A stretch of 64,000 nucleotides of DNA. It comes from Tribonema minus (Eukaryota > Sar > Xanthophyceae > Tribonematales > Tribonemataceae). Within the stretch, counting starts at the first letter, position 1. Each line of letters begins with the position of its first letter. Under the pieces are notes generated by a model. It was not told the origin of the DNA. It saw only the letters and a list, made by a program, of their open reading frames with translations, and made no database searches. This document shows positions 1-64,000 of the stretch, in pieces. A program made the translations under genes and the position numbers. The DNA lies in NCBI GenBank assembly GCA_017506865.1, contig JAFCMP010000179.1, positions 868,001-932,000 on the forward strand. Direction: 5' to 3'.

Positions 1-2430
1 GACATCGCAACTATGGGGCAGTGAAGGGGAAAGTTAGAGGGCTGTGTGGCTATCACTATCCCTTATCCTAAATCTAAGAGTGCTGCATGGCTCACCCTAA
101 CCCCAACGCTAGTCTCTCAGTGACGTTTCCCTCCCATACTTTTTGTTGAAAGGGCCGCGATGACATTGCAACTCTGGGGATTAAAGTACCACCAGGTGCT
201 GAAATGGTTGACCCTGATGTGGACAAAGCAATGACCAGCACAAAAAGTACCGATCGTCGTGTGCCGCAACGCACGCGTAAGCACGGTTGTGATGTAGTCA
301 GCTGGTCTGCCTTGCTGCTCCTGCGTGTTGTTGTGGCTGTAATTGAGAGCAGCTGCCAGATTTTGATGTCAAAGCAGCGCTCAAGTTCCTTGTACAGACA
401 GAAGTTTTGTGTCAACCATAACTCTAACCCTAACCCTAACCCTAAACCTAACCCTAACCCTACTGCAGCTGTACAGCGATCTGATGTTCATCAGGTCTAC
501 TGTAGCTGTATGATGGGACTCTCAGGTATTTGAGCATTCAGTGGAGAGACGATTAAGGCTGACACCAGTCGCACGCACTTGTGTTTCCTTTTCAGTTTTA
601 TCGCTCACTGTCCGACTTGCGCAAACTGCATATTATATCCATGACCAGACCCACAAAACGACCAATGCACAGAGGCAGGAGCGTTAGCATTCCCGATCCG
701 TTAGCGTTCCCGATCCGTGGGTTAGGATTAGGGTTAGGGTTAGGGTTATGCCAAGCACTCCCACGCAGAAACAGAGCTCCACCTGCATGCAACACCAACC
801 CTACGAAGAAAGCGCACCGCTTAGCGCAGAGACTGGAGTGTTTAAATTAGGGTAAGGCGTACGTTTAGGGTATGGCCCGGCATCGCTGCGCGCGCCACTG
901 TGCCGTGCATGAACTATTGCTGAGGTGGTAAACCTTCGCAATACGATAATGCTAATGATGATCATCGTCACAGGGCAGACGGTGCGGTCGCCTCTGACGC
1001 CTGATCATAACCCTAACCCTAACCCTAATCCTAACTCTCTGCCGTAATTCAATACATAGTGCAGTCCGCCGCAATTTGAACTCCATACGCAGTGGAATCC
1101 GCCGCAGTTTGAACTTCATACGCAGTGCAGACCAAGCATAGGTACAGTAGCACGATGCATGTGCAGGTGGGGTAGCGCACTGTGAGTGTGAGTGGGGTGT
1201 ACTTGCAACTTCAAATTCAACTTCAATGTGCGCAGAACAGTCCAATGTCCTCCGAGCCTTTTGTGGCTTCTATTGTTTTATTACGCAGTGCACTCGTCGT
1301 TTGTGGCGGGGGTTGGCGTGCAGGTTTCTTACACTTCAACTTCAAGTGCCGCTTTCACTGTTCAAACGAAGGCAAGCCGCAACAGATGCCATGCAACGCC
1401 CTCATAATTGGTGAAATGTGTTCAGTCGGTCATGTCGCGTTTCGATGCCCACAGAACACCACTGTGAAATCCAGTTGAGCTGAAGACAGCGCTCAGTTTG
1501 CGACGCACGCGAGAGATTGCAGGCGCAATTCGACATGTACTGAATCACAGGAGTCCTAGCTGACACCACAGTGCTACATGCTGCCAGCTGTTGTCAGAAT
1601 AACAAGAACCGAGCAGCAGACTCATGCATGACGCACGATACCATCGCCTGGCAGTGGCACTGAAGAACATAGGTCTCGGCTAACAGATGCAGCCTCTGAG
1701 GGCTTTTACCTCTTGGCAACTAGGCGTCAATCAATGATTCCATACTGCAATTGGTAGGTTTCCTGTGATGGTAGTGTGATTATAGTTGACGCGCAGGCAA
1801 CGCATATTGTTCATAATGAGTATACTCTACTAATTTGAAGTATTGTAGGATTTCATCTCACTGTTTGGGCAGTATACCATTGCCTGGCAAAGGCACTGGG
1901 AAATGCAGGTCTCTGCTACCTCCTACTAACTGCGACCTTCACGGAGGTCTGCCTTTCGTCAACTGGGCGTCACGCAATGACACACGCCGAAACCACTAGT
2001 TCTCTTGTGATGGCTTGTCGTCAGTGGGGTCAGCCTCTATGTAGACATTGTTCCAACTAGTACGGATAATCTCATACAGACTTTCTTGGAGTGAGTTGCA
2101 AAAACATACATGTACGTGTGGCCTGGCGTTCATTGCGTTTATTTTTGGGTTACTAAGGTTAGGGTTAGGGTTGAGGTTAGGCACGCACACCACATCCATG
2201 CATGCGGCAAGTAGGCGCCCCTATCCTTAACCATAACCCTAATCCTAACCCTGACTCAAACCCAAACCCAAGCCTAATCCCAACGCTAACTTAAGCCAAC
2301 CCAAACCCTGCCCCAATGCATGCACACTGCATTCATGCATGTGGCAACTTGGCGTCCCTATACCTAACTCTAACCCTTCCCCAACCTCACCCTAACCCAA
2401 CGCTACGATGCAAGCCGCGATGCCTGGCTG
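1..2430. other. Gene-poor stretch with interstitial TTAGGG/CCCTAA tracts
   Basis: No frame here has convincing coding features. CCCTAA-type tracts lie at 418-465, 1006-1032 and 2230-2290 (degenerate), and TTAGGG-type tracts at 719-750 and 2155-2180. Both orientations occur, which argues against a simple chromosome end. Short CTTGAAGT/ACTTCAAC words are frequent. Confidence 0.6.
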
Positions 2431-3720
2431 CAGTCGCATGTGTTTGAGGGTACTTGAATGTGAACAGTCAAGCTGCTCTCGCCCTTGTGCAAGACATGCA
2501 CCAGCAGGAGCTCGCTGAACGAGCACTGACACTCGAGTTGTGAGTATCTACCAGCTGGAGCTGGCCTACCGAACAAGTGAGAGCTCTCCATGCTGAACAC
2601 CCATGCCTCGAATGCTAAAATGCTTGCACACAGAAGTCTTTTGGCTCCTGTGGCTATGGTGGCCCTGTTTGACTCGAGGCCAGGTGCTGCAGCAGCGGCG
2701 CTAGTGGCTCACCACACCTTGTCACGTAGAGCTCTACGACCTGCTGAATCATTTCCAAGAGTAGCAATGCACATACTCCAAAGCTGGCTACGGGCAATGC
2801 AGTGAAAATGCCAGGGAAGCCTGGCGTGCGTGGCGGTGTGGCCAAGTTTTACCCGCAAGTAGCAGACCCCAACTTGGTAACGGCTGCCGGAAAGCGCAGC
2901 CCTTCACATAATGCACCCGTGGGCTTGTTTTGTGTGCACGCTCCGCAAGCAGCCCAAAGCTTGGTTAGGGTTAGGGTTAGCATGCAGCCTCACTTTGCTC
3001 AAGCACTGGCAGCAGCCGCTGTAGTGGCAGCTGCATACATACGTCTACAGAGCTGTCATGTACTCGATCCTACTTGGCTACAACTAGCTACATCTAGGCG
3101 GCGTTTACACCGCCATCGCCTGCAGCAGCAGCAGCAACCTAACCCTAAACATAACCCAAGCCCGACCCTACGACGCATGCCGCGATGCAGCTGCACATGT
3201 TTTGAGGGCACGACAATTTTGAGCACTGCTCGCGCCCTTGTGCAAGACATGCATCACCACGAGCTTGCGGGCTGAACGGGCGCTGAAACTCGAGATCCGT
3301 CATGAGTAGCTATGCACGTACTTCGAAGCTAGCTTGGGGCAACGCAGGGAAAATGTCAGGGAGGCCTATCATGCAGTGCCGGTGTGGCCATACTATACCC
3401 GCAAGCAGCAGACCCTAGGTTTGTAATGGTTGCTGGAAAAAGCAGCCCTGCACGTCATGTACTCATGGGCTACTTAATATGCACGCTCCGCAAGCAGCCT
3501 AACGCTTATCGCGTAAACGCAGCCTCCGTAAGTAGTAGTTGCGCCAGCACACAACATGCAGAGACTATGCTCGAGCACCGTCAGCAGCCGTTGCAGCTGC
3601 AGCTGCATATGTATACAGAGACTCCATGCACTTGATCCTGCGGTGTTACAGTTAGCTACCTCTAGGCGACATTTACATCGCCATCGCGTGTAGCAGCACC
3701 AACATCAGCAGCCCAGGCCA
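2430..3720 (+). repeat. Two-copy tandem duplication with exon-like segments
   Basis: About 2430-3150 and 3170-3720 are diverged copies. Both contain an exon-like run: 2472-2539 reads ALVQDMHQQELAERAL and ends at a GTGAGT donor; its partner near 3225-3295 is altered and has a stop. Both also share a stretch from GCAAGYAGCAGACCC to CGCTCCGCAAGCAGCC and a CTCTAGGCGRCRTTTACA word. A short echo of the exon (TGGTGCAAGACATGCACGAG) lies at 6477. Gene identity is unknown. Confidence 0.55.
2533..2760 (-). repeat. Dispersed repeat R3, diverged minus copy
   Basis: This segment is the reverse complement of 19157-19385, from the CTACCAGCTGGAGCTGGCC end through the AGAAGTCTTTTG and CTAGAGCTC words. In this orientation the family reads [20 protein letters not shown] in its better copies. 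The product is unknown. Confidence 0.65.
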
Positions 3721-4199
3721 CAGTGCTTGCTGCGCGAGGACAAACTTCGAAAAAGCTGCAAGACACCGCTCCGTATCTGTCATGAGCAGCCCGAGAGAGG
3801 CAGCCAGGTCGGTAGTGTGCCAAAAGTGGCAAGACTGCGTTGATGTCCTCAGCAGAACATGGGTCGGGTCCCTATTTATTTAGAAACAGAGCATGGGTTG
3901 GATCACTCACGACGGTGGCTGGGTGATGTTCAGCTCCTCTCCGCTCCTGAGTCTCCCCTCCCGGCTGCCATCCGCTCCAGATTGTCTCCGAGAGGCCACT
4001 GGCGATGCAGCCTTGCTGCTACCTCCATAAGATATCCGTGAACTGCCTTTCGCTGGATGCGCCATGCGGGACCTGCATCCCGATGCGAGAGGTGCGCTTC
4101 AGCAGCTTTATCAGCATCATCTGCCTCATAAACCGCAACGACGATGTGCATCGCAGCTAACAACTTACATTTTGCAAGCTTTCCTTTAATATGAGGCCA

Positions 4200-4560
4200 G
4201 AGACCCCTGTGATCATGAGGAACCGAATTATCGGTTCTTCAAAAAACGCGGGCGGTTACACGAAACTTCACTTGCCGGAGTGGGACGAACTTCATTAATT
4301 ATAGGCGAGGGATCCCCAGGAGCGAGCGCGAGCGAGGTCCGGCGGGGGGTCCCGGAGCCAAACTAGATCGTGTGTGCGTGTGTGTGTAAAATTTTTGCAC
4401 ACCGGGGCCCATTTCTCGGGCCATCGGGTCGATGGTGCGCCGTACGTCAAATGCTGATCGCTCAGCAACCTCAACTCTCGAAATGCGGATCGCTCAGAAA
4501 AGCGAGGTCGTGCTCGCCGCACAGCACACTTCAGGTGGTGCCAGTGGTCGGAAAAGATTC
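4200..4560. other. Foreign-looking block, possibly organelle-derived
   Basis: Composition and vocabulary differ from the surroundings: GGGATCCCCAGGAGCGAGCG, GGTCCGGCGGGGGGTCCC and CGGGGCCCATTTCTCGGGCC. The minus frame 4522-4295 reads RFSERSAFRELRLLSDQHLT and onward. Repetitive GC-rich palindromes of this kind are known from some chlorophyte organelle genomes, so a nuclear copy of organelle DNA is possible. No organelle gene is recognisable. Confidence 0.25.
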
Positions 4561-6100
4561 GCTGCTGCCTCAGCTTGCGGCACCTACCCTGACACCATCA
4601 TCTCATGCAGTGGCTGGCGCGAACGAGGCACCTGTGTTGGTCAACTTCAAAAGCAGTCGTCTTGACAGAACACGACACGCGACCAGTAGACAGCAGCAGG
4701 CAGCAGGAGCAGCAACAGCAGCACTAGCAACCAGCACCAGCAGAGCTGCTGCTGACCTGGCGTCATCGTCACAGCAACAGCGGCCGTGGTGCGCTAAACA
4801 GCGATTTGCAGCAGCAGGAGCAAAGATTTTGCCGCAGCACTGTGGGCACAGTCTTTCGCTGTTTCCACTCATAGCAGCAGCGTGGATCGACAGCAGCAGC
4901 ACTGGCAGCAGCAGCAGCACAAGTAGGACCAGCAGCAGCGGCAGCAGCAGCATCAGGCAGGCCGCAGAGCAGGAGCAGCACTGTAAAGAGAAACACCAGT
5001 CCCTGGGTCCCGCAAGAGGCAGTACTAGTAGTATCAGCTAGAGCTGGCAACAGTGCTGCTGCTGCTGCTGCTAACAGGCAGCAGTTGCTGCTGTTGCAGA
5101 AAGAAGTAGGGGGGCACCAGATTGCACAGCTAAGCAGCCTGAAGCAGGGTGCGTTATGCAGGCTTGAGGCAGCACTGCTGGCAAAGCAGATCAACTTCTT
5201 TGACTACGCAACGAACATAACGAAGCAAGCTGAACGTACTGCTTTGAGCGCACGAACATACACAAACATAACGCTTTGAGCGCAGCTTATATGTTGCAGA
5301 TCGCATTTCACGAATCGCACTTTCACACACAGTCAGGATCGCACTTCACGAATCGCATTTTCACGGGCCCAGCCGCAATCATTATGGCTTACTACTGCAC
5401 TGATCCCGAGCCCACCCCCCTCTGGGGGGTCACACTGGTATTCCAGGACATATAACAACTTCAATTGTTGTGGGGGACTTCTGGACTTTTCACTCTTGCA
5501 ATTGAACAGCAAAATAAGTATGGACTGGAAAACGGTATCTCGCTGCACGCGGTCACTTCCTGAGTGGCCTTTCGCGCTCTCAGCCATATTGATCAAAAGT
5601 GCAAGATGGCAGCGCTCCACGGCATACTTTGACGCACATGGCGGAGTCCAGAGGGATTGGCAGATGGACGAGGTTGTAGTGGGGGGGGGGGGGAGGGGGG
5701 GGCATTTGACGACATCAATCAGAAGTTATACTTCAATATCGATTGCGACGATCGCGAATTGGCAAAGCTCACTCTCTTTTTGAAAGCCTTTATCATCAAA
5801 TTTACAACACAAGCAGCTGCGCTAAGCAGCTTCACCAAGAGGTGCCAAACACATCAGATCAAGCAACATGATGGCATTGGGAGCCACTTTTTTTTGTCTG
5901 GATGAAATGGGGTTTGACCAAGAACTTGGTAATGCGGCGTACATGTTTCACTGCCAGGAGAACAACGCACTGAGTGGGACTGGCGGCGACCTTCGCTTGC
6001 CCTGGAGGGCCTGTGGTGCGGTTTGCGAGCTGACAAGACACAGCAGCTGACAAGACACACAGCAGCTGCAAAGGGACATGCACTATGTCCCGTGTTGCTG
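4560..6100. other. CAG/GCA-rich block and AT-poor filler, no gene identified
   Basis: 4680-5075 is dense in CAG/GCA triplets and gives long frames on both strands with Q, A, S or C runs, typical of triplet repeats rather than genes. 5290-5365 repeats an ATCGCATTTCACGAATCGCA unit. Poly-G lies at 5682-5702. Confidence 0.5.
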
Positions 6101-6101
6101 T

Positions 6102-6163
6102 TGTGCGCCCAGGTGTTGTCGTTGCAACGCATCTTGGTACCTGTATGACACTACCTGGGCGCA
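6102..6163. mobile_element. Palindromic mini-element, TGTGCGCCCAGG family, copy 1
   Basis: The left end is TGTGCGCCCAGGTGTTGTC and the right end is the inverse form ending ACCTGGGCGCA. The core has CAACGCATCTTGGTACCTGT, shared with copies near 41.4 kb. The 62-bp size and inverted ends suggest a miniature DNA transposon or hairpin repeat. Confidence 0.6.
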
Positions 6164-6880
6164 TCCTGTGTAAATTGCTGCAGAGCACATAATACACAGC
6201 ATTCCGCAGTTGAAGCAGTGCTCCGCATGGTGTACTCTGTGGTTGATGTCGCATACAGCGGTGTCGAGAGGGGGCAGGCAGTCGGCTGAGGGTGTACATA
6301 GTGCAGGGAAAATGCCACCTGGCCATGTCAATCATGGATCACTGTTGTCGTCAACGAGCATTGGGACGCTTTGTCAAATACGTGCAATCTGGCATGCTGC
6401 AGCAAGTTTCATGTAGAACATGTCTTCTTGGTTGCTCCCGCGATCATTCATGAAAACACCAACTGAAAGCATGCCTGGTGCAAGACATGCACGAGCAAAA
6501 CCAAGCTCATCAAGTGCCATCACATTGCTGACTTTTCATATACCTATGAGCAAGCAGTTGTCAAGACACAGGTGAAGCGTGCTGCATGCATCAATGAACA
6601 GCGATGAATACAGGGCTGTAGGGGCTTAAGCTTCTGAAGTAAATTTACATTTATGATCCCCTACTCCTGCACTCCATGACTTCAAGTTCTGGCACTAGTG
6701 GGGGACACTTGCTCTGCCTGCACTCCATGTAATGTGCCGTATGCTCCTCAGCTCGAAAGGTTTCGCATGCCACACACAAGCAAGGGGGCAGCACAAGGGG
6801 AGTGGAAGTCATGCAACTGCAATACCGCTGAGTAAATGGTGTCCTTTCACGTATGTATGCAATGCTATGTACCGCGCACG
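6164..6880. other. No gene identified
   Basis: Short frames only. It contains the echo of the VQDMH exon at about 6477-6520 and a partial duplication around 6650-6730 (CTGCACTCCATG twice). Confidence 0.4.
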
Positions 6881-7440
6881 CAAAGCACGGATATGACCTT
6901 GTCCTCTGGTCAACTTTCAGATTTAATTGAGAGAGAGGTTTGTTACAGCTACACGTGAGAATGGTTACAGAGGCGCAACTAAAGGCACTGACTACCGCAC
7001 ACGTGAAGCACGGATATGTCGAGCCTTAAGGCTGCCTAACGCACACGCAAAGCACGGATATGACGCCTTGTCCTCTGGTCTATTTCAAGAGTTGATTGAG
7101 AGAAGCGTTTTGTTGAAGTCACACGTATGGTCAACAGAGGCCCAGCTAAAGGCACTGACTACCGCACACGTGAAGCACGGATATGTCGAGCCTTAAGGCT
7201 GCCTACCGCACACGCAAAGCACGGATACGACGCCTTGTCCTCTGGTCGATTTCAAGAGTTGATTAGAAAGAAGCGTTTTGTTGAAGTCACACTTATGGTC
7301 AGCAGAGGCACAGCTAAAGACACTGACTACCGCACACGTGAAGCACGGATATGTCGAGCCTTAAGGCTGCCTACCGCACACGCGAAGAACGTGTGTGACG
7401 CCTTGTCCTCTGGTTCTATTTCGGTTAATTGAGAAAAAGA
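6880..7440 (+). repeat. Tandem array, four copies of a 167-bp unit
   Basis: The phrase GCCTTGTCCTCTGGTC recurs at about 6897, 7064, 7231 and 7397, a spacing of 166-167 bp. Inside each unit a half-repeat (CGCACACGYRAAGCACGGATATG) occurs twice. The third and fourth units differ at more sites. Frames across it (TDYRTREARICRALRLP) only reflect the repeat. Confidence 0.8.
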
Positions 7441-8178
7441 GGTTTGTTGAAGGTACACGTGAGCTCGTTTCTCAGAGGCGCAATTGAAGGCAGCACACGT
7501 GAAGCACAAGTAAGGCAGCGTACCTATAGCACGCGAAGACGAGATCAACGTAGGTGCCGGTGCTGAGGTTAAAAGGTTTCGGGTGCTTCCTGAATGAAAA
7601 CCCGACGTGAGACAAGGACCCTCGGGACCGCATGGCGCGCCCGCATATCGTTAGGACAGACGAGCATTGTAATAATCAAACTTAACTTCAGCATCCGTTG
7701 TAATACTGCTCGGCTGTCTTGCTTGTTCATGATCCGTTTCTGCAGAAAACCGCTCCTTGGCACCCGCCGCTCCGTCTTGGGCCACCTCTTCCCTCGACAC
7801 CCGCCCGTGACGCAGTAGATGGTGAGTGGCGTGTTTCTCTACTTGGCCATGGGTGTCTTGGCTTGGTGCCTGCTGCCCCTGCGGCCCTGCGGGCCAGCGC
7901 TTGCAGACTGAAACTCAAGTTTCAACTTGTGAAATGACGTCCGAAACTCGCAACTTTTGGCTCCCCCAAAACCGCAGTTTTGCCATATGGGCAAAACTCA
8001 AAAGTTCTACGGTGAGGCTCAGTCATGTGATGAAATCGTGTTCCTTGAGCCCCATCAATCAACTTGGATTCAGCGCCAAGACTCCCTGCGACAACGTCTT
8101 TCATGAGTGACATGCCATGTCTGACCCCCCTGGAGGTGGAGGGCTGTTTCGATAGACTCTGCTGACAGGCTTCGATGC

Positions 8179-8462
8179 ACGTATGGACTTGTATTTATAA
8201 AGGCCCAAGGGAGGCCGGGTTGCCTATGCAATCGAAAAGCTTGCGTCAACGCAGCAGCCTAGTCTGCGCTGTGCCCTAGGAGCTTGGATACCGGCGCCGC
8301 AACACAGCCCAGCATTCGCGCTCCACGTGTGTACGCCATGACGCGCTCCGCCAACTCCCGCGCCAGCGATATGCTCAGCTCAATGAGGATCTGACGCTTA
8401 GCTAACCCGGCCTTGCGTAACACATCTGCCTTCCCCCCCCCTGAGCACAGTGCTGAGTGCAT
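8179..8462 (-). mobile_element. LINE-type retroelement fragment, 3' end copy
   Basis: The segment is essentially identical to 50563-50847, including the 3' end (read on the minus strand) and the frame GGGKADVLRKAGLAKRQIL...LLGHSAD. It stops where the longer copy continues, as expected of 5' truncation. A target duplication is not clear here. Confidence 0.7.
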
Positions 8463-9415
8463 CTTGCAGATGATGCCGCTCAGACTTGGCGTCCTTCAAC
8501 ACTGGAGATGACAAAGACCATGACACACACCGTGTCACACACACTGTGACAGCTCAATGCAACAAGTCATTGCATGATGAAGCTGTAGATTGGGGCTGGA
8601 TGTGGGCGTGGCTTTATCACTGCGCAGCTACTGTATTCCAATCTCAGAAACCGCACAGTGCAGTTGGGAGTTCACATGCAAAACAAGATGACTATGCATT
8701 GTGTGCCAAGCCAAGTCAGTGAGTGTGTCCTGTATTCTGCCGTTTCGATGTCATGCCTGTCAGCTACAGCGAGCTTTCTCTGCACACGGTCATTCACTCT
8801 CAAACTTGCAACCACAAGCCTCACTCCAACATTGTTGCACTTCAAACACAGCCGCGCGCCGCCCCCAGGCTGCTTTTGTTCGCATCAGCGCATGTAATTT
8901 CCACAACACATCGCCATAGGCATGCGCATCCTAACCTGCTGTGCGTGTATTCAGCACTAGCAGTGCCTCGGACATCATGCAAGCGCAACGGAAAATGGAC
9001 GCATGACACTGAGGAGGGACAGCGCTATGCACATCTGCACCGGCATCTGCTGAGCACTGCTGCTGAAAGCGGTCTTTCTGCAAAGGACACGCGCAGACCG
9101 TCGGCGCATGTGCCAGCAGCATCGGTGCCACCAGCGCTGAAGCGCAGTGTTTAGCAGCAGCAAAGCACAGATGCGATCCGCAGCAGAGGGACACCCGCCG
9201 TCACCACCATTGCTGTGTGTGCAGGAAGTCACAGCAGCGGTCATGGCAACGTTGTCAGCGACACTCTCGCTCATCACTATCGAGTGCATCGCTGCGATGT
9301 CACATGGGCAAGACCGCGACCGTCGACTGCTAGGGAAGACGTGGCCGTGGTGTGCGCCCACTGACTGGCTGCCCTATGTAGCATCCGCACCCTCCCCACT
9401 GCATCCGCAGCATGA
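8463..9415. other. No gene identified downstream of gene N
   Basis: A plus frame at 8723-9154 has mixed composition and no recognisable motif. Nothing here looks like an exon of the neighbouring genes. Confidence 0.4.
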
Positions 9416-9527
9416 CTAGGGCCCGTGCTTGGACACCGAGCGCCTCCGCTTGCTGTGGCGCTCATCCCTTGCCGCTGCGCTGCCCGCCGCCGCCGCCGCA
9501 GCGCTGTTGACGCTCGAGCGCCGCGGC

Positions 9528-9560
<33 letters not shown>

Positions 9561-10352
9561 GGCTGCTTCGATGCCGCACCACGCTTCCTCTTCGTGCTCG
9601 CCTGACGACTCCCTTCCATCGCCGCCGCCGCCGCCGCGCTACTGTTTTGCGCCGTATCCATTGCCGCATCGTCTTCTCTGCTGCCGCGCTGCTGCCTGCC
9701 GCCGCTGCAGCCCGCGCTGCTGCCTGCCGCCGCTGCAGCGCCTTCAACCGTCGAGCTCTGCTGCTGCTGCTGCTGCTCCTCGTCCACGGCCGTATCGCGC
9801 TTCCGTTTCCCGCCGCTGCGGCGCCTCGGTTCCGCAGGCGCCGCTGCTGCGTCATCGCACGGCGCCGCTTCAGCGGCCGCAACAGTGCCTGCGGTGCCAT
9901 CCTGCGGAGTGTCGCTGACAGCCTCCGCCGCAGCAGTGGAGGCTGCTGCGCTGTCCACAGCGGGAGCAGGCGCCTCCTCTGCGGCGGCAGGGGCAATATC
10001 ACTGCCTGAGCCCTTCACAGCACCGCCGCTGCCAATGTCACCTGCGCCGCTGTTGCCGCTGCCGCTGCCGTCTGCCGCCGTTGTTGCGGCGGCTGCGCCG
10101 CCATTACCGCAGTCAGCAGCGCCAGCACTCCCCGTTGCAGCGGTATCATTGCCGCCGCTGTCACCTTGGGCAGTTGCGACACCGCCTGAGTCGGCGTTGT
10201 CGGCTGCGTCACGCGTGCCATTGGCAGTTACAGCAGTGCCTTTGGCGGTTTTGTCAGTTTCATGCTCGCCGTCTGCGCTTCCGCCATCCACATCTCCCTC
10301 CGCCGCAGCTGCCGCCGCAGTTTTCTCGGCAGCTGCCAAATCGAAGCGAAAG
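9416..10352 (-). CDS. Last exon of gene N: A/G/Q-rich tail with nuclear signals
   Basis: This part of gene N is shown separately because it is nearly half the protein (311 residues and a TAG stop). After the acceptor it begins [11 protein letters not shown] and becomes an A/G/D/S-rich disordered stretch. It then carries three basic clusters (GGKRKRD, STKRKRG and a final [13 protein letters not shown]) separated by a Q6 and a Q10 run. The basic clusters resemble nuclear localisation signals. The open frame runs upstream of the acceptor to 10579, but there it crosses two 45-bp repeats (10385-10500), so I treat that part as intron. Several long antisense frames here are by-products of GCN codon runs. 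Confidence 0.72.
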
Positions 10353-13300
10353 CTGCAGGGCAGAGTAATGAGGCAACCGACCAATGGTTCATTGAGCATG
10401 GTGATGACCGTGGCCAGCAACGGGTATTTGCCCGTCGAATGGTTGGTGACAAGCGGCGTTTCATTGAGCATAGTGATGGTCATGGCCAGAAGCAGTATTT
10501 GCCAGTTTTGGGACTTGAAGCTGCAGCTGCGCTGAGGCAGGGTTGTTCTGAGGGGCAGGTAGGTAGTGCAGTGACGCATGTAAAACTAAAAATAACGGCT
10601 GGCGAATCAGTGACGACGCTCTTAGTCGAAGACGTCTGCAAAGCACCGAGACACTGCACGCCAGTTGCCGCCAGCACAGTGTGCTGCTTCAAGTACAGCA
10701 ACCGTCATGTGAGCGACCCGCAATGGTGCATGTAACTCTTTACACCCTGATAATTGCAACAAATGCGTAGCGAAGCGAGCATCATACTTGAAGTAGAAGT
10801 GCGGGAGGTGCACGTGTGAACGTCGCTCACATCTTCATGATCACTGGTCATTGTCTGCACAAAACGGCCACAGATCTTCAGGCCGTGCAACAGCTGATCA
10901 TGGCCCGGTTCACGTCAAGACTAGCTGCAGCCCTCATATTCCAAAGCCTCCATATAATACTGCCCGCAAACCGAAAGCCCCTCCTTGTTGCATACTTCTA
11001 TAAAACAAAAAAGAAATATGTTCAAGTGTGACGCCCATAACTGAAGTAGAGTATGCTGTATTTACTCACGTCTTGGCGGCCTCGTTGATTGCGACGAACC
11101 CCTCCTTGATGTGTTGCTCAAAGCTCTTGGAGCCAGGCAAGCGCTCCACAGCGCCCGCCTTCCGCTCCATCTTGCGCAGGTCTTGCCACACCCAGTCCTC
11201 CTCTGGAATCTGCACGGTCGTCATGAGCTAATGTAAATATCAAATGAAAATGAATCAAAAGATCAACAATAATATCATGGTCTCAGTAGCACCCGCCTTC
11301 CGCTCCATCTTGCGCAGATCTTGCCACACCCAGTCCTACTCTGGAATCTGCACGGTCGATTTGGGCTCCTGTTGATCACATATTAAATGTACAATAATTA
11401 TCCATTAACCCTTACTGAAAAATTTCCAGATTGTCAGGGTTTGTTGAAATTTCCTAGTTCTCACCACATGCGTCATCAGGGCAAACACCCTGCTTGCCTT
11501 AGGCGAGATGCACTTGAATTACGCGGTGACAGTGTCTTGCATCTGCTTTTGCTTAAACGCTACTTCAACTTGTGCGAGTCCTGGCGCACAACCCTCCTCT
11601 TGGATCTGCAACGCGAATGAACGGATGCAATTCTGAGGCAAATGACGTGCCCGTCCGACCAATAATGCGCTACGTGAAGTACAAAGCATGTTGGCGGCGG
11701 CGGCGTTTGAGTGTTATCGTTGAGACACTTTTAGACTGTCATACGACATGTAGATTCCGTACAGCAAGCTTCAAGTTAGATGCCATTCATCTGGGCTTTT
11801 TCGTGCCCTGAGCGAGAATTAACAAGGGGTACAAATCATGCGGTGACATTGTGATGTCTATTAACAGTATTATGCGGGTGGTGCACCAGTGCACGATGTT
11901 ATTTCCTACACATAGATACCTACCTTCACACACGCTGTTGAGTCTACGTTGACGATAAGTAATGTCCTGCTCCGTATCGTCAATCAACGATGATGCGCCA
12001 GAGTATAATGCAGTTCGCTACAGCCTACATCATGTACTTCCAAGTGCACAACAAAACAGTCACCTCTATAGTTTGAAGTATTTGTTGTAATGCATCGTTA
12101 CCCCAGAGCTCCTGGTGAACTGTGCTTGCTACATAGAGCAACACTTGCATGATTGAGAAACCTTATGAATGGTTGGTTAGGCTAAGGGTTAGGGTCAGGG
12201 TCACCCAACCGTACCTTGCACAAGACCTGTCAGACTCAGCCCTCCTCTGCAAGGTGCGTGCTCTTCGCTACTGCATCGAGGCAACGACTGTATGTTGCTG
12301 TAGACCAGAGCCTTCGGAATGCATTGTCTGCATGGTGACATGAATGTAGCCTACTGGTGAAAAATATGAATGTACGTATTGGTTTTCAAACGCACTCTGG
12401 GCCGCCTCAGCACTTTGATGAATCTCACAAAACTGTACTTCAAAGTATATGCTGGTGCAACATTGCTCAGTACGTGCTGCGCACCTTTTTGAACTGCCAC
12501 TCCTTGCTTTTCCCCCTCGGCTTGATGCCCTGCATGTCAACGCAACTAGGGTTAGGGTTAGGAGACAGTTCAGTTGGGATAGCGCCATCCAGCGCAACTT
12601 AGGTTAGGGTAAAACACTCTGACCCTAGCACAAATGCAACGCGATCTTAGCAGGTGAAGCAACTCTGACTGTGTGTAGCACAGCACGCAGTGCCAGCTCT
12701 TTGTACCAAGATGTCTGCTCAACCAGGTGAGGGTTAGGGTTAGGCAAGTCACACGTTGAAGCTGGTGGCGATGTTCTGGTCGACGCACATGTTTGATGCA
12801 GCAACCAAATCCATCAGACACTATTGATCTTTGGAAGTACTGAGGCGACAACATGGCAAGTCACACCTTGAAGCTCTGCACGGCACCTCGGGTTTTCCCA
12901 GCTCTTGAACACGAGGCGTCTATTAAAGCGACAGTGTGGCAAGTCACACATCAAAGCTGGCGGCCATATCCTGGTCATTGCAGAGCATATCACTACTCTT
13001 CAGCTCCTAAAATGAATAGACTGTCGGTGCGATTCTGGCCATCAACAAGGCAAGTCACACCTTAAGACTGGTGTCCTGATCATTGCGCAGCACCTCGCCC
13101 AAACTGAGCAGAGTATTAGTGCGATAGTGGTGACATAAAGGAGAGTCACACCTTGAAGCTGATGGCCATGTCCTGGTCATCGCACAGCACCTTGCCTGAA
13201 TTGAGCACACTAATAGTGCGATGGTGGCGACAACAAGGAGAGTCACACCTTGAAGCTGATAGCCACAGCACCTTGCCTGACTTGAGCAGACTATTAGCGA

Positions 13301-16300
13301 CAAAAAGGAGAGTCACACATTGAAGCTGATGGCCACAGCACCTCGCCTGAATTGAGCAGACTATTAGCGCGACAGCGGCGGCAGAAAGGAGAGTCACACC
13401 TTGAAGCTGACGGCCATGTCCTGGTCGTCGCGCAGCACTTTGCCTGAATTGAGCACGCTATTAGTGCGATGGTGGCGACAAAAAGGAGTGTCACACCTTG
13501 AAGCTGATGGCCATGTCCTGGTCGTCGCACAGCACTTCGCCGTTCTCGAGCTCCAGTGCAGGCATGCGCTGCTGCTCCATCTGTCGGTCGCTGCGCACGA
13601 TCAGCACGCGCGTCTCGCGGCGCCCTGCGATCGGCGGTTACGGCAGTTACGCATGACGGTTGGTCACCGAGTGTAACCGAGTATATGCATACTAATGCAG
13701 TAGTGCAAGCACTAGTGCTTGCCCGTACTTGTTCATATTACGCCAGCTGCACCTGTCGGTCGCTGCGAATGATCAGCACGCGCGTCTCGCGCCGCCCTGC
13801 AATCGGCAGTTTCGGCAATTGCGAATCACGGTTACAGCACGCCCCATGACGCAGTGAAGTGACCCTGGCATCTGCCATGGTGGAAACCTACTAATAATGT
13901 AATCTTCTTTGCAAAAGACTAGCAACAGTAATGTGCTTCCCAAATCTACAAATGGGCACCATCCCGAACCACCATACATGCATAGTAATATTTGTTCTAC
14001 GCTCGTCAGGTGCACAGATGAACACATGCCTGCATTATGCACCGTCTACTCTGAAGAACACCCTGATTGAAAAGTTGACAAGAAGATGATATTCATAGTC
14101 TCCGGCTATGTGACGATTGAGCGAAAGGGGCACATGAGGTCTTATTTGATGCGGCAACTTCAACTGGCGATACCATCCATCCTCAAGCATTGCAACTTCA
14201 CGTGTAGTGTGACGCATGTTTTCCTGGCATATGATTGAAGTACATGATGTGGAGATCCAACTATACGATTGGGCAGGCTACAGGCAACTTCAATTTGGCG
14301 ATGTCGATGGACTTGAAGTTTGCGCAATACTCCCCAAATTCAAGTGGAGCTTCAACGGCAGGCAGTTGACAATGTCACAAAACTTCAACTTTGGCATATA
14401 TGTTATCTACCACCCAACCTGAGGTTCTCACTCACCCTGATGGGTGTTGCCCTGCATTTTATCAAAATACACAATGATGTCCCCAGCGCAGAGCCTGCAT
14501 GACAGTGACGATCAGCAGCAAGCAGCGAAGTTTCTTTCAGTTTCGCACATGCATACGTACATGCGGAAGAGGCTGAGTGTTGCCGTTGAATGTGCATGCA
14601 ATAATCCACTTGCTCGAGCAGACTCTCACAGTTATGGCAGCAGGGGCAGTGCCAGCTGCAGCGGCCTAACCTAACCCTAACCCTAATCCAAGCCCTAATC
14701 CTAACGGTGGCGGCAAAAGCGGCCGCAGCGACAGCAAGGGGGTTGGCGATTGCAGCGCCAGTGCAGCGCATGCGCAGCGAGTAGCAGCCATGTGGTGGTG
14801 AGAACTGCTTTGCATCTTGCCTGCAGTATTCACAAATGGTGCGCATAAAAGCAGCGAATAGGTAGCATGGCGCTCGCCCGCATGTCGCCTACTGTACTCC
14901 TGACCCTATCCCTGCAGCTGGTGCAACTGTGCTTCAGCCAAGGCACAATGGTGCTCTGCTGATCTGAATCTGTAGGGGAGAGGGCACTAGACAAATTTGC
15001 TTGGCAGAGTGCTCCAAGCAGCTGCAGGCAGACAAAAGCAGTGAGTACTCATGTGTCACTTGGCAATTGCCACAATGCCCGCTGTGCTGCTGACTCTACC
15101 CCTTACGTTTGCTGCAACTGTGCTTATCTTACCAAGGCACACTGGTGCCCTGCTAGCCTGCAATTTGTATGGTAGAGGGCACTCGACAATTTACTTGGCA
15201 GAGTGCTCCAAGCAGCTGCAGGCAGACGAAGAGCTGTGTCAGGCACCAACTTCAAGCACAAACTTTAAACTGCAAGGCCCGCATCTGCAGTTCAGATGCC
15301 CGCGAAGCAAGCTCGTAGAGTGCGTGCACCACATGCAGGCGCTCTGAAGCATGAACTCTCACCCTAGTGTTTTGATTTCATGTGCATGTTAAGCCAGCGT
15401 GTGCCGTGAACTCTCACCCAAGTGTTTTGATTTCACATGTTAGGCCAGCTTGTGCGGTGCGCCATCATGTATATATACCAGCTGAAAAAGTGGAGCGTAA
15501 TGCGTTTCGCGAAAAGCGACCAGCTGGGAAGCAGTGGTGGTCGCCTCTCTCAATGAGGAAGTGCTGCTAGTATGTATGTACGATGGAGCAGGGTAGAACT
15601 TTGTTGAGTCGCGAGTCGTGAGTCAAAATTGATACTTGTGGTTGTTGCCCGTCTTGCATGCCTTCACACTGGAGCAAGAACCTCAACAACAACGCATGAA
15701 GTTGACAGCACGGTTCAATGCATGTACTTACATGGGCGGCTGCACTTTGCGTCGGCGCTTGCTGGCGCTCCCCCCATCCGCGGCGGCTGCAGAAGAGCCG
15801 CAATGTGCATCCTCCTGTGACAGCGATCAACACAGCCAAATAAGATGCCATATACACCAACATGCACAGGGCTAGCGTCTAAACTAAACTCTTGCGCCAA
15901 ATACGTTGCGCCAGCGTGTTGCGACAGTTGCGCCAGCTGCCCCGGCAAGTGACTCGTGGCGCAACTGGCGATACTCGCACGTTTACTCACGAGTATCACT
16001 CATTACTCGCAAGTTTACTCGCGAGTATTGCCTAGGGTTAGTGCTTTAACTAGGGTTAGTCATGCCCGTAACCCTAACCCTGTAAGCTCTATGGGCCTTA
16101 ATAGTGACTGTAGAAGCACTAGAAGCCTTAATAAGAGTTGCGCCAGTTGCGCCATGGCTAAACTAGTTTCGCCAGGGCTCAAAACCCGAAGGCAGTTGCG
16201 CCAAGGCCGTCTGAGTTTAGACGCTAGCCCTGAACATGCACCAACGTTTTTGGCGCCAATTACGTGGCGCTATCTACACTTGCCGCAGCTGCACCGGATC

Positions 16301-19300
16301 TGCCATGCACGTCCTCCTGCGTCAGTGATCAACACAGCGACAAAATATGCTACATACATACTTCCACGTCCTCTACCGTCTCGCTGCTGACTATGTCACA
16401 GGACAATTGAATACATATGGCGTTTGTATACATTGGGCATGGGGATCAAGCAGAGATGGCGCGTTAACTTGTTGCTCCGGTACGAGTACAAGTTCTTGTA
16501 CCGGTTTTCACCCGTAACCGGTGGCCCGCTGCGCCGCACGCGTTAACCGGTACGTGTAACTTGCCATGGGAGGCAACGCGTAAACACCCATCGGTTCCGC
16601 AGCTGATAACTTGCGGTGCAAGTTAAATGCCCGTTCCGCTTTATTCTGTCGGTGCTCGGTAGTTTTGCTGGGGAATCATGGTTGTGGTTGGTAGGACCGA
16701 TGCGCGAGCGATGTTTGCCACTTCCTTATGATTGAGCAGCTCGTAAAGGCCTTCTAGCTTTGAGCAGGGCAAGGTGAGAGTTCGTGAAACTATGTGTAGC
16801 GACGCACGCACGCTCGGCCGCCTGCGGAAAAGGTAGCGACGCCGAGCAAGCAGTGCTGCACAGCACGCGGCTTTCAGCTTGATGCGTTCACTTCGTGAGT
16901 CATTTGTAGAGGACGAGTTGTGCTGGCATGCTGCTGCCGTGACGTGTGTGCCGCACGCTATGCATGTCATGCAAATGACTTTTTTGAATTCGCGTGCAAA
17001 TGCGTGCCCACCTCTTGCAGCCTTCACATTCATGCCAGTTATGAGTGAGTACATGAGCATACTATGACGTTTGCATGACCTGGTAGGCTTCCAAATAACT
17101 GGTGCAGCTGGTGAAAGCTTGTTGAAACAGTAATGACCGGTGCAACAAGTATACGGGTACCGTTGGCACAGCTCACCAGTTAAACCTGTACGGGTAGCCA
17201 CAGCTACAAGTTTTGGAATACTCGTACGCGTACTTGTCAAAGATTTTCTCGCGCTACGCGCGACCGGTGCAGAGATGGCACTACGCGCCATCTCTGGGAT
17301 CAAGCGCAGATTCCCCCTAATGCTACCCCCGAACCCTCAGCAAGGGGTTTTGCTGTGACACTGCATGCAGCTTGGCGGGGAATACTCATGAGGAAAGTCC
17401 GTGCAGCCACTGGGTCTAGACGATTCTGGTAGTTCTGGAATGCTACTGCGGTGGCCTCTCCAGGGCCCTGATGCATCGACAGTTGCACCTAATTTTGCGG
17501 CGACTCTCCTGCGTCAGTGTTCAGCAGCGGTGCGGAGCCCAACTGCACTAACGTGTCCGGTACCCACTTCGGTGCAGCGCTGCGATTCCAGATGGGGAGA
17601 GAATCAGACATGTCTGGAGCGTCATCTTGAAGTGCACTATACTGCCTGATTTCAGCGCATCAGTGCTCAGCAAGAGCGCGTCACAGCGACTCCTTAACTG
17701 ACCAGGGGTAGCTGGAGTGTCACCTTCAAGTGCACTTCGATTGGCGTTGCCTACATTCTGAGCAGCTGTCAGGCATAGTTGGAGTCTCGCCTTGAAGTGC
17801 GCGTCACTGCATGAAGAAGCGGGCCTTGCCTGCGTGGTGAGGGGCTCCTCAACTGACAGGCGTAGCTGGACTGACAACCTGAAGCGCACTTTGCTACAGA
17901 AGCGATACCTGCGTCGAGTGGGGCTCCTCAACTGACAGGCACAAATGGAGCGTCACCTTCAAGGGCACTTTGATGCATGAAGTAGGCCTTGCCTACATTC
18001 TGAGCGGCTGACAGGCATAGTTGGAGTGTCACCTTTAAGTGCACATTACATGAAGTGGGCCTTGCCTGCGTAGTGAGGGGCTTCACAACGGACAGGCGTA
18101 GCTGGAGTGTCGCCCTGGAGTGCACTTCGATGCATGAGGTGAGCATTGCCTACATTCTAAGCGGCTGACAGGCATAGTTGGAGTGTCACCTTGAAGTGCA
18201 CATTACGGCAAGAAACGGGCCTTGCCCACATTATGAGCGACTCCTTAACCGACAGGCATAGCTGGAGTGTCAACTTCAAGTGCACTTTGCAGGAAGTGGG
18301 CATTGCCTGAATTGTGAGCGGCTCCTCACCTGAGGCATAGGAGTGTCAACTTCAACCGCTTCTATTGGGTCTTCCGGGATATCTTCGGCTGCATGCCCTG
18401 CCGCCGCCGCCTCCGCCGCCAGAGATTCTGCCTGCATCGTGGCCAGTGAAGTGCGCAAATACACAAATACCAAGTGCGCATTGATCACTTCAGCTGGTCT
18501 GACAATACGCCTTCAGCCCAGGCTTACTATCGTTTAGATGCCAGAAGACCATTGTTAAGCGAGCATCTGCGCAGCGCAACTTCAAATGTCACGCGTGCAC
18601 TGGCAGTGATTCGTCCTGCACAGCGGTCAACAGCGCACACTTCGAAGTATGCAATACGGAACATGGTTAAGAATATGCAGAGGGCACACTGCAACTGTCA
18701 GGCAACACATCACAGGTGAACAAATTGGACCACTTTTCCACCTTGTGCGCTGCAGTATTGCAGGTAGGTAGGGGTGCGCAGAGCCCGCGCTTGCGCTTCA
18801 CAACGCCATGTGGCACACTGTTGAAGTCCTTAACTTGAAGTACCTTGAAAACGCGTACAGCGGCGGCGCGCAACCAACATACATACATACACCGCCCCCC
18901 CCCCGCTGTACCAGCGCCACTTTTCAGCGTTGCGCTGCAAGGTACTGCGTAGCAGAAGGACTTTGAAGGTGACCGAGAATTGATAATGTCAGGTGCTTCA
19001 AGGAGTGCTTCTTGTTTGGGGTGCAATGAGCGCTCTGCTAAATCCCTGCATACATACCTCTGCTGCACTCTGCCGCACGCACTCGATCACTCATCCAGGT
19101 ACGGTGTCAAGAACATACTGCCAATTATTTAGCGTTAACATGTTGCTACATACATGGATACGAATCAAAAGATCGTAGAGCTCTAGGTGACAAAGGATGG
19201 TTAGCCGCAAGTGCCTTCCACCAATAACCGTGGTCGCCGCTGTTGCAGTCATTGGCCACGAGTCAAACAGTGCCATCATATCCACAGGTCAAAAGACTTC

Positions 19301-21212
19301 TGTGTGCGAGCTTTGTAGCGTTCGAGGGCATGGGTGTTCAGTATGGAAAGGTCTCACGTGTTCAGTAGGCCAGCTCCAGCTGGTAGCCCAAACACAGGAG
19401 GTGCATACCATACAGTGTGTTGCATACATACATACCTTTGCTGCCCTCTGCCGCACGCGCTCCAGCGTCGCATCCAGGGAGTGCTGCGCAAAGGCCAACA
19501 TACGGTATGTTTGATACATACACATGGTATGTAGATACATACATACCTCTGCTGCCCGCTGCCGCACGTGCTCCAGCGTCGCATCCAGGTAGTGCCGCGC
19601 AAAGGCCAACATACGGTATTTTGATACATACATACCATACAGTATGTTGATACATACATACCTCTGCTGCTCGCTGCCGCACGCGCTCCAGCGTCGCATC
19701 CAGGTAGTGCTGCGCAAAGGCCATCACCTGCTGCCAGCGCCTCTTGCTCATCTGCAGCACGGCAGCAACAGCATGTGTGTAGGTATTCTGGGCATTTCAG
19801 GCAAAATAGTGACTGACAGGTCGAGCAATACAACGCGTGAACTTCAAGTCTGGTGTCAAGCTGGCACAGGTACACTTAGTGGGTACTTCAGAGTATTTAC
19901 TGTTGCAATGACCTGCTGACAGCGGTTCTTGGTCATCTGCAGCGCAGCAGCAGAAGCATGCAAGTAGGTACTCCGCGAATCTCAGGGGGAAACGTGACTG
20001 ACAGGTGGAGCTATGCAGCGCACAAATTGTTAATTTCAAGTGTGGTGTCATGTGAACTTCAAGTCTGGTGTCAAGGCGCCACCGGTACACGCAAAATTAG
20101 TGGGTGCATATAAAGTGTTGACTGTTGCAATGACCTGCTGGCAGCCAGCGTTGCTTGGTCATCTGCAGCGCGGCAGTAGCCGGCAGCGCAGAAATTCAGC
20201 AAGTCGAGCACTGTAGCATGCGTTGTTACAACTGCGTGAAGCGCAAATGCCGGGCTGCATTGCAGCAACAGTGTCGAAGCTCCTAAAGCGCAGTGAAGAG
20301 ACTGTTGCTGCAGAGGTTCAAACCCTAGGAGCACATGGGATAACCGGCCACTTGAGAGGCCTTCATGAATACTGCAACCGATTGTGTACTACTTGAAGTA
20401 CTCTCTCGTGTATTACTTCAGGGACTTCCTTACCAACTTACCTTCTCCTTTTTCCTCCCCTTTCCCGTGTACTTCTTCATGTACTTGTCGGACAGCTTCG
20501 GGCACCACCTGCGACGCATGAATGGGCACGTCACCTTAAACTTGAGATTGAAATATCAACGGGCTGCGTTGTTGTTGCAGTTGATGCACCATGTTTTTCC
20601 GGACACACACACGCCCTCAGGGGATGAGAGACACTTGTTCATTCATTCCAGACAGGAACAAGCAGAGGCGGGGGGGGGGGTTGCAGGGAGAGGGAAGAAG
20701 GCAACACGGCGGCTTGAGGGGGGGGGGGGGGGCTGGCCTTATCAGGCCTAATGGTGCTAATGAGGTCGCTCCTGCTTGCCCCCCCCCGCCCCCCTAACCG
20801 CAACCAATGGTGCGTCACTGAGACCAGAGTGAGTTCTGTCACGTCTGCGCATTGGTGCTGTTCTCAGTTGCTGGTGTGCCTGGGCACAGAGGCATAGCTA
20901 GGGTTGGGGTTAGATGCACAACGTGCAGTGCTCAACGCTAGGTGACCGCAAGTGGTGCTGCAGATGCAGCATAGAAATCGCAGCAACTGATGTTTGCTGT
21001 CAGGCCGTGGTGTGCTGGTATGCCGTACTAATTACATACCCTGTTCGCCACCAAATAGGACTGTACGCAGAACTGTCAGCATGAGACCAAGGTGAAGCGG
21101 GTATGTCACAATCAGCTTTATCGGCACAAGCGCTTCATGCTTCTAGCTGGCAACGAGCTAGTCAGCTTGAAAAGCGACAACGCGCCGTCCCTCCCTTTTT
21201 TGGGTCGTTTGT

Positions 21213-21243
<31 letters not shown>

Positions 21244-24200
21244 GGGGTACCTTCTTTAGTAGAGTCAGGTAGTGAGGCTGCATGGACCCCCTCCTCCCCC
21301 GCCCCCCCCGCCACACCCACGCATTAGCTGTGCCAACCGGGAAGTGACTTCAATGAGCACTTGCAGGTGCTTGTGACCTGCGGAAAGCATATTGTATATG
21401 CATTGACCAGTATATGAACTTCAACTATGAAGAACGGGCACTCTACACTCACTTGTCCATCTCTTTGCTCTCCCCGTAATACGGCGTAAAGGCGGAACGC
21501 TCAGCAACCTCCTGTACCCAGAGCTTGGTGTCCCCCTGAGTAAAACAGGGGGGGGACAGGAGATCAAAAAGTATTAATAATAATACTTGTATTACTTCTA
21601 TCGAACCATCAAGCATACGTTGCAATTCAATGCATTTCTTTGTGTGGTTTGGCTCGGTGTTCTTCTGATCACGTGGAGGCAAACAGGCAAGGATAATACA
21701 CATCACCAAGTACTTTGCAGCGCAAGGTGTGCTTCCAAAGCATTGTGCACATGAGAAGACATGCATGTAACCCGAACCCGAACCCTAAGCCATGGTGCCA
21801 TCACAGGCTTCGAAGAACGGGGGAATTCGATAGCACTCACCTCTAAATATAACCTTGCGTCACCCCAACCCCGACCCTGAATCTCTCTTGAGCATTCCGC
21901 ACCACGGTGCCAAAGCATACAGGCGGCAGAATCTCATAACTGGAATTTATTTAACCTCAACTTACCTCGTCTCACTGTAACACAGCCCTAATCATAACCT
22001 TGAACACAGGATAAACATCACATTGGCCGTCCTATCCAGTCAGCAAATAAGTGACTTCGATGATGCGCAAGCCCAAACGCCAGGCATCCATCGGCAAGAG
22101 GTACCTACCTACCCCGTGATGTATGACAATTGCACAGCTTGGGGGGGAGTACTGCTTTGAAGGAAAAAGGCCCCCTGCTCACATTTCTCAAGAACTTGCC
22201 TAATGCCCAGAACGTGCTCCAAATATTTGATGGGTGAAAGGTGTTTGAGGTATGTTGCAGCCTGTACGGTGCGCACACGCACGTGTGCACCTACACAGCG
22301 GTAGAACTCCACAAGACATTCACATTTGTTAAGTGCACAATGCCTGGTGCCCGAAATCATGTACTTTGAAGTACTTCAGTATGTTCGTAGAACAATGTAC
22401 TTCGAGGCATGTCGCTACCTGTATGATGCGGATATGTATGCGCACTTACGTAGGGGAAGCACTTCACACCAAAAATTCACATTTGTCAGGTATATGATGC
22501 CTGGTGCCCAAACTCACGTACTTCAAATCTTTAGTAAAACAATGTACTTCGGGCCATGTTGCTGCCTGTATGATGCGGATATGTATGCGCACTTACATGG
22601 GGGACAAACTCCACCAGAATTTCACATGTGTCGAGTACTTGCTGCCTAGTGCCCAAAATCACTTACTTCAAATCTTCAAAAGATGGTGTATGATGAAGGC
22701 ATGTTGCTGCCTGTATGATGCGAGTATGTATGCGCACGTGTGTACTTACGTAGGGGAAGAACTCCACCAGAACCTCGCTGTCCTTCACGTCCGCCACCCT
22801 GTCTATGAATCTGTCCTGTAATTTGCAGCAGCACCCCATCATGGCAGGTCAACATCAGCGCTCAGCCACGACTGCTCGTAATCATAAACAACAATCATGA
22901 TGAACTCTTCCTATGAATCTGTCCTGAAATTTGCGCAGGCGCAGCAGTACCCCGTCACGGCAGGTCAGCAGCAGCGCTCAGCCACATGCTCGCAATCAAT
23001 TTGAAAAAAAATAATGATTCACGTTTACGCACACACTTGTGTGCGTGAACTCAGTGGCCTCCTGGCCTGAAAAGGAGCAGGCTTCACAGCACAACAACTG
23101 AACCTTTTTGCACAGGCTTGTGATGAAATTAAGTGGGTCCTATTGACCCCGTCACGGCAGGTCAGCATCAGCAGTGCAGATACTGGTGTTGGCCCTTCTA
23201 CTGCGTCAGGGAGCCATGTGTGCAAGCCAAGTTGGGCTGATCCACCAACAGCACCACTGAGCTACATGCTTAAAAACATCATGATGAACTCTCCCACATG
23301 CGCTCACAAACGAGTCACTGAGTGGATTCCTGCTTGAAAAAAAAGCAGGGTTTACAGCCTGACAAGTGTCTCTGAACTTGAACCATATTGCACCTTTCCG
23401 CACAGGCTTGTGATGGAATTCATTCGTGTCCTATTGAAAAAAGTAGGTTCTGCAGAGTGGCAAGTGTCTCTTGAGCTCATCCTGCTCAGCACAGCAGCAG
23501 GAGTGAAAGGCAAGCCTACAGCGTGATCATCATGGCCACTTGCTGTGGAATCCATCTGGGGCATATGTGAATGCATTTGCGTAATTGCGATGGCTTCTTA
23601 CAGCCTGCCACCGCCGGCGCCGGTTCCATGAATGAATGAATGAAACTGGCATGAAATCAACACACCAACATGTATGCGTTTTGTGCATTTGCACTCAAGT
23701 GCGTGATTGCAATAGATGAGCCTGCCATCGACGGCGTAGGTTCCATGAATGAATGAATGAATGAATGCGCAAAATTGCATAAATTCCCATCGCAGAGGCC
23801 CTCCAGCATGAAACCGGCCCACGAACAAGTGCTTCACGATGCCCTAACCGCGAGATGTACTTGCGCTGTGCTATTTGAGAGTGGGTTACATGCGCAAGCT
23901 CGGCTAGATGAGCGTGGGGCTTTGCGATCTCAAGCTACTTAGTCCTGCAACCCCTGTTATGTTTGTAAGTAAGCAATGAGGGCCTACGTGTGAGCGGCAA
24001 TGATTCAAGATGAGCCTGGGGCTTTTGATTCTGCAAACAGGGCATCCCACCTTCGCTGGCAGACACCTGAAGTACACACATGAGTGTCCAAGCTCTCGGG
24101 GCGCAGTGCAGACTAGGTTGCTGCATAGGACGTAAACCCTACTAGGGTGGGCTATAAAGACAAATCTTTTATAGGTTGCTGTAACTAGGTTGTTATGTAC

Positions 24201-27200
24201 AGTTCACATTGGGCTTCCCGCAAGAATCCAACTCGTGTTCATGGCCTTGTCAGCACACACTGGCCACCTTGGGGGGCCTTCACAAGCACAAGGCCACGAG
24301 TATACATATGATGCTCAACGTAGTTGCACACACACGCAGAAACGTGAAGTGCACTTGCCGTGCCTCAGACGTCAATCAAACACTTCAAGTGTGTGCAGGC
24401 CACTCACTTGCTCAGTGATCATGCGTATGGGAATTCCTGGAGACAAGCGTGCATAAACAAGTTTCCACTGTCCACAGGGTAATTGGAATCACTTGATGTA
24501 CTACCTGTGGACTCGTGCTTGATGTGTTCAATGGTCCAATCAGGCAGCACTTCAAGTGTGAATGCGACTGACGCAACTGGTGATATTGGGCACAAAAAGT
24601 TTCTGAAAGCAGCGCAGATGCTTTCAGTCCAAGCAAAAATCCTACTACTTGAAGTACAACACGCAACTCAGACACTTCACAGTGTGAATTGCGCCCCATA
24701 ATCTGGTTGCTAACGATGTGCACGGGACATTCCCTAAATCAGCTCAGGTGTTCCACTTCACGGTGAAGTTACAGTACACACTTCAACAGTGACGTGCACC
24801 TCACCTGGCTTGTGATGATGCGCACGGGACATTCCCTAAATCAGCTCAGGTGTTCCGGTTCAAGGTGAAGTTACAGTGCGTACTTCAACAGTGACATACA
24901 CCTCACCTGGCTCGTGATGATGCGTACAGGAAATTCCTGGAACCATCCCAGGTGTTCCGGTTCGAGATAATCCAGCTGGCCTTCCAGGCGTGCCTTGAAT
25001 GTGCCAAATGCGCGGTCCTTCGTGGCGAGCAGGTTCTCCCAGTCTACCTGTATTTGCAATGGCGCACAGTCACGCGTACGCTTAATAAGCATGTCTATGC
25101 GTTCTAGCATCATTTCAAAAAAATTACTATAATAAATATACCCAAGTACTTCGAGATGGTCCAGCTGGCCTTCCAGGCGTGGTTTGAATGTGCCAAAGGC
25201 CCGGTCCTTCGTGGCAAGCAGATTGTCCCAGTCTACCTGTGTTTTGCGATGGCGCACAGTAACACGTACGCTTAATGAGCATGTCAACGCATACCAACAC
25301 CGTTACACAGACATTATTATGTACTCAAGTACTCAAGAGGTACGCTGTTCTTCTTCCAGAGTGTAGTATTTTTTGTCCACGCAATCTGTGAATATTGTGA
25401 ATATTCTGAATGGTGAGCAGGTTGTCCCAAGCCACCTGTGTTTTGCGTTGGCGCACAGTAACACGTACGCTTCATAAGCATGTCAACGCATACCAACATC
25501 ATTACACAAACATCATTATGTCCTCAAGTACTCCAAGAGGTACGCTGTTCTTCTTTCAAAAGGTAGTATTGTTTGTCCATGCAATCTTTGAATACTCTGA
25601 ATGGTGAGCAGGTTGTCCCAGTCTACCTGTTTTTGCGATGGCGCACAGTAACACGTACAGCAAACAAGCTTGTTAACGCATTCTATCCATCATTACACAT
25701 GCATGTATATGCATATATGTATGCTCAAGTACTTGCACAAGGCATGCAACCCTCCTTCACAAGCATAGTATAGAAATTGTCCAGGCGATTTTTGGATGTT
25801 CTGAATGCCTGGTCCTGGGTGGCGAGCATGTCCCAGTCTACCTGTAGTTTGCATTGATGCACAGTGATTCGTACTTTTTATTAATTCTCGCTCAGGGCGC
25901 GAAAAAGCCCAGATGATTGGCATCTAGCTATACGGAGTCTACACGTCGTATGACAGTCTGAAAGTGTCGTAACGACAACTACTTGAACGCCGCCGCCGCT
26001 AGTACACGAGTACTTCAAGGCCTGTTCAGCCACCATCATATATATCCAAGCACTCCACATCGTATGCTGTTCTTCCATAGTACTTTGTTTTTGTCCCGGC
26101 AATGATTGCATGTTCCGAGTGCATGGTCCTTAGTGGCGAGCAGATTGTCCCAGTCTACCTGTAGTTTGCGTTGACGCACAGTAACCCGTACAGCAGACAA
26201 GGATTTCAACGCATTCTAACACCATTAGGGCATTCAAATCTTGCTGGCATTGACATATTCATACCGTAAATCACGGGGTATAAGACACCCGTTCCTTAAC
26301 AACGCCAGCTTTTCGGCCCTCTTAGATACGGGTTTCTTATACGGCGTAAATGAAAGGGAGTATCTTATACAGCAAACCTAGTATCTTAAATACACAACTG
26401 GCAACATGATATAAGAAACAGGTATCTTATACGGCGTATGCGCGTGCGTCACAAACGGTTTTGGGGGGTCTTGAAGTTGAGAGGACACGTGGAGGGCAGC
26501 GTAGTACGGCTGCTGAACAATGACTGCCGCTTGTGGTTGTGCAGCTGGTTTAGCCGGCTTAGCGGCAGTAGCAGCAGCAGCAGCAGCAGCAGCAGCGCCA
26601 CCAGCGATGGTGAATCAGATGAACGCTACCAGCACCAGAGCCTTCTGCTAGGGGCAAGCGAGGGCCTGCCAAGCTCAGAGGCTCATGTACTGCTTGCTGC
26701 ATGCCTGTCGTTGGTGCTTTGCTGCACTTTGCAAGTTGCCTTGCTTGCTGAACAAGGTACGGGGTTTCTTATACGTCGCGTAAGGAAGCCCCTTTCTTAC
26801 ACGCACGAGTTCCTTATGCCGCGTGTAAGAAAGGGAGTTTCTTATACAGCAAACCTAGTATCTTACATAGATGGCTGTCAAAATGCTGTAAGAAACGGGT
26901 GTCTTATACGCCGTATAAGATACTCGTTTCTTATACAGAGGCACTGTCTTCTACCCCGTGATTTACGGTACATACCTTGATCGTGCTGGCACTATCGCAT
27001 ATAGGCATCGATAAACATATACTTCGAAGTATATATACATGCATCGACACACATACATACCTTGATCTTGCTGGCATACCTGCATACCTTGATCTTGTTG
27101 GCACCATCACATATAGCTATCGATATGCATATATGCTTCTATGTATATAGAAGTATAAAATTATGTATATATTGGCATTGACATACATACATACCTCCCA

Positions 27201-30200
27201 TGTAGGCAATTATATATATAGAAGTATATATATGCATATATATATATATATATATTATAAGTATATATACTTCCATGTGTATATATTGTGTGTATATATA
27301 TTGTGGTATTGACATACATACATACATACCTTGATTTTGCTGACATCATCGTCCGCCGACTCCTCAAACCCCTCATCCTCCGCGCTGCTGTCGGGGTTCA
27401 GTCCCTGCGCGGAAAGAAGGTGGAAAAAAATGTGCATCGCGGGGGTGACGCTGCACTACATGTATGCATGTAAGCTCTGTTAAATACAGATATATATATA
27501 CACACTGTATGAAGAAAACATTATATGATACTTCTTTGAGGTATGACTTTAGCAAGGCAACCATGCAGTACGCACCAAAGTACATCACCAAAAAACGGGG
27601 GGAACGCAACGCTACATGTATGTACGGTGTGCATGTACATGGTATGTATATATGTGGGTGACGCAGCACGTCGTACATACATGCATACGTGTTGAAAATC
27701 TATTATAGAGTCTGCAACTTTGTAAGTATACATATACAAACCCTTCATCCTCAACGCTGCTGTCGAGGTTCAGGTCCTGCGCGGATAGACATAAAGAGCA
27801 TGCACATCAGTGAATTGTGCAGGTGAAGGAGCGTTTCTGCACACACTTAGATACGCCTGCATGCAGCCCACATGCAACTTACTTGTTTACAAGCATTTGT
27901 ATACTTATTTACAGTATAAGCATGCAGCTATATTTTAGATGTATGTTTGCACCCAGTTCACAACAACCAAGCAGCACGGTTGTGCCGCATGCTAAAGTCA
28001 GTAGCGCAGGATATGTGCTGGTCTTACTATGCTGGGTATTACCTCTTCATCAATGATGGCATTATAAACTGTGCAATCCCCTGTCGCACTAAGGCCATGA
28101 CACCCTTAACAAAATAGGGTAATGACCGGGAAATGCTGCTGCCATCCGCAACCTTGCGGCACTGAAGTGTAGGATGGATGGCAAGCCCAGCTGCAAACCA
28201 AATCGCAGTGCCACGATCCGCTTCCAAATGAACACAGCCTGGTGGGTCAGCTGCAAAGCGTACCTCAGCGCTACAACCGCCCGCCAAATATCCAGAGCTC
28301 ATGTGAATGTATGCCCTGGAGTTGCTGAGGGGTTCAAGAAGCAATGCAGTCTCCGCACAGATGCTTGCACTGACACTGTCCTGAGCGACACTGTCAACTG
28401 TTAGGGTTAAGGTTACTGAGAATCCACTAATCACTCCATCACATTGACATCTTTGCACTTGATAACAAAAACAATCCGGCATGCATGCGAACAGGCCTGC
28501 CCGGGCCTCCAAAATGACCGTTGCCAAAGAAGGCACATTTGGAAGACTGTAAGACATAAGCATCTTATGAGCGGACGTGCTGTCTCCTGCGGCGCTTGGT
28601 ACGAGTGGAAAAGTGTAACACTCACACAGCTGTTTGGCACACCTGCTTTATCCGGTGGGTATTCGCCATGATAGCCGTCAGCCTGCTGCCGCCGCCTGAG
28701 CAGTGACAACGCTCAGCAGTTCAGAGAGCGGATGGGGTATGCATGTATGATCCTGAGCAGTGACAACGCTCAGCGGTTCGGGAAAAAGCAGATTTGTAAC
28801 GTATGCATGATGTTTAGCAGTGACAACGCTCAGCGGTTCAGATGGGGTATGTACGTATGATCCGGAGCAGTGACAGCGCTCAGCGGTTCAGGAAAAAGCA
28901 GATTGGGTATAACGTATGTATGATCCTGAGCTGTGACAGCGCTTGGCGGTTCAGAGAGCAGATGGGGCATGTATGTATGATGGTGTGAGCAGTGACAGTG
29001 CTCAGCAAGTCAAAGAGCAGATGGGGTATGAATGATGTGAGCAGTGACAGCGCTCGGCGAGTCAGAGAGCATATGGGGTATGTACATATGATCCTGAGCA
29101 GTGACAGCGCTCAGCACGTCAGATAAGGGTAGGTATGGTGGTGCAAGCAGTGACAGCGCTCAGCACATCAGACAAGGGTAGGTACGATGGTGTGAGCATG
29201 ATGGTATGAGCAGTGACAGCGCTCAGCATGTCAGATAAGGGTAATGATGATGGTGTAAGCAGTAACAGCGCTCAGCACGTCAGCGAGCGGATTGGGGCAT
29301 GTAGATACGATGCCCTAACTTTCCAAACCAATACTGGACAGCAGCAGGAATAGAAAGATCACTGAGGAATGACTCTTCGCCCTGAGCGACGCTTGATAGA
29401 GCAGCTGGGGGTAGGTAGGTACATGTTATTGTGACTTCAACAAACCGACACTGGACAGCAGATAAAAAGGCCCATGCCACTAAGCAATGACTCTTTGCCC
29501 TGAGCGGCTTTTGGCTTTTTGTTCCAGGAACTGTCCGCAAGATCCGCTGCCTGCTGTTGCGAGCTGCCATCGAGGCATGTGAGCATGTTACAGTGCTCAG
29601 CTCTTCCAGAGAGCAGCCGGCGATTAGGAACCACAACAGCAACATTCAATGCCGTGACGTGCCATCCACTGCACACATGGCCAATGATACCATCACCACC
29701 AGTTTTCAAAGCACTCGGCCGTAGGAAGCACCTAGCAAACACACGTTACTGGTTCAACAGTGTGGCAACCCATTGCAGATGCTGCCATGCGTTCCCCCGT
29801 GAGGATGGTGTTTCCCCCCACTGCACCTGCTACGACATTGTGTTCTCAACTCTCATGTGCACTGCTTGCCCATATGGCATTGCATGTTCATCATGGCATG
29901 TCTAGCACCACCCCTGTGCGTCAGGCATCGCATTCTGTCGACCAGCCTGTAGGCCAGTTCAACAGTACCCTGTTGAAGGACTTCTGGAAGTAACACATAG
30001 CCACCACCAGGCTCAGTGGAGCACTGCGCACTGCCCTGCTGAGCACTGACCTGGCAGTCCCCCGTTGCCAGGGGTAAATGCGGCGGAGGAGTTGGCCTGT
30101 GAGCTGGCTCCCGCCTCCGAAGCGCCCCCATCTGCCCCCTGAGCACTGCAATCAGGGGGTAACCGAGCACAGGGGGGGTGACGAGCCTGATTGGGTTGTG

Positions 30201-31010
30201 CAAATCATTCTTGTCTTGGAAGAAGATTGCGTTGAAAAAGAAGAGGCGTCGTAACTTCGTGCACGTAAAGTGTTTGAGATGTCCGAAGCGCCCCCTTGTG
30301 CTCCCTGAGCACTGCAAACAGGGGGGTAACCGAGTACAGGGGGGTGACGGGCCTAGAATCGGTTGTGGGAGTCTATATATTAGCAATAATATCATCAAAA
30401 GCAAGAATGAAAGCATCGAAAAAGAAGGAGAGGAAGCGACTTTTCCAGGGGGATAGCACAGAGGTTGATGGGCCTGGAATTTATTCATCACTGGATATTT
30501 ACTAGGAAACTGATGATTGAAAAAGACAAAACAGCATCATGGCTCGTGCGGGTAGTGTGATTAAATTACAACTGAGGTGAGTGCACTTGTCACTGAAGTG
30601 AGTTCACTAAAGTCACTTAACTCCTGATGCAGTGCCGCGCCGATTGAGTTCACTGTACTAAACGGAGTTCACTGAACTGAGTTCACTCTAGCACGGAATG
30701 CCGAGCGTGTAGGCCTCTGCTTTGAATGCAGTTCACTGGGTTCACTTGGCTTACTTGAGTTCACTGAAGTGCGTTAACTGAACCGAGTTCACTCACACTG
30801 ATAGCGGTACAGCGCTGAATGCTAAGTCGGAAGGCCTCTGTCAGAGTGCACTTCAATGGGTGAGTTCACTAAGTGGAGTTCACTTGAACTGAGCTGGGTT
30901 CACTGAACCGAGTTCACTCACCCTGGCGGTACAGCGCTGAACGCCGAGCGTGTAGGCTTCTTGAGGGGGTCCATAGCCAGCAGGCTGTCGTCGCTCTCGT
31001 AGTCGCTCAT
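9416..31010 (-). CDS. Gene N: multi-exon nuclear protein of unknown family
   Basis: I joined these exons, high to low: 31010-30922, 28695-28626, 27404-27330, 25047-24907, 22815-22750, 21535-21453, 20508-20442, 19751-19662, 18431-18330, perhaps 14451-14436, 13624-13497, 11227-11070 and 10352-9416. All have AG/GT borders. Phases chain without a break if the 16-base exon is used, giving 2022 coding bases (673 residues). The start, [18 protein letters not shown], is acidic. An acidic patch follows ([12 protein letters not shown]), then [15 protein letters not shown], and a possible beta-barrel-like stretch, [18 protein letters not shown]. Next come a lysine-rich linker ([12 protein letters not shown]), a helix ([20 protein letters not shown]) and an acidic A-rich segment. 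The last exon is low-complexity with nuclear signals. I do not recognise the family; a chromatin or RNA role is only a guess. Duplicated copies of nearly every exon edge support the borders. The exon chain is firm except at the microexon. Confidence 0.68.
11285..11371 (-). repeat. Broken copy of gene N exon 11
   Basis: A near-identical copy of the first 25 codons of exon 11 ([23 protein letters not shown]) lies just upstream of it. A TAG replaces one glutamate codon, and no donor follows. Confidence 0.8.
11691..11828 (+). mobile_element. SINE-like repeat, copy 1, with a 12-bp target duplication
   Basis: It begins TTGGCGGCGGCGGCGTTTGA, and its final part includes TTCATCTGGGCTTTTTCGTG and GAGCGAGAATTAA. 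It is flanked by GTACAAAGCATG and GTACAAATCATG, a near-perfect 12-bp duplication. A duplication of that size with no terminal inverted repeat suggests target-primed retrotransposition. Confidence 0.6.
12745..13495 (-). repeat. Eight tandem copies of the donor edge of gene N exon 10
   Basis: Copies begin at about 12748, 12858, 12940, 13052, 13141, 13241, 13309 and 13391. Each starts with AGTCACACCTTGAAGCTG or a close variant (the GTGTGACT donor and SFK codons on the minus strand) and several extend through CDDQDMAI. A 5' edge copy with the acceptor lies at 13750-13805. Confidence 0.8.
14436..14451 (-). other. Candidate 16-base microexon of gene N
   Basis: The exons at 18431-18330 (ends in phase 0) and 13624-13497 (starts needing one carried base) cannot be joined directly. 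Between them the minus strand has TGCAG, then 16 bases coding GNTHQ plus one base, then GTGAGTGAG. A length of 16 restores the frame exactly. The donor matches the common GTGAGTG of this gene. The acceptor lacks a good pyrimidine tract, and another exon of length 1 mod 3 in the 4.7-kb gap could serve instead. Confidence 0.35.
14882..15235 (+). repeat. Two-copy tandem duplication in a gene N intron
   Basis: 14882-15040 and 15070-15230 match through the shared CAGAGTGCTCCAAGCAGCTG and the GAGGGCACTMGACAA words. No frame is conserved, so I do not call an exon. Confidence 0.7.
15867..16232. mobile_element. hAT-type miniature element (366 bp)
   Basis: Perfect 19-bp inverted ends, CAGGGCTAGCGTCTAAACT, are flanked by an exact 8-bp duplication AACATGCA (15859-15866 and 16233-16240). 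An 8-bp target duplication and CAGGG ends are hAT hallmarks. TTGCGCCA motifs cluster near both ends, like subterminal transposase sites. There is no transposase, so it is non-autonomous. A short TAGGGTTAG tract lies inside. Confidence 0.85.
16451..17296 (-). mobile_element. hAT-type element (846 bp) with one ORF
   Basis: 14-bp inverted ends CAGAGATGGCGCGT are flanked by an exact 8-bp duplication GGATCAAG (16443-16450 and 17297-17304), as in the hAT superfamily. GGTAC/ACCGGT words repeat near the ends. The inner ORF at 17303-16641 (220 residues) reaches past the right end. It is rich in Cys and basic residues ([17 protein letters not shown]), which may be a decayed zinc finger. No hAT catalytic core is visible. 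Confidence 0.82.
17610..18300 (-). repeat. Nine tandem copies of the donor edge of gene N exon 9
   Basis: A 75-95-bp unit with plus-strand core GGCATAGTTGGAGTGTCACC repeats nine times up to the real exon end at 18330. It is a decayed copy of the codons VEVDTPMPQ plus the GTGAGGAGC donor and some intron. Confidence 0.75.
19040..20175 (-). repeat. Edge copies around gene N exon 8
   Basis: The 3' two-thirds of the exon and its GTATGTATG donor recur at about 19544-19612 and 19432-19500, with a weak third near 19047-19095. Translations read [16 protein letters not shown] or close variants. The 5' edge with acceptor ([13 protein letters not shown]) recurs at about 19908-19960 and 20131-20175. Confidence 0.75.
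19157..19385 (+). repeat. Dispersed repeat R3, copy 2
   Basis: It is about 90% identical to 63826-64000 over 170 bp and matches 2533-2760 in reverse. It sits in the intron between exons 9 and 8 of gene N and runs into the exon 8 edge copies. Its reverse strand has a short frame, [20 protein letters not shown]. Confidence 0.75.
20640..21320. repeat. Homopolymer and GT tracts in a gene N intron
   Basis: Long G runs lie at about 20672, 20721 and 21229, C runs at about 20781 and 21304, and a (GT)n run at about 21210. No gene is seen here. Runs this long may be unreliable in the assembly. Confidence 0.6.
22300..23200 (-). repeat. Edge copies around gene N exon 5
   Basis: The 3' edge with donor (plus strand CTTACGTAGGGGAAG) recurs at about 22444 and, altered, at 22583. 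The 5' side recurs at about 22905-22980 and again near 23150 (CCCGTCACGGCAGGTCAGC). Units of about 140-180 bp include GTATGATGCGGATATGTATG. Confidence 0.65.
23620..23766. repeat. Paired GAAT/ATGA microsatellite units
   Basis: Two copies of a 120-bp unit (about 23590-23645 and 23710-23766) each end in a (GAAT)n tract after a GGTTCCATGAATGAATG word. They lie in an intron of gene N. Confidence 0.6.
24410..26170 (-). repeat. Copies of both edges of gene N exon 4
   Basis: Copies of the 5' edge ([11 protein letters not shown]... with acceptor) lie at about 25156-25245, 25411-25450, 25601-25640, 25800-25860 and 26104-26170. Copies of the 3' edge ([11 protein letters not shown] with donor) lie at about 24411-24450, 24718-24772 and 24790-24870. 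The first 5' copy keeps 28 codons. The 3' copies have stops or a one-base deletion, so they are not usable exons in frame. Confidence 0.8.
25875..26001 (-). mobile_element. SINE-like repeat, copy 2 (reverse orientation)
   Basis: The reverse complement matches 11691-11828, with the shared TTAATTCTCGCTCAGGGCGC and GAAAAAGCCCAGATGA words. It lies in an intron of gene N among the exon 4 edge copies and is flanked by GTAC on both sides. Confidence 0.6.
26264..26968. mobile_element. Inverted-repeat element flanked by TA (Tc1/mariner-like MITE, 705 bp)
   Basis: The ends CCGTAAATCACGGGGTA are inverted and flanked by TA on both sides (26262-26263 and 26969-26970), the target of Tc1/mariner-type elements. 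Inside, units with CTTATACAGCAAACCTAGTA and TAAGAAACGGGTGTCTTATA occur in direct and inverted order. An internal plus frame (26438-26980) has an S10 run and no transposase motif. It sits in an intron of gene N. Confidence 0.75.
26970..27785 (-). repeat. Edge copies around gene N exon 3, with TA-rich microsatellite
   Basis: The donor end (AGCAAAATCAAG then GTATGT) recurs at about 26970, 27060 and 27090. The 5' half ([13 protein letters not shown]) recurs at 27728-27785 with its own acceptor. The intron between has (TA)n and TATGTATG tracts (27130-27330). Confidence 0.7.
28700..29295 (-). repeat. Tandem array of about 13 units carrying the exon 2 acceptor of gene N
   Basis: A 45-60-bp unit with the core GAGCAGTGACAGCGCTCAGC (plus strand) repeats about 13 times from the acceptor of exon 2 (28695) outward. 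Units also share GATGGGGTATGTATGAT. The copy next to the exon matches best, so the array looks seeded at the exon border. Confidence 0.75.
29300..30590. other. Intron 1 of gene N, no exon identified
   Basis: It contains two local duplications. One is at 29290-29400 against 29430-29520 (ACTGGACAGCAG, TGACTCTTYGCCCTGAGCG). The other is at 30118-30190 against 30290-30370 (CCTGAGCACTGCAA, GGGGGTAACCGAG). Open frames here show no conserved motif. Confidence 0.5.
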
Positions 31011-31580
31011 CTCGCAAACTGGCAGCATACGAGCAAGGCACTATTTGGCGAAAGTGTGCTTCTGGGTCAGGGTGATACTGCAGTTGCAGTATTTTCAAAT
31101 ACATGTATGGTATGTGCAGGCTGTCGTCGCTCTCATAGTCGCTCATCTGTCAAATTGGCGGCACACGATCACGGCACAATGTCGCAGAAGTGTGCTTGGG
31201 TCAGGGTGATGCCGCACTTGAAGGTTATAGAAACATAGATTAGCGTGTGTTCTGCTGCTTGGAGTTCACATGTTCTGGATCAAGGTGATGCCGCAGTTTG
31301 AGTTTTTCAAACATATGTATAGTATGTGTTCTGTCGTCGCTCTCATAGTCGCTCATCTTGCAGGCTGGCGGCACACAATCACGGCACAAATTATGCAGAA
31401 GTGTGCTTCTGGGTCAGGTGATGCCGCAGTTGAAGTATTGTCAAAAATAGATAAAGCGTGTGTTCTGCTTCTTGAAGTTCACATGTCTACCCTCTATCAA
31501 TGTGTCGTCGTACCTGGTTGATGCAAATCACTTGCAGACGCGTCGCTCTCATAGTCTCTCATCTTGCAAACTGGCAGCAT
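30590..31580 (-). repeat. Copies of both edges of gene N exon 1
   Basis: Downstream of exon 1, GAGTTCACT-rich units contain two further copies of its 3' end and donor (about 30680-30715 and 30783-30835). Upstream, three copies of the 5' end, coding MSDYESDDS or close variants, lie at about 31112-31152, 31322-31362 and 31528-31566, in units of roughly 200 bp. The word before each ATG ends CAG, CAAG or GAG, as if a 5'-leader acceptor had been copied with it. Confidence 0.75.
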
Positions 31581-33153
31581 GCAAGTACGGCACAATTTGC
31601 AAAAGTGTGCTTGGGTCAGGGTGATGCCGCAGTTGAAGTAATATCAAATACATGTATTTGTGTGTGTTCTGCTTCTTGAAGTTCGCATGTCTACCTTCCA
31701 TGTATGTCGTCAGACATGGTTGATGCAAATCACTTGCAAACTGGCGGCACACACGGCGGGTGCTGTCTGCACATTGCGTCATGACCATGCTGCCCTATCA
31801 CCTTGCTGTATGTTCGACAAAACTTGCTGATGACGGCAGTTGAATCGTGATTGCCCGTCTCGCAAACCGGCAGCAGCGCAAATTGTGTGTGCGCGCCATA
31901 GGTGAATAGCTGGTAGCACCATGTTCTTACTTTTTCTGAAACGTGCTGTGCATATGCGAGCAAATCGTGCCAAGGGGCATTGCAAGCGCTACGGTCTTTT
32001 ACTATAGTGACGTCTAGCATGGCGCGCGAAAAAGGCCAATTGATTGACGTCAAACTTGTCTCGATGCGCATTGATGATCCCTCATGTCTCGATGCGCATT
32101 GAAGATCCCTTCTAGATGATGTCGCAAGCATCACAGCAACACGCAATTATCAAGTGTGACGGTGACGGTACGATCTTTCATGAGCCAACAAGAACATCAA
32201 TGTTGACCCCTGCCGACGATAGGGTGACAGACAGCTGTTTGAACAGCAGCACGGACGACAAAGACGAGTACTGTTACGCATTTGTGTGTCATCAGGCGGG
32301 CTGCTGAAACACTTTGACAAATGTGGACAGAAGGCCCAAACTGTCAAGAGAGCTGCCGGCATCTGGGGTGCTCTCACTGAACAAGGCAAGTTTGGTTAGA
32401 TCAACCCCTGATGAAGCTGGCACTCGACAGGGTTGAACCTTGCCCTGAACACTGTGGGGTGATCATTTGGAAGTAGATCAGCTCTGATTGAAGCTGGCAT
32501 GCAGCAGATCTGATCACTTAAAAAGCCGGACCAATTCAAGCAGCTGTGTAGTTATGTGGGCGACGGCGCTGAGGCTGCATCATGCACCCCCTCCTAGCGG
32601 GCACTCGGAGCATGAAGGCCCAGCTGGTGGCACCACGCTTGTGCGACGGACGAAGATTTGAGCGCCGTGCTGTGTATCAGCGAGTGAGTGCTGCTGAGAC
32701 GCATCATGCACTAAGCGCCTTGCATCACAGCTTCGTGCGGCTACATCAATTTTGTCGGTGCGATGCCATGTTTTTCCTTGGTCCTTCGTGTGTACAAACT
32801 GTTGGCTCAGCTTAGTTCCTTTTCAAACGCCGATCTTCGCATCAGCAGCATGGCTAAGAACGACGACAGGCCGGAGGCACGCGTCTGAGGCATTCGCCGC
32901 GATATCAAACTAAAAAAAAAACATTGATTGGATTGGATTGCTCACATCAAATTCGCTCCAGGCTCGCCTTCCTGCCTGCCAACCCGTGCAGCGCGCAGAG
33001 TGCCTCCGTTTCAACGTCCTCAACTTGTTCACACTGGCTCGTTCGCCTGCTGGCCTGAATGACTTTGGCGCGCGAACAGACTTCAACTCTGGAAGTTGAT
33101 CAAACTGGTGTGTGTTCTGGTGCAGAGGTTCCTGGTGTGTTGTGTGGGGCGTG
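31580..33153. other. Divergent intergenic region between gene N and REXO4
   Basis: The two start codons are 2.1 kb apart in opposite directions, so control elements for both should lie here. The gene N end holds further leader-repeat units. 32390-32520 has related words AGATCAACCCCTGATGAAGC and AGATCAGCTCTGATTGAAGC. I see no clear TATA box or known motif. Confidence 0.4.
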
Positions 33154-36100
33154 ATGAGTCAGAAGCTTGCTCCTGTTGTCAAGCAGCACGGCGCAGCCAG
33201 GCAGGGAAAGAAGAGGCCTCGCAGCGAAGGCGCGGCGGCAACATCAACTCTCTCAGCCACCACCGGTGGTGCAGCTCTGGTGGCGAAAGCTGCTGCCGTC
33301 GGCAAAGATAAGGGCACTCGCAAGGGAGATAAAGTACAGCAGCAGAGCCGCGAGCCGCTGAACGGGCAGCGCAAGCAGCAGACCGACGCAGTCAACAGCA
33401 GCGGCCATGCCTCAGCTAAAAAAGCAGCCAAGGCGAAGGAGCAGCACCAGCAGCCAGAGGCTCAAGCACCTGCTCAAGCAGCGGAGCGGCAAACTCAGAA
33501 TGGTTCAACCAAGAGGGCACGAGTTGGCGCCGCAGTGGCAGCTTCTTCTGGCGGGGAAGCGGCACAAGCTCAGCCCCAAACCAGCATGAAATCCGGTGCC
33601 AAGAAAAGAATAAAACTAGACAACGGCAACGATGCAGCAGGACAGCATGCGGAGCAGCAGCAGCAGCAGCCTGCAAAGGCAGCAGAGCCTGGCGATGCTG
33701 GTGCCGTCAAGGCAAAGAAGAGAAAGGCGACTGCTCTCAATGGCAGCAGCAACGAAGGAGGGCCGTCGGCAGGAGCGGAGCAGCAGCAGCTGCTGCAGTC
33801 GAGCAGCGCGAAGCAGAAGCGGGAGCGCGGTGCTGGCGCAGGGGGTCCTGGGGGAGTGCAGTCCAACTGGCAGGTAAGATGGGTGCTGTTACATAAGCGT
33901 ACTTTGTGAATTATTTATTGACAAACACCATGTGGCAACCGCAGCAAGAATAGATGACGATGCATCCCAGTCAGCCTGCTGTGGGCGGGTTGATAGTAAG
34001 ATGGCCACATTGGCTCTTGAAAGTATTGATGGCCTGCATCTGCTGGTCATGTCAAAGGCTGCACTGAGGATAGCACGGCATTTTCCTGGTTCCTACCAGA
34101 AGACATGACGGATATTGACGATTGCTTGAATGTCGTTTACACGAAACTGCATGAATTACTGCACGAACTCACTGCAGCTGCCATAGCAAGAGCCCTTTAT
34201 GATCAACTTTTTGTCCTCAAGGGAGGCGTGCGCAGAGGTGTCAGGGTAGATTTAAGGTGAGGGTTAGGGTTTGGGCCGACCAATGGCAATCGCACAGTGT
34301 TAGTGTTAGGGTCAGCCCGTGCGCAAACCTACAGAACGCCAGGACGGCAGTCGCCTCCTTACCTGCGTTCACTGCTGGTATGTATTTTGAAACTGCACAG
34401 TGTATTTTCAATGCAGCCAGCTGCATGGCTCACGTGTTGACATCGCTGGGTCGGTATCATTGTTGTGCGTGTACAATGTCTACTCGAGAAGGCAGTGTTC
34501 CCCGAGGCAGTGCACATGCCTGGTTTACGTATTTTTCATATGGATAGGCGTAGTTTTGCACACACAAGAATGGATTTGCATTTATGAGCAACCTGCAATC
34601 ATCACTCTCTCAATGGGCATTGCCCGTGGCATTGACTGCTGTCAGCGGTTTTCCAGGCATGCCATTGCAGAGTACTGCATGCCGGAGCTAAACAGCGGCA
34701 CCGATGCTGCTGTTGAGAAATGATGTTGGTCCAGTGTTAGGGCTGGATTTAGGGTTAGGGTTGGGGTTAGGGTATACCGTTGTTGTCACGAGGGCGCTGA
34801 CGGGTGGCCGTGTCGTACAACTCTGAGATCAACAGGCTTTGTGCAAGAAAGGCTGCTGTGCTGATCGCTGCTGCGCTGACAGCTGCTGCGAACAGATGAT
34901 GTCGCGCAAGTTCAACCTGAATTAGGCGGTGTGCTGATCGCTGCTGTGCTGATCGCTGCTGCGCTGATGGCTGCTGTGCTGGTCGCTGCTGCAAACTATG
35001 ATGTCGCGCAAGTTTGAGCTCAACCAGACAGTGTGCAAAAAGCTGCTGTGCTGATCGGTGCTCTGCTGATCACTGCTGCACTGACTGCTGCTGCGAACAG
35101 ATGATGTCGCGCAAGTTTGAGCTCAACGAGGCGGCGCGCAAGGCCAAGGTGGACAAGACGCGGCGGGATATGGAGGCAAAGGAGCTCAAGCAGAGCAGAA
35201 AGTGAGCACTGTCACCGAGTGAACTTGAAGTAGAGTCAGTAAATGACTCAAATTACTTTACATAGTATGGAGGCCAAGGCGCTCAAGCAGAACAACAAGG
35301 GAGCATTATTTTGTACAGAGGTGTAATTCAAGGAGAGATCTGCAAAGCGTTCAAGCACAGCAAAAGTGTGCATTACTGTACCACAAAGTGAACTGTTGGA
35401 AGTAGTACACGACCTGAGTTACTCAGTATGGAGGCCAAGGAGCTCAAGCAGAGCAAAAGGCGAGCACTGTGACAGAGTTTACTTCACTTGAAGTATTGTA
35501 AGTAGAGTCAGCAATTGACACTCTCAGTCAATGATCTGCACTTGAACTTCATCACGGACATGTATGCTGAGGGCCTCTTTGATATGCTATGCCGAACGTG
35601 GTTGCGCACACGCTTTGCAACCATGCTGCATGCCCCACGTGGTGTAGCGCAAGTCGCGTTTTGGTACAGGTCTGAGAGTTCACCATGTACTCACTCATAT
35701 ACCTCGACTGCATGTTGCAATTCAATCAAGCGCACTCATGGCTCCTGTAATTATGCGCTGCGCTATTGGGATGCCTGATCGATTACATCTACAGTAGCTG
35801 TACAGGATGCTGTGGGTTGCTCATGACGACAGTCGCCTCTGTCCGCCTTGCGCACAGCTGCTCAAGTTGGCAATATACATAGAAGTATGTATGTACACCG
35901 CTGGCGGTATTGCAATGCTTGGACATCTACTCATTGGGCAACCTCCCTCCAAGCTTCACATATCATTTACTCTGAATACATCTACTGTAGTATGCTGTAC
36001 GTTGTTTCTGATGGCAGTCACTTTCGTTCGTGTTTGAATGTCGCTGTGTGTCTTTGCAGGAAAGGCAAGGGACCGTCGCCGGAGGTCTGTGAGCAGTACG

Positions 36101-39100
36101 TGGCACTGGACTGCGAAATGGTGGGCACGGGCGTTAGCGGCAGACACAGCGCGCTGGCACAGGTGAGACTGCTTCACATACATAATGACAGTTACGCGCG
36201 ACAGTTACATGACAGTTACACAGTACGCGGCGCTCAACTGTGAAGTGGTGGGCACGGGCGTCAGCGGCAGGCACAGCGCACTGGCGCAGGTGAGCCTGTG
36301 TTATATATATGCAACATTATGCAACAGTTGCGCGCTGAATTGCATGCCTCGGTCCGTTGCATGTGGCACTTACGTGACAGTTACATGCTACTCTGAAATG
36401 GTGGGGACGGGCGTTGGCGGCAGGCACAGCGCGCTGGCGCAGGTGAGACTGCTTCACCTGCATAATGACAGTTACGCGCAACAGTTACATGACAGTTACG
36501 CAAACGTGGCACTGGACTGTGAAATGGTGGGCACCAACGTTAGCGGCAGGCACAGCGCGCTGGCACAGGTGAGACTGCTTCATATGCGTCTGACATTTAC
36601 ATTCGACAGTTACATGACAGTTACGCAGTACGCAGCGCTGAACTGCACAATAGTGGGCACTGACATAAGTGGTACTTACGTGGTGAGATTGCCATATGTG
36701 CACAATGACGGTGACGCGCAAAAGTTGCGTGCTACACTCTAAATTGGTGGGCACCTGCGTCAGCGGCAGGCGCAGTGTGCTGGCGCAGGTGAGCCTGCGT
36801 CACATGCATTTAAGTTTAGGCTCGACAGTTACATGACACTGTGAAATGGTGGGCACCTGCGTCAGCGGCAAGTGCAGCGCACTGGCGCAGGTGAGCCTGT
36901 TTCATATTCATGTGTCAGTTACACGTGACAGTTACATGAAACAGTTACGCGCGGGCATTAGCGGCAGACGCAGCGCGCTGGTGCAGATGACACTGCTAGC
37001 TACACATACTTCCCACTTTCCTCTCGCTCTCAGAAAACATCAGCTGCAGGCACAACGTGATGCATTTCTGCTCGCTTGTGAGCATTCACTCACTTGTGCC
37101 ATCTATGATTGCGGAGATTGCCTGCATTGCCGTACAACACGGCCCAAATCAAGCGTCCCTGGCCAGTTTGGAGGGGGCAAAGCGTGAATTCACAGTACTG
37201 CTCGTGCGAGCAACTTGAACTATTCTGCCCCCCCCCCCCCCCCCCTCCCCTCCCTTCCCTCCACGTGCAGTGCTGCATCACCAACTGGCACGGCAACATG
37301 CTGTACTGCTCTGATGTACAACCTAAACTATCCTGCGCCCCCCCCCCTTCCCCCCTTTTCGCCTTACACAAGCACCATCACTGCTTATGTGAACCTTTTC
37401 TTGCCCCCCCCGCCCCCCCCCTCTTACGTGCAGTGTTGCATCACCGACTGGCACGGCAACACGCTGTACTGCTCGTATGTGCGCCCGCCCGAGCGCGTGA
37501 CGGACTTCCGCACGTTTGTCAGCGGCATACGCGCGACGCACCTGAAGGGCGCTGACGCCGTGACTCTTCTAGAGTGCCAGAAAGCCGTGGCAGCGATTAC
37601 CAAGGTGCAAAAAGCAAAATTAGAGTTAGGATTAGGATTAGGACCAGGGCAGGGATTTGGGGTTAGGGTGGGAGTTAGGGTTAGGGTTAGGGTTAGGGTT
37701 AGGCATACGCGCGACGCATCTCAAGGGCGCCAACGCTGTGACTCTGCTGGAGTGCCAAAAGGCCGTGGCAGCGATCACCAAGGTGAAGAAGTCATAACTG
37801 GGGTTAGAATTAGGGTCAGGGTTAGGGTTGGGGCAGCGCTTTGGGGTTAGGGTTAGGGTTAGAGTTAGGCATGCGCGCGACGCATCTCAAGGGCGCTGAC
37901 GCCGTGACTCTGCTAGAGTGCCAAAAGGCCGTGGCAGCGATCACCAAGGTAAAGAAAGCAAACTAGGGTTAGGGCTAGGGTCAGGGCTAGGGTTAGGATT
38001 GAGCGGAGGCCAGGCCAGGGGTTACTTTTGTTTCAGGGGTTCTTACTTTGGCTCACTCTGTGGAAAGGGTCAGATTTTGTTAGCGGCACACGCGCGACGC
38101 ATCTCAAAGGCGCTAACGCCGTGGTGCCTCTACAGTGCCAGAACATCGTGGCAGCACACACCAAGGTGAAAAACAGCAAAAATAAGGTGAGAGTTAGGGT
38201 TAGGGTAAGGGCTGGACGGAGTCCAGGGTTTACTAGTGTTTCAGAGCTTATCGTGTGGCCAGGTTCTGGAGGAGGGGCTACAATTTTGACTGCCAGAAGG
38301 CTGTGGCAGCGATCACCAAGGTGAAGAAGATTGACTTAAGGTTAGGGTCAGGGTTAGGGCTGGGACAAGGTGGGGAGAAAAGCTAGTGCAAGGTTGGGGT
38401 TAGGGGTGGAGGCCAGGTGTTACCATTGTTCTCTTAGGGTTAGGGTTAGGGTTAGTCAGCGGCGCCTTGAAGTAGGGCAGTGTCGCCACAGTTGCTTCGA
38501 GCAGCGCAGCGCGGCGTACCTTCTGCAGTGCTCAGCGCATCGCGGCGCGCACAGGCGATATGGTGGCGTGGCGCCTGCTACTGGCCATCAGCGGCTCGGT
38601 GTTCTCACGCTGCGCAGCTGCGGCACGCTTTCCGCAGTGCTCAGCACAGCTATAGTATACTGCTATATGATGCTGCGCGCCTGTGAGTTGGCACTGCCTG
38701 CGTGCGCTGCTGCGCCGTCTCGGCTGCACGCCTGTCAGTTAGCGGGTCCTGTGCGCAAGCGCTCAACTCAGCATGGTACCCGCGCACACAGGCGCCGCCA
38801 GCTGCCGCGTCTGCCATCAAAGTACTTCTTTAAGTATCTCTATCGCTGGCTACGTGGCTACTTTCGCGGTGTGCTCGCTTCAGTGCAAGCGCATTGCCGC
38901 AAAACGGTGTGTGCACGCTGTCCGCAAATGCCATGTAAATCCCACGTCACGTGTACTTTGCTCTTTCTCGCTGCGCCCGCAACAGGGCCGCATCATTGTG
39001 GGGCACGCCCTGCACAACGACTTGAAGGCGCTGATGCTCAGGTGAGCTAGCCAATACATACCTACCGCACTTCACCATTACCCAAGAAACTCGGCTGACA

Positions 39101-41344
39101 ATGTTGGGGCTTGCGCAATCATCTGCACAGATGTAAGGGGCGTGGAAGGGGGGAGGGGGGAGGGGGTGTTGAGTTTGCCACTCAACCCCCAAATGCATCG
39201 GCATTCTTCTCTTTAGCGTGAGCGCTCCCCCCTGTCAATACCTACCTACCCCAAGGACCCTTCAAAAATCTGCCAGCGTCACGCTGGGATGCTGCCCCAC
39301 GCTAACTGGCTGTCATTGTGTTGTGCGTGACGCAAAGAGCAGATCGTTGTCAGCAGTGTTTTTTTTGTGTCCGTGTTGCAGAGACGCACAGGCATGCATG
39401 TATCCCACCCAAATTAGAGATGAGCAGAAGGCTTCTCCCGTGTGCAGCCCGCGTTGTGGCTTCTCCAGCAACTTTGCGACAAATGGAGTTGAGCTTTAGG
39501 AGTCAACCTGTTGACAAGGTCAAGCATGCCATCACTCATTGGACATAAGATCAAAAAACATGAGGGCACCACGGTACAAAGAGCACATGGTTAGGGGTTG
39601 CGGATGATGGGGTAGGATTGTAGAGTGGGCAACATCCGGTATGCATGTATGGGTATTCTTTTCTTATATGATCTTTTCCCGACAAAACTCTTAGAGTCAT
39701 ATGGCCGATGCATGCTGGCCATACTTCTGCTTGCGCATGGTATCTTCATTGTTGAAGTTGCATGCACAGTGTGCGCCTCTGTGCTGTGGCCGTGCAGCCA
39801 CCTCGATGATAACACCTCGCGACACTGCCGTAATTACGGCCCATAAACCCTGTTCTACCCTCTTGTAATGATCTTCAAACTTGTTGTTGAACTCTCGTGC
39901 TGATTCGACTTTGTGAAACTGCCGTAGTTTATGCCCCGTGAAAATGCCCTACACTCTGCAATAATATCAGACTTGTGCGCTTCGCGACACTGTGAACATG
40001 GTAAACCTGTCGCCTACACTCTGCAAGAACTTCATTTTTGCAGTATCACGCGCCTCGCTGTCTCATGTTGCAGCCACCCGAAGAACATGATTCGCGACAC
40101 AGCCACGTACCGGCCATATAAGCGCCCGAATCGCGCTGGCAAGCTCGCGCCCAGGTGAGCTGCGTGCGCCGCTAACCCTAGACCTAGGCCGTGTGGTCCA
40201 TGCTTTAGGGTTTCAATTGGGGCTAGGGTTAGCTAACCTAGGGTTACCCTTACCCAAAACCTAATGTTAACCCCAATCCAACCCTTGACGTAAGCCGGCG
40301 GCCCTGCTTGCCCGTGCGGATTATGCTTGAAGGTTGGAGTTAGGGTGAAGATTAGCAATGTCGCTCTGCCCCGTGCGCCGCCACTGGTGAAAGTACAGAT
40401 TGCGTGATATATACATGCTGTATCACATTGTAGGTCCCAAACCACAGCCGACGGTTCCTTCTCTCCCAGTGCCCTCCCTTTTTGCTCTTGGCTGCTCACA
40501 ATAGCCAATTTCTGCACCCTTATTCTGCCTCGACTCTCATCGCTGCCTCTAGATATGTACAAGCCGTGAACGGGGATCAGCACCATTGTTCCACATGGCA
40601 CGTGCCCAAGCTCTAGGTTACTTCTTGCCATGTGCTTGTAGTACACAGCCATGCTACATTACATGCTTGTGTGCACAAGGTGTTTTATTTGAACACAAGG
40701 ACCTGAAGCTGGTCAAGGCAAACAGCTTGCACTTTCGCAGGGCCTTCGGGGCTAGGCTTAGGGTTGGGGTAACGTACGCACGCGTTTTGTGATAGTGGCA
40801 GTGCCATCTTGGCTATCTGCTAAGAAACATGTCCAAGCACTCAGTCAGTGTCACAGAGCGCGAGTGTCGGTGCAAATTGCACGAGTGACGGTGCAGCCCC
40901 CCCCTCCCCCCCCCCCGTCCCCTCGCCCATCTGGCGCCGCGGAGGGAGAAGGGGTTGTGGTGAGGATACAGATCAGGCTGTGGCAATCAGGTCCACGTTT
41001 CTGATGCCTCTTGCGCTACAGTCATTGATAAAAACTATGGTAACAGGACTGACATTTGGCCCCGCACCGTATCACAAGCCCCCCTCCCCTTCACCCCCCC
41101 CGCCATCTGCCTTGATGTCCTGGCACCAACCCCCCCCCCCCCCCCCCCTTGTAGGTCTCTGAAGCATCTGGCGCTGGAGTTCTTAGGCAGGGAGATACAA
41201 GGGGGCGAGCACAGCCCCGCTGAGGACGCGATCGCGGCCATGGATCTCTTCAAGTTGAAGTGGGCGGAGTGGGAGACGTCCCTCAAGCAGGGGCGCGTTG
41301 GCAAGAAGGCAGGCGCCAGCAAGCCCGTGCGGCAGATAGCGTGA
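33154..41344 (+). CDS. REXO4: RNA exonuclease 4 homologue (DEDDh 3'-5' exonuclease), seven exons
   Basis: Exons: 33154-33873, 35101-35201, 36060-36162, 37434-37604, 38986-39041, 40074-40154, 41155-41344. They total 1422 bases (473 residues); all introns are GT-AG and phases match. Residues 1-240 are disordered, basic and Q/A-rich (GKKRPRSEG, KKRIKLD, KKRKATA), fitting a nucleolar tail. The catalytic domain follows: ALDCEMVGTGVSGRH (motif I, D and E), the CCITDWHGNTLYCSYVRP strand, TDFRTFVSGIRATHLKGAD, GRIIVGHALHNDLKALML (motif II D), HPKNMIRDTATYRPYK, then EHSPAEDAIAAMDLFK (motif III H and D). This order is diagnostic of the Rex4/ISG20-like family, which trims structured RNA, chiefly pre-rRNA, in the nucleolus. 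The start at 33154 opens the basic region; an upstream in-frame ATG at 33112 would add 14 unlikely residues. Introns carry many exon-edge copies. Confidence 0.9.
34250..34775 (+). repeat. Interstitial TTAGGG tracts in REXO4 intron 1
   Basis: Degenerate tracts lie at 34257-34275, 34301-34315 and 34735-34772. They are read on the plus strand, like those in intron 4. Confidence 0.7.
34893..35466 (+). repeat. Edge copies on both sides of REXO4 exon 2
   Basis: Copies of the 5' edge (ATGATGTCGCGCAAGTT) lie at about 34895 and 34999, before the true exon at 35101. Copies of the 3' edge (ATGGAGGCCAAGG...CTCAAGCAGA) lie at about 35268, 35345 and 35430, after it. A GCTGCTGTGCTGATCG unit repeats between the 5' copies. 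Confidence 0.8.
36221..36987 (+). repeat. Seven decaying tandem copies of REXO4 exon 3
   Basis: Copies of the motif I exon and its donor lie at about 36221-36289, 36387-36441, 36500-36567, 36627-36690, 36731-36788, 36834-36889 and 36950-36987. Five of them still end GCGCAG or GCACAG followed by GTGAGNCTG. The first reads ALNCEVVG (catalytic D to N). The third keeps ALDCEMVGTNVSGRHSALAQ intact. Spacers repeat words like GACAGTTACATGACAGTTAC. The true exon is 36060-36162, because only it has the acceptor and phase that fit exon 2. Confidence 0.85.
37267..37325 (+). repeat. Upstream copy of the 5' half of REXO4 exon 4
   Basis: GTGCAG followed by a near-copy of the CCITDWHGN... start (here CCITNWHGNMLYCSD) lies 163 bases before the true exon. 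Poly-C tracts precede each copy and could act as pyrimidine tracts. The copy breaks off after about 50 bases. Confidence 0.8.
37615..38330 (+). repeat. Four partial copies of REXO4 exon 4, mostly joined to TTAGGG tracts
   Basis: Copies of the 3' part of exon 4 (RATHLKGADAVTLLECQKAV...) end at donors near 37782, 37949, 38165 and 38320, each followed by GTRAAR. The first two begin right at a TTAGGG array, as GTTAG then GCATACGCGCG or GCATGCGCGCG, so the telomere-type repeat meets mid-exon sequence at the same base. The third and fourth are more diverged, and TTAGGG tracts lie between them. Confidence 0.85.
38185..38456 (+). repeat. Interstitial TTAGGG tracts in REXO4 intron 4
   Basis: Tracts lie at 38188-38212, 38337-38362 and 38435-38456 with variants such as TCAGGG and TAAGGG. 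They continue the TTAGGG/exon alternation that starts at 37615. Confidence 0.75.
39045..41150. other. Introns 5 and 6 of REXO4
   Basis: No further exon is seen. Degenerate TTAGGG/CCCTAA tracts lie at 40165-40265 and 40750-40770. A CGCGACACTG word and a GCCTACACTCTGCAA/GCCCTACACTCTGCAA pair recur at 39810-40030. Long C runs lie at 40900-40920 and 41090-41150, the last directly before the exon 7 acceptor. Confidence 0.5.
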
Positions 41345-41351
41345 CGCGCTG

Positions 41352-41473
41352 TGTGCGCCCAGGCGTTGTCGATACAGCACATCTGGTAGTACCTGTTGTA
41401 CTCGATACAACGCATCTCGGTACCTGTTGTACAGGTGCCGAGATGCGTTATATGGACAACACCTGGGCGCGCA
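41352..41473. mobile_element. Palindromic mini-element, TGTGCGCCCAGG family, copy 2
   Basis: The ends TGTGCGCCCAGGCGTTGTC and the inverse of TGCGCGCCCAGGTGTTGTC enclose a second palindrome (AACGCATCTCGGTACCTGT and its near-inverse). It starts 8 bases after the REXO4 stop codon, so it falls in the 3' untranslated region and could fold as a hairpin. Confidence 0.7.
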
Positions 41474-41570
41474 GCAGCAGCAGCAGCAGTGCTCCACAGC
41501 AACGGCAGTCGGAGCCGCAGCAGTGTGTGCAGCAGCAGTGTGGAGGTAGGGTTAGCAGCACTGCTCATCC

Positions 41571-41631
41571 TGTGCGTCCAGGTGTTGTCGACACTTGTGC
41601 CATGCACGTGTCTCGGTACCTGTACGACATC
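41571..41631. mobile_element. Palindromic mini-element family, end-truncated copy 3
   Basis: It starts TGTGCGTCCAGGTGTTGTCG and keeps the TCTCGGTACCTGTACGACAT core but lacks the right inverted end. All 61 bp are identical to 42389-42449. It abuts the left end of the 3.4-kb element. Confidence 0.65.
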
Positions 41632-42388
41632 CATCATAAGCATGAGTTGCCTCACTGCTGTGTTTATGAACTACGCTAGAAACTACACACCTTACGACTC
41701 CTGAGACCTCAGTTCCACATGCCCATGTGCTGTGTGCAAACCCATATCAAATGAGAGCATAGCCAGCGGCCAAAGGCAGTGGAGAGAAGTCCTGTCAGGA
41801 AGTCATGGTGTTGGGTATCTTGTATAGAGCACAAAAGGCATGTCGTGTACCAAGCGGTTACACAACCCTACTTCAACAACGGCTCCACCTAGGGTCGCCT
41901 CACCACACACGCCCCCTGCATGGCTCTTCTGCTCCGCAAGTGGAAAGACATGCACACATGTGAGGTGCCCTAGGTGCTACACACTCAGTATCTCTACGAA
42001 TGCAAGAACAGCAGCCCTCCGCTACCGCCGAAACTCTCGAAGAGAACGCGGGCGTCTGGCATATACCACTAACCCTCCGCTACCACCAAGTCTCAGAAAG
42101 ACTGCAGCGCGTCTGGCCAGAGTAGTACCTGCGTTGCTGCAAACAATACAATCTTACTGCTGCAGCACAAAAACAAGTTTGAGCAAGCAACTTGCTCCGC
42201 TGCTATATGCGCCCCCGACATGTTGGCACTGCGCAATCAACGCAAGCAAACACACCACCATTCTACTTCAACGTACGCCCCCGACATGTTGGCACTGCGC
42301 ACTAATCCCCCCCCAGCGTTTGTGTCGAACACACGCGCAAAACAAGTGCGCGGTGGCCGAAACAATCTTTAGGGTGGGCGGGTGGGTT

Positions 42389-42449
42389 TGTGCGTCCAGG
42401 TGTTGTCGACACTTGTGCCATGCACGTGTCTCGGTACCTGTACGACATC
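42389..42449. mobile_element. Palindromic mini-element family, end-truncated copy 4
   Basis: It is identical over 61 bp to 41571-41631 but lies inside the 3.4-kb element, 480 bp from its left repeat. Confidence 0.65.
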
Positions 42450-42625
42450 GCCCCCAGACACTACACTGCTGAGCCTATACCGAAGTAGTGTGGCGTCTAA
42501 AACGTACAGGCCCAGAGATAGACCTGCAAAACGCCTCCTGTCACGTCATTGCTAACGTGCAATATGCCAAGCGCTGTCATGTGTAACTGACCGAGCTGAG
42601 CAGGCCTAGCTACTCCGAGTAGTAC

Positions 42626-44485
42626 TCAAGGTGTATCTGTAAGACACATGGCACAGAGAAGAGCTGCTGCTGTGTGTGTCTCACAAACATCAGCGCAATA
42701 TGCGCTATGATGAGGAGCCTGATTGCTGCGGAGCGCCACAGCTGCGCTTGAGTGTGCGCCGCTGTGCGCACCTGCTGCTGCCAAGTCTGGCGGCAGCTGC
42801 GCGCCATCGCTGCCTCCCGCCTTGCTGACGCAGCGCGTGAGCATCACCTTGCGCCTCGCCTGGCGATCGCGCAGATGCTGCTGCTCCTCAGGCGTGTAAG
42901 CCGCCCAATACTCCCTCCTTTTCTGCTGCCGCCGTGTGAGCGGCCGCCCGACACTGCCGCCGGCCGCCGCGCTGTACGCCCGCCTGATGCCGCGTCCTCC
43001 CGCGTGCGCCGGAACGTGCAGCGCTGGCGTGCCGCTGTTGCGCGGAGCGCTGCTACCGCGCATGCAGCTGCTGCTGCTGTTGCCGATCGCGCCGCCGCCG
43101 CTGCCGCTGCTGCTGCTGCCGCCGCGCGTGCTGCCGCCAGTACCGCCGTGCCCGCCGCTGCCGCACACGCTTCCGCCGCTAGCACCGCTGCCGTGTGCAT
43201 CGCCGCGCGCGTCGTTGCAGCGAGCATCGCTGTGGCTGCTATTGCTGCGCGCGCCGTCGCTGCTGTTGCATGCGCCGCTGCTGCTGGGAGTGTCGCCGCT
43301 GCCCCCGCACATGACTGATGTAAGCGCCGCCATGGGCGCTAATGTTAGCGCCGCCGTGGGCGCTGATGTTGCAGCGATATCAACACCGCTGATAGCATCT
43401 CCACCGTTAGCACCCGTGTTTGTGGGCACACGCGCTGCCGCAGCGGCCGCCTGCGCACAAGCAAGCTGCTCACGCAACGCCGCGCTCGCACGCGCTCCCG
43501 CATCGCACACCATGTGTAGGTGCACGCTTTGAGCGTCAGCTGCAGCAAGCCGCTGCTGCAGACCTTCCGCAAACGCTCTGCTGCTAGCAGCATCCTGCTC
43601 CAGCTCCGACACCCGCCTCCGCATTTGCGAAAGCAATGCTGAATCGTCAGCTGCTGCACCCTGTTGCTCACGCTGACGAGCGGGTGCTGGGATGCTGCTG
43701 GCCGCTGGTGTCACGGTGCTGGCTGATGAAGTGGTAAGCGACGCAGCCTGCACTGCAGCACGCAGGCCAGCATTCTGCACTTCCAAACGCTGAACCTGCT
43801 GCTGCAGCTCCACTGCAAGCATAGCTGCTGCAGACGACTCCAGCTCCAGCACTCGCGCCTCCAGCGTACCTCGACGCGCTGAGCCCTCTGCTAGCTCCTG
43901 CTCCAAGTGCGCTTCCCCCTGCTCTAGCGCCTTGATTCGAGCCCACAGTCGGCCCTCTCGCCCGTCCGCCTCCTCCATCTGCTGCTCTAGGCGCTCGTTT
44001 ACGCCTGTAAGCTGCTGCTGCAGTTGTTGCTGTTGCTGCTGGTGTAACTGCTGCTGTTGCTGTAGCCGCTCTTGCATCTGCTGCTGCATGTGTAGCTCCG
44101 CCAGCCTTGCCGCTACCGCTGCCTCCTGGCTGCTCACTGTACGATCTTGCAGCTGCAATACCCTCAGGTTTTCCTCAGCGACCCTTTCTTCTGTCTCCGC
44201 TAGACGCGTTTTGAGTCGTCGCTGAACACCAATTAGGCGCTCGCTGTCTGTATAGAAGTGCTCCAATGCATCGCATACACTCCAGAACTGCGGCTCAATC
44301 TGCGATCCCTTCATTTCCTCCATTCGCTGCCAGCTGCTGTATGGATTTCGTCCAACTGTGACAAGCCAGTTGTGAATTTCCAATGCCTCCTCACGACTTA
44401 TAGCAGCACGTTCCTCCCCCCACACCATTTTGCTGCAAGCAAGAAGGCGTGCACGTGCTGTTGTTGAACCGATGCCGGCGTGCAC
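42626..44485 (-). CDS. Coiled-coil, Q-rich ORF carried by the LTR-like element
   Basis: The 619-residue open frame is unrecognised. Residues 20-100 look globular or helical (KMVWGEERAAISREEALEIH, PQFWSVCDALEHFYTDSERL). Residues 95-300 form a long coiled coil with Q runs and regular leucines. A G/S/A-rich linker covers about 340-500, and a basic helix follows (RRQQKRREYWAAYTPEEQQH, then RDRQARRK). The true start may be upstream: the minus strand at 44730-44500 has an open stretch (ASQETRWEGLAQQYAAPS) followed by GTAGGTG, and TGCTTGCAG lies just before KMVWGEE, so a spliced first exon is likely. It has no retroviral Gag zinc knuckle. It could be element cargo or an interrupted host gene. Confidence 0.6.
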   Translation of the reverse strand: MHAGIGSTTARARLLACSKMVWGEERAAISREEALEIHNWLVTVGRNPYSSWQRMEEMKGSQIEPQFWSVCDALEHFYTDSERLIGVQRRLKTRLAETEERVAEENLRVLQLQDRTVSSQEAAVAARLAELHMQQQMQERLQQQQQLHQQQQQQLQQQLTGVNERLEQQMEEADGREGRLWARIKALEQGEAHLEQELAEGSARRGTLEARVLELESSAAAMLAVELQQQVQRLEVQNAGLRAAVQAASLTTSSASTVTPAASSIPAPARQREQQGAAADDSALLSQMRRRVSELEQDAASSRAFAEGLQQRLAAADAQSVHLHMVCDAGARASAALREQLACAQAAAAAARVPTNTGANGGDAISGVDIAATSAPTAALTLAPMAALTSVMCGGSGDTPSSSGACNSSDGARSNSSHSDARCNDARGDAHGSGASGGSVCGSGGHGGTGGSTRGGSSSSGSGGGAIGNSSSSCMRGSSAPRNSGTPALHVPAHAGGRGIRRAYSAAAGGSVGRPLTRRQQKRREYWAAYTPEEQQHLRDRQARRKVMLTRCVSKAGGSDGAQLPPDLAAAGAHSGAHSSAAVALRSNQAPHHSAYCADVCETHTAAALLCAMCLTDTP

Positions 44486-45014
44486 CTACGGTTAGGCACG
44501 TCGCTGCACGCCAAAGCAGCGTTGCTGCTGCTGTTGCTGAACTGAAGGTGGCGCAGTAGTGTCGCTGTAGCTCGCCACAACTAGCACACGCCCCCAGCTG
44601 TTGAAATCCCGAAGCTCCGCCGACTGCCCCTGCTTGATGCTGCAGCACGAGCTCAACGGAGCTTGGCGCCGCGTACTGCTGCGCTAAGCCTTCCCAGCGT
44701 GTCTCCTGGCTGGCTAAAGACTGCCGAGATCTGCAATCATAAGCATGAGTTGCCTCACTGCTGTGTTTATGAACTACGCTAGAAACTACACACCTTACGA
44801 CTCCTGAGACCTCAGTTCCACATGCCCATGTGCTGTGTGCAAACCCATATCAAATGAGAGCATAGCCAGCGGCCAAAGGCAGTGGAGAGAAGTCCTGTCA
44901 GGAAGTCATGGTGTTGGGTATCTTGTATAGAGCACAAAAGGCATGTCGTGTACCAAGCGGTTACACAACCCTACTTCAACAACGGCTCCACCTAGGGTCG
45001 CCTCACCACAATCC

Positions 45015-46557
45015 GCTGCAGCAGCGGATGCTGCACGAAAGTGGGCGGTGGCCTCATTCAATGCGGCGCCCAGTCCCTGCAGCAGCAGCAGCAGCAGCAG
45101 CTCTCATGTGCAGCGAAGCTTTCTTGCAGCACCAGCGGCAGCAGTGCCATCTGACCTGATTCCGCACTTCTGCAGCGATGCTCAGCTGCAGCAGTGCTCA
45201 CCATAACAGTCGCGGTAGCGCTGAGGTGCAGCAGCCCCCGTCCACAGCGGTGCTCGTCAGCGGCACAGGCCCCCTTTTGATGCATCCCGTGACGTAAATG
45301 AAGCCGTGCCTTGATCATCATGCCCATGATTGTTTTGCCCCTCACGTTTCAGCCAAGCAAACTTCAGCGAACCGCATGTGCGCATCAGAAGACCATGATG
45401 CTGCGGATATGCCTCCTTCCTCCGCATGCAAGCGACCGCCATGCTTACTGTGTGCCCTGATGCTACTGCATCCCATCCATCCAAAGTGCCACCTGCGCAT
45501 TCAGCTGTCCTCGGCAGCAGCGCTGCATGTCCTGCCAATGCAGTTTTGCCAACTCCTGTTGAGCACGGTGATGCTTGCGCAGCGCCGATGTCGCAGCTGT
45601 GCGCCCAGGTGGTCAATTGTCGTACAGGTCGAAATGCGTTGCATTGACCACCTGGGCGCACACAGCAACGCTGCCTTCAAAGTTTGTCTACTGATCGATG
45701 CGCACCTGCATCAGCAGCGTGTGGGCAAGCGTGCAGGTGGGCGTCTGGCTGGCTTGGCGTACTGCGCCGTCGATCTGCGTTTGTGCAACCAGCGTCGGCA
45801 TCCTGAGCAATTGTCCTGCCGCTGTTGTGCCAATTTCAGCCCGGCCGCGCAAACGGCGGATACTTCTTCTTATCCCCAAGCCGCAGTCGCTGTCAGGAAA
45901 ATACATATATAAGATTTTGCCTTGGCGCTTCGGCAGGGATTGTAGCCGCGAGTACAGATGGTGGCACGCGTGGCCTAGAGGGACGCGGTGGTGCAGCCAC
46001 AACAGAGAGTGCGGCTCGTGGAAGGCGCGTTGCCGGGAAGTGACTACCTAGCAGGGCGAGGTGGAAGCCTGCGCTAATCATACAGTAGCTGCAGTCAAAA
46101 CCATAACTCCTCAAACTTGAACTTCAACTGGTGAGGGAGGTCACAATAATACGTTTACAAATCAGAGAAAAGCCACACAAAAAAAGTATTTTCTTCTTTC
46201 CTCCTCAATCAACTTCAAATGTGGGAATAAACATGGTGCAGATGCAGATCCGTGTCGATGCGTCTGTCTCTACGGATGGTGGTGGCTATAGCCGCTTCCG
46301 CACAGGCGCAGGGACTCGTGTGGTCAGGCTCGTCTCTTTGGCCTGCAAATCCAACGAATTGTGTTGGAGCCAAGCGCGGGCTAATTTCTAGGGCCAGCCA
46401 TAGCCATCTGCGTCGCGCAGGTACTGTGCGATGTTGCTGGCCTCCGCGGCTGGTGTCAGCACCGCATTGAATGTTGGCTGAAATGCATGTCCTGCTGCTT
46501 CAATCACCAGTAGTTGACGTGAACTGTCGATGCCTATAATCGTTGTCCTAATTGCAG
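45015..46557. other. No gene identified between the LTR-like element and the orphan exon
   Basis: Frames at 45257-45661 (minus) and 45298-45912 (plus) cross the palindromic mini-element and have no motif. A CAG run lies at 45078-45102. An open minus stretch just outside the element (LGAALNEATAHFRAASAAAA) could be the upstream exon of the coiled-coil ORF. Confidence 0.4.
45598..45662. mobile_element. Palindromic mini-element, TGTGCGCCCAGG family, copy 5
   Basis: Perfect 20-bp inverted ends TGTGCGCCCAGGTGGTCAAT enclose a 25-base loop, 65 bp in all. This is the cleanest copy and shows that the family is a hairpin with a small loop. Confidence 0.75.
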
Positions 46558-46808
46558 GTGCCGTCTGCCTGGCTGCGGCCGACCCTTCAGCTAGCCCGAG
46601 GCATGGCAACCAAAAGCGGGCGAAACAGCTCAGCCTGGCTGACATCAACAAGAAGCTTGCAGCGTTACAGAAGGAATATGATGACCTAAAAAGCGACAGA
46701 GATGGAGTGAAGGAAGTTCTTAGAAAGGGTGACGGGGGGTTCATGGGCATGACAGACAGGGATGAACTGTGGGCATACCTGCTGCGGCTAATGGATCAGC
46801 GGCTGCAG
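46558..46808 (+). CDS. Orphan coiled-coil exon
   Basis: ATTGCAG before 46558 and GTGGGAG after 46808 frame a 251-base exon. It codes a basic start (GNQKRAKQLS) and a helix with coiled-coil character (LADINKKLAALQKEYDDLKS), then GFMGMTDRDELWAYLLRLMD. I do not recognise it. No partner exon was found nearby, so it may be a transposon or pseudogene remnant. The open frame itself starts at 46530. Confidence 0.4.
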
Positions 46809-47039
46809 GTGGGAGACAAGCAGCTCTGAAAAGAGAAAGGGCGGCTGCTGCGACCGTGACTCGGACATGCGTGAAGGACATGAACCATCATAATAGCACT
46901 CTTTCGGAAAGCAGGCGGCTACGTAGCGTACTGCACCTGACAGGCTGTGGTCGTCTTAAAATGCATGGTTGCACCATAAGTCATTTGCTGCCAACTTTAC
47001 AAGTTCAGTGATGACGGCCGGACAGTCGTGAGTGTTGCC

Positions 47040-47142
47040 ATTTGTCATTTGTTTCATGACAAAGCCGAAGCTCCTTGGTCATGTATGTTTGATGTATAAG
47101 CAGGGAAGGCTGGTAACGTTGAGGGTACATTCTAGCCATGTT
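47040..47142 (+). repeat. Dispersed repeat R4, short copy
   Basis: It shares AAAGCCGAAGCTCCTTGGTC and TTGAGGGTACATTCTAGCC with the longer copies at 47930-48435 and 53600-54290. Confidence 0.6.
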
Positions 47143-47292
47143 TCAGAAGTATGCTTGCATGCGGCACTCCCTGCTATGGTCATCTTCAGCTGGGGTCTGG
47201 GAAAGGATTAGCTTTAGGCTACAGCAATGCAACAGCATAGTTGCAGCAGCAACATACTGCCATGGCAGCTCCTTGTTCACGAGCCGCCATAG

Positions 47293-47427
47293 CACGTATG
47301 GACTTGTGTTGATAAAGGCCCAAGGGAGGCCGGGTCGCCTATGCAATTGAGAAAGCTTACGTCAACGCAGCAGCCTAGTCTGCGCTGTGCCCTAGGAGCT
47401 TGGATACCGGCGGTGCAACACAGCCCA
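47293..47427 (-). mobile_element. LINE-type fragment, 135 bp, with a 7-bp target duplication
   Basis: It is about 93% identical to the 3' end of the copy at 50565 and truncated at its 5' side. Exact GCCATAG flanks lie at 47286-47292 and 47428-47434. Confidence 0.75.
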
Positions 47428-47929
47428 GCCATAGTCATACCACTCATGAACTTGACGTGCGTATCGGAGCCAGCTGATGCCAAAGCCTAATTTATTGATG
47501 ACTTACACATATGTCTCATGAAATAAATTGATATATTCACGGTGTCTCATAAATCGATGTTTTTCATGTTATCAAGAGGATTGTCAGCGCGCACCGCTTT
47601 TCATTCACCGCCACGCCCTGAGACTGCACATATATGTCGTCTTGGGATGTCACTGAGTTACTATCAAATCACGAAAAACAATGGGCTGGCATTGATATGA
47701 TTTCCGGCAAAGCGTCGGGAACTGAGGTGTTTGCACTGGCAAGGGCTCTCTGTTAACCTCTGACTTCGAACTGGAACAAAGGTCGGACTTGCCCCTACAA
47801 CGACCCTCATAGATGCTGATGCAGTGTCATATGTCGCATATGTGTATGACGCTGCAGTGTTTTGTGCCAAGACAACCTATGTCTTGTTCAATGCAAACAA
47901 GCCATTGTTCACGAATGCCATGCACTGGC

Positions 47930-48435
47930 AGCAAGGGGGTCTGGACCGCCTTCCTCCTCTGCTGGCTACATGTTGCATACAGCATTATAGTAGGTTCGCA
48001 ATGAGAGCCTTCAAGTTACTGCCAGTCTGCCAAGGCAGGTGGTCCCTGGTTGTTCAACAAAGCCGATGCTCCGTGGTCAAGAATGTGTGAAGGATACGCA
48101 GTGGGGGGCTGGCAGCCTTGAGGGTACATTCAGCCATCTCTGCACTACAAGTACAAGCTACTAGTACGCTTGCTGCCATGCTACCGCAACCCCCTCCCCC
48201 CCCTCTGTTGCTAGGCCCCCACCCCTGTAACAAACACCACTGCTACCAATGGCAGGCAGCTGCAGCTGCCTGCACTGGCGCCTGTGGGCAACCGCGCATT
48301 GCCACCACAGTGACTTTCGCCATAGTGATGCACCCCCCCCCCGGCCTTCCCCCCCGTTACCCCCCACCCCCTGTCACACCACCTCAACTAGTCCCCATCG
48401 CTCTCCGTCCACTGGCAATTGGTTCACACCAGTGA
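47930..48435 (+). repeat. Dispersed repeat R4, copy 2
   Basis: The word GGGGGTCTGGACCGCCTTCC begins a shared stretch through GATACGCAGTGG and GGCTGGCAGCCTTGAGGGTA to a proline-codon-rich C-run region. The same order occurs at 53600-54290, where a SINE-like repeat interrupts it. Confidence 0.7.
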
Positions 48436-50564
48436 GGCACCTTTTAAACTTCGGGGCCTCCGAGTCCATATTGTGATGCCATAGCAGCCGCATACACGCT
48501 TACAGCGCAGTGGAAAGCGCAGCCCTACCCTTAGGCTAACATCTGCTATCCCTTAAGCCCCAATTAAGTTGACCTGAATTCACCCTGCTCGTGCGCCTCC
48601 GAGTCATAATGATCCTTCGTTGCCATGGCATCAACTTGAATGAGACGCTGGCATCACTGCCAATCAGGCAGCACACACAATTGCAGACCGGGGCACAGCC
48701 TCACACAAACAAATAACGCAATGCAAGATAATAGCCTTTTTGTGTAGGATAGACAACCAGCGTCTCATAAATATCTCTGAACTGCAGCAAATGCTGGCTG
48801 CAAGTGCAGGCTGCTTACACTATCTGTAAGTGCCTTCTGACACCACGTAGCTCCGCGTGCAGTGCAGATTGGCGGGATGCTGCTGCCTTGTGACACTAGG
48901 AGCATGGTACATTATAATCACAATGTTTCATTACAACTTCAGAGGAACATTCAAGAAAGTCGGTCAGTCTTTCTTGTCGGCCGCGTCGTCTGTACTCCGT
49001 ATGCTTTCAGCATAGAACAGACCAGCGACTGACGCCGGTAAAATAGACCAGGCCCACTGTCCTATCCCGCATATTCGCCGCACGACGTCCTCCCGTGCAA
49101 GAGCTGCGGTTACAATAGAAAGGAGATGGGGGGTCAGTTGCGCCTGGGATGAGTCTGTCAACATACAACATTGCACATGCCACTTCTCAAAAAAGGTCTG
49201 GCGAGGATGCCCAGCTACATGAGCTGCAGCGCATTCAATTTGGTTTTGCACACTAAGTACTATTTCGAGGCATAAAGAACAGTTACGATAAATGTTTGAT
49301 ATGTATGCTCCCCTCCTTCGGCACCTGCTGCTGCTGCTGCGAGTCAAATGTGAATATGTGGTTGAATCCCCATCAACACCATCGTGTGAAGATCGAATAC
49401 CGTCATGTGCTTGATGATTAGGCCGGCCGGGAAAAAATTGATCGTTGTCATTAGACTAGAAATTGAGATCAGGCAAGTAAAGCCTAGACAAGTCCTGATT
49501 AGAAGACTCAAAAACACCCCATATGAGCAGTTGATGGCCATCTATGAGACCTGCGATCATTGGGTTTGTGCCGTCGTGTCTTCAATCCGCTTTATGAAAT
49601 TTCAACTTTCGGATACGTGAAGCTGCGAGAACACAGGCCGCAAGTGGATGGCCGACTTTGTCATTGTGTGGCTGCAACAGCAGCCGCAATGAGACAGTGC
49701 ATCAATACAACGACACTCGCACGCATGGCACTTAAGATCTTCTCGCCTGCTGTGGCGTTATGCGTCATGTGCTTGACCATGTGAGCACACAGATAGGGCC
49801 AAGCTACAACAAGGCTGACGCAAAATGAGGAAAGTTGCACAAAAACGTATTCGGACGGCATATATAGGGCGTACTTGGCAACCAGGAATACGTCTTGGAC
49901 AAACCTCAACATGATAACATGTTGTGCGAAGGGGCATATTTGTGGGCTTGTGGTGAGTCTGCTCGATTCCGAGCATACCGTCCACTACGCAAGGGGCACG
50001 CGAACTCGGAAATAAACTTCAAAAGAAGTTGAAGTGCACGCGTACAAGTGAGCATGCCACCAGGCCTGACTGACGACGCCAGAAGGCGTGGTTGAGATTG
50101 GTGCCTGGTACGATCCTAATTCTGGCCTGGTTGGCCTTTCGTTAGAAGCATGTGACGGCATGTGACGGTTTATACGCAGAGTGTGCTGCTTTCTTTACCT
50201 TGCACGTCATCATGCTGCAGTCTGTCGATGACGCTCAGCAGCCGCATTACCAGCACTGAAGGCACGCCCTCAAAGCAAGGCGATGCGGGGTCCAACCGCA
50301 GCGCAGCCTCCCAGGTCTCCACGCCATTGGCCGCAAGTAATGCAAGGTAGAAGAGCACGAGGTCTGTCGGCAAGTCGCTGCTAGCTACACCGATCATCAG
50401 CTTGTCACTTGTTACTTCCGGCTCAATCTGCAGTTCATCCAATTTGCCTGAAGGCAAGGTCGCATCAGCAGCAAAGTCGAGAAGCGCCTGTGAGTGTCGT
50501 GACAGCTAGTGCGTTATTGTCTGCCAAGAATCGTGTGTATCAATTCTGTCTCTTCCATCAGTAC

Positions 50565-51274
50565 GTATGGACTTGTATTTATAAAGGCCCAAGGGAGGCC
50601 GGGTTGCCTATGCAATCGAAAAGCTTGCGTCAACGCAGCAGCCTAGTCTGCGCTGTGCCCTAGGAGCTTGGATACCGGCGCCGCAACACAGCCCAGCATT
50701 CGCGCTCCACGTGTGTACGCCATGACGCGCTCCGCCAACTCCCGCGCCAGCGATATGCTCAGCTCAATGAGGATCTGACGCTTAGCTAACCCGGCCTTGC
50801 GTAACACATCTGCCTTCCCCCCCCCTGAGCACAGTGCTGAGTGCATTGCCAACTCCTTAACAAAAAGGCTTGTCTGCTTGCCCAGCCGTCTGTACGACTC
50901 CTGCACGAATGGCACAAAAGCCCAAGATGACGTCAAGGTGCCGGTGTGGTGCTTGACCTTCGCGTCCTCCCCCACCCCAGCAGCATAGCCGTCCGTGTTC
51001 GAGGCATTTGTTTTGCCTGTCAGGTACGAGCTCGCTGTGGGCGCGCGCACACTTGTGTCTAGCACTATTCCCTTGTTACGGTATGCACTGCTAAAGTGCA
51101 GACACCCTGGGTCAATGACTGTGTCCGCCCGATACCCCGGTACCTTGAAGACGCTAGCGTCCTCATTGCGGACAATAGAGACATGGTGCTGTCTCAAGAT
51201 GCGCTGCAGGCACCGCTTTTGGGCAGTGTGTGTCGCGTTGTGCCCCCGTATGTGCTGGCTGGGGCAGCTGATCG
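50565..51274 (-). mobile_element. 5'-truncated LINE-type retroelement (710 bp) with a 9-bp target duplication
   Basis: Flanks CATCAGTAC (50556-50564 and 51275-51283) are exact, and copy B has the empty site. Read on the minus strand, it ends with the family 3' end (TTATAAATACAAGTCCATAC). The ORF (51317-50643) reads YRADTVIDPGC, then NKGIVLDTSVRAPTASSYL, SWAFVPFVQESYRRLGKQT, and ends LLGHSAD. This layout resembles the nuclease-like C-terminal region after reverse transcriptase in non-LTR elements of algae and protists; that match is from memory. Reverse transcriptase itself is missing, consistent with 5' truncation. The first residues of the ORF are host sequence. Confidence 0.75.
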
Positions 51275-51567
51275 CATCAGTACAGGACGCTTGCAATGAC
51301 TCAAGAAGTGATCGCATGTGAGCACCTGTGCAAAGTGCAACTGTTTGACCGTAGGAAGTGCGTGCATGAGCAGCTTACACATCGCAATCGTTCACTACTA
51401 ATGACAGGGTATGTGCTGCGTTTACAAGAGGTTGATCCATATGCGGCACGGAAATCAAAGCCGTGTGCCGGAAATCAAAGCCGTGTGCACACTCGAATCA
51501 AAATACTGTTGTGTCATTCGCACCAGGAGTTGGCGTTGCTTGGGGGTCGAGATTAAGAGTTCGCGTC

Positions 51568-52113
51568 CACACCTGAGACGACGGAGCAACGTAGACGACA
51601 GAGTCGCGACGGTCCGTCGCGACAGCGCTAGTGAAATCTCTGTCGTGACACTGTCGCATGCGAGTGCCCCACTTGCTGTCGTCTGCACGACACCGTCGCA
51701 CAAGGAAGGTGCACTTTCCGTCGTCTGCACGACGTCTGTTGCGCATGGTTGTCGCAAGCTCCGTATCATTCCGTCGGACCAAAAATAACGCTTATTTGAG
51801 TGATTGCGGCATCGTTGCATAGCGGGCTGGCAGCGTATAGACGTATCACCGCCTTTGCGTGCGTGTGGGTGCTCATATCATTGTCAAACATTGTCAAAAC
51901 ATAACTTCAACTCCGTCATCTGTCCGGTTCGAATCTCGAATCTCGCACGACACCGTCGACTGCTGCTGCTGGATAATACTGTTGCCGTTGTCAGCACTGT
52001 CGCACACGGCCACACCAGAGTCCGTCGTTATGCACGACTCCGTCATCACACCTCGGTCATATTAGCCGTCGTGCTGCTCGACTCCGTCACGACAGAGCGT
52101 CGTCTAAGGTGTG
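51568..52113. mobile_element. Inverted-end DNA transposon with an 8-bp target duplication (546 bp)
   Basis: The ends CACACCTGAGACGACG and CACACCTTAGACGACG are inverted, and TTCGCGTC flanks both sides (51560-51567 and 52114-52121). The inside is dense in GTCG/CGAC words (CGTCGTCTGCACGAC twice). Copy B of the segmental duplication lacks it. The 8-bp duplication suggests hAT, but the end sequence differs from the two hAT elements near 16 kb. No transposase is present. Confidence 0.75.
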
Positions 52114-53340
52114 TTCGCGTCAACATAACATACTGACAGCATTGGCCACAAAGTCAACAAGGTGCATATAAAGGTCAGTGGTGCACAATGGGATGGTGAA
52201 AACAACATACTTCTATAAGAGATCAACCGCACCGGAGAACGACTTCACCAAGTCAATAATTGAAGCGCCTTGGATCTAACAAGCGCTTTGTACATGCTTT
52301 ACATGCTTGCATGCACACACGTCCACTTGCAGACACTGAAGCTGTCGCTGATCATGAACAGGCAGAGCCCGGCTGCAGCGATCTTGCTACCTGCCTGTGA
52401 AAAGCAGGTAGGCTTTCAATTCAGTGCGAACGTGTTTTTGTGCAGGCGTGAAGCGCGTCGCTCTGTTTGAGCCGCATAGTATACCAGTAGCCCACCTTGC
52501 TTTTCAAGCTCCTGCTCCTCCTGCGTGAGAGCCGCATAAGGTTCCAGAAACAAGCTCAGCTGCTGCCGCCATGCCACTTCTTCACGCAACTTGTTCTGTT
52601 GAAAAGGGAACAAGGCAAGCGCAAGGTTTTCCTGCCCGGGACAGCTCTGACGACTGACTCTCGTACAGGCAGCGGAACCGCCAGCGCAGGCCAAGCCGCC
52701 TCGACAAGACAGTGACATCAGGTACCGCGGACTCCGTTACACCGTCTCGCTCGTCTTCATCCAAAGATGCAGTTTTCACGAAAACTTCCTAAGTTTAAGT
52801 CAGAGTCCTCAGTTTATTCTGCGGTTCGCCGCCGCATCATGATGATGATGAATGAGAGGAAGGAGGTGGTGCGTGAGAGTGTGAGAGTGATGAATCGGGA
52901 GTGTAATAGCTGGCGAACCTGTCAGTAGCTGGCGGCGGGGCCGTGCAGAATGCAGGCAGCACAAGCAAACGAGTGGCGAAACCTCAATATCACTGATGGA
53001 TCACTCCCGCTGTTGGAAAGCGACAGCCCCACGCATAGACATAGGCCACGAGTGTCGCTCAGCGCCGCTGCTGCTGGTCAGGACGCAGCAACAGCGAAAC
53101 ACCGGACCGTCTGGCACACGGCGGTGCCAAGTGAGGCCCAGTGCCAGGGTTTTGAGAGCACGAAACATGAGGCCGGGCGGTGTGCGCGGCGTGCAGTGCC
53201 ACTGGCGGTGCCGCAGCTCGACGATGGCGGCAACGCTGGCACAGCGCTTGGAAACGACGGTGGCGTGCACGTGGCGGCGCCACAGCTCGACGGCAGTAAC
53301 GACGACGAAGCGGCGGGCATTCTGCAAGCGCTGTGACAAT

Positions 53341-53560
53341 ACTGCATGTTGTGTATAGCATGTCGCCGCAGCAGCTGCGGGAGAGGCAGGACGCCGATAG
53401 GTTTGTGGGCCGCATGATCTGGTGCCTGCTCAGCATTGCTGATGAGCGAGACAAGGGCGTCGCCAGCTGCAGCGCACTGTCACTGTGGCACAGCACCAGA
53501 AGAGCTGCCCAAATTCAACAGTGGCACAATGCCTTTGCATATTGCAATGACAGGCAGACA
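53341..53560 (+). other. Divergent open stretch upstream of copy A
   Basis: From 53360 the plus strand reads MSPQQLRERQDADRFVGRMI; copy B at 60254 reads MSSQQPQGRQGADKLAGRTM. The frame is only partly kept and copy B ends early, so this is weak evidence for a gene divergent from the membrane-protein genes. Confidence 0.3.
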
Positions 53561-53599
53561 GACTGGTCCGCAGCGCAGAAGGTGTGCACTGGCAGTAAC

Positions 53600-54290
53600 T
53601 TGAAGGGGGTCTGGACCGCCTTCCTCCTCTGCTGGCAACATGTTGCATGAATGTATTATTATTATAATAGTAGGAGTCGCAATGAGAGCCTTACTGCCAG
53701 TGTGCCAAGGCAGCGTGCACCATGGTCCCTGGGTATTCAACAATTTTGAAAGCCGATGCTCCTTGGCAAAGGTTTTGTGAAGGATACGCAGTGGAGGGCT
53801 GGCAGCCTTGAGGGTACATTACAGCCCACTCTCCACCACAGGTACATGCGTACTCTGGCCGTGTCATGACACACATGGCAGAATCCAGGGGGGGGGGGGG
53901 TACATGGAGGAGGACGTAGGGGAGGATCCCGAGATGCCATTTGGCGGCGGCGGCGTTTGAGTGGTTGTTGTTGAGACACTTTCAGACTGTCACACGTTAT
54001 GTAGATCCCGTACAGCAAGCTTCAAGTTAGATGCCATTCATCTGGGCTTTTTCGCGCCCTGAGCGAGAATTAATAAAAAGTACATGCTACGCTTGCTGCC
54101 ATGCTGCCGCAACACCCACAACCCTCCGTTGCTAGGCCCCCACCTCTGCCACAAATACCACAACCACTGCTGGCAGAAAGCAGCCTGCTGCCTGCACTGG
54201 CGCCTGTGGGCAACCGAGCACCGCCACCGCCCCTTGTTGTCGTGATCCCCCCCCGCCCCCCCCCCCCCGGTCCCCCGTCACACCACCTAG
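53600..54290 (+). repeat. Dispersed repeat R4, copy 3
   Basis: It is homologous to 47930-48435 and interrupted by the SINE-like insert at 53850-54079. The poly-C run at 54248-54270 ends the shared part. Confidence 0.7.
53850..54079 (+). mobile_element. SINE-like repeat, copy 3, with an 8-bp target duplication
   Basis: The 3' 143 bp match the other two copies. GTACATGC flanks both sides (53842-53849 and 54080-54087). The related repeat at 48150-48190 lacks this insert, which gives an empty-site comparison. Confidence 0.65.
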
Positions 54291-54292
54291 TC

Positions 54293-54439
54293 TACTCTTC
54301 CCCAGCACCCTCCATCCAGGGGTACTCAGGAATGATATCCTCCATGCCCCAGGCAATTAACACACCACGCATGCCCATGTTGGTTGCGCTGCTGCGGTCG
54401 CGGTTGACGACCACCAGCCCCTGCCCCCCGTGCACGGCT
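54293..54439 (-). pseudogene. Possible Fanzor/TnpB-type C-terminal remnant
   Basis: The minus strand reads AVHGGQGLVVVNRDRSSATN, then MGMRGVLIAWGMEDIIPEYP and WMEGAGEE with a stop. The NRDRSSATN part resembles the last RuvC motif (RD-x-x-A-x-N) seen near the C-terminus of eukaryotic Fanzor and prokaryotic TnpB proteins, usually after a zinc ribbon. No zinc ribbon or upstream catalytic motif was found, so this is a fragment or a chance match. It lies next to repeat R4. Confidence 0.3.
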
Positions 54440-54442
54440 TAA

Positions 54443-55924
54443 GAATTCCTGAATCATTGTGCAGCTGTGGTGCGGCAGGTTGACGTCAGCTAGCGTTGCA
54501 TGCATGATCCTGTGGTGCAGTGCGCGCAACTAGTTGTGCTGGCGGCAGCTCTCGACAACTTGAAGGCATTGCTGAGCAGCAACGGTGCAGCACATCACCT
54601 GCATCGCGTGAGCTGCGATCGCCGCCCGACTGCTGCCGGTGGGCTTTGGACAACACTGTTAGCACCACTGAGTGACCGCGGTGCTGCAGCTGGTGATACG
54701 GCTTGGGGGTAGATTGAGGACCAGTTATACCTCATAGTGAGGCCAGGTCATAGTCAGACCTGGCTGGTCATCTTAGACCTGAAATAGGTGCCTAGAGCTG
54801 CACATGACCCCAGTTGGATTAGGTGCAAGTAGCTCAGGTCACATGCCAAAGGGCACATCAGTATAGTGTGCACAGCTTCAGACTCTCGAACCTCTGCTGC
54901 AGCAGCAGCAAGTAGCAGACAACAGCTGTACCAAAACATCCAGGCCCCAAGCCTCCTTCTCTCCGCATCGACAATAAGACATCCCCCGGTGAGCCTTGCG
55001 TTCGCATCATTCACACATCAATTTGTTCTCTGTCTCCATGTTTTGCTCTTCCAGCTTGCTAGCTTGCATTTATGACAGCATCACATGGTAGCCTGTTTCA
55101 CTGGCGTCGCAGCACCACTGCACGCCCCTTTTTCCGCCAACGGCGACGTTGGCAACACTGCGCGCACTGCGCACACTGCGCACTCCACTTCAACTGCTTT
55201 TCAGCTCCAACTTCAATCGGTTGGCCCACCCAAGCTCCTTTTAATCTGTGACAGGCCTGTGCAACATTGAGGAGGGAGGACAGCCACTAGCTTCGAGCTC
55301 ATGTCTGCGATGCAATGTCTGCAATGCCAGCAGTCACGAACAGCTCTCATTGACAAGCTAAACAGCGACACTCTCTACCTCGCCACGCAGTCAAACATCA
55401 CTTCAGCACCAGCACAGCCTGAGTAATACTATGCCATACAGTATGAGGCTTCTCCATCTGGCCTGCCAGTGCCCAATGGTATATTGGTCAACCTTGCTCA
55501 ATTGCCAGAGCTGCAGCGTAGTGAGACTCGCCAGACCCAGGTGTTTGGTGATAAAATCCCTATGGACCCCGACATTATCATTGCACACGATACTTCACAA
55601 TTAGCACTTCACTGACTTTGAAAATCGCTGAAGGGGCAGAAACAGCTGTACTTCGAAGTATAAACTATGCAGAAGCATGCAAGATATGCAGCGTTTCTGC
55701 TGTGGCACCGCATGTAATCACAGTGTCTCTGCAAGCTCCACTCAAACTTTGAAGCAAGGAATGCTTCTGTAGGCTCAGCCAGGCCAGTTGCAGCAAGTGG
55801 GCCTCCAGGAGGACTTCGTCTGCTGTGGTCCCAATCTCACAGATTGGCAAGATGATCAAAGCCCCCACTGCTGTTCCTAGAAATTCGGGTTGCAGCCAGA
55901 TACGTCAAATGGCTTAAGATTTGC
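54443..55924. other. No gene identified
   Basis: Short frames only. A two-sided word GACCAGTTATACCTCATAGT/GCCAGGTCATAGTCAGACC lies near 54720. TGTACTTCGAAGTATA lies at 55649. Confidence 0.4.
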
Positions 55925-57128
55925 TGTGATGACACCATTTACAGCACAGCGGGAAGTGCAGCCCTGATCAGCTGATTGACCCTTATAGCTGCTATCCCCT
56001 TATGCGCCGCTTGACTTGAAGCCGGCGTGAAGTCGCCCTGCTCGTGCGCCTCATAATGATCCTTCGCTGCCATATCATCATGGCAACAATGAGGCGTTGG
56101 CATCACTGCCAATCAGGCAGCACACACAATTGCAGACGATGACGCAGCCTCACACAAACGCAGAATGCAACGCACAATAAAAGCGCTTCTGTGCAGGATA
56201 TACGGCCTGTGTCTCATGGACATCTCCGGAAATGCAGCAGCTGCTTGCTGCAAATACTTGAGTGCAGGCTGCATACACCATAGGTCACCACGGTGCCTGT
56301 CTGATGTCACGTAGCTGCGCGTGCAATGCAGACTGGCGGGATGCTGGTGCCTTGTGACACTCGGAGCATGATAATCATAATGTTTAACTACAACTTTAGT
56401 GGCACATGCACGAGGAAGTCGGTCAGTCTTTCTTGTCAGCCATGTCTGACTCGTTTGTACTCCGCAAGCTTTCGGCATAGAACAGACCAGCGATTGACGC
56501 CGGTACAAAAGACCAGGCCCACTGTCCTATCCCGCATATTCGCCGGAAGGCGTCCTCACGCGCAAGGGCTGTGGTAGAAAGGAGATGAGGCTTGTGGTGA
56601 GTCTGATTCTGAGTCTGAATCTGAGTCTCAGTCATTGTCGGTAGTGATGCCACTCTGTACATACTGACGGACAGTAAACATTGAGACATGTCCAGTGCAA
56701 CAGTGGGAATGACTGTTGTTCAGCATATGGCACTTGCGGGCAGCAACGGTTCCAACTGTTGCCACTATGAATTCTCGGTGAGTTTCATCATTGCGCTCCC
56801 ACGGTAGCCATACTGCTGTACTGCCCATAGTGATGATGGTTGGTGCGCCGTTTTGCGCGAACAGCTAACCCGGGCTCTATCAAGGAGATGCAGACAGATT
56901 AATTCTTACAAGTTGATAACCGTGCATGCTGATGCAGCAGAAGCTGAATCGCTGCTGACAATGTTCCACAACTATAAATGAAGCAAATGTAATCGTTCAT
57001 CTTGTTGTGATGAGTCTGTCAACGTTGCACGTGCTACTTCTCAAGGAAGGTCTGGCGTGGATGCCCAGCTACATAAGCTGCGGCGCATTGGCCATGCACG
57101 CTGAGTAATGTTTTAAGGCATAGAGTAC

Positions 57129-57148
57129 GTATGGACTTGTATTTATAA
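57129..57148 (-). mobile_element. 20-bp LINE 3'-end insertion with a 5-bp target duplication
   Basis: GTATGGACTTGTATTTATAA, identical to the 3' end of the 50565 element, sits between two AGTAC copies. Copy A at about 49272 (GCATAAAGAACAGTTACG) shows the uninterrupted site. It seems to be an extremely short retrotransposition product. Confidence 0.6.
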
Positions 57149-58300
57149 AGTACACTTACGATAAATGTTGATGTATGCTCCCCTCTTTCAGCGCCTGCTG
57201 CTGCTGCTGTGAGTCAAAAATGATTGTATGATGAAATCCCAATGAATACTGTTACTAAAAGATTAAGTTCCGTCATAGCTTGATGATTAGGCCAACCGGG
57301 CAAAGATCAAGCATCGTCAAAACAAGCACTCGGACACTGAATTCAGATGATGCAAAAACAAGCACCGGGCCTCCGCAGGACAGGGCCTCAAACCACCCCG
57401 AAGGAGCAGTTGATTGCCATCCACATCAACAACATTGTGTGTGAAGATCAAGTACGGCTATGTGCTTGATGATTAGGCCCACCTGACACATGATAATCAT
57501 CGTCAAAGTGAGCACTCAGACTCTGAATTGAGATCAGGCAATAAAACCCCAGGCCTAATAAAAGCCTCAAAATCGCCTCCAAGTAAGCAGTTGATGGCCA
57601 TCCATGAGACCTGCAACCGCCGTGGTTGTGCCGTCGTGTCGTCAATCTGTTTCATGAGGTAAAAGTTGTCGGAAACGACGACTCAGCTAGAGCTCCAAGA
57701 CTAGATGCCAAGCCAGGTAGCAAGGCAGCAGGGAGGAAGAGAGACTCCGGCTGGAGGACCGTGCTAAGGCGAAGTGAATATTGAGTGTAATGTCGAGGTC
57801 GTGAATAGAGCTGGCACGATAGAGCCAGCTATGTAGTGAGCAGTCCAAGCGACGAGTCTTATGCATGGCACGAGTAGGTGCGCCCTGCTCGTGCAACCTG
57901 CTCAAGTAAGGGCCAGCTAAGCCAGTCACGCCCCTGCAGTCACATGTCCTTTGCAGTTACACGACTCTGCAGTTACATGAGAGCATGATATTCCAACAAA
58001 AGTTTGGGCTGTGAAGTTGGCTTTAGCAAGAGTACGCACGAGTCACAAATGGAAGGCCGATTTTGTCATGGGTGGCTGCAGCAGCAGCCGCAACGAGACA
58101 TTGCATCAATACAACGACACTCGCAAGCATGGCACTTAAGATCTTCTTGCCTGCTGTGGTGGGGTGCGTCATGTGCTTGACCATGTTAGCACACAGTAGG
58201 GCCAAGCTAAAATAAGTTTGAGCCAAACAAGCATGCCACCAGGCCTAATTGAGAACGCCAGAAAGAAATACTTCTGAAAAAGTTGAGATTGGTGCCTGGG

Positions 58301-58364
58301 ACACCCCTCTAACTCTGGCCCGACCTATTCCTGGCCCGGTCAGCCGGGCCAGAATCAGGGGTGT
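58301..58364. mobile_element. Small inverted-repeat element (64 bp)
   Basis: The ends ACACCCCT...CTCTGGCCCG and their near-inverse enclose a short loop. Copy A (about 50110-50145) keeps only a decayed left half, so the element predates the duplication. Confidence 0.4.
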
Positions 58365-60445
58365 ACCTTAAGCACATGACGGTTTATACACAGAGTGTGC
58401 TGCTTTACCTTGCACGTCATCACGCTGGAGTCTGTCGATGACGCTCAGTAGCCGCATGACCAGCACCGAAGGCAAGCCCTCGAAGCAAGGCGATGCGGTG
58501 TCCAACCGCAGCGCAGCTTCCCAGGTCTCCACTCCATTGGCCGCCAGAAATGCGAGGTAGAAGAGCACGAGGTCTGGCGGCAAATCGCTGCTAGCTACGC
58601 CGATCATCAGCTTGTCACTTGTCACTTGCGGCACAATTTGCAGTGCTTTTAGTTTACCTGAAGGCAAGGTCGGTTAGCGATAAGAAGCAGCGCCTAGTGA
58701 GTGTCGTGACAGCTGGTGCGTTGTTATCTGACGAAAACGGTGTGTATCAGCTCTACGTGTTCCATCAATACAGAACGCCTGCAATGGCGCAAGAGGTGGT
58801 TGCATGCAATGGGCACTCTGTGCACAGCAAAGCGTAACTGCTTGTACATTGAAGCACGAGCACGTCACTACATGAGGAGCTTATACATTGCAATCTTGCA
58901 TTACTTATGACAAGATGATGCTGTGTTTACAAGTGGTTACTCCGCATGCAGCACGGAGACCAAAGCTCTGTAAACAACATCGATATGCCTTTGTGTCATT
59001 AGCATCAGGAGTTGAATTGCTTGGAGGTAAGGACCAGGAGCTCATAGCAGCCCAAGATGCTGGAAGGAAGGTCAAAAGTCAACAACGTGCATTTGATGGT
59101 CAGTGGCGCACACTTTGATTGTGAAACCAATATCAGTACTTTTGGCCTACCAGGAAACAAATAAGATTTGAAGTGCGCCTTGTCTGACCCCCAAGCGCTT
59201 TCTTACATAGCTTGAATTGCACAGAACACGTTCATGTTGGAGACACTAAAGCTGTCGCGGAGAATGGAAAGGCAAAGCACGGCAGAAGCTGTCTTGCTCT
59301 AAGAGCAACTAGGCTCATTCAAATACGAACGTGTTGTTGCCGTGAAGTGCTCTCTCGCCCTGCCTGTCTGCGTTGAGCCGCTTAGCACAGCTCACCTTGT
59401 GCTTCCAGCTCCTGCTCCTCCTGCGTGAGAGCCACGTATGGTTTCAGAATCAAGCTCAGCTGCTGCCGCCATGCTATTTCGTATCGCCATTTGTTCTTCT
59501 GAAAAGGGAACACGGCAATCTCAAAGTTTTCCTGCGCCCGTGACAGCTCTGCTAATTGATGCTCGTACAGGCGGCGGTAGCGCCAGCGCAGGCCGAGCCG
59601 CCTCGACAAGGCAGTATCATCAAGTATCGCGGACTCCGATACACCGTCTCGCTCGTCCTCGTCCATGCACACTTCTGAACTTTCCACACACGAGAACTTG
59701 AGTTGAAGTCCTCTCTGGGCAGGATTTATTCTGCAGTCCGCGAAATTGATTCCTCATACAGGTTGCCTGTGAGATGACACAGGGAGTGCAATAGCTGGCG
59801 AACCTGTTAAGTAGGCTGGCGGCGGGGCCGTGCAGAATGCAGGCATCACAAGAATACGAGTGGCGAAACCTCCAAACACAGATGGATCACTCCCGCCAGC
59901 GCTGGAAAGCGACAGCTCCCACGCATAGACGTAGGTCACGACAGTCGCGCAGCGGCTGCTGCTGCTGAGTCATGACGCAGCAACAGCGAAGCGTCGGCCC
60001 ATCATGCACACGGCGATCCGAAGTGAGGCCCGGAGCCAGGGTGGTGAAAGCAAGAAGGCGCGTGTGTGCGCGGCGTGCAGCGGCAGTGCGCGGCGGCGCC
60101 GCAGCTCGGCGATGGCAGCAACGCTGGCACAGAGCTTGGCAACGGCGGTGGTATGCGCGCGGCCCGCGACGCAGCTCGGCTGCAACGACGACGAAGCGAC
60201 GGGCAGTCTGCAACTCTCAGCGGCACAATACCGCACGTTGTTTACAGCCAGCCATGTCGTCGCAGCAGCCGCAGGGGAGACAAGGGGCAGACAAACTTGC
60301 GGGCCGCACCATGTGGTGGTGCTGCGCACTACTAATGAGTGCCACAAGGGCTTCACCAGCTGCAGCGCACTGTGACCAGGAGATTACTCGCGCTGACCAA
60401 ATTTAACTTCAACAGTGGCGTGCCTTTGCTATCGCAACGACTTTG

Positions 60446-61700
60446 TGTGCACAGGGGTCACCACAATGTGTAGCATCAGTTTGCAAGTGATGTTGCATAT
60501 GTGTAGTAGTTGGCCGCCCTTTGCAGTACCCCTTTCAAATCAAGGGGCCCCGGGGATGACTCTGGTGACGCTAAATGTGCAGTTTTAACAAAAATTGTTT
60601 GTTGTTGCAATCAAATGATTTTGCTCAAAGAGTCGGACGGACCAGTATTGCAGGTCCTGGAAATTCAATCCGGAAGCGCGGCCATCGCAGTCGCCGCGTC
60701 ATTGACAGTGCACCAGTGCAGAGCACGCTTCACTTAGAACCAACTTCAACCTTCTTCAACTGCGATCGGCGGGGGGAGCGTCACTGATTGCCGTGTCTGC
60801 AAGATACATTTTCGTAACAGTAATCAGGTACTGACTGACTCGAGAGTCTTTCAACTGTTGCAATTGCTACTAGTATGGAAGACGCACACTCAGTCTGTCA
60901 CAGTCACTGTGGCACATGACATTGCGCTTGAGCTCCGGGGCATACTACTAGAGGGATTCCAGGTGCACCGTAGGCGCTCGAAGCTCCTGAGATCATGCGG
61001 CATACAGCATGCGTGAGCTCAATTGCTTCTATAATTTCGGCGACAATGTATATCATGTGGCGAGCGTTTCATGGGTCGCTGAGTCGGGCTTCAAAGCTTG
61101 GACGCCCTGAACTACACTGGCTAATGATAAAAGGGTGGGAGGAGGTATCTGGCGCGCAACGCAGTCTGAAACACAACTTGGGCCAATGCATAAAGTCAGC
61201 TTCAAGTTGACACTACTTAGTCACAATGATTGCATATCCAACAGAAACTCTAAATTGAAGATGATTTGCTGGTCTCAAGAAAAGTTGTACATTGGACTAT
61301 TTGCAACTGGATTTACTTCAACATCATGGAAAGTAAAGTTCATGTTCTTTTTTGAAGCTCTCGTATTGAGCATCATATCCTCGGACTGCAAAGAGGAAGA
61401 CCCCGAGGTGACTGTTGAGCGTGTGCAGCAGGGCGCATGCACTGTACTGCGTTGCGATCCGGCTGCACGCACTAAAACTGTCTGGCAGACATGTCTGCTG
61501 CTGTTCAACTGGTGACTGCTTGCCGAGGCCCGCAGTCACTCACTGCGCCGATTTTCAGTGCATGCCAAAAGGTATGCAGGTATGATGTGCATACCCTGCA
61601 CCATGCCTCAAAAAACGTGACATCGCCAGTAGTTGCTACGCAACATACACAAGTATTACTAAGCCTAGCCCCATGAACAACATAGTATGTCACCCCCGGG
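60446..61700. other. No gene confirmed; one open stretch of interest
   Basis: The plus frame at 61135-61515 (126 residues) contains FEALVLSIISSDCKEEDPEV and TVERVQQGACTVLRCDPAAR, more protein-like than its surroundings. No splice partners or family were recognised. Confidence 0.3.
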
Positions 61701-61789
61701 TGACACGCCTCTTTTACTAAGCTGTGCGCCGCATATACTTCGAAGTATATGACAAGCTGACATCAGGACGGAGTACTGTCAGTGTACAG

Positions 61790-63783
61790 TGTACTGCAAG
61801 TGGATCATGTGCAGCACGCACGCCTGCTGCAACCACAGTCAACAGCATCAGCATTGATTTTTGTGTAAAAATCGAGTATATTACGCGTATGGCATAGATC
61901 AGCGCCAAACTAAAATACTGCATGCGAGACATTTGTAAAGCGCGGCTGCACATGTGCGCCGGCGCCAGCCTCAACCGACTCTGAGGCCCTCACATGCACA
62001 ATTGTCACTGCTGAATACTTCGAAGTATATCATCTTGTTACCCCAATATTTTCAAGTTGCCACCAACATTCAAGTTGCCACCAAATTGAATGCTTCTGCC
62101 CATTTCTGCCACCATTATGGCTGCAACGCCAGAGTCACGAACTGCAAGGTGTGCTGATCACGTCTGCCAGGGCGATTGCACGAGCCCGTTTGCAGATATC
62201 AGAATCAGGAAAATGTTCACACCCGCCACCGATAGGGCGAGCATGAGGTGGTCAAGCCGGAACTTGTCCCAGAAGCGAAGCAGCGGCAGTCCCAGCCAGA
62301 GCAGCGCGCCGGTGCTGATCACGTCTGCTGTGATCTGCACTCACAATGGTGAAGCAACGAACACGATGTGTTGAAGCAACGAAGACGGAGTGAAGGTTTA
62401 GTTAAACATGTTCTGCGATCTGCATTCGCAATGTGGAAGCAATGGAGGCGAAACGGGGGTTTAGTTAACGAAGTAAGTGAAGTTTCAGTCCCAGCCAGAG
62501 CAGCGCGCCGGTGCTGATCACGTCTGCTGTGATCTGCATTCGCAATGATGAAGCAGTGAGGGCGAAGCGGGGGTTCCGTGAACGCAGTGAAGTGTGCTGT
62601 GATCTGCATTTGCAATGGTCAAGCAATGAAGGCAGAGTGGAGGTTCCGTTAACGAAGTGCTGTGATCTGCATTCGCAATGTGGAAGCAATGAAGGCAGAG
62701 CGGAGGTTCCATTTGTTGATGACGTTGATGCACCCTCTTTGTACTTGTGCAAGAAGACATCCAGATCACTGAGTGGGCATTATGTTGATCCTCTGAGTCT
62801 ATATACGCCCCACACCAAGGTGTTGTGCAAATTAATCGTGTGAGCAGTAATCAGTACTAATTTGCGCAGTAGGTCGCTTGCGTAGATGTTTATGGGAATG
62901 TGTGGTGGCCTGCGAGAAGAATGCACACATGACCCTAACCCTAACCCTAACCCTAACCCTAACCCTGAATCGGTTTCAGCTGCTTGCACGCGCAAAAAGA
63001 AATGGCCATTCTCAGAGACGTGACAACATCAGTAGTACTCCCGCGGCAGCATCCTGCCCAGAGACAGGCCTCATCATGATCTGCTGATCACCTGCGGGCA
63101 ACATGAGGAGGCAAGCACCTGAAACACTTTCTATTCATGCGTGCTCTTGGCGTGCGAAAAATCCCAATGATATGTTCGGGCTTGGGTGCAGCAAGTCACG
63201 CGTGTCATTGGCCTTTTCTCTCACGTCATCAGCGCCGCAAGCTGATGCTGCGGTGGCGCCATTGTCAGGCTTGCACAGCCCTCGTGGCAAATGCTCGAAA
63301 GAAAGTGGCTGGTCACATGATGTGAAATTACGGCTTAAGGGGGAAAGGTAGGGTTTAAGCTGAGCTTGAATTAAACACCCAGCCTGGGTTAGAATTACTG
63401 AGTCCTAAACCTAAGCGGTCACAGCAGCAGCGATTCATTATCATTTGTCAACCTGTTGTACAGTAGTGTTGGTGCTTGCAATCAATACATGCGTCTGCGT
63501 TGTATCGTCAACACGGCAGCTGCCACTCCAGTCTAATACCTGTGTGATACCAGTCCTAGCCCTACACGTTGCCTCGACAGTCACTACTAGGGGTGCATAC
63601 ATACATACATACATACATGCATACACACATACATACATACATACATACACACATACATATATACATACATACATACGTATATACATACATACCTCAACAA
63701 CCCACTGCACCGCGGCTTGCATGTAGATGGCGGATCGCTCTGGTAGGGCTGTGACCTTAAACACCGGGTTTCCACCAAACGAC
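61790..63783 (-). CDS. Gene C: membrane-protein exons continuing beyond the window
   Basis: Three likely exons: 63783-63691 (LSFGGNPVFKVTALPERSAI, then GTATGT); about 62327-62170 (ADVISTGALLWLGLPLLRFW, then LMLALSVAGVNIFLILISAN and a phase-2 GTGATC donor); and from about 61917 (LALIYAIRVIYSIFTQKSML, MLLTVVAAGVRAAHDPL) after a TATTTTAG acceptor in matching phase. The middle exon holds two hydrophobic helices, and the third exon one or two. A polytopic membrane protein, perhaps a transporter, is likely, but the family is not recognised. An exon between the first two is probably missing, since their phases do not fit. The third exon resembles the membrane exon of copies A and B. Confidence 0.5.
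62310..62720 (-). repeat. Acceptor-edge copies of the gene C middle exon
   Basis: The minus-strand word CGAATGCAGATCACAGCAGA, with variants, recurs at about 62340, 62540, 62610 and 62680. The copy at 62485-62540 also keeps 45 bases of the exon (ADVISTGALLWLGL). Units of 65-200 bp share GGTTCCGTTAACGAAG words. Confidence 0.75.
62930..62968 (-). repeat. Interstitial CCCTAA tract
   Basis: Six clean CCCTAA units lie in a row, the most regular tract in the right half of the window. Like other tracts, it lies inside a likely intron, between gene C exons. Confidence 0.85.
63598..63692. repeat. CATA/TATG microsatellite next to a gene C donor
   Basis: About 95 bases of (CATA)n run directly into the GTATGTATG donor of the exon at 63783-63691. 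The donor motif itself is a unit of the microsatellite, suggesting that slippage began at the splice site. Similar GTATGTATG donors occur at gene N exons 3 and 8. Confidence 0.75.
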
Positions 63784-63825
63784 AGCTGCATGGAAGCACG
63801 GCAACAAGCGAGGACACAATCAAAA

Positions 63826-64000
63826 ACGAATCAAAAAGATCGTTGAGCTCTAGGTGACAAGGGATGGTTAGCCGCAAGTGCCTTCCACCAATAACCGTGG
63901 TCGCCGCTGCTGCAGTCATTGGCCACCGGTCAAACAGTGCCACCATAACCACAGTAGACAAAAAGACTTCTGTGTGCAAGCTTTTTAGTGTTCGAGGCAA
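63826..64000 (+). repeat. Dispersed repeat R3, copy 3, cut by the window end
   Basis: It matches 19157-19330 closely, including the AGGTGACAAGGGATGGTTAG and CCAATAACCGTGGTCGCCG words. The reverse frame, MVALFDRWPMTAAAATTVIG, is better kept than in the other copies, so the family once coded for protein. Confidence 0.75.

Follow-up and report, generated by a model that had tools for sequence, protein, structure and literature searches.

The DNA analysed comes from the yellow-green alga Tribonema minus, which has a genome of 158 Mb, and comprises a 64-kb stretch of one contig; this whole stretch is referred to as the window, and positions are window positions unless a contig is named. The window contains REXO4 on the plus strand and a gene designated gene N on the minus strand, and array units made of an exon edge plus its splice site, about 80-200 bp long, are repeated head-to-tail in the adjoining introns. 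The REXO4 exons read from the window give a peptide that is a 98% match to the annotated T. minus protein P0001, and exons 2-7 as read by eye have the boundaries of P0001, except that P0001 has LAPR where the draft has P; exon 1 is absent from P0001. Exon 2 (35101-35201, set by P0001) has two acceptor-side copies at 34852-35099, found by self-comparison and alignment, and two donor-side copies at 35266-35484, both of which have lost the GT. Alignment likewise placed these donor-side copies, six copies including the donor site at 36221-36997 on the donor side of exon 3 (36060-36162, P0001), and one acceptor-side copy (37238-37317) and four donor-side copies (37702-38367) of exon 4 (37434-37604, P0001), so the preliminary description of this DNA, which had exons 2, 3 and 4 flanked by copies of their edges, was correct for REXO4. 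Most copies share 80-97% identity with the exon edge, their spacing is uneven, and at each duplicated edge P0001 uses the exon-proximal copy. Exons 5, 6 and 7 lie at 38986-39041, 40074-40154 and 41155-41344, and a search for repeat families in introns 5-6 and 6-7 found none. Telomere-like AACCCT/GGGTTA stretches occur interstitially at 414-462, 719-748, 2219-2309, 37652-37997 and 62932-62966, the fourth sitting among the donor copies of REXO4 exon 4.

Gene N was modelled on P0121, a transcript-derived protein of a relative, which is identical to gene N at 291 of 332 aligned residues and maps to it exon by exon from 31562 down to 15731 on the minus strand. With GT-AG boundaries, 12 exons yield an open coding sequence of 1002 nt; exon e4 was missed by tblastn and its position was set by eye. 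Since this coding sequence ends at 15731, the stretch from 9.4 to 15.3 kb is probably another gene, and the gene N of the preliminary description is probably two genes, of which the upstream one is the 12-exon gene. The first bases and upstream flank of exon e1 (31514-31562) are a copy of the start and flank of e2 (30922-31018, set by P0121), with 86% identity over 120 bp in the self-comparison, and an array of such e2 copies at 31116-31741 encloses e1. As P0121 holds both e1 and e2, this copy of a junction seems to be in use as an exon. Exon e3 (30051-30145) has an acceptor-side copy at 30282-30367, and the acceptor region of e4 (28643-28695) contains, at 28699-29276, the real site and 10 copies, an exact count for an array type that had been described as reaching about 13 copies. 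Exon e5 (27330-27404) has an acceptor-side copy at 27737-27789, and repeats at 26971-27149 resemble e5 donor copies, a link made by eye for repeats that were tallied as interior. Copies are present on both sides of e6 (24907-25047; acceptor side 25150-26227, one donor-side copy at 24715-24864), e7 (22750-22815; one acceptor-side copy at 22911-23018, donor side 22244-22619) and e10 (19662-19751; acceptor side 19905-20179, donor side 19049-19611), on the donor side of e11 (18330-18431; copies at 17685-18323) and, as a single copy at 16282-16358, on the acceptor side of e12 (15731-15814, followed by the stop codon). Exons e8 (21453-21535) and e9 (20442-20508), both set by P0121, bound an intron in which repeat families were sought and none was found.

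The 11 introns of gene N contain 18 repeat families, of which 12 straddle an exon-intron junction (3.6 expected with random placement), one abuts a junction and five are interior, one of these five being the e5 donor copies of the by-eye reading. Local repeats hold 39% of the intron bases, in keeping with the earlier statement that copies make up much of the intron sequence, and the accompanying statement that the exons of gene N are flanked by copies applies to most exons but not to the e8-e9 intron, nor to a single gene. Further direct-repeat arrays at 11150-11358, 12942-13833 and 14892-15238, assigned to the minus strand from the preliminary description and the reading frames, lie past the stop codon of gene N, and the arrays at 11.1-15.3 kb belong to a minus-strand feature. 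No convincing Pfam match was obtained with nine exon peptides of gene N, and P0121 gave only a weak match to PF09747 (E 0.42), so the gene was left without a name. A protein search with E values up to 10 returned the single relative, P0121, and together with the lack of a convincing Pfam match this suggests that gene N may be lineage-restricted or fast-evolving. With the exception of e1, no further exon-edge copies were found within the proteins P0001 and P0121.

Several other repeats were recorded in the window. A long run of direct matches with 71-88% identity between 47921-50564 and 53585-60376 resembles a duplicated element or segment and has few junction-like arrays. Two pairs are 100% identical and are probably recent copies (8179-8462 with 50563-50846, 284 bases; 41633-41907 with 44736-45010, 275 bases). 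Two dispersed repeats, one at 11691-11838, 25865-25999 and 53941-54084 and the other at 2548-2700, 19160-19386 and 63826-63999, have copies that are 81-91% identical and lie partly within introns of the region, unlike the private junction arrays. Long minus-strand open frames with alanine, glutamine and serine runs (9416-10579 and 42626-44485) are of a type typical of the CAG-like repeats of T. minus.

Among local pairs less than 5 kb apart in the window, the self-comparison gave 95 direct and 2 inverted, which agrees with the earlier observation that copies lie on the strand of their gene, as expected of tandem duplication. Every array unit includes an exon edge of its own gene, and three units searched against the whole genome had 7, 5 and 3 matches among the best candidates scored, all in their own intron. 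The splice dinucleotide (GT or AG) is kept in 59 of 67 copies, a retention slightly above that of neighbouring positions. The dN/dS ratio was 0.32-0.40 between seed and copy and 0.47-0.58 between copies (the ranges reflect the transition weight), and 2 stop codons were present in 964 codons of the copies where 6.8 were expected. Judged from these sequence comparisons, the divergence of the copies fits nearly neutral decay away from a seed that is itself conserved, and some copies may be constrained, as the copy-to-copy ratio and the number of stops are both below the prediction of plain neutrality. At sites where the T. minus exon differs from that of the relative, 30 site-copies were scored, of which 9 carry the relative's residue, 14 the T. 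minus residue and 7 neither, a distribution indicating that the copies differ in age and that some retain older versions of the exon edges. In arrays of at least three copies the nearest kin of a copy was another copy in 19 cases and the exon in 13, with 3 ties, so arrays grow from both.

The pattern is present on many contigs. Twenty regions of 10 kb, chosen by position and analysed independently of gene models, contained 180 direct and 3 inverted local pairs, with at least one direct pair in 17 regions. Repeat families numbered 74 and took up 23.5 kb of the 200 kb, and among their conserved hexamers the donor consensus GGTGAG was the most strongly over-represented (14 of 74 families, 2.7 expected, z 6.5); GGTGA led at word length 5 and GGTGAGC at 7, and at length 8 the leading word was TGAGCGCT (6 families, 0.62 expected), which is not a plain donor; TGAGCGCT may overlap donors of the form GTGAGCGC. 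Strict donor motifs were 2.7-2.9 times denser within repeats. Hit tables for chaperonin and kinesin genes also list exon edges with two or three consecutive matches to the protein profile (C51:21979-22639, C5:352998-353558, C135:208164-208583 and C511:561699-562092). The preliminary description had spoken of a genome-wide phenomenon, and the 20 regions together with eight other gene regions support this as a sample; we infer that it continues across the genome beyond that sample.

Junction bias was measured in 44 introns of 10 genes, comprising the two genes within the window and 8 other gene regions, in which junctions were fixed by protein homology and not by the repeats, using Pfam matches (chaperonin and kinesin genes), P0001 and P0121. 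The homology matches gave 38 exon pairs, from which 28 introns were kept; 10 were dropped for want of a definite junction (all 3 of L043, 2 of L041, and 1 each of L037, L039, L040, L042 and L044); C51 (L031), the REXO4 exon 1-2 intron and one duplicate L039 hit from the exon list were also left out. Tandem exon duplication copies an entire exon along with its two splice sites; in the family search, which took in no more than 120 nt of exon on each side, the straddling families of the first 33 introns extend 13-115 nt into the exon. Those 33 introns held 28 families, of which 21 straddle a junction (9.4 expected if families fell at random within their intron, P=5e-5), 4 lie next to one, within 15 nt, and 3 are interior. 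In the pooled 44 introns, many of which are without any repeat family, 46 families were found, with 33 straddling, 5 abutting and 8 interior, 2 of the last at 85% identity or above.

A null simulation of 3600 uniform duplications, in which the rate of change in exons was 30% of that in introns and families were detected as in the real data, predicted 32% straddling against the observed 33/46 (P=3.9e-8) and, for families of at least 85% identity, 35% against 22/24. The preliminary reading of recurrent tandem duplication tied to junctions is upheld by this comparison. The simulation detected 73-75% of straddling and 58% of interior duplicates; it drew introns evenly and not by length, which raised the straddling share, and it modelled duplication and decay without deletion sheltering, base composition or homology-driven regrowth. 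As the simulated intron sequence was random and had no low-complexity runs, families were recounted more strictly with masking off, a complexity filter and a cut-off of 1e-4. The recount gave 29/39 straddling overall (10.9 expected), 14/19 outside the window (6.5 expected, P=5e-4) and 9/12 in the genes that had been looked at least before the count (3.3 expected, P=7e-4); with masking on, the figure outside the window was 17/24. Duplicates in L039 and C135 were already visible before the sequences were fetched, and when these and the window genes are removed 9 of 14 families straddle (P=0.013).

Comparison of junctions with other intron positions, which the preliminary description had proposed as the test that could refute it, gave a divided answer. 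A repeat spans 16 of 66 junctions compared with 22-28% of intron control positions (P=0.31), base coverage being no higher at junctions because the copies themselves occupy intron interiors. Coverage of this kind does not reveal the starting point of a family, but as a finding against the bias it holds. With repeats restricted to at least 85% identity, 11 junctions were spanned against 3.4 expected (P=1e-4), although identity favours conserved exon sequence, a bias that was for this reason built into the simulation. Stop codons, which are coding edges with no splice site, had straddling repeats in 0 of 7 cases, two of the seven having fewer than 300 bases downstream. A general effect of coding edges was set aside on this result, which in a small sample favours a link to splicing or to exon chromatin.

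Ordinary intronic minisatellites are local direct repeats whose units, from tens to hundreds of bases long, become divergent over time, and they are not expected to be linked in particular to splice junctions. The T. minus units are similarly direct, local and diverging, but differ in that 33/46 families straddle a junction, a difference seen in families and without an excess in the position-level test.

Tandem genomic duplication has been named as a route by which introns are gained (PMC3443670); in that model an exonic AGGT segment is doubled and each copy supplies one end of a new intron. The T. minus arrays share with that model a head-to-tail duplication that takes place locally inside a gene, enlarges its intron sequence and leaves the protein unchanged, but their units lie across junctions already in place, include sequence from the exon as well as the intron, and make introns longer that were there before. 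An exonic segment supplying new intron ends was not found as the rule, given the 33/46 families across an existing junction, to which e1/e2 of gene N is a possible exception. An intron of an RdRp gene in potato arose when an intron-exon structure was duplicated in tandem (PMC4974935); the segment comprised the branch site, polypyrimidine tract, 3' splice site and the beginning of the exon. The T. minus events are of the same kind, and e1/e2 of gene N resembles the potato case; the latter is, however, one event in one gene that gave a new intron and exon, whereas in T. minus many genes have arrays, with as many as about ten copies, almost all of them apparently silent. Introners also are intron sequence with splice sites, but their families are dispersed over many genes (PMC9860276), whereas the T. 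minus units tested are private to one intron. An introner makes a new intron by inserting itself, frequently with a target-site duplication. The polyubiquitin gene UBC contains arrays of dual-specific splice sites (PMC10809524) and is similar in being a tandem array of AGGT-containing junctions; from their sequence, T. minus donor copies that read CAG|GTGAG might in principle be used as donor or acceptor. The UBC repeats are protein-coding and spliced, whereas the T. minus copies are intronic with putative sites only. The earlier statement that no named system was known to do this genome-wide was therefore too strong, a route having been named and the potato case published. Single junction duplications have already been published, and what sets T. 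minus apart appears to be the bias towards junctions together with arrays that occur in many genes; no description of junction-copy arrays was recognised in the open-licence literature, as judged by titles and the openings of abstracts.

The best explanation, which we consider probable, is that T. minus introns lengthen by junction-biased tandem duplication and that the resulting spare junctions decay roughly neutrally. Segments of about 80-200 bp across an exon-intron junction would be duplicated head-to-tail, repeatedly, and the duplicate would end up on the intron side of the working splice site, where it could be removed with the intron and hence at little cost. The exon-adjacent copy would stay functional, the remaining copies, proposed as decoy sites in the preliminary description, would decay as spare junctions, presumably mostly unspliced, and regrowth of the array would start at the exon edge or at copies already there. 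Directly observed are the copies themselves, which are in direct orientation and local, their divergence, the retained GT/AG and the excess of families at junctions. Removal by splicing accounts for tolerance of the duplicates and not for their excess at junctions, because duplicates inside an intron should be tolerated too; either duplication is initiated at exon edges more frequently than elsewhere, or arrays at edges persist far beyond what slower decay alone would permit. We infer that the excess comes from commoner duplication at exon edges and not from better survival there. In a more specific form, put forward tentatively, a DNA-level duplication process is directed to junctions by a hot spot tied to splicing, transcription or exon chromatin, and would have built much of the intron sequence, recorded former exon edges and occasionally made a new exon.

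It is rather unlikely that tandem duplication is uniform and that junction arrays merely outlast others, with the seed held by selection, near-exon deletions purged and homology kept for regrowth. The higher detection of straddling duplicates in the simulation, the position coverage, which is no higher at junctions than in introns, and the seed-copy dN/dS, which suits a conserved seed and a decaying copy, are all consistent with such survival, but the null that already included slower exon decay fell far below the straddling observed, both overall and among families of at least 85% identity; versions enriched by deletion sheltering, base composition or homology-driven regrowth may come closer. 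Maintenance of the arrays by selection, for regulated splicing, exon definition in long introns or alternative exons, appears improbable. The intact dinucleotides, the low number of stop codons and exon e1, which begins with an e2-start copy and is present with e2 in the transcript-derived protein of the relative, would accord with a selected function; against it, the copies are diverged and vary in number, many introns have none, dinucleotide retention barely exceeds that at neighbouring positions, and P0001 and P0121 contain no more exon-edge copies apart from e1. Assembly artefacts are a very improbable source of the arrays and were set aside, as the copies have diverged from the exon edge and are unevenly spaced, 9 of the 30 informative site-copies retain the relative's residue and not that of the present exon, and the pattern recurs on many contigs. 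If the repeats were introners, or some other mobile element that is dispersed and has splice sites, they would be expected in introns and with such sites, as they are, and introners are common in aquatic lineages (PMC9860276). This origin is nonetheless hardly credible, as each unit holds the exon edge of its own gene and the three units searched matched only their own intron among the best candidates scored in the whole genome; if these three are typical, a dispersed element can be set aside.

Intron lengthening outside mobile elements is poorly known, and in T. minus the growth of introns by junction-biased duplication appears to begin at splice junctions. The genome offers many natural duplicated splice sites next to real ones, which makes it possible to ask how the spliceosome chooses among near-identical neighbouring sites, and whether spare junctions, as e1/e2 of gene N suggests, may act as seeds of new exons and introns.
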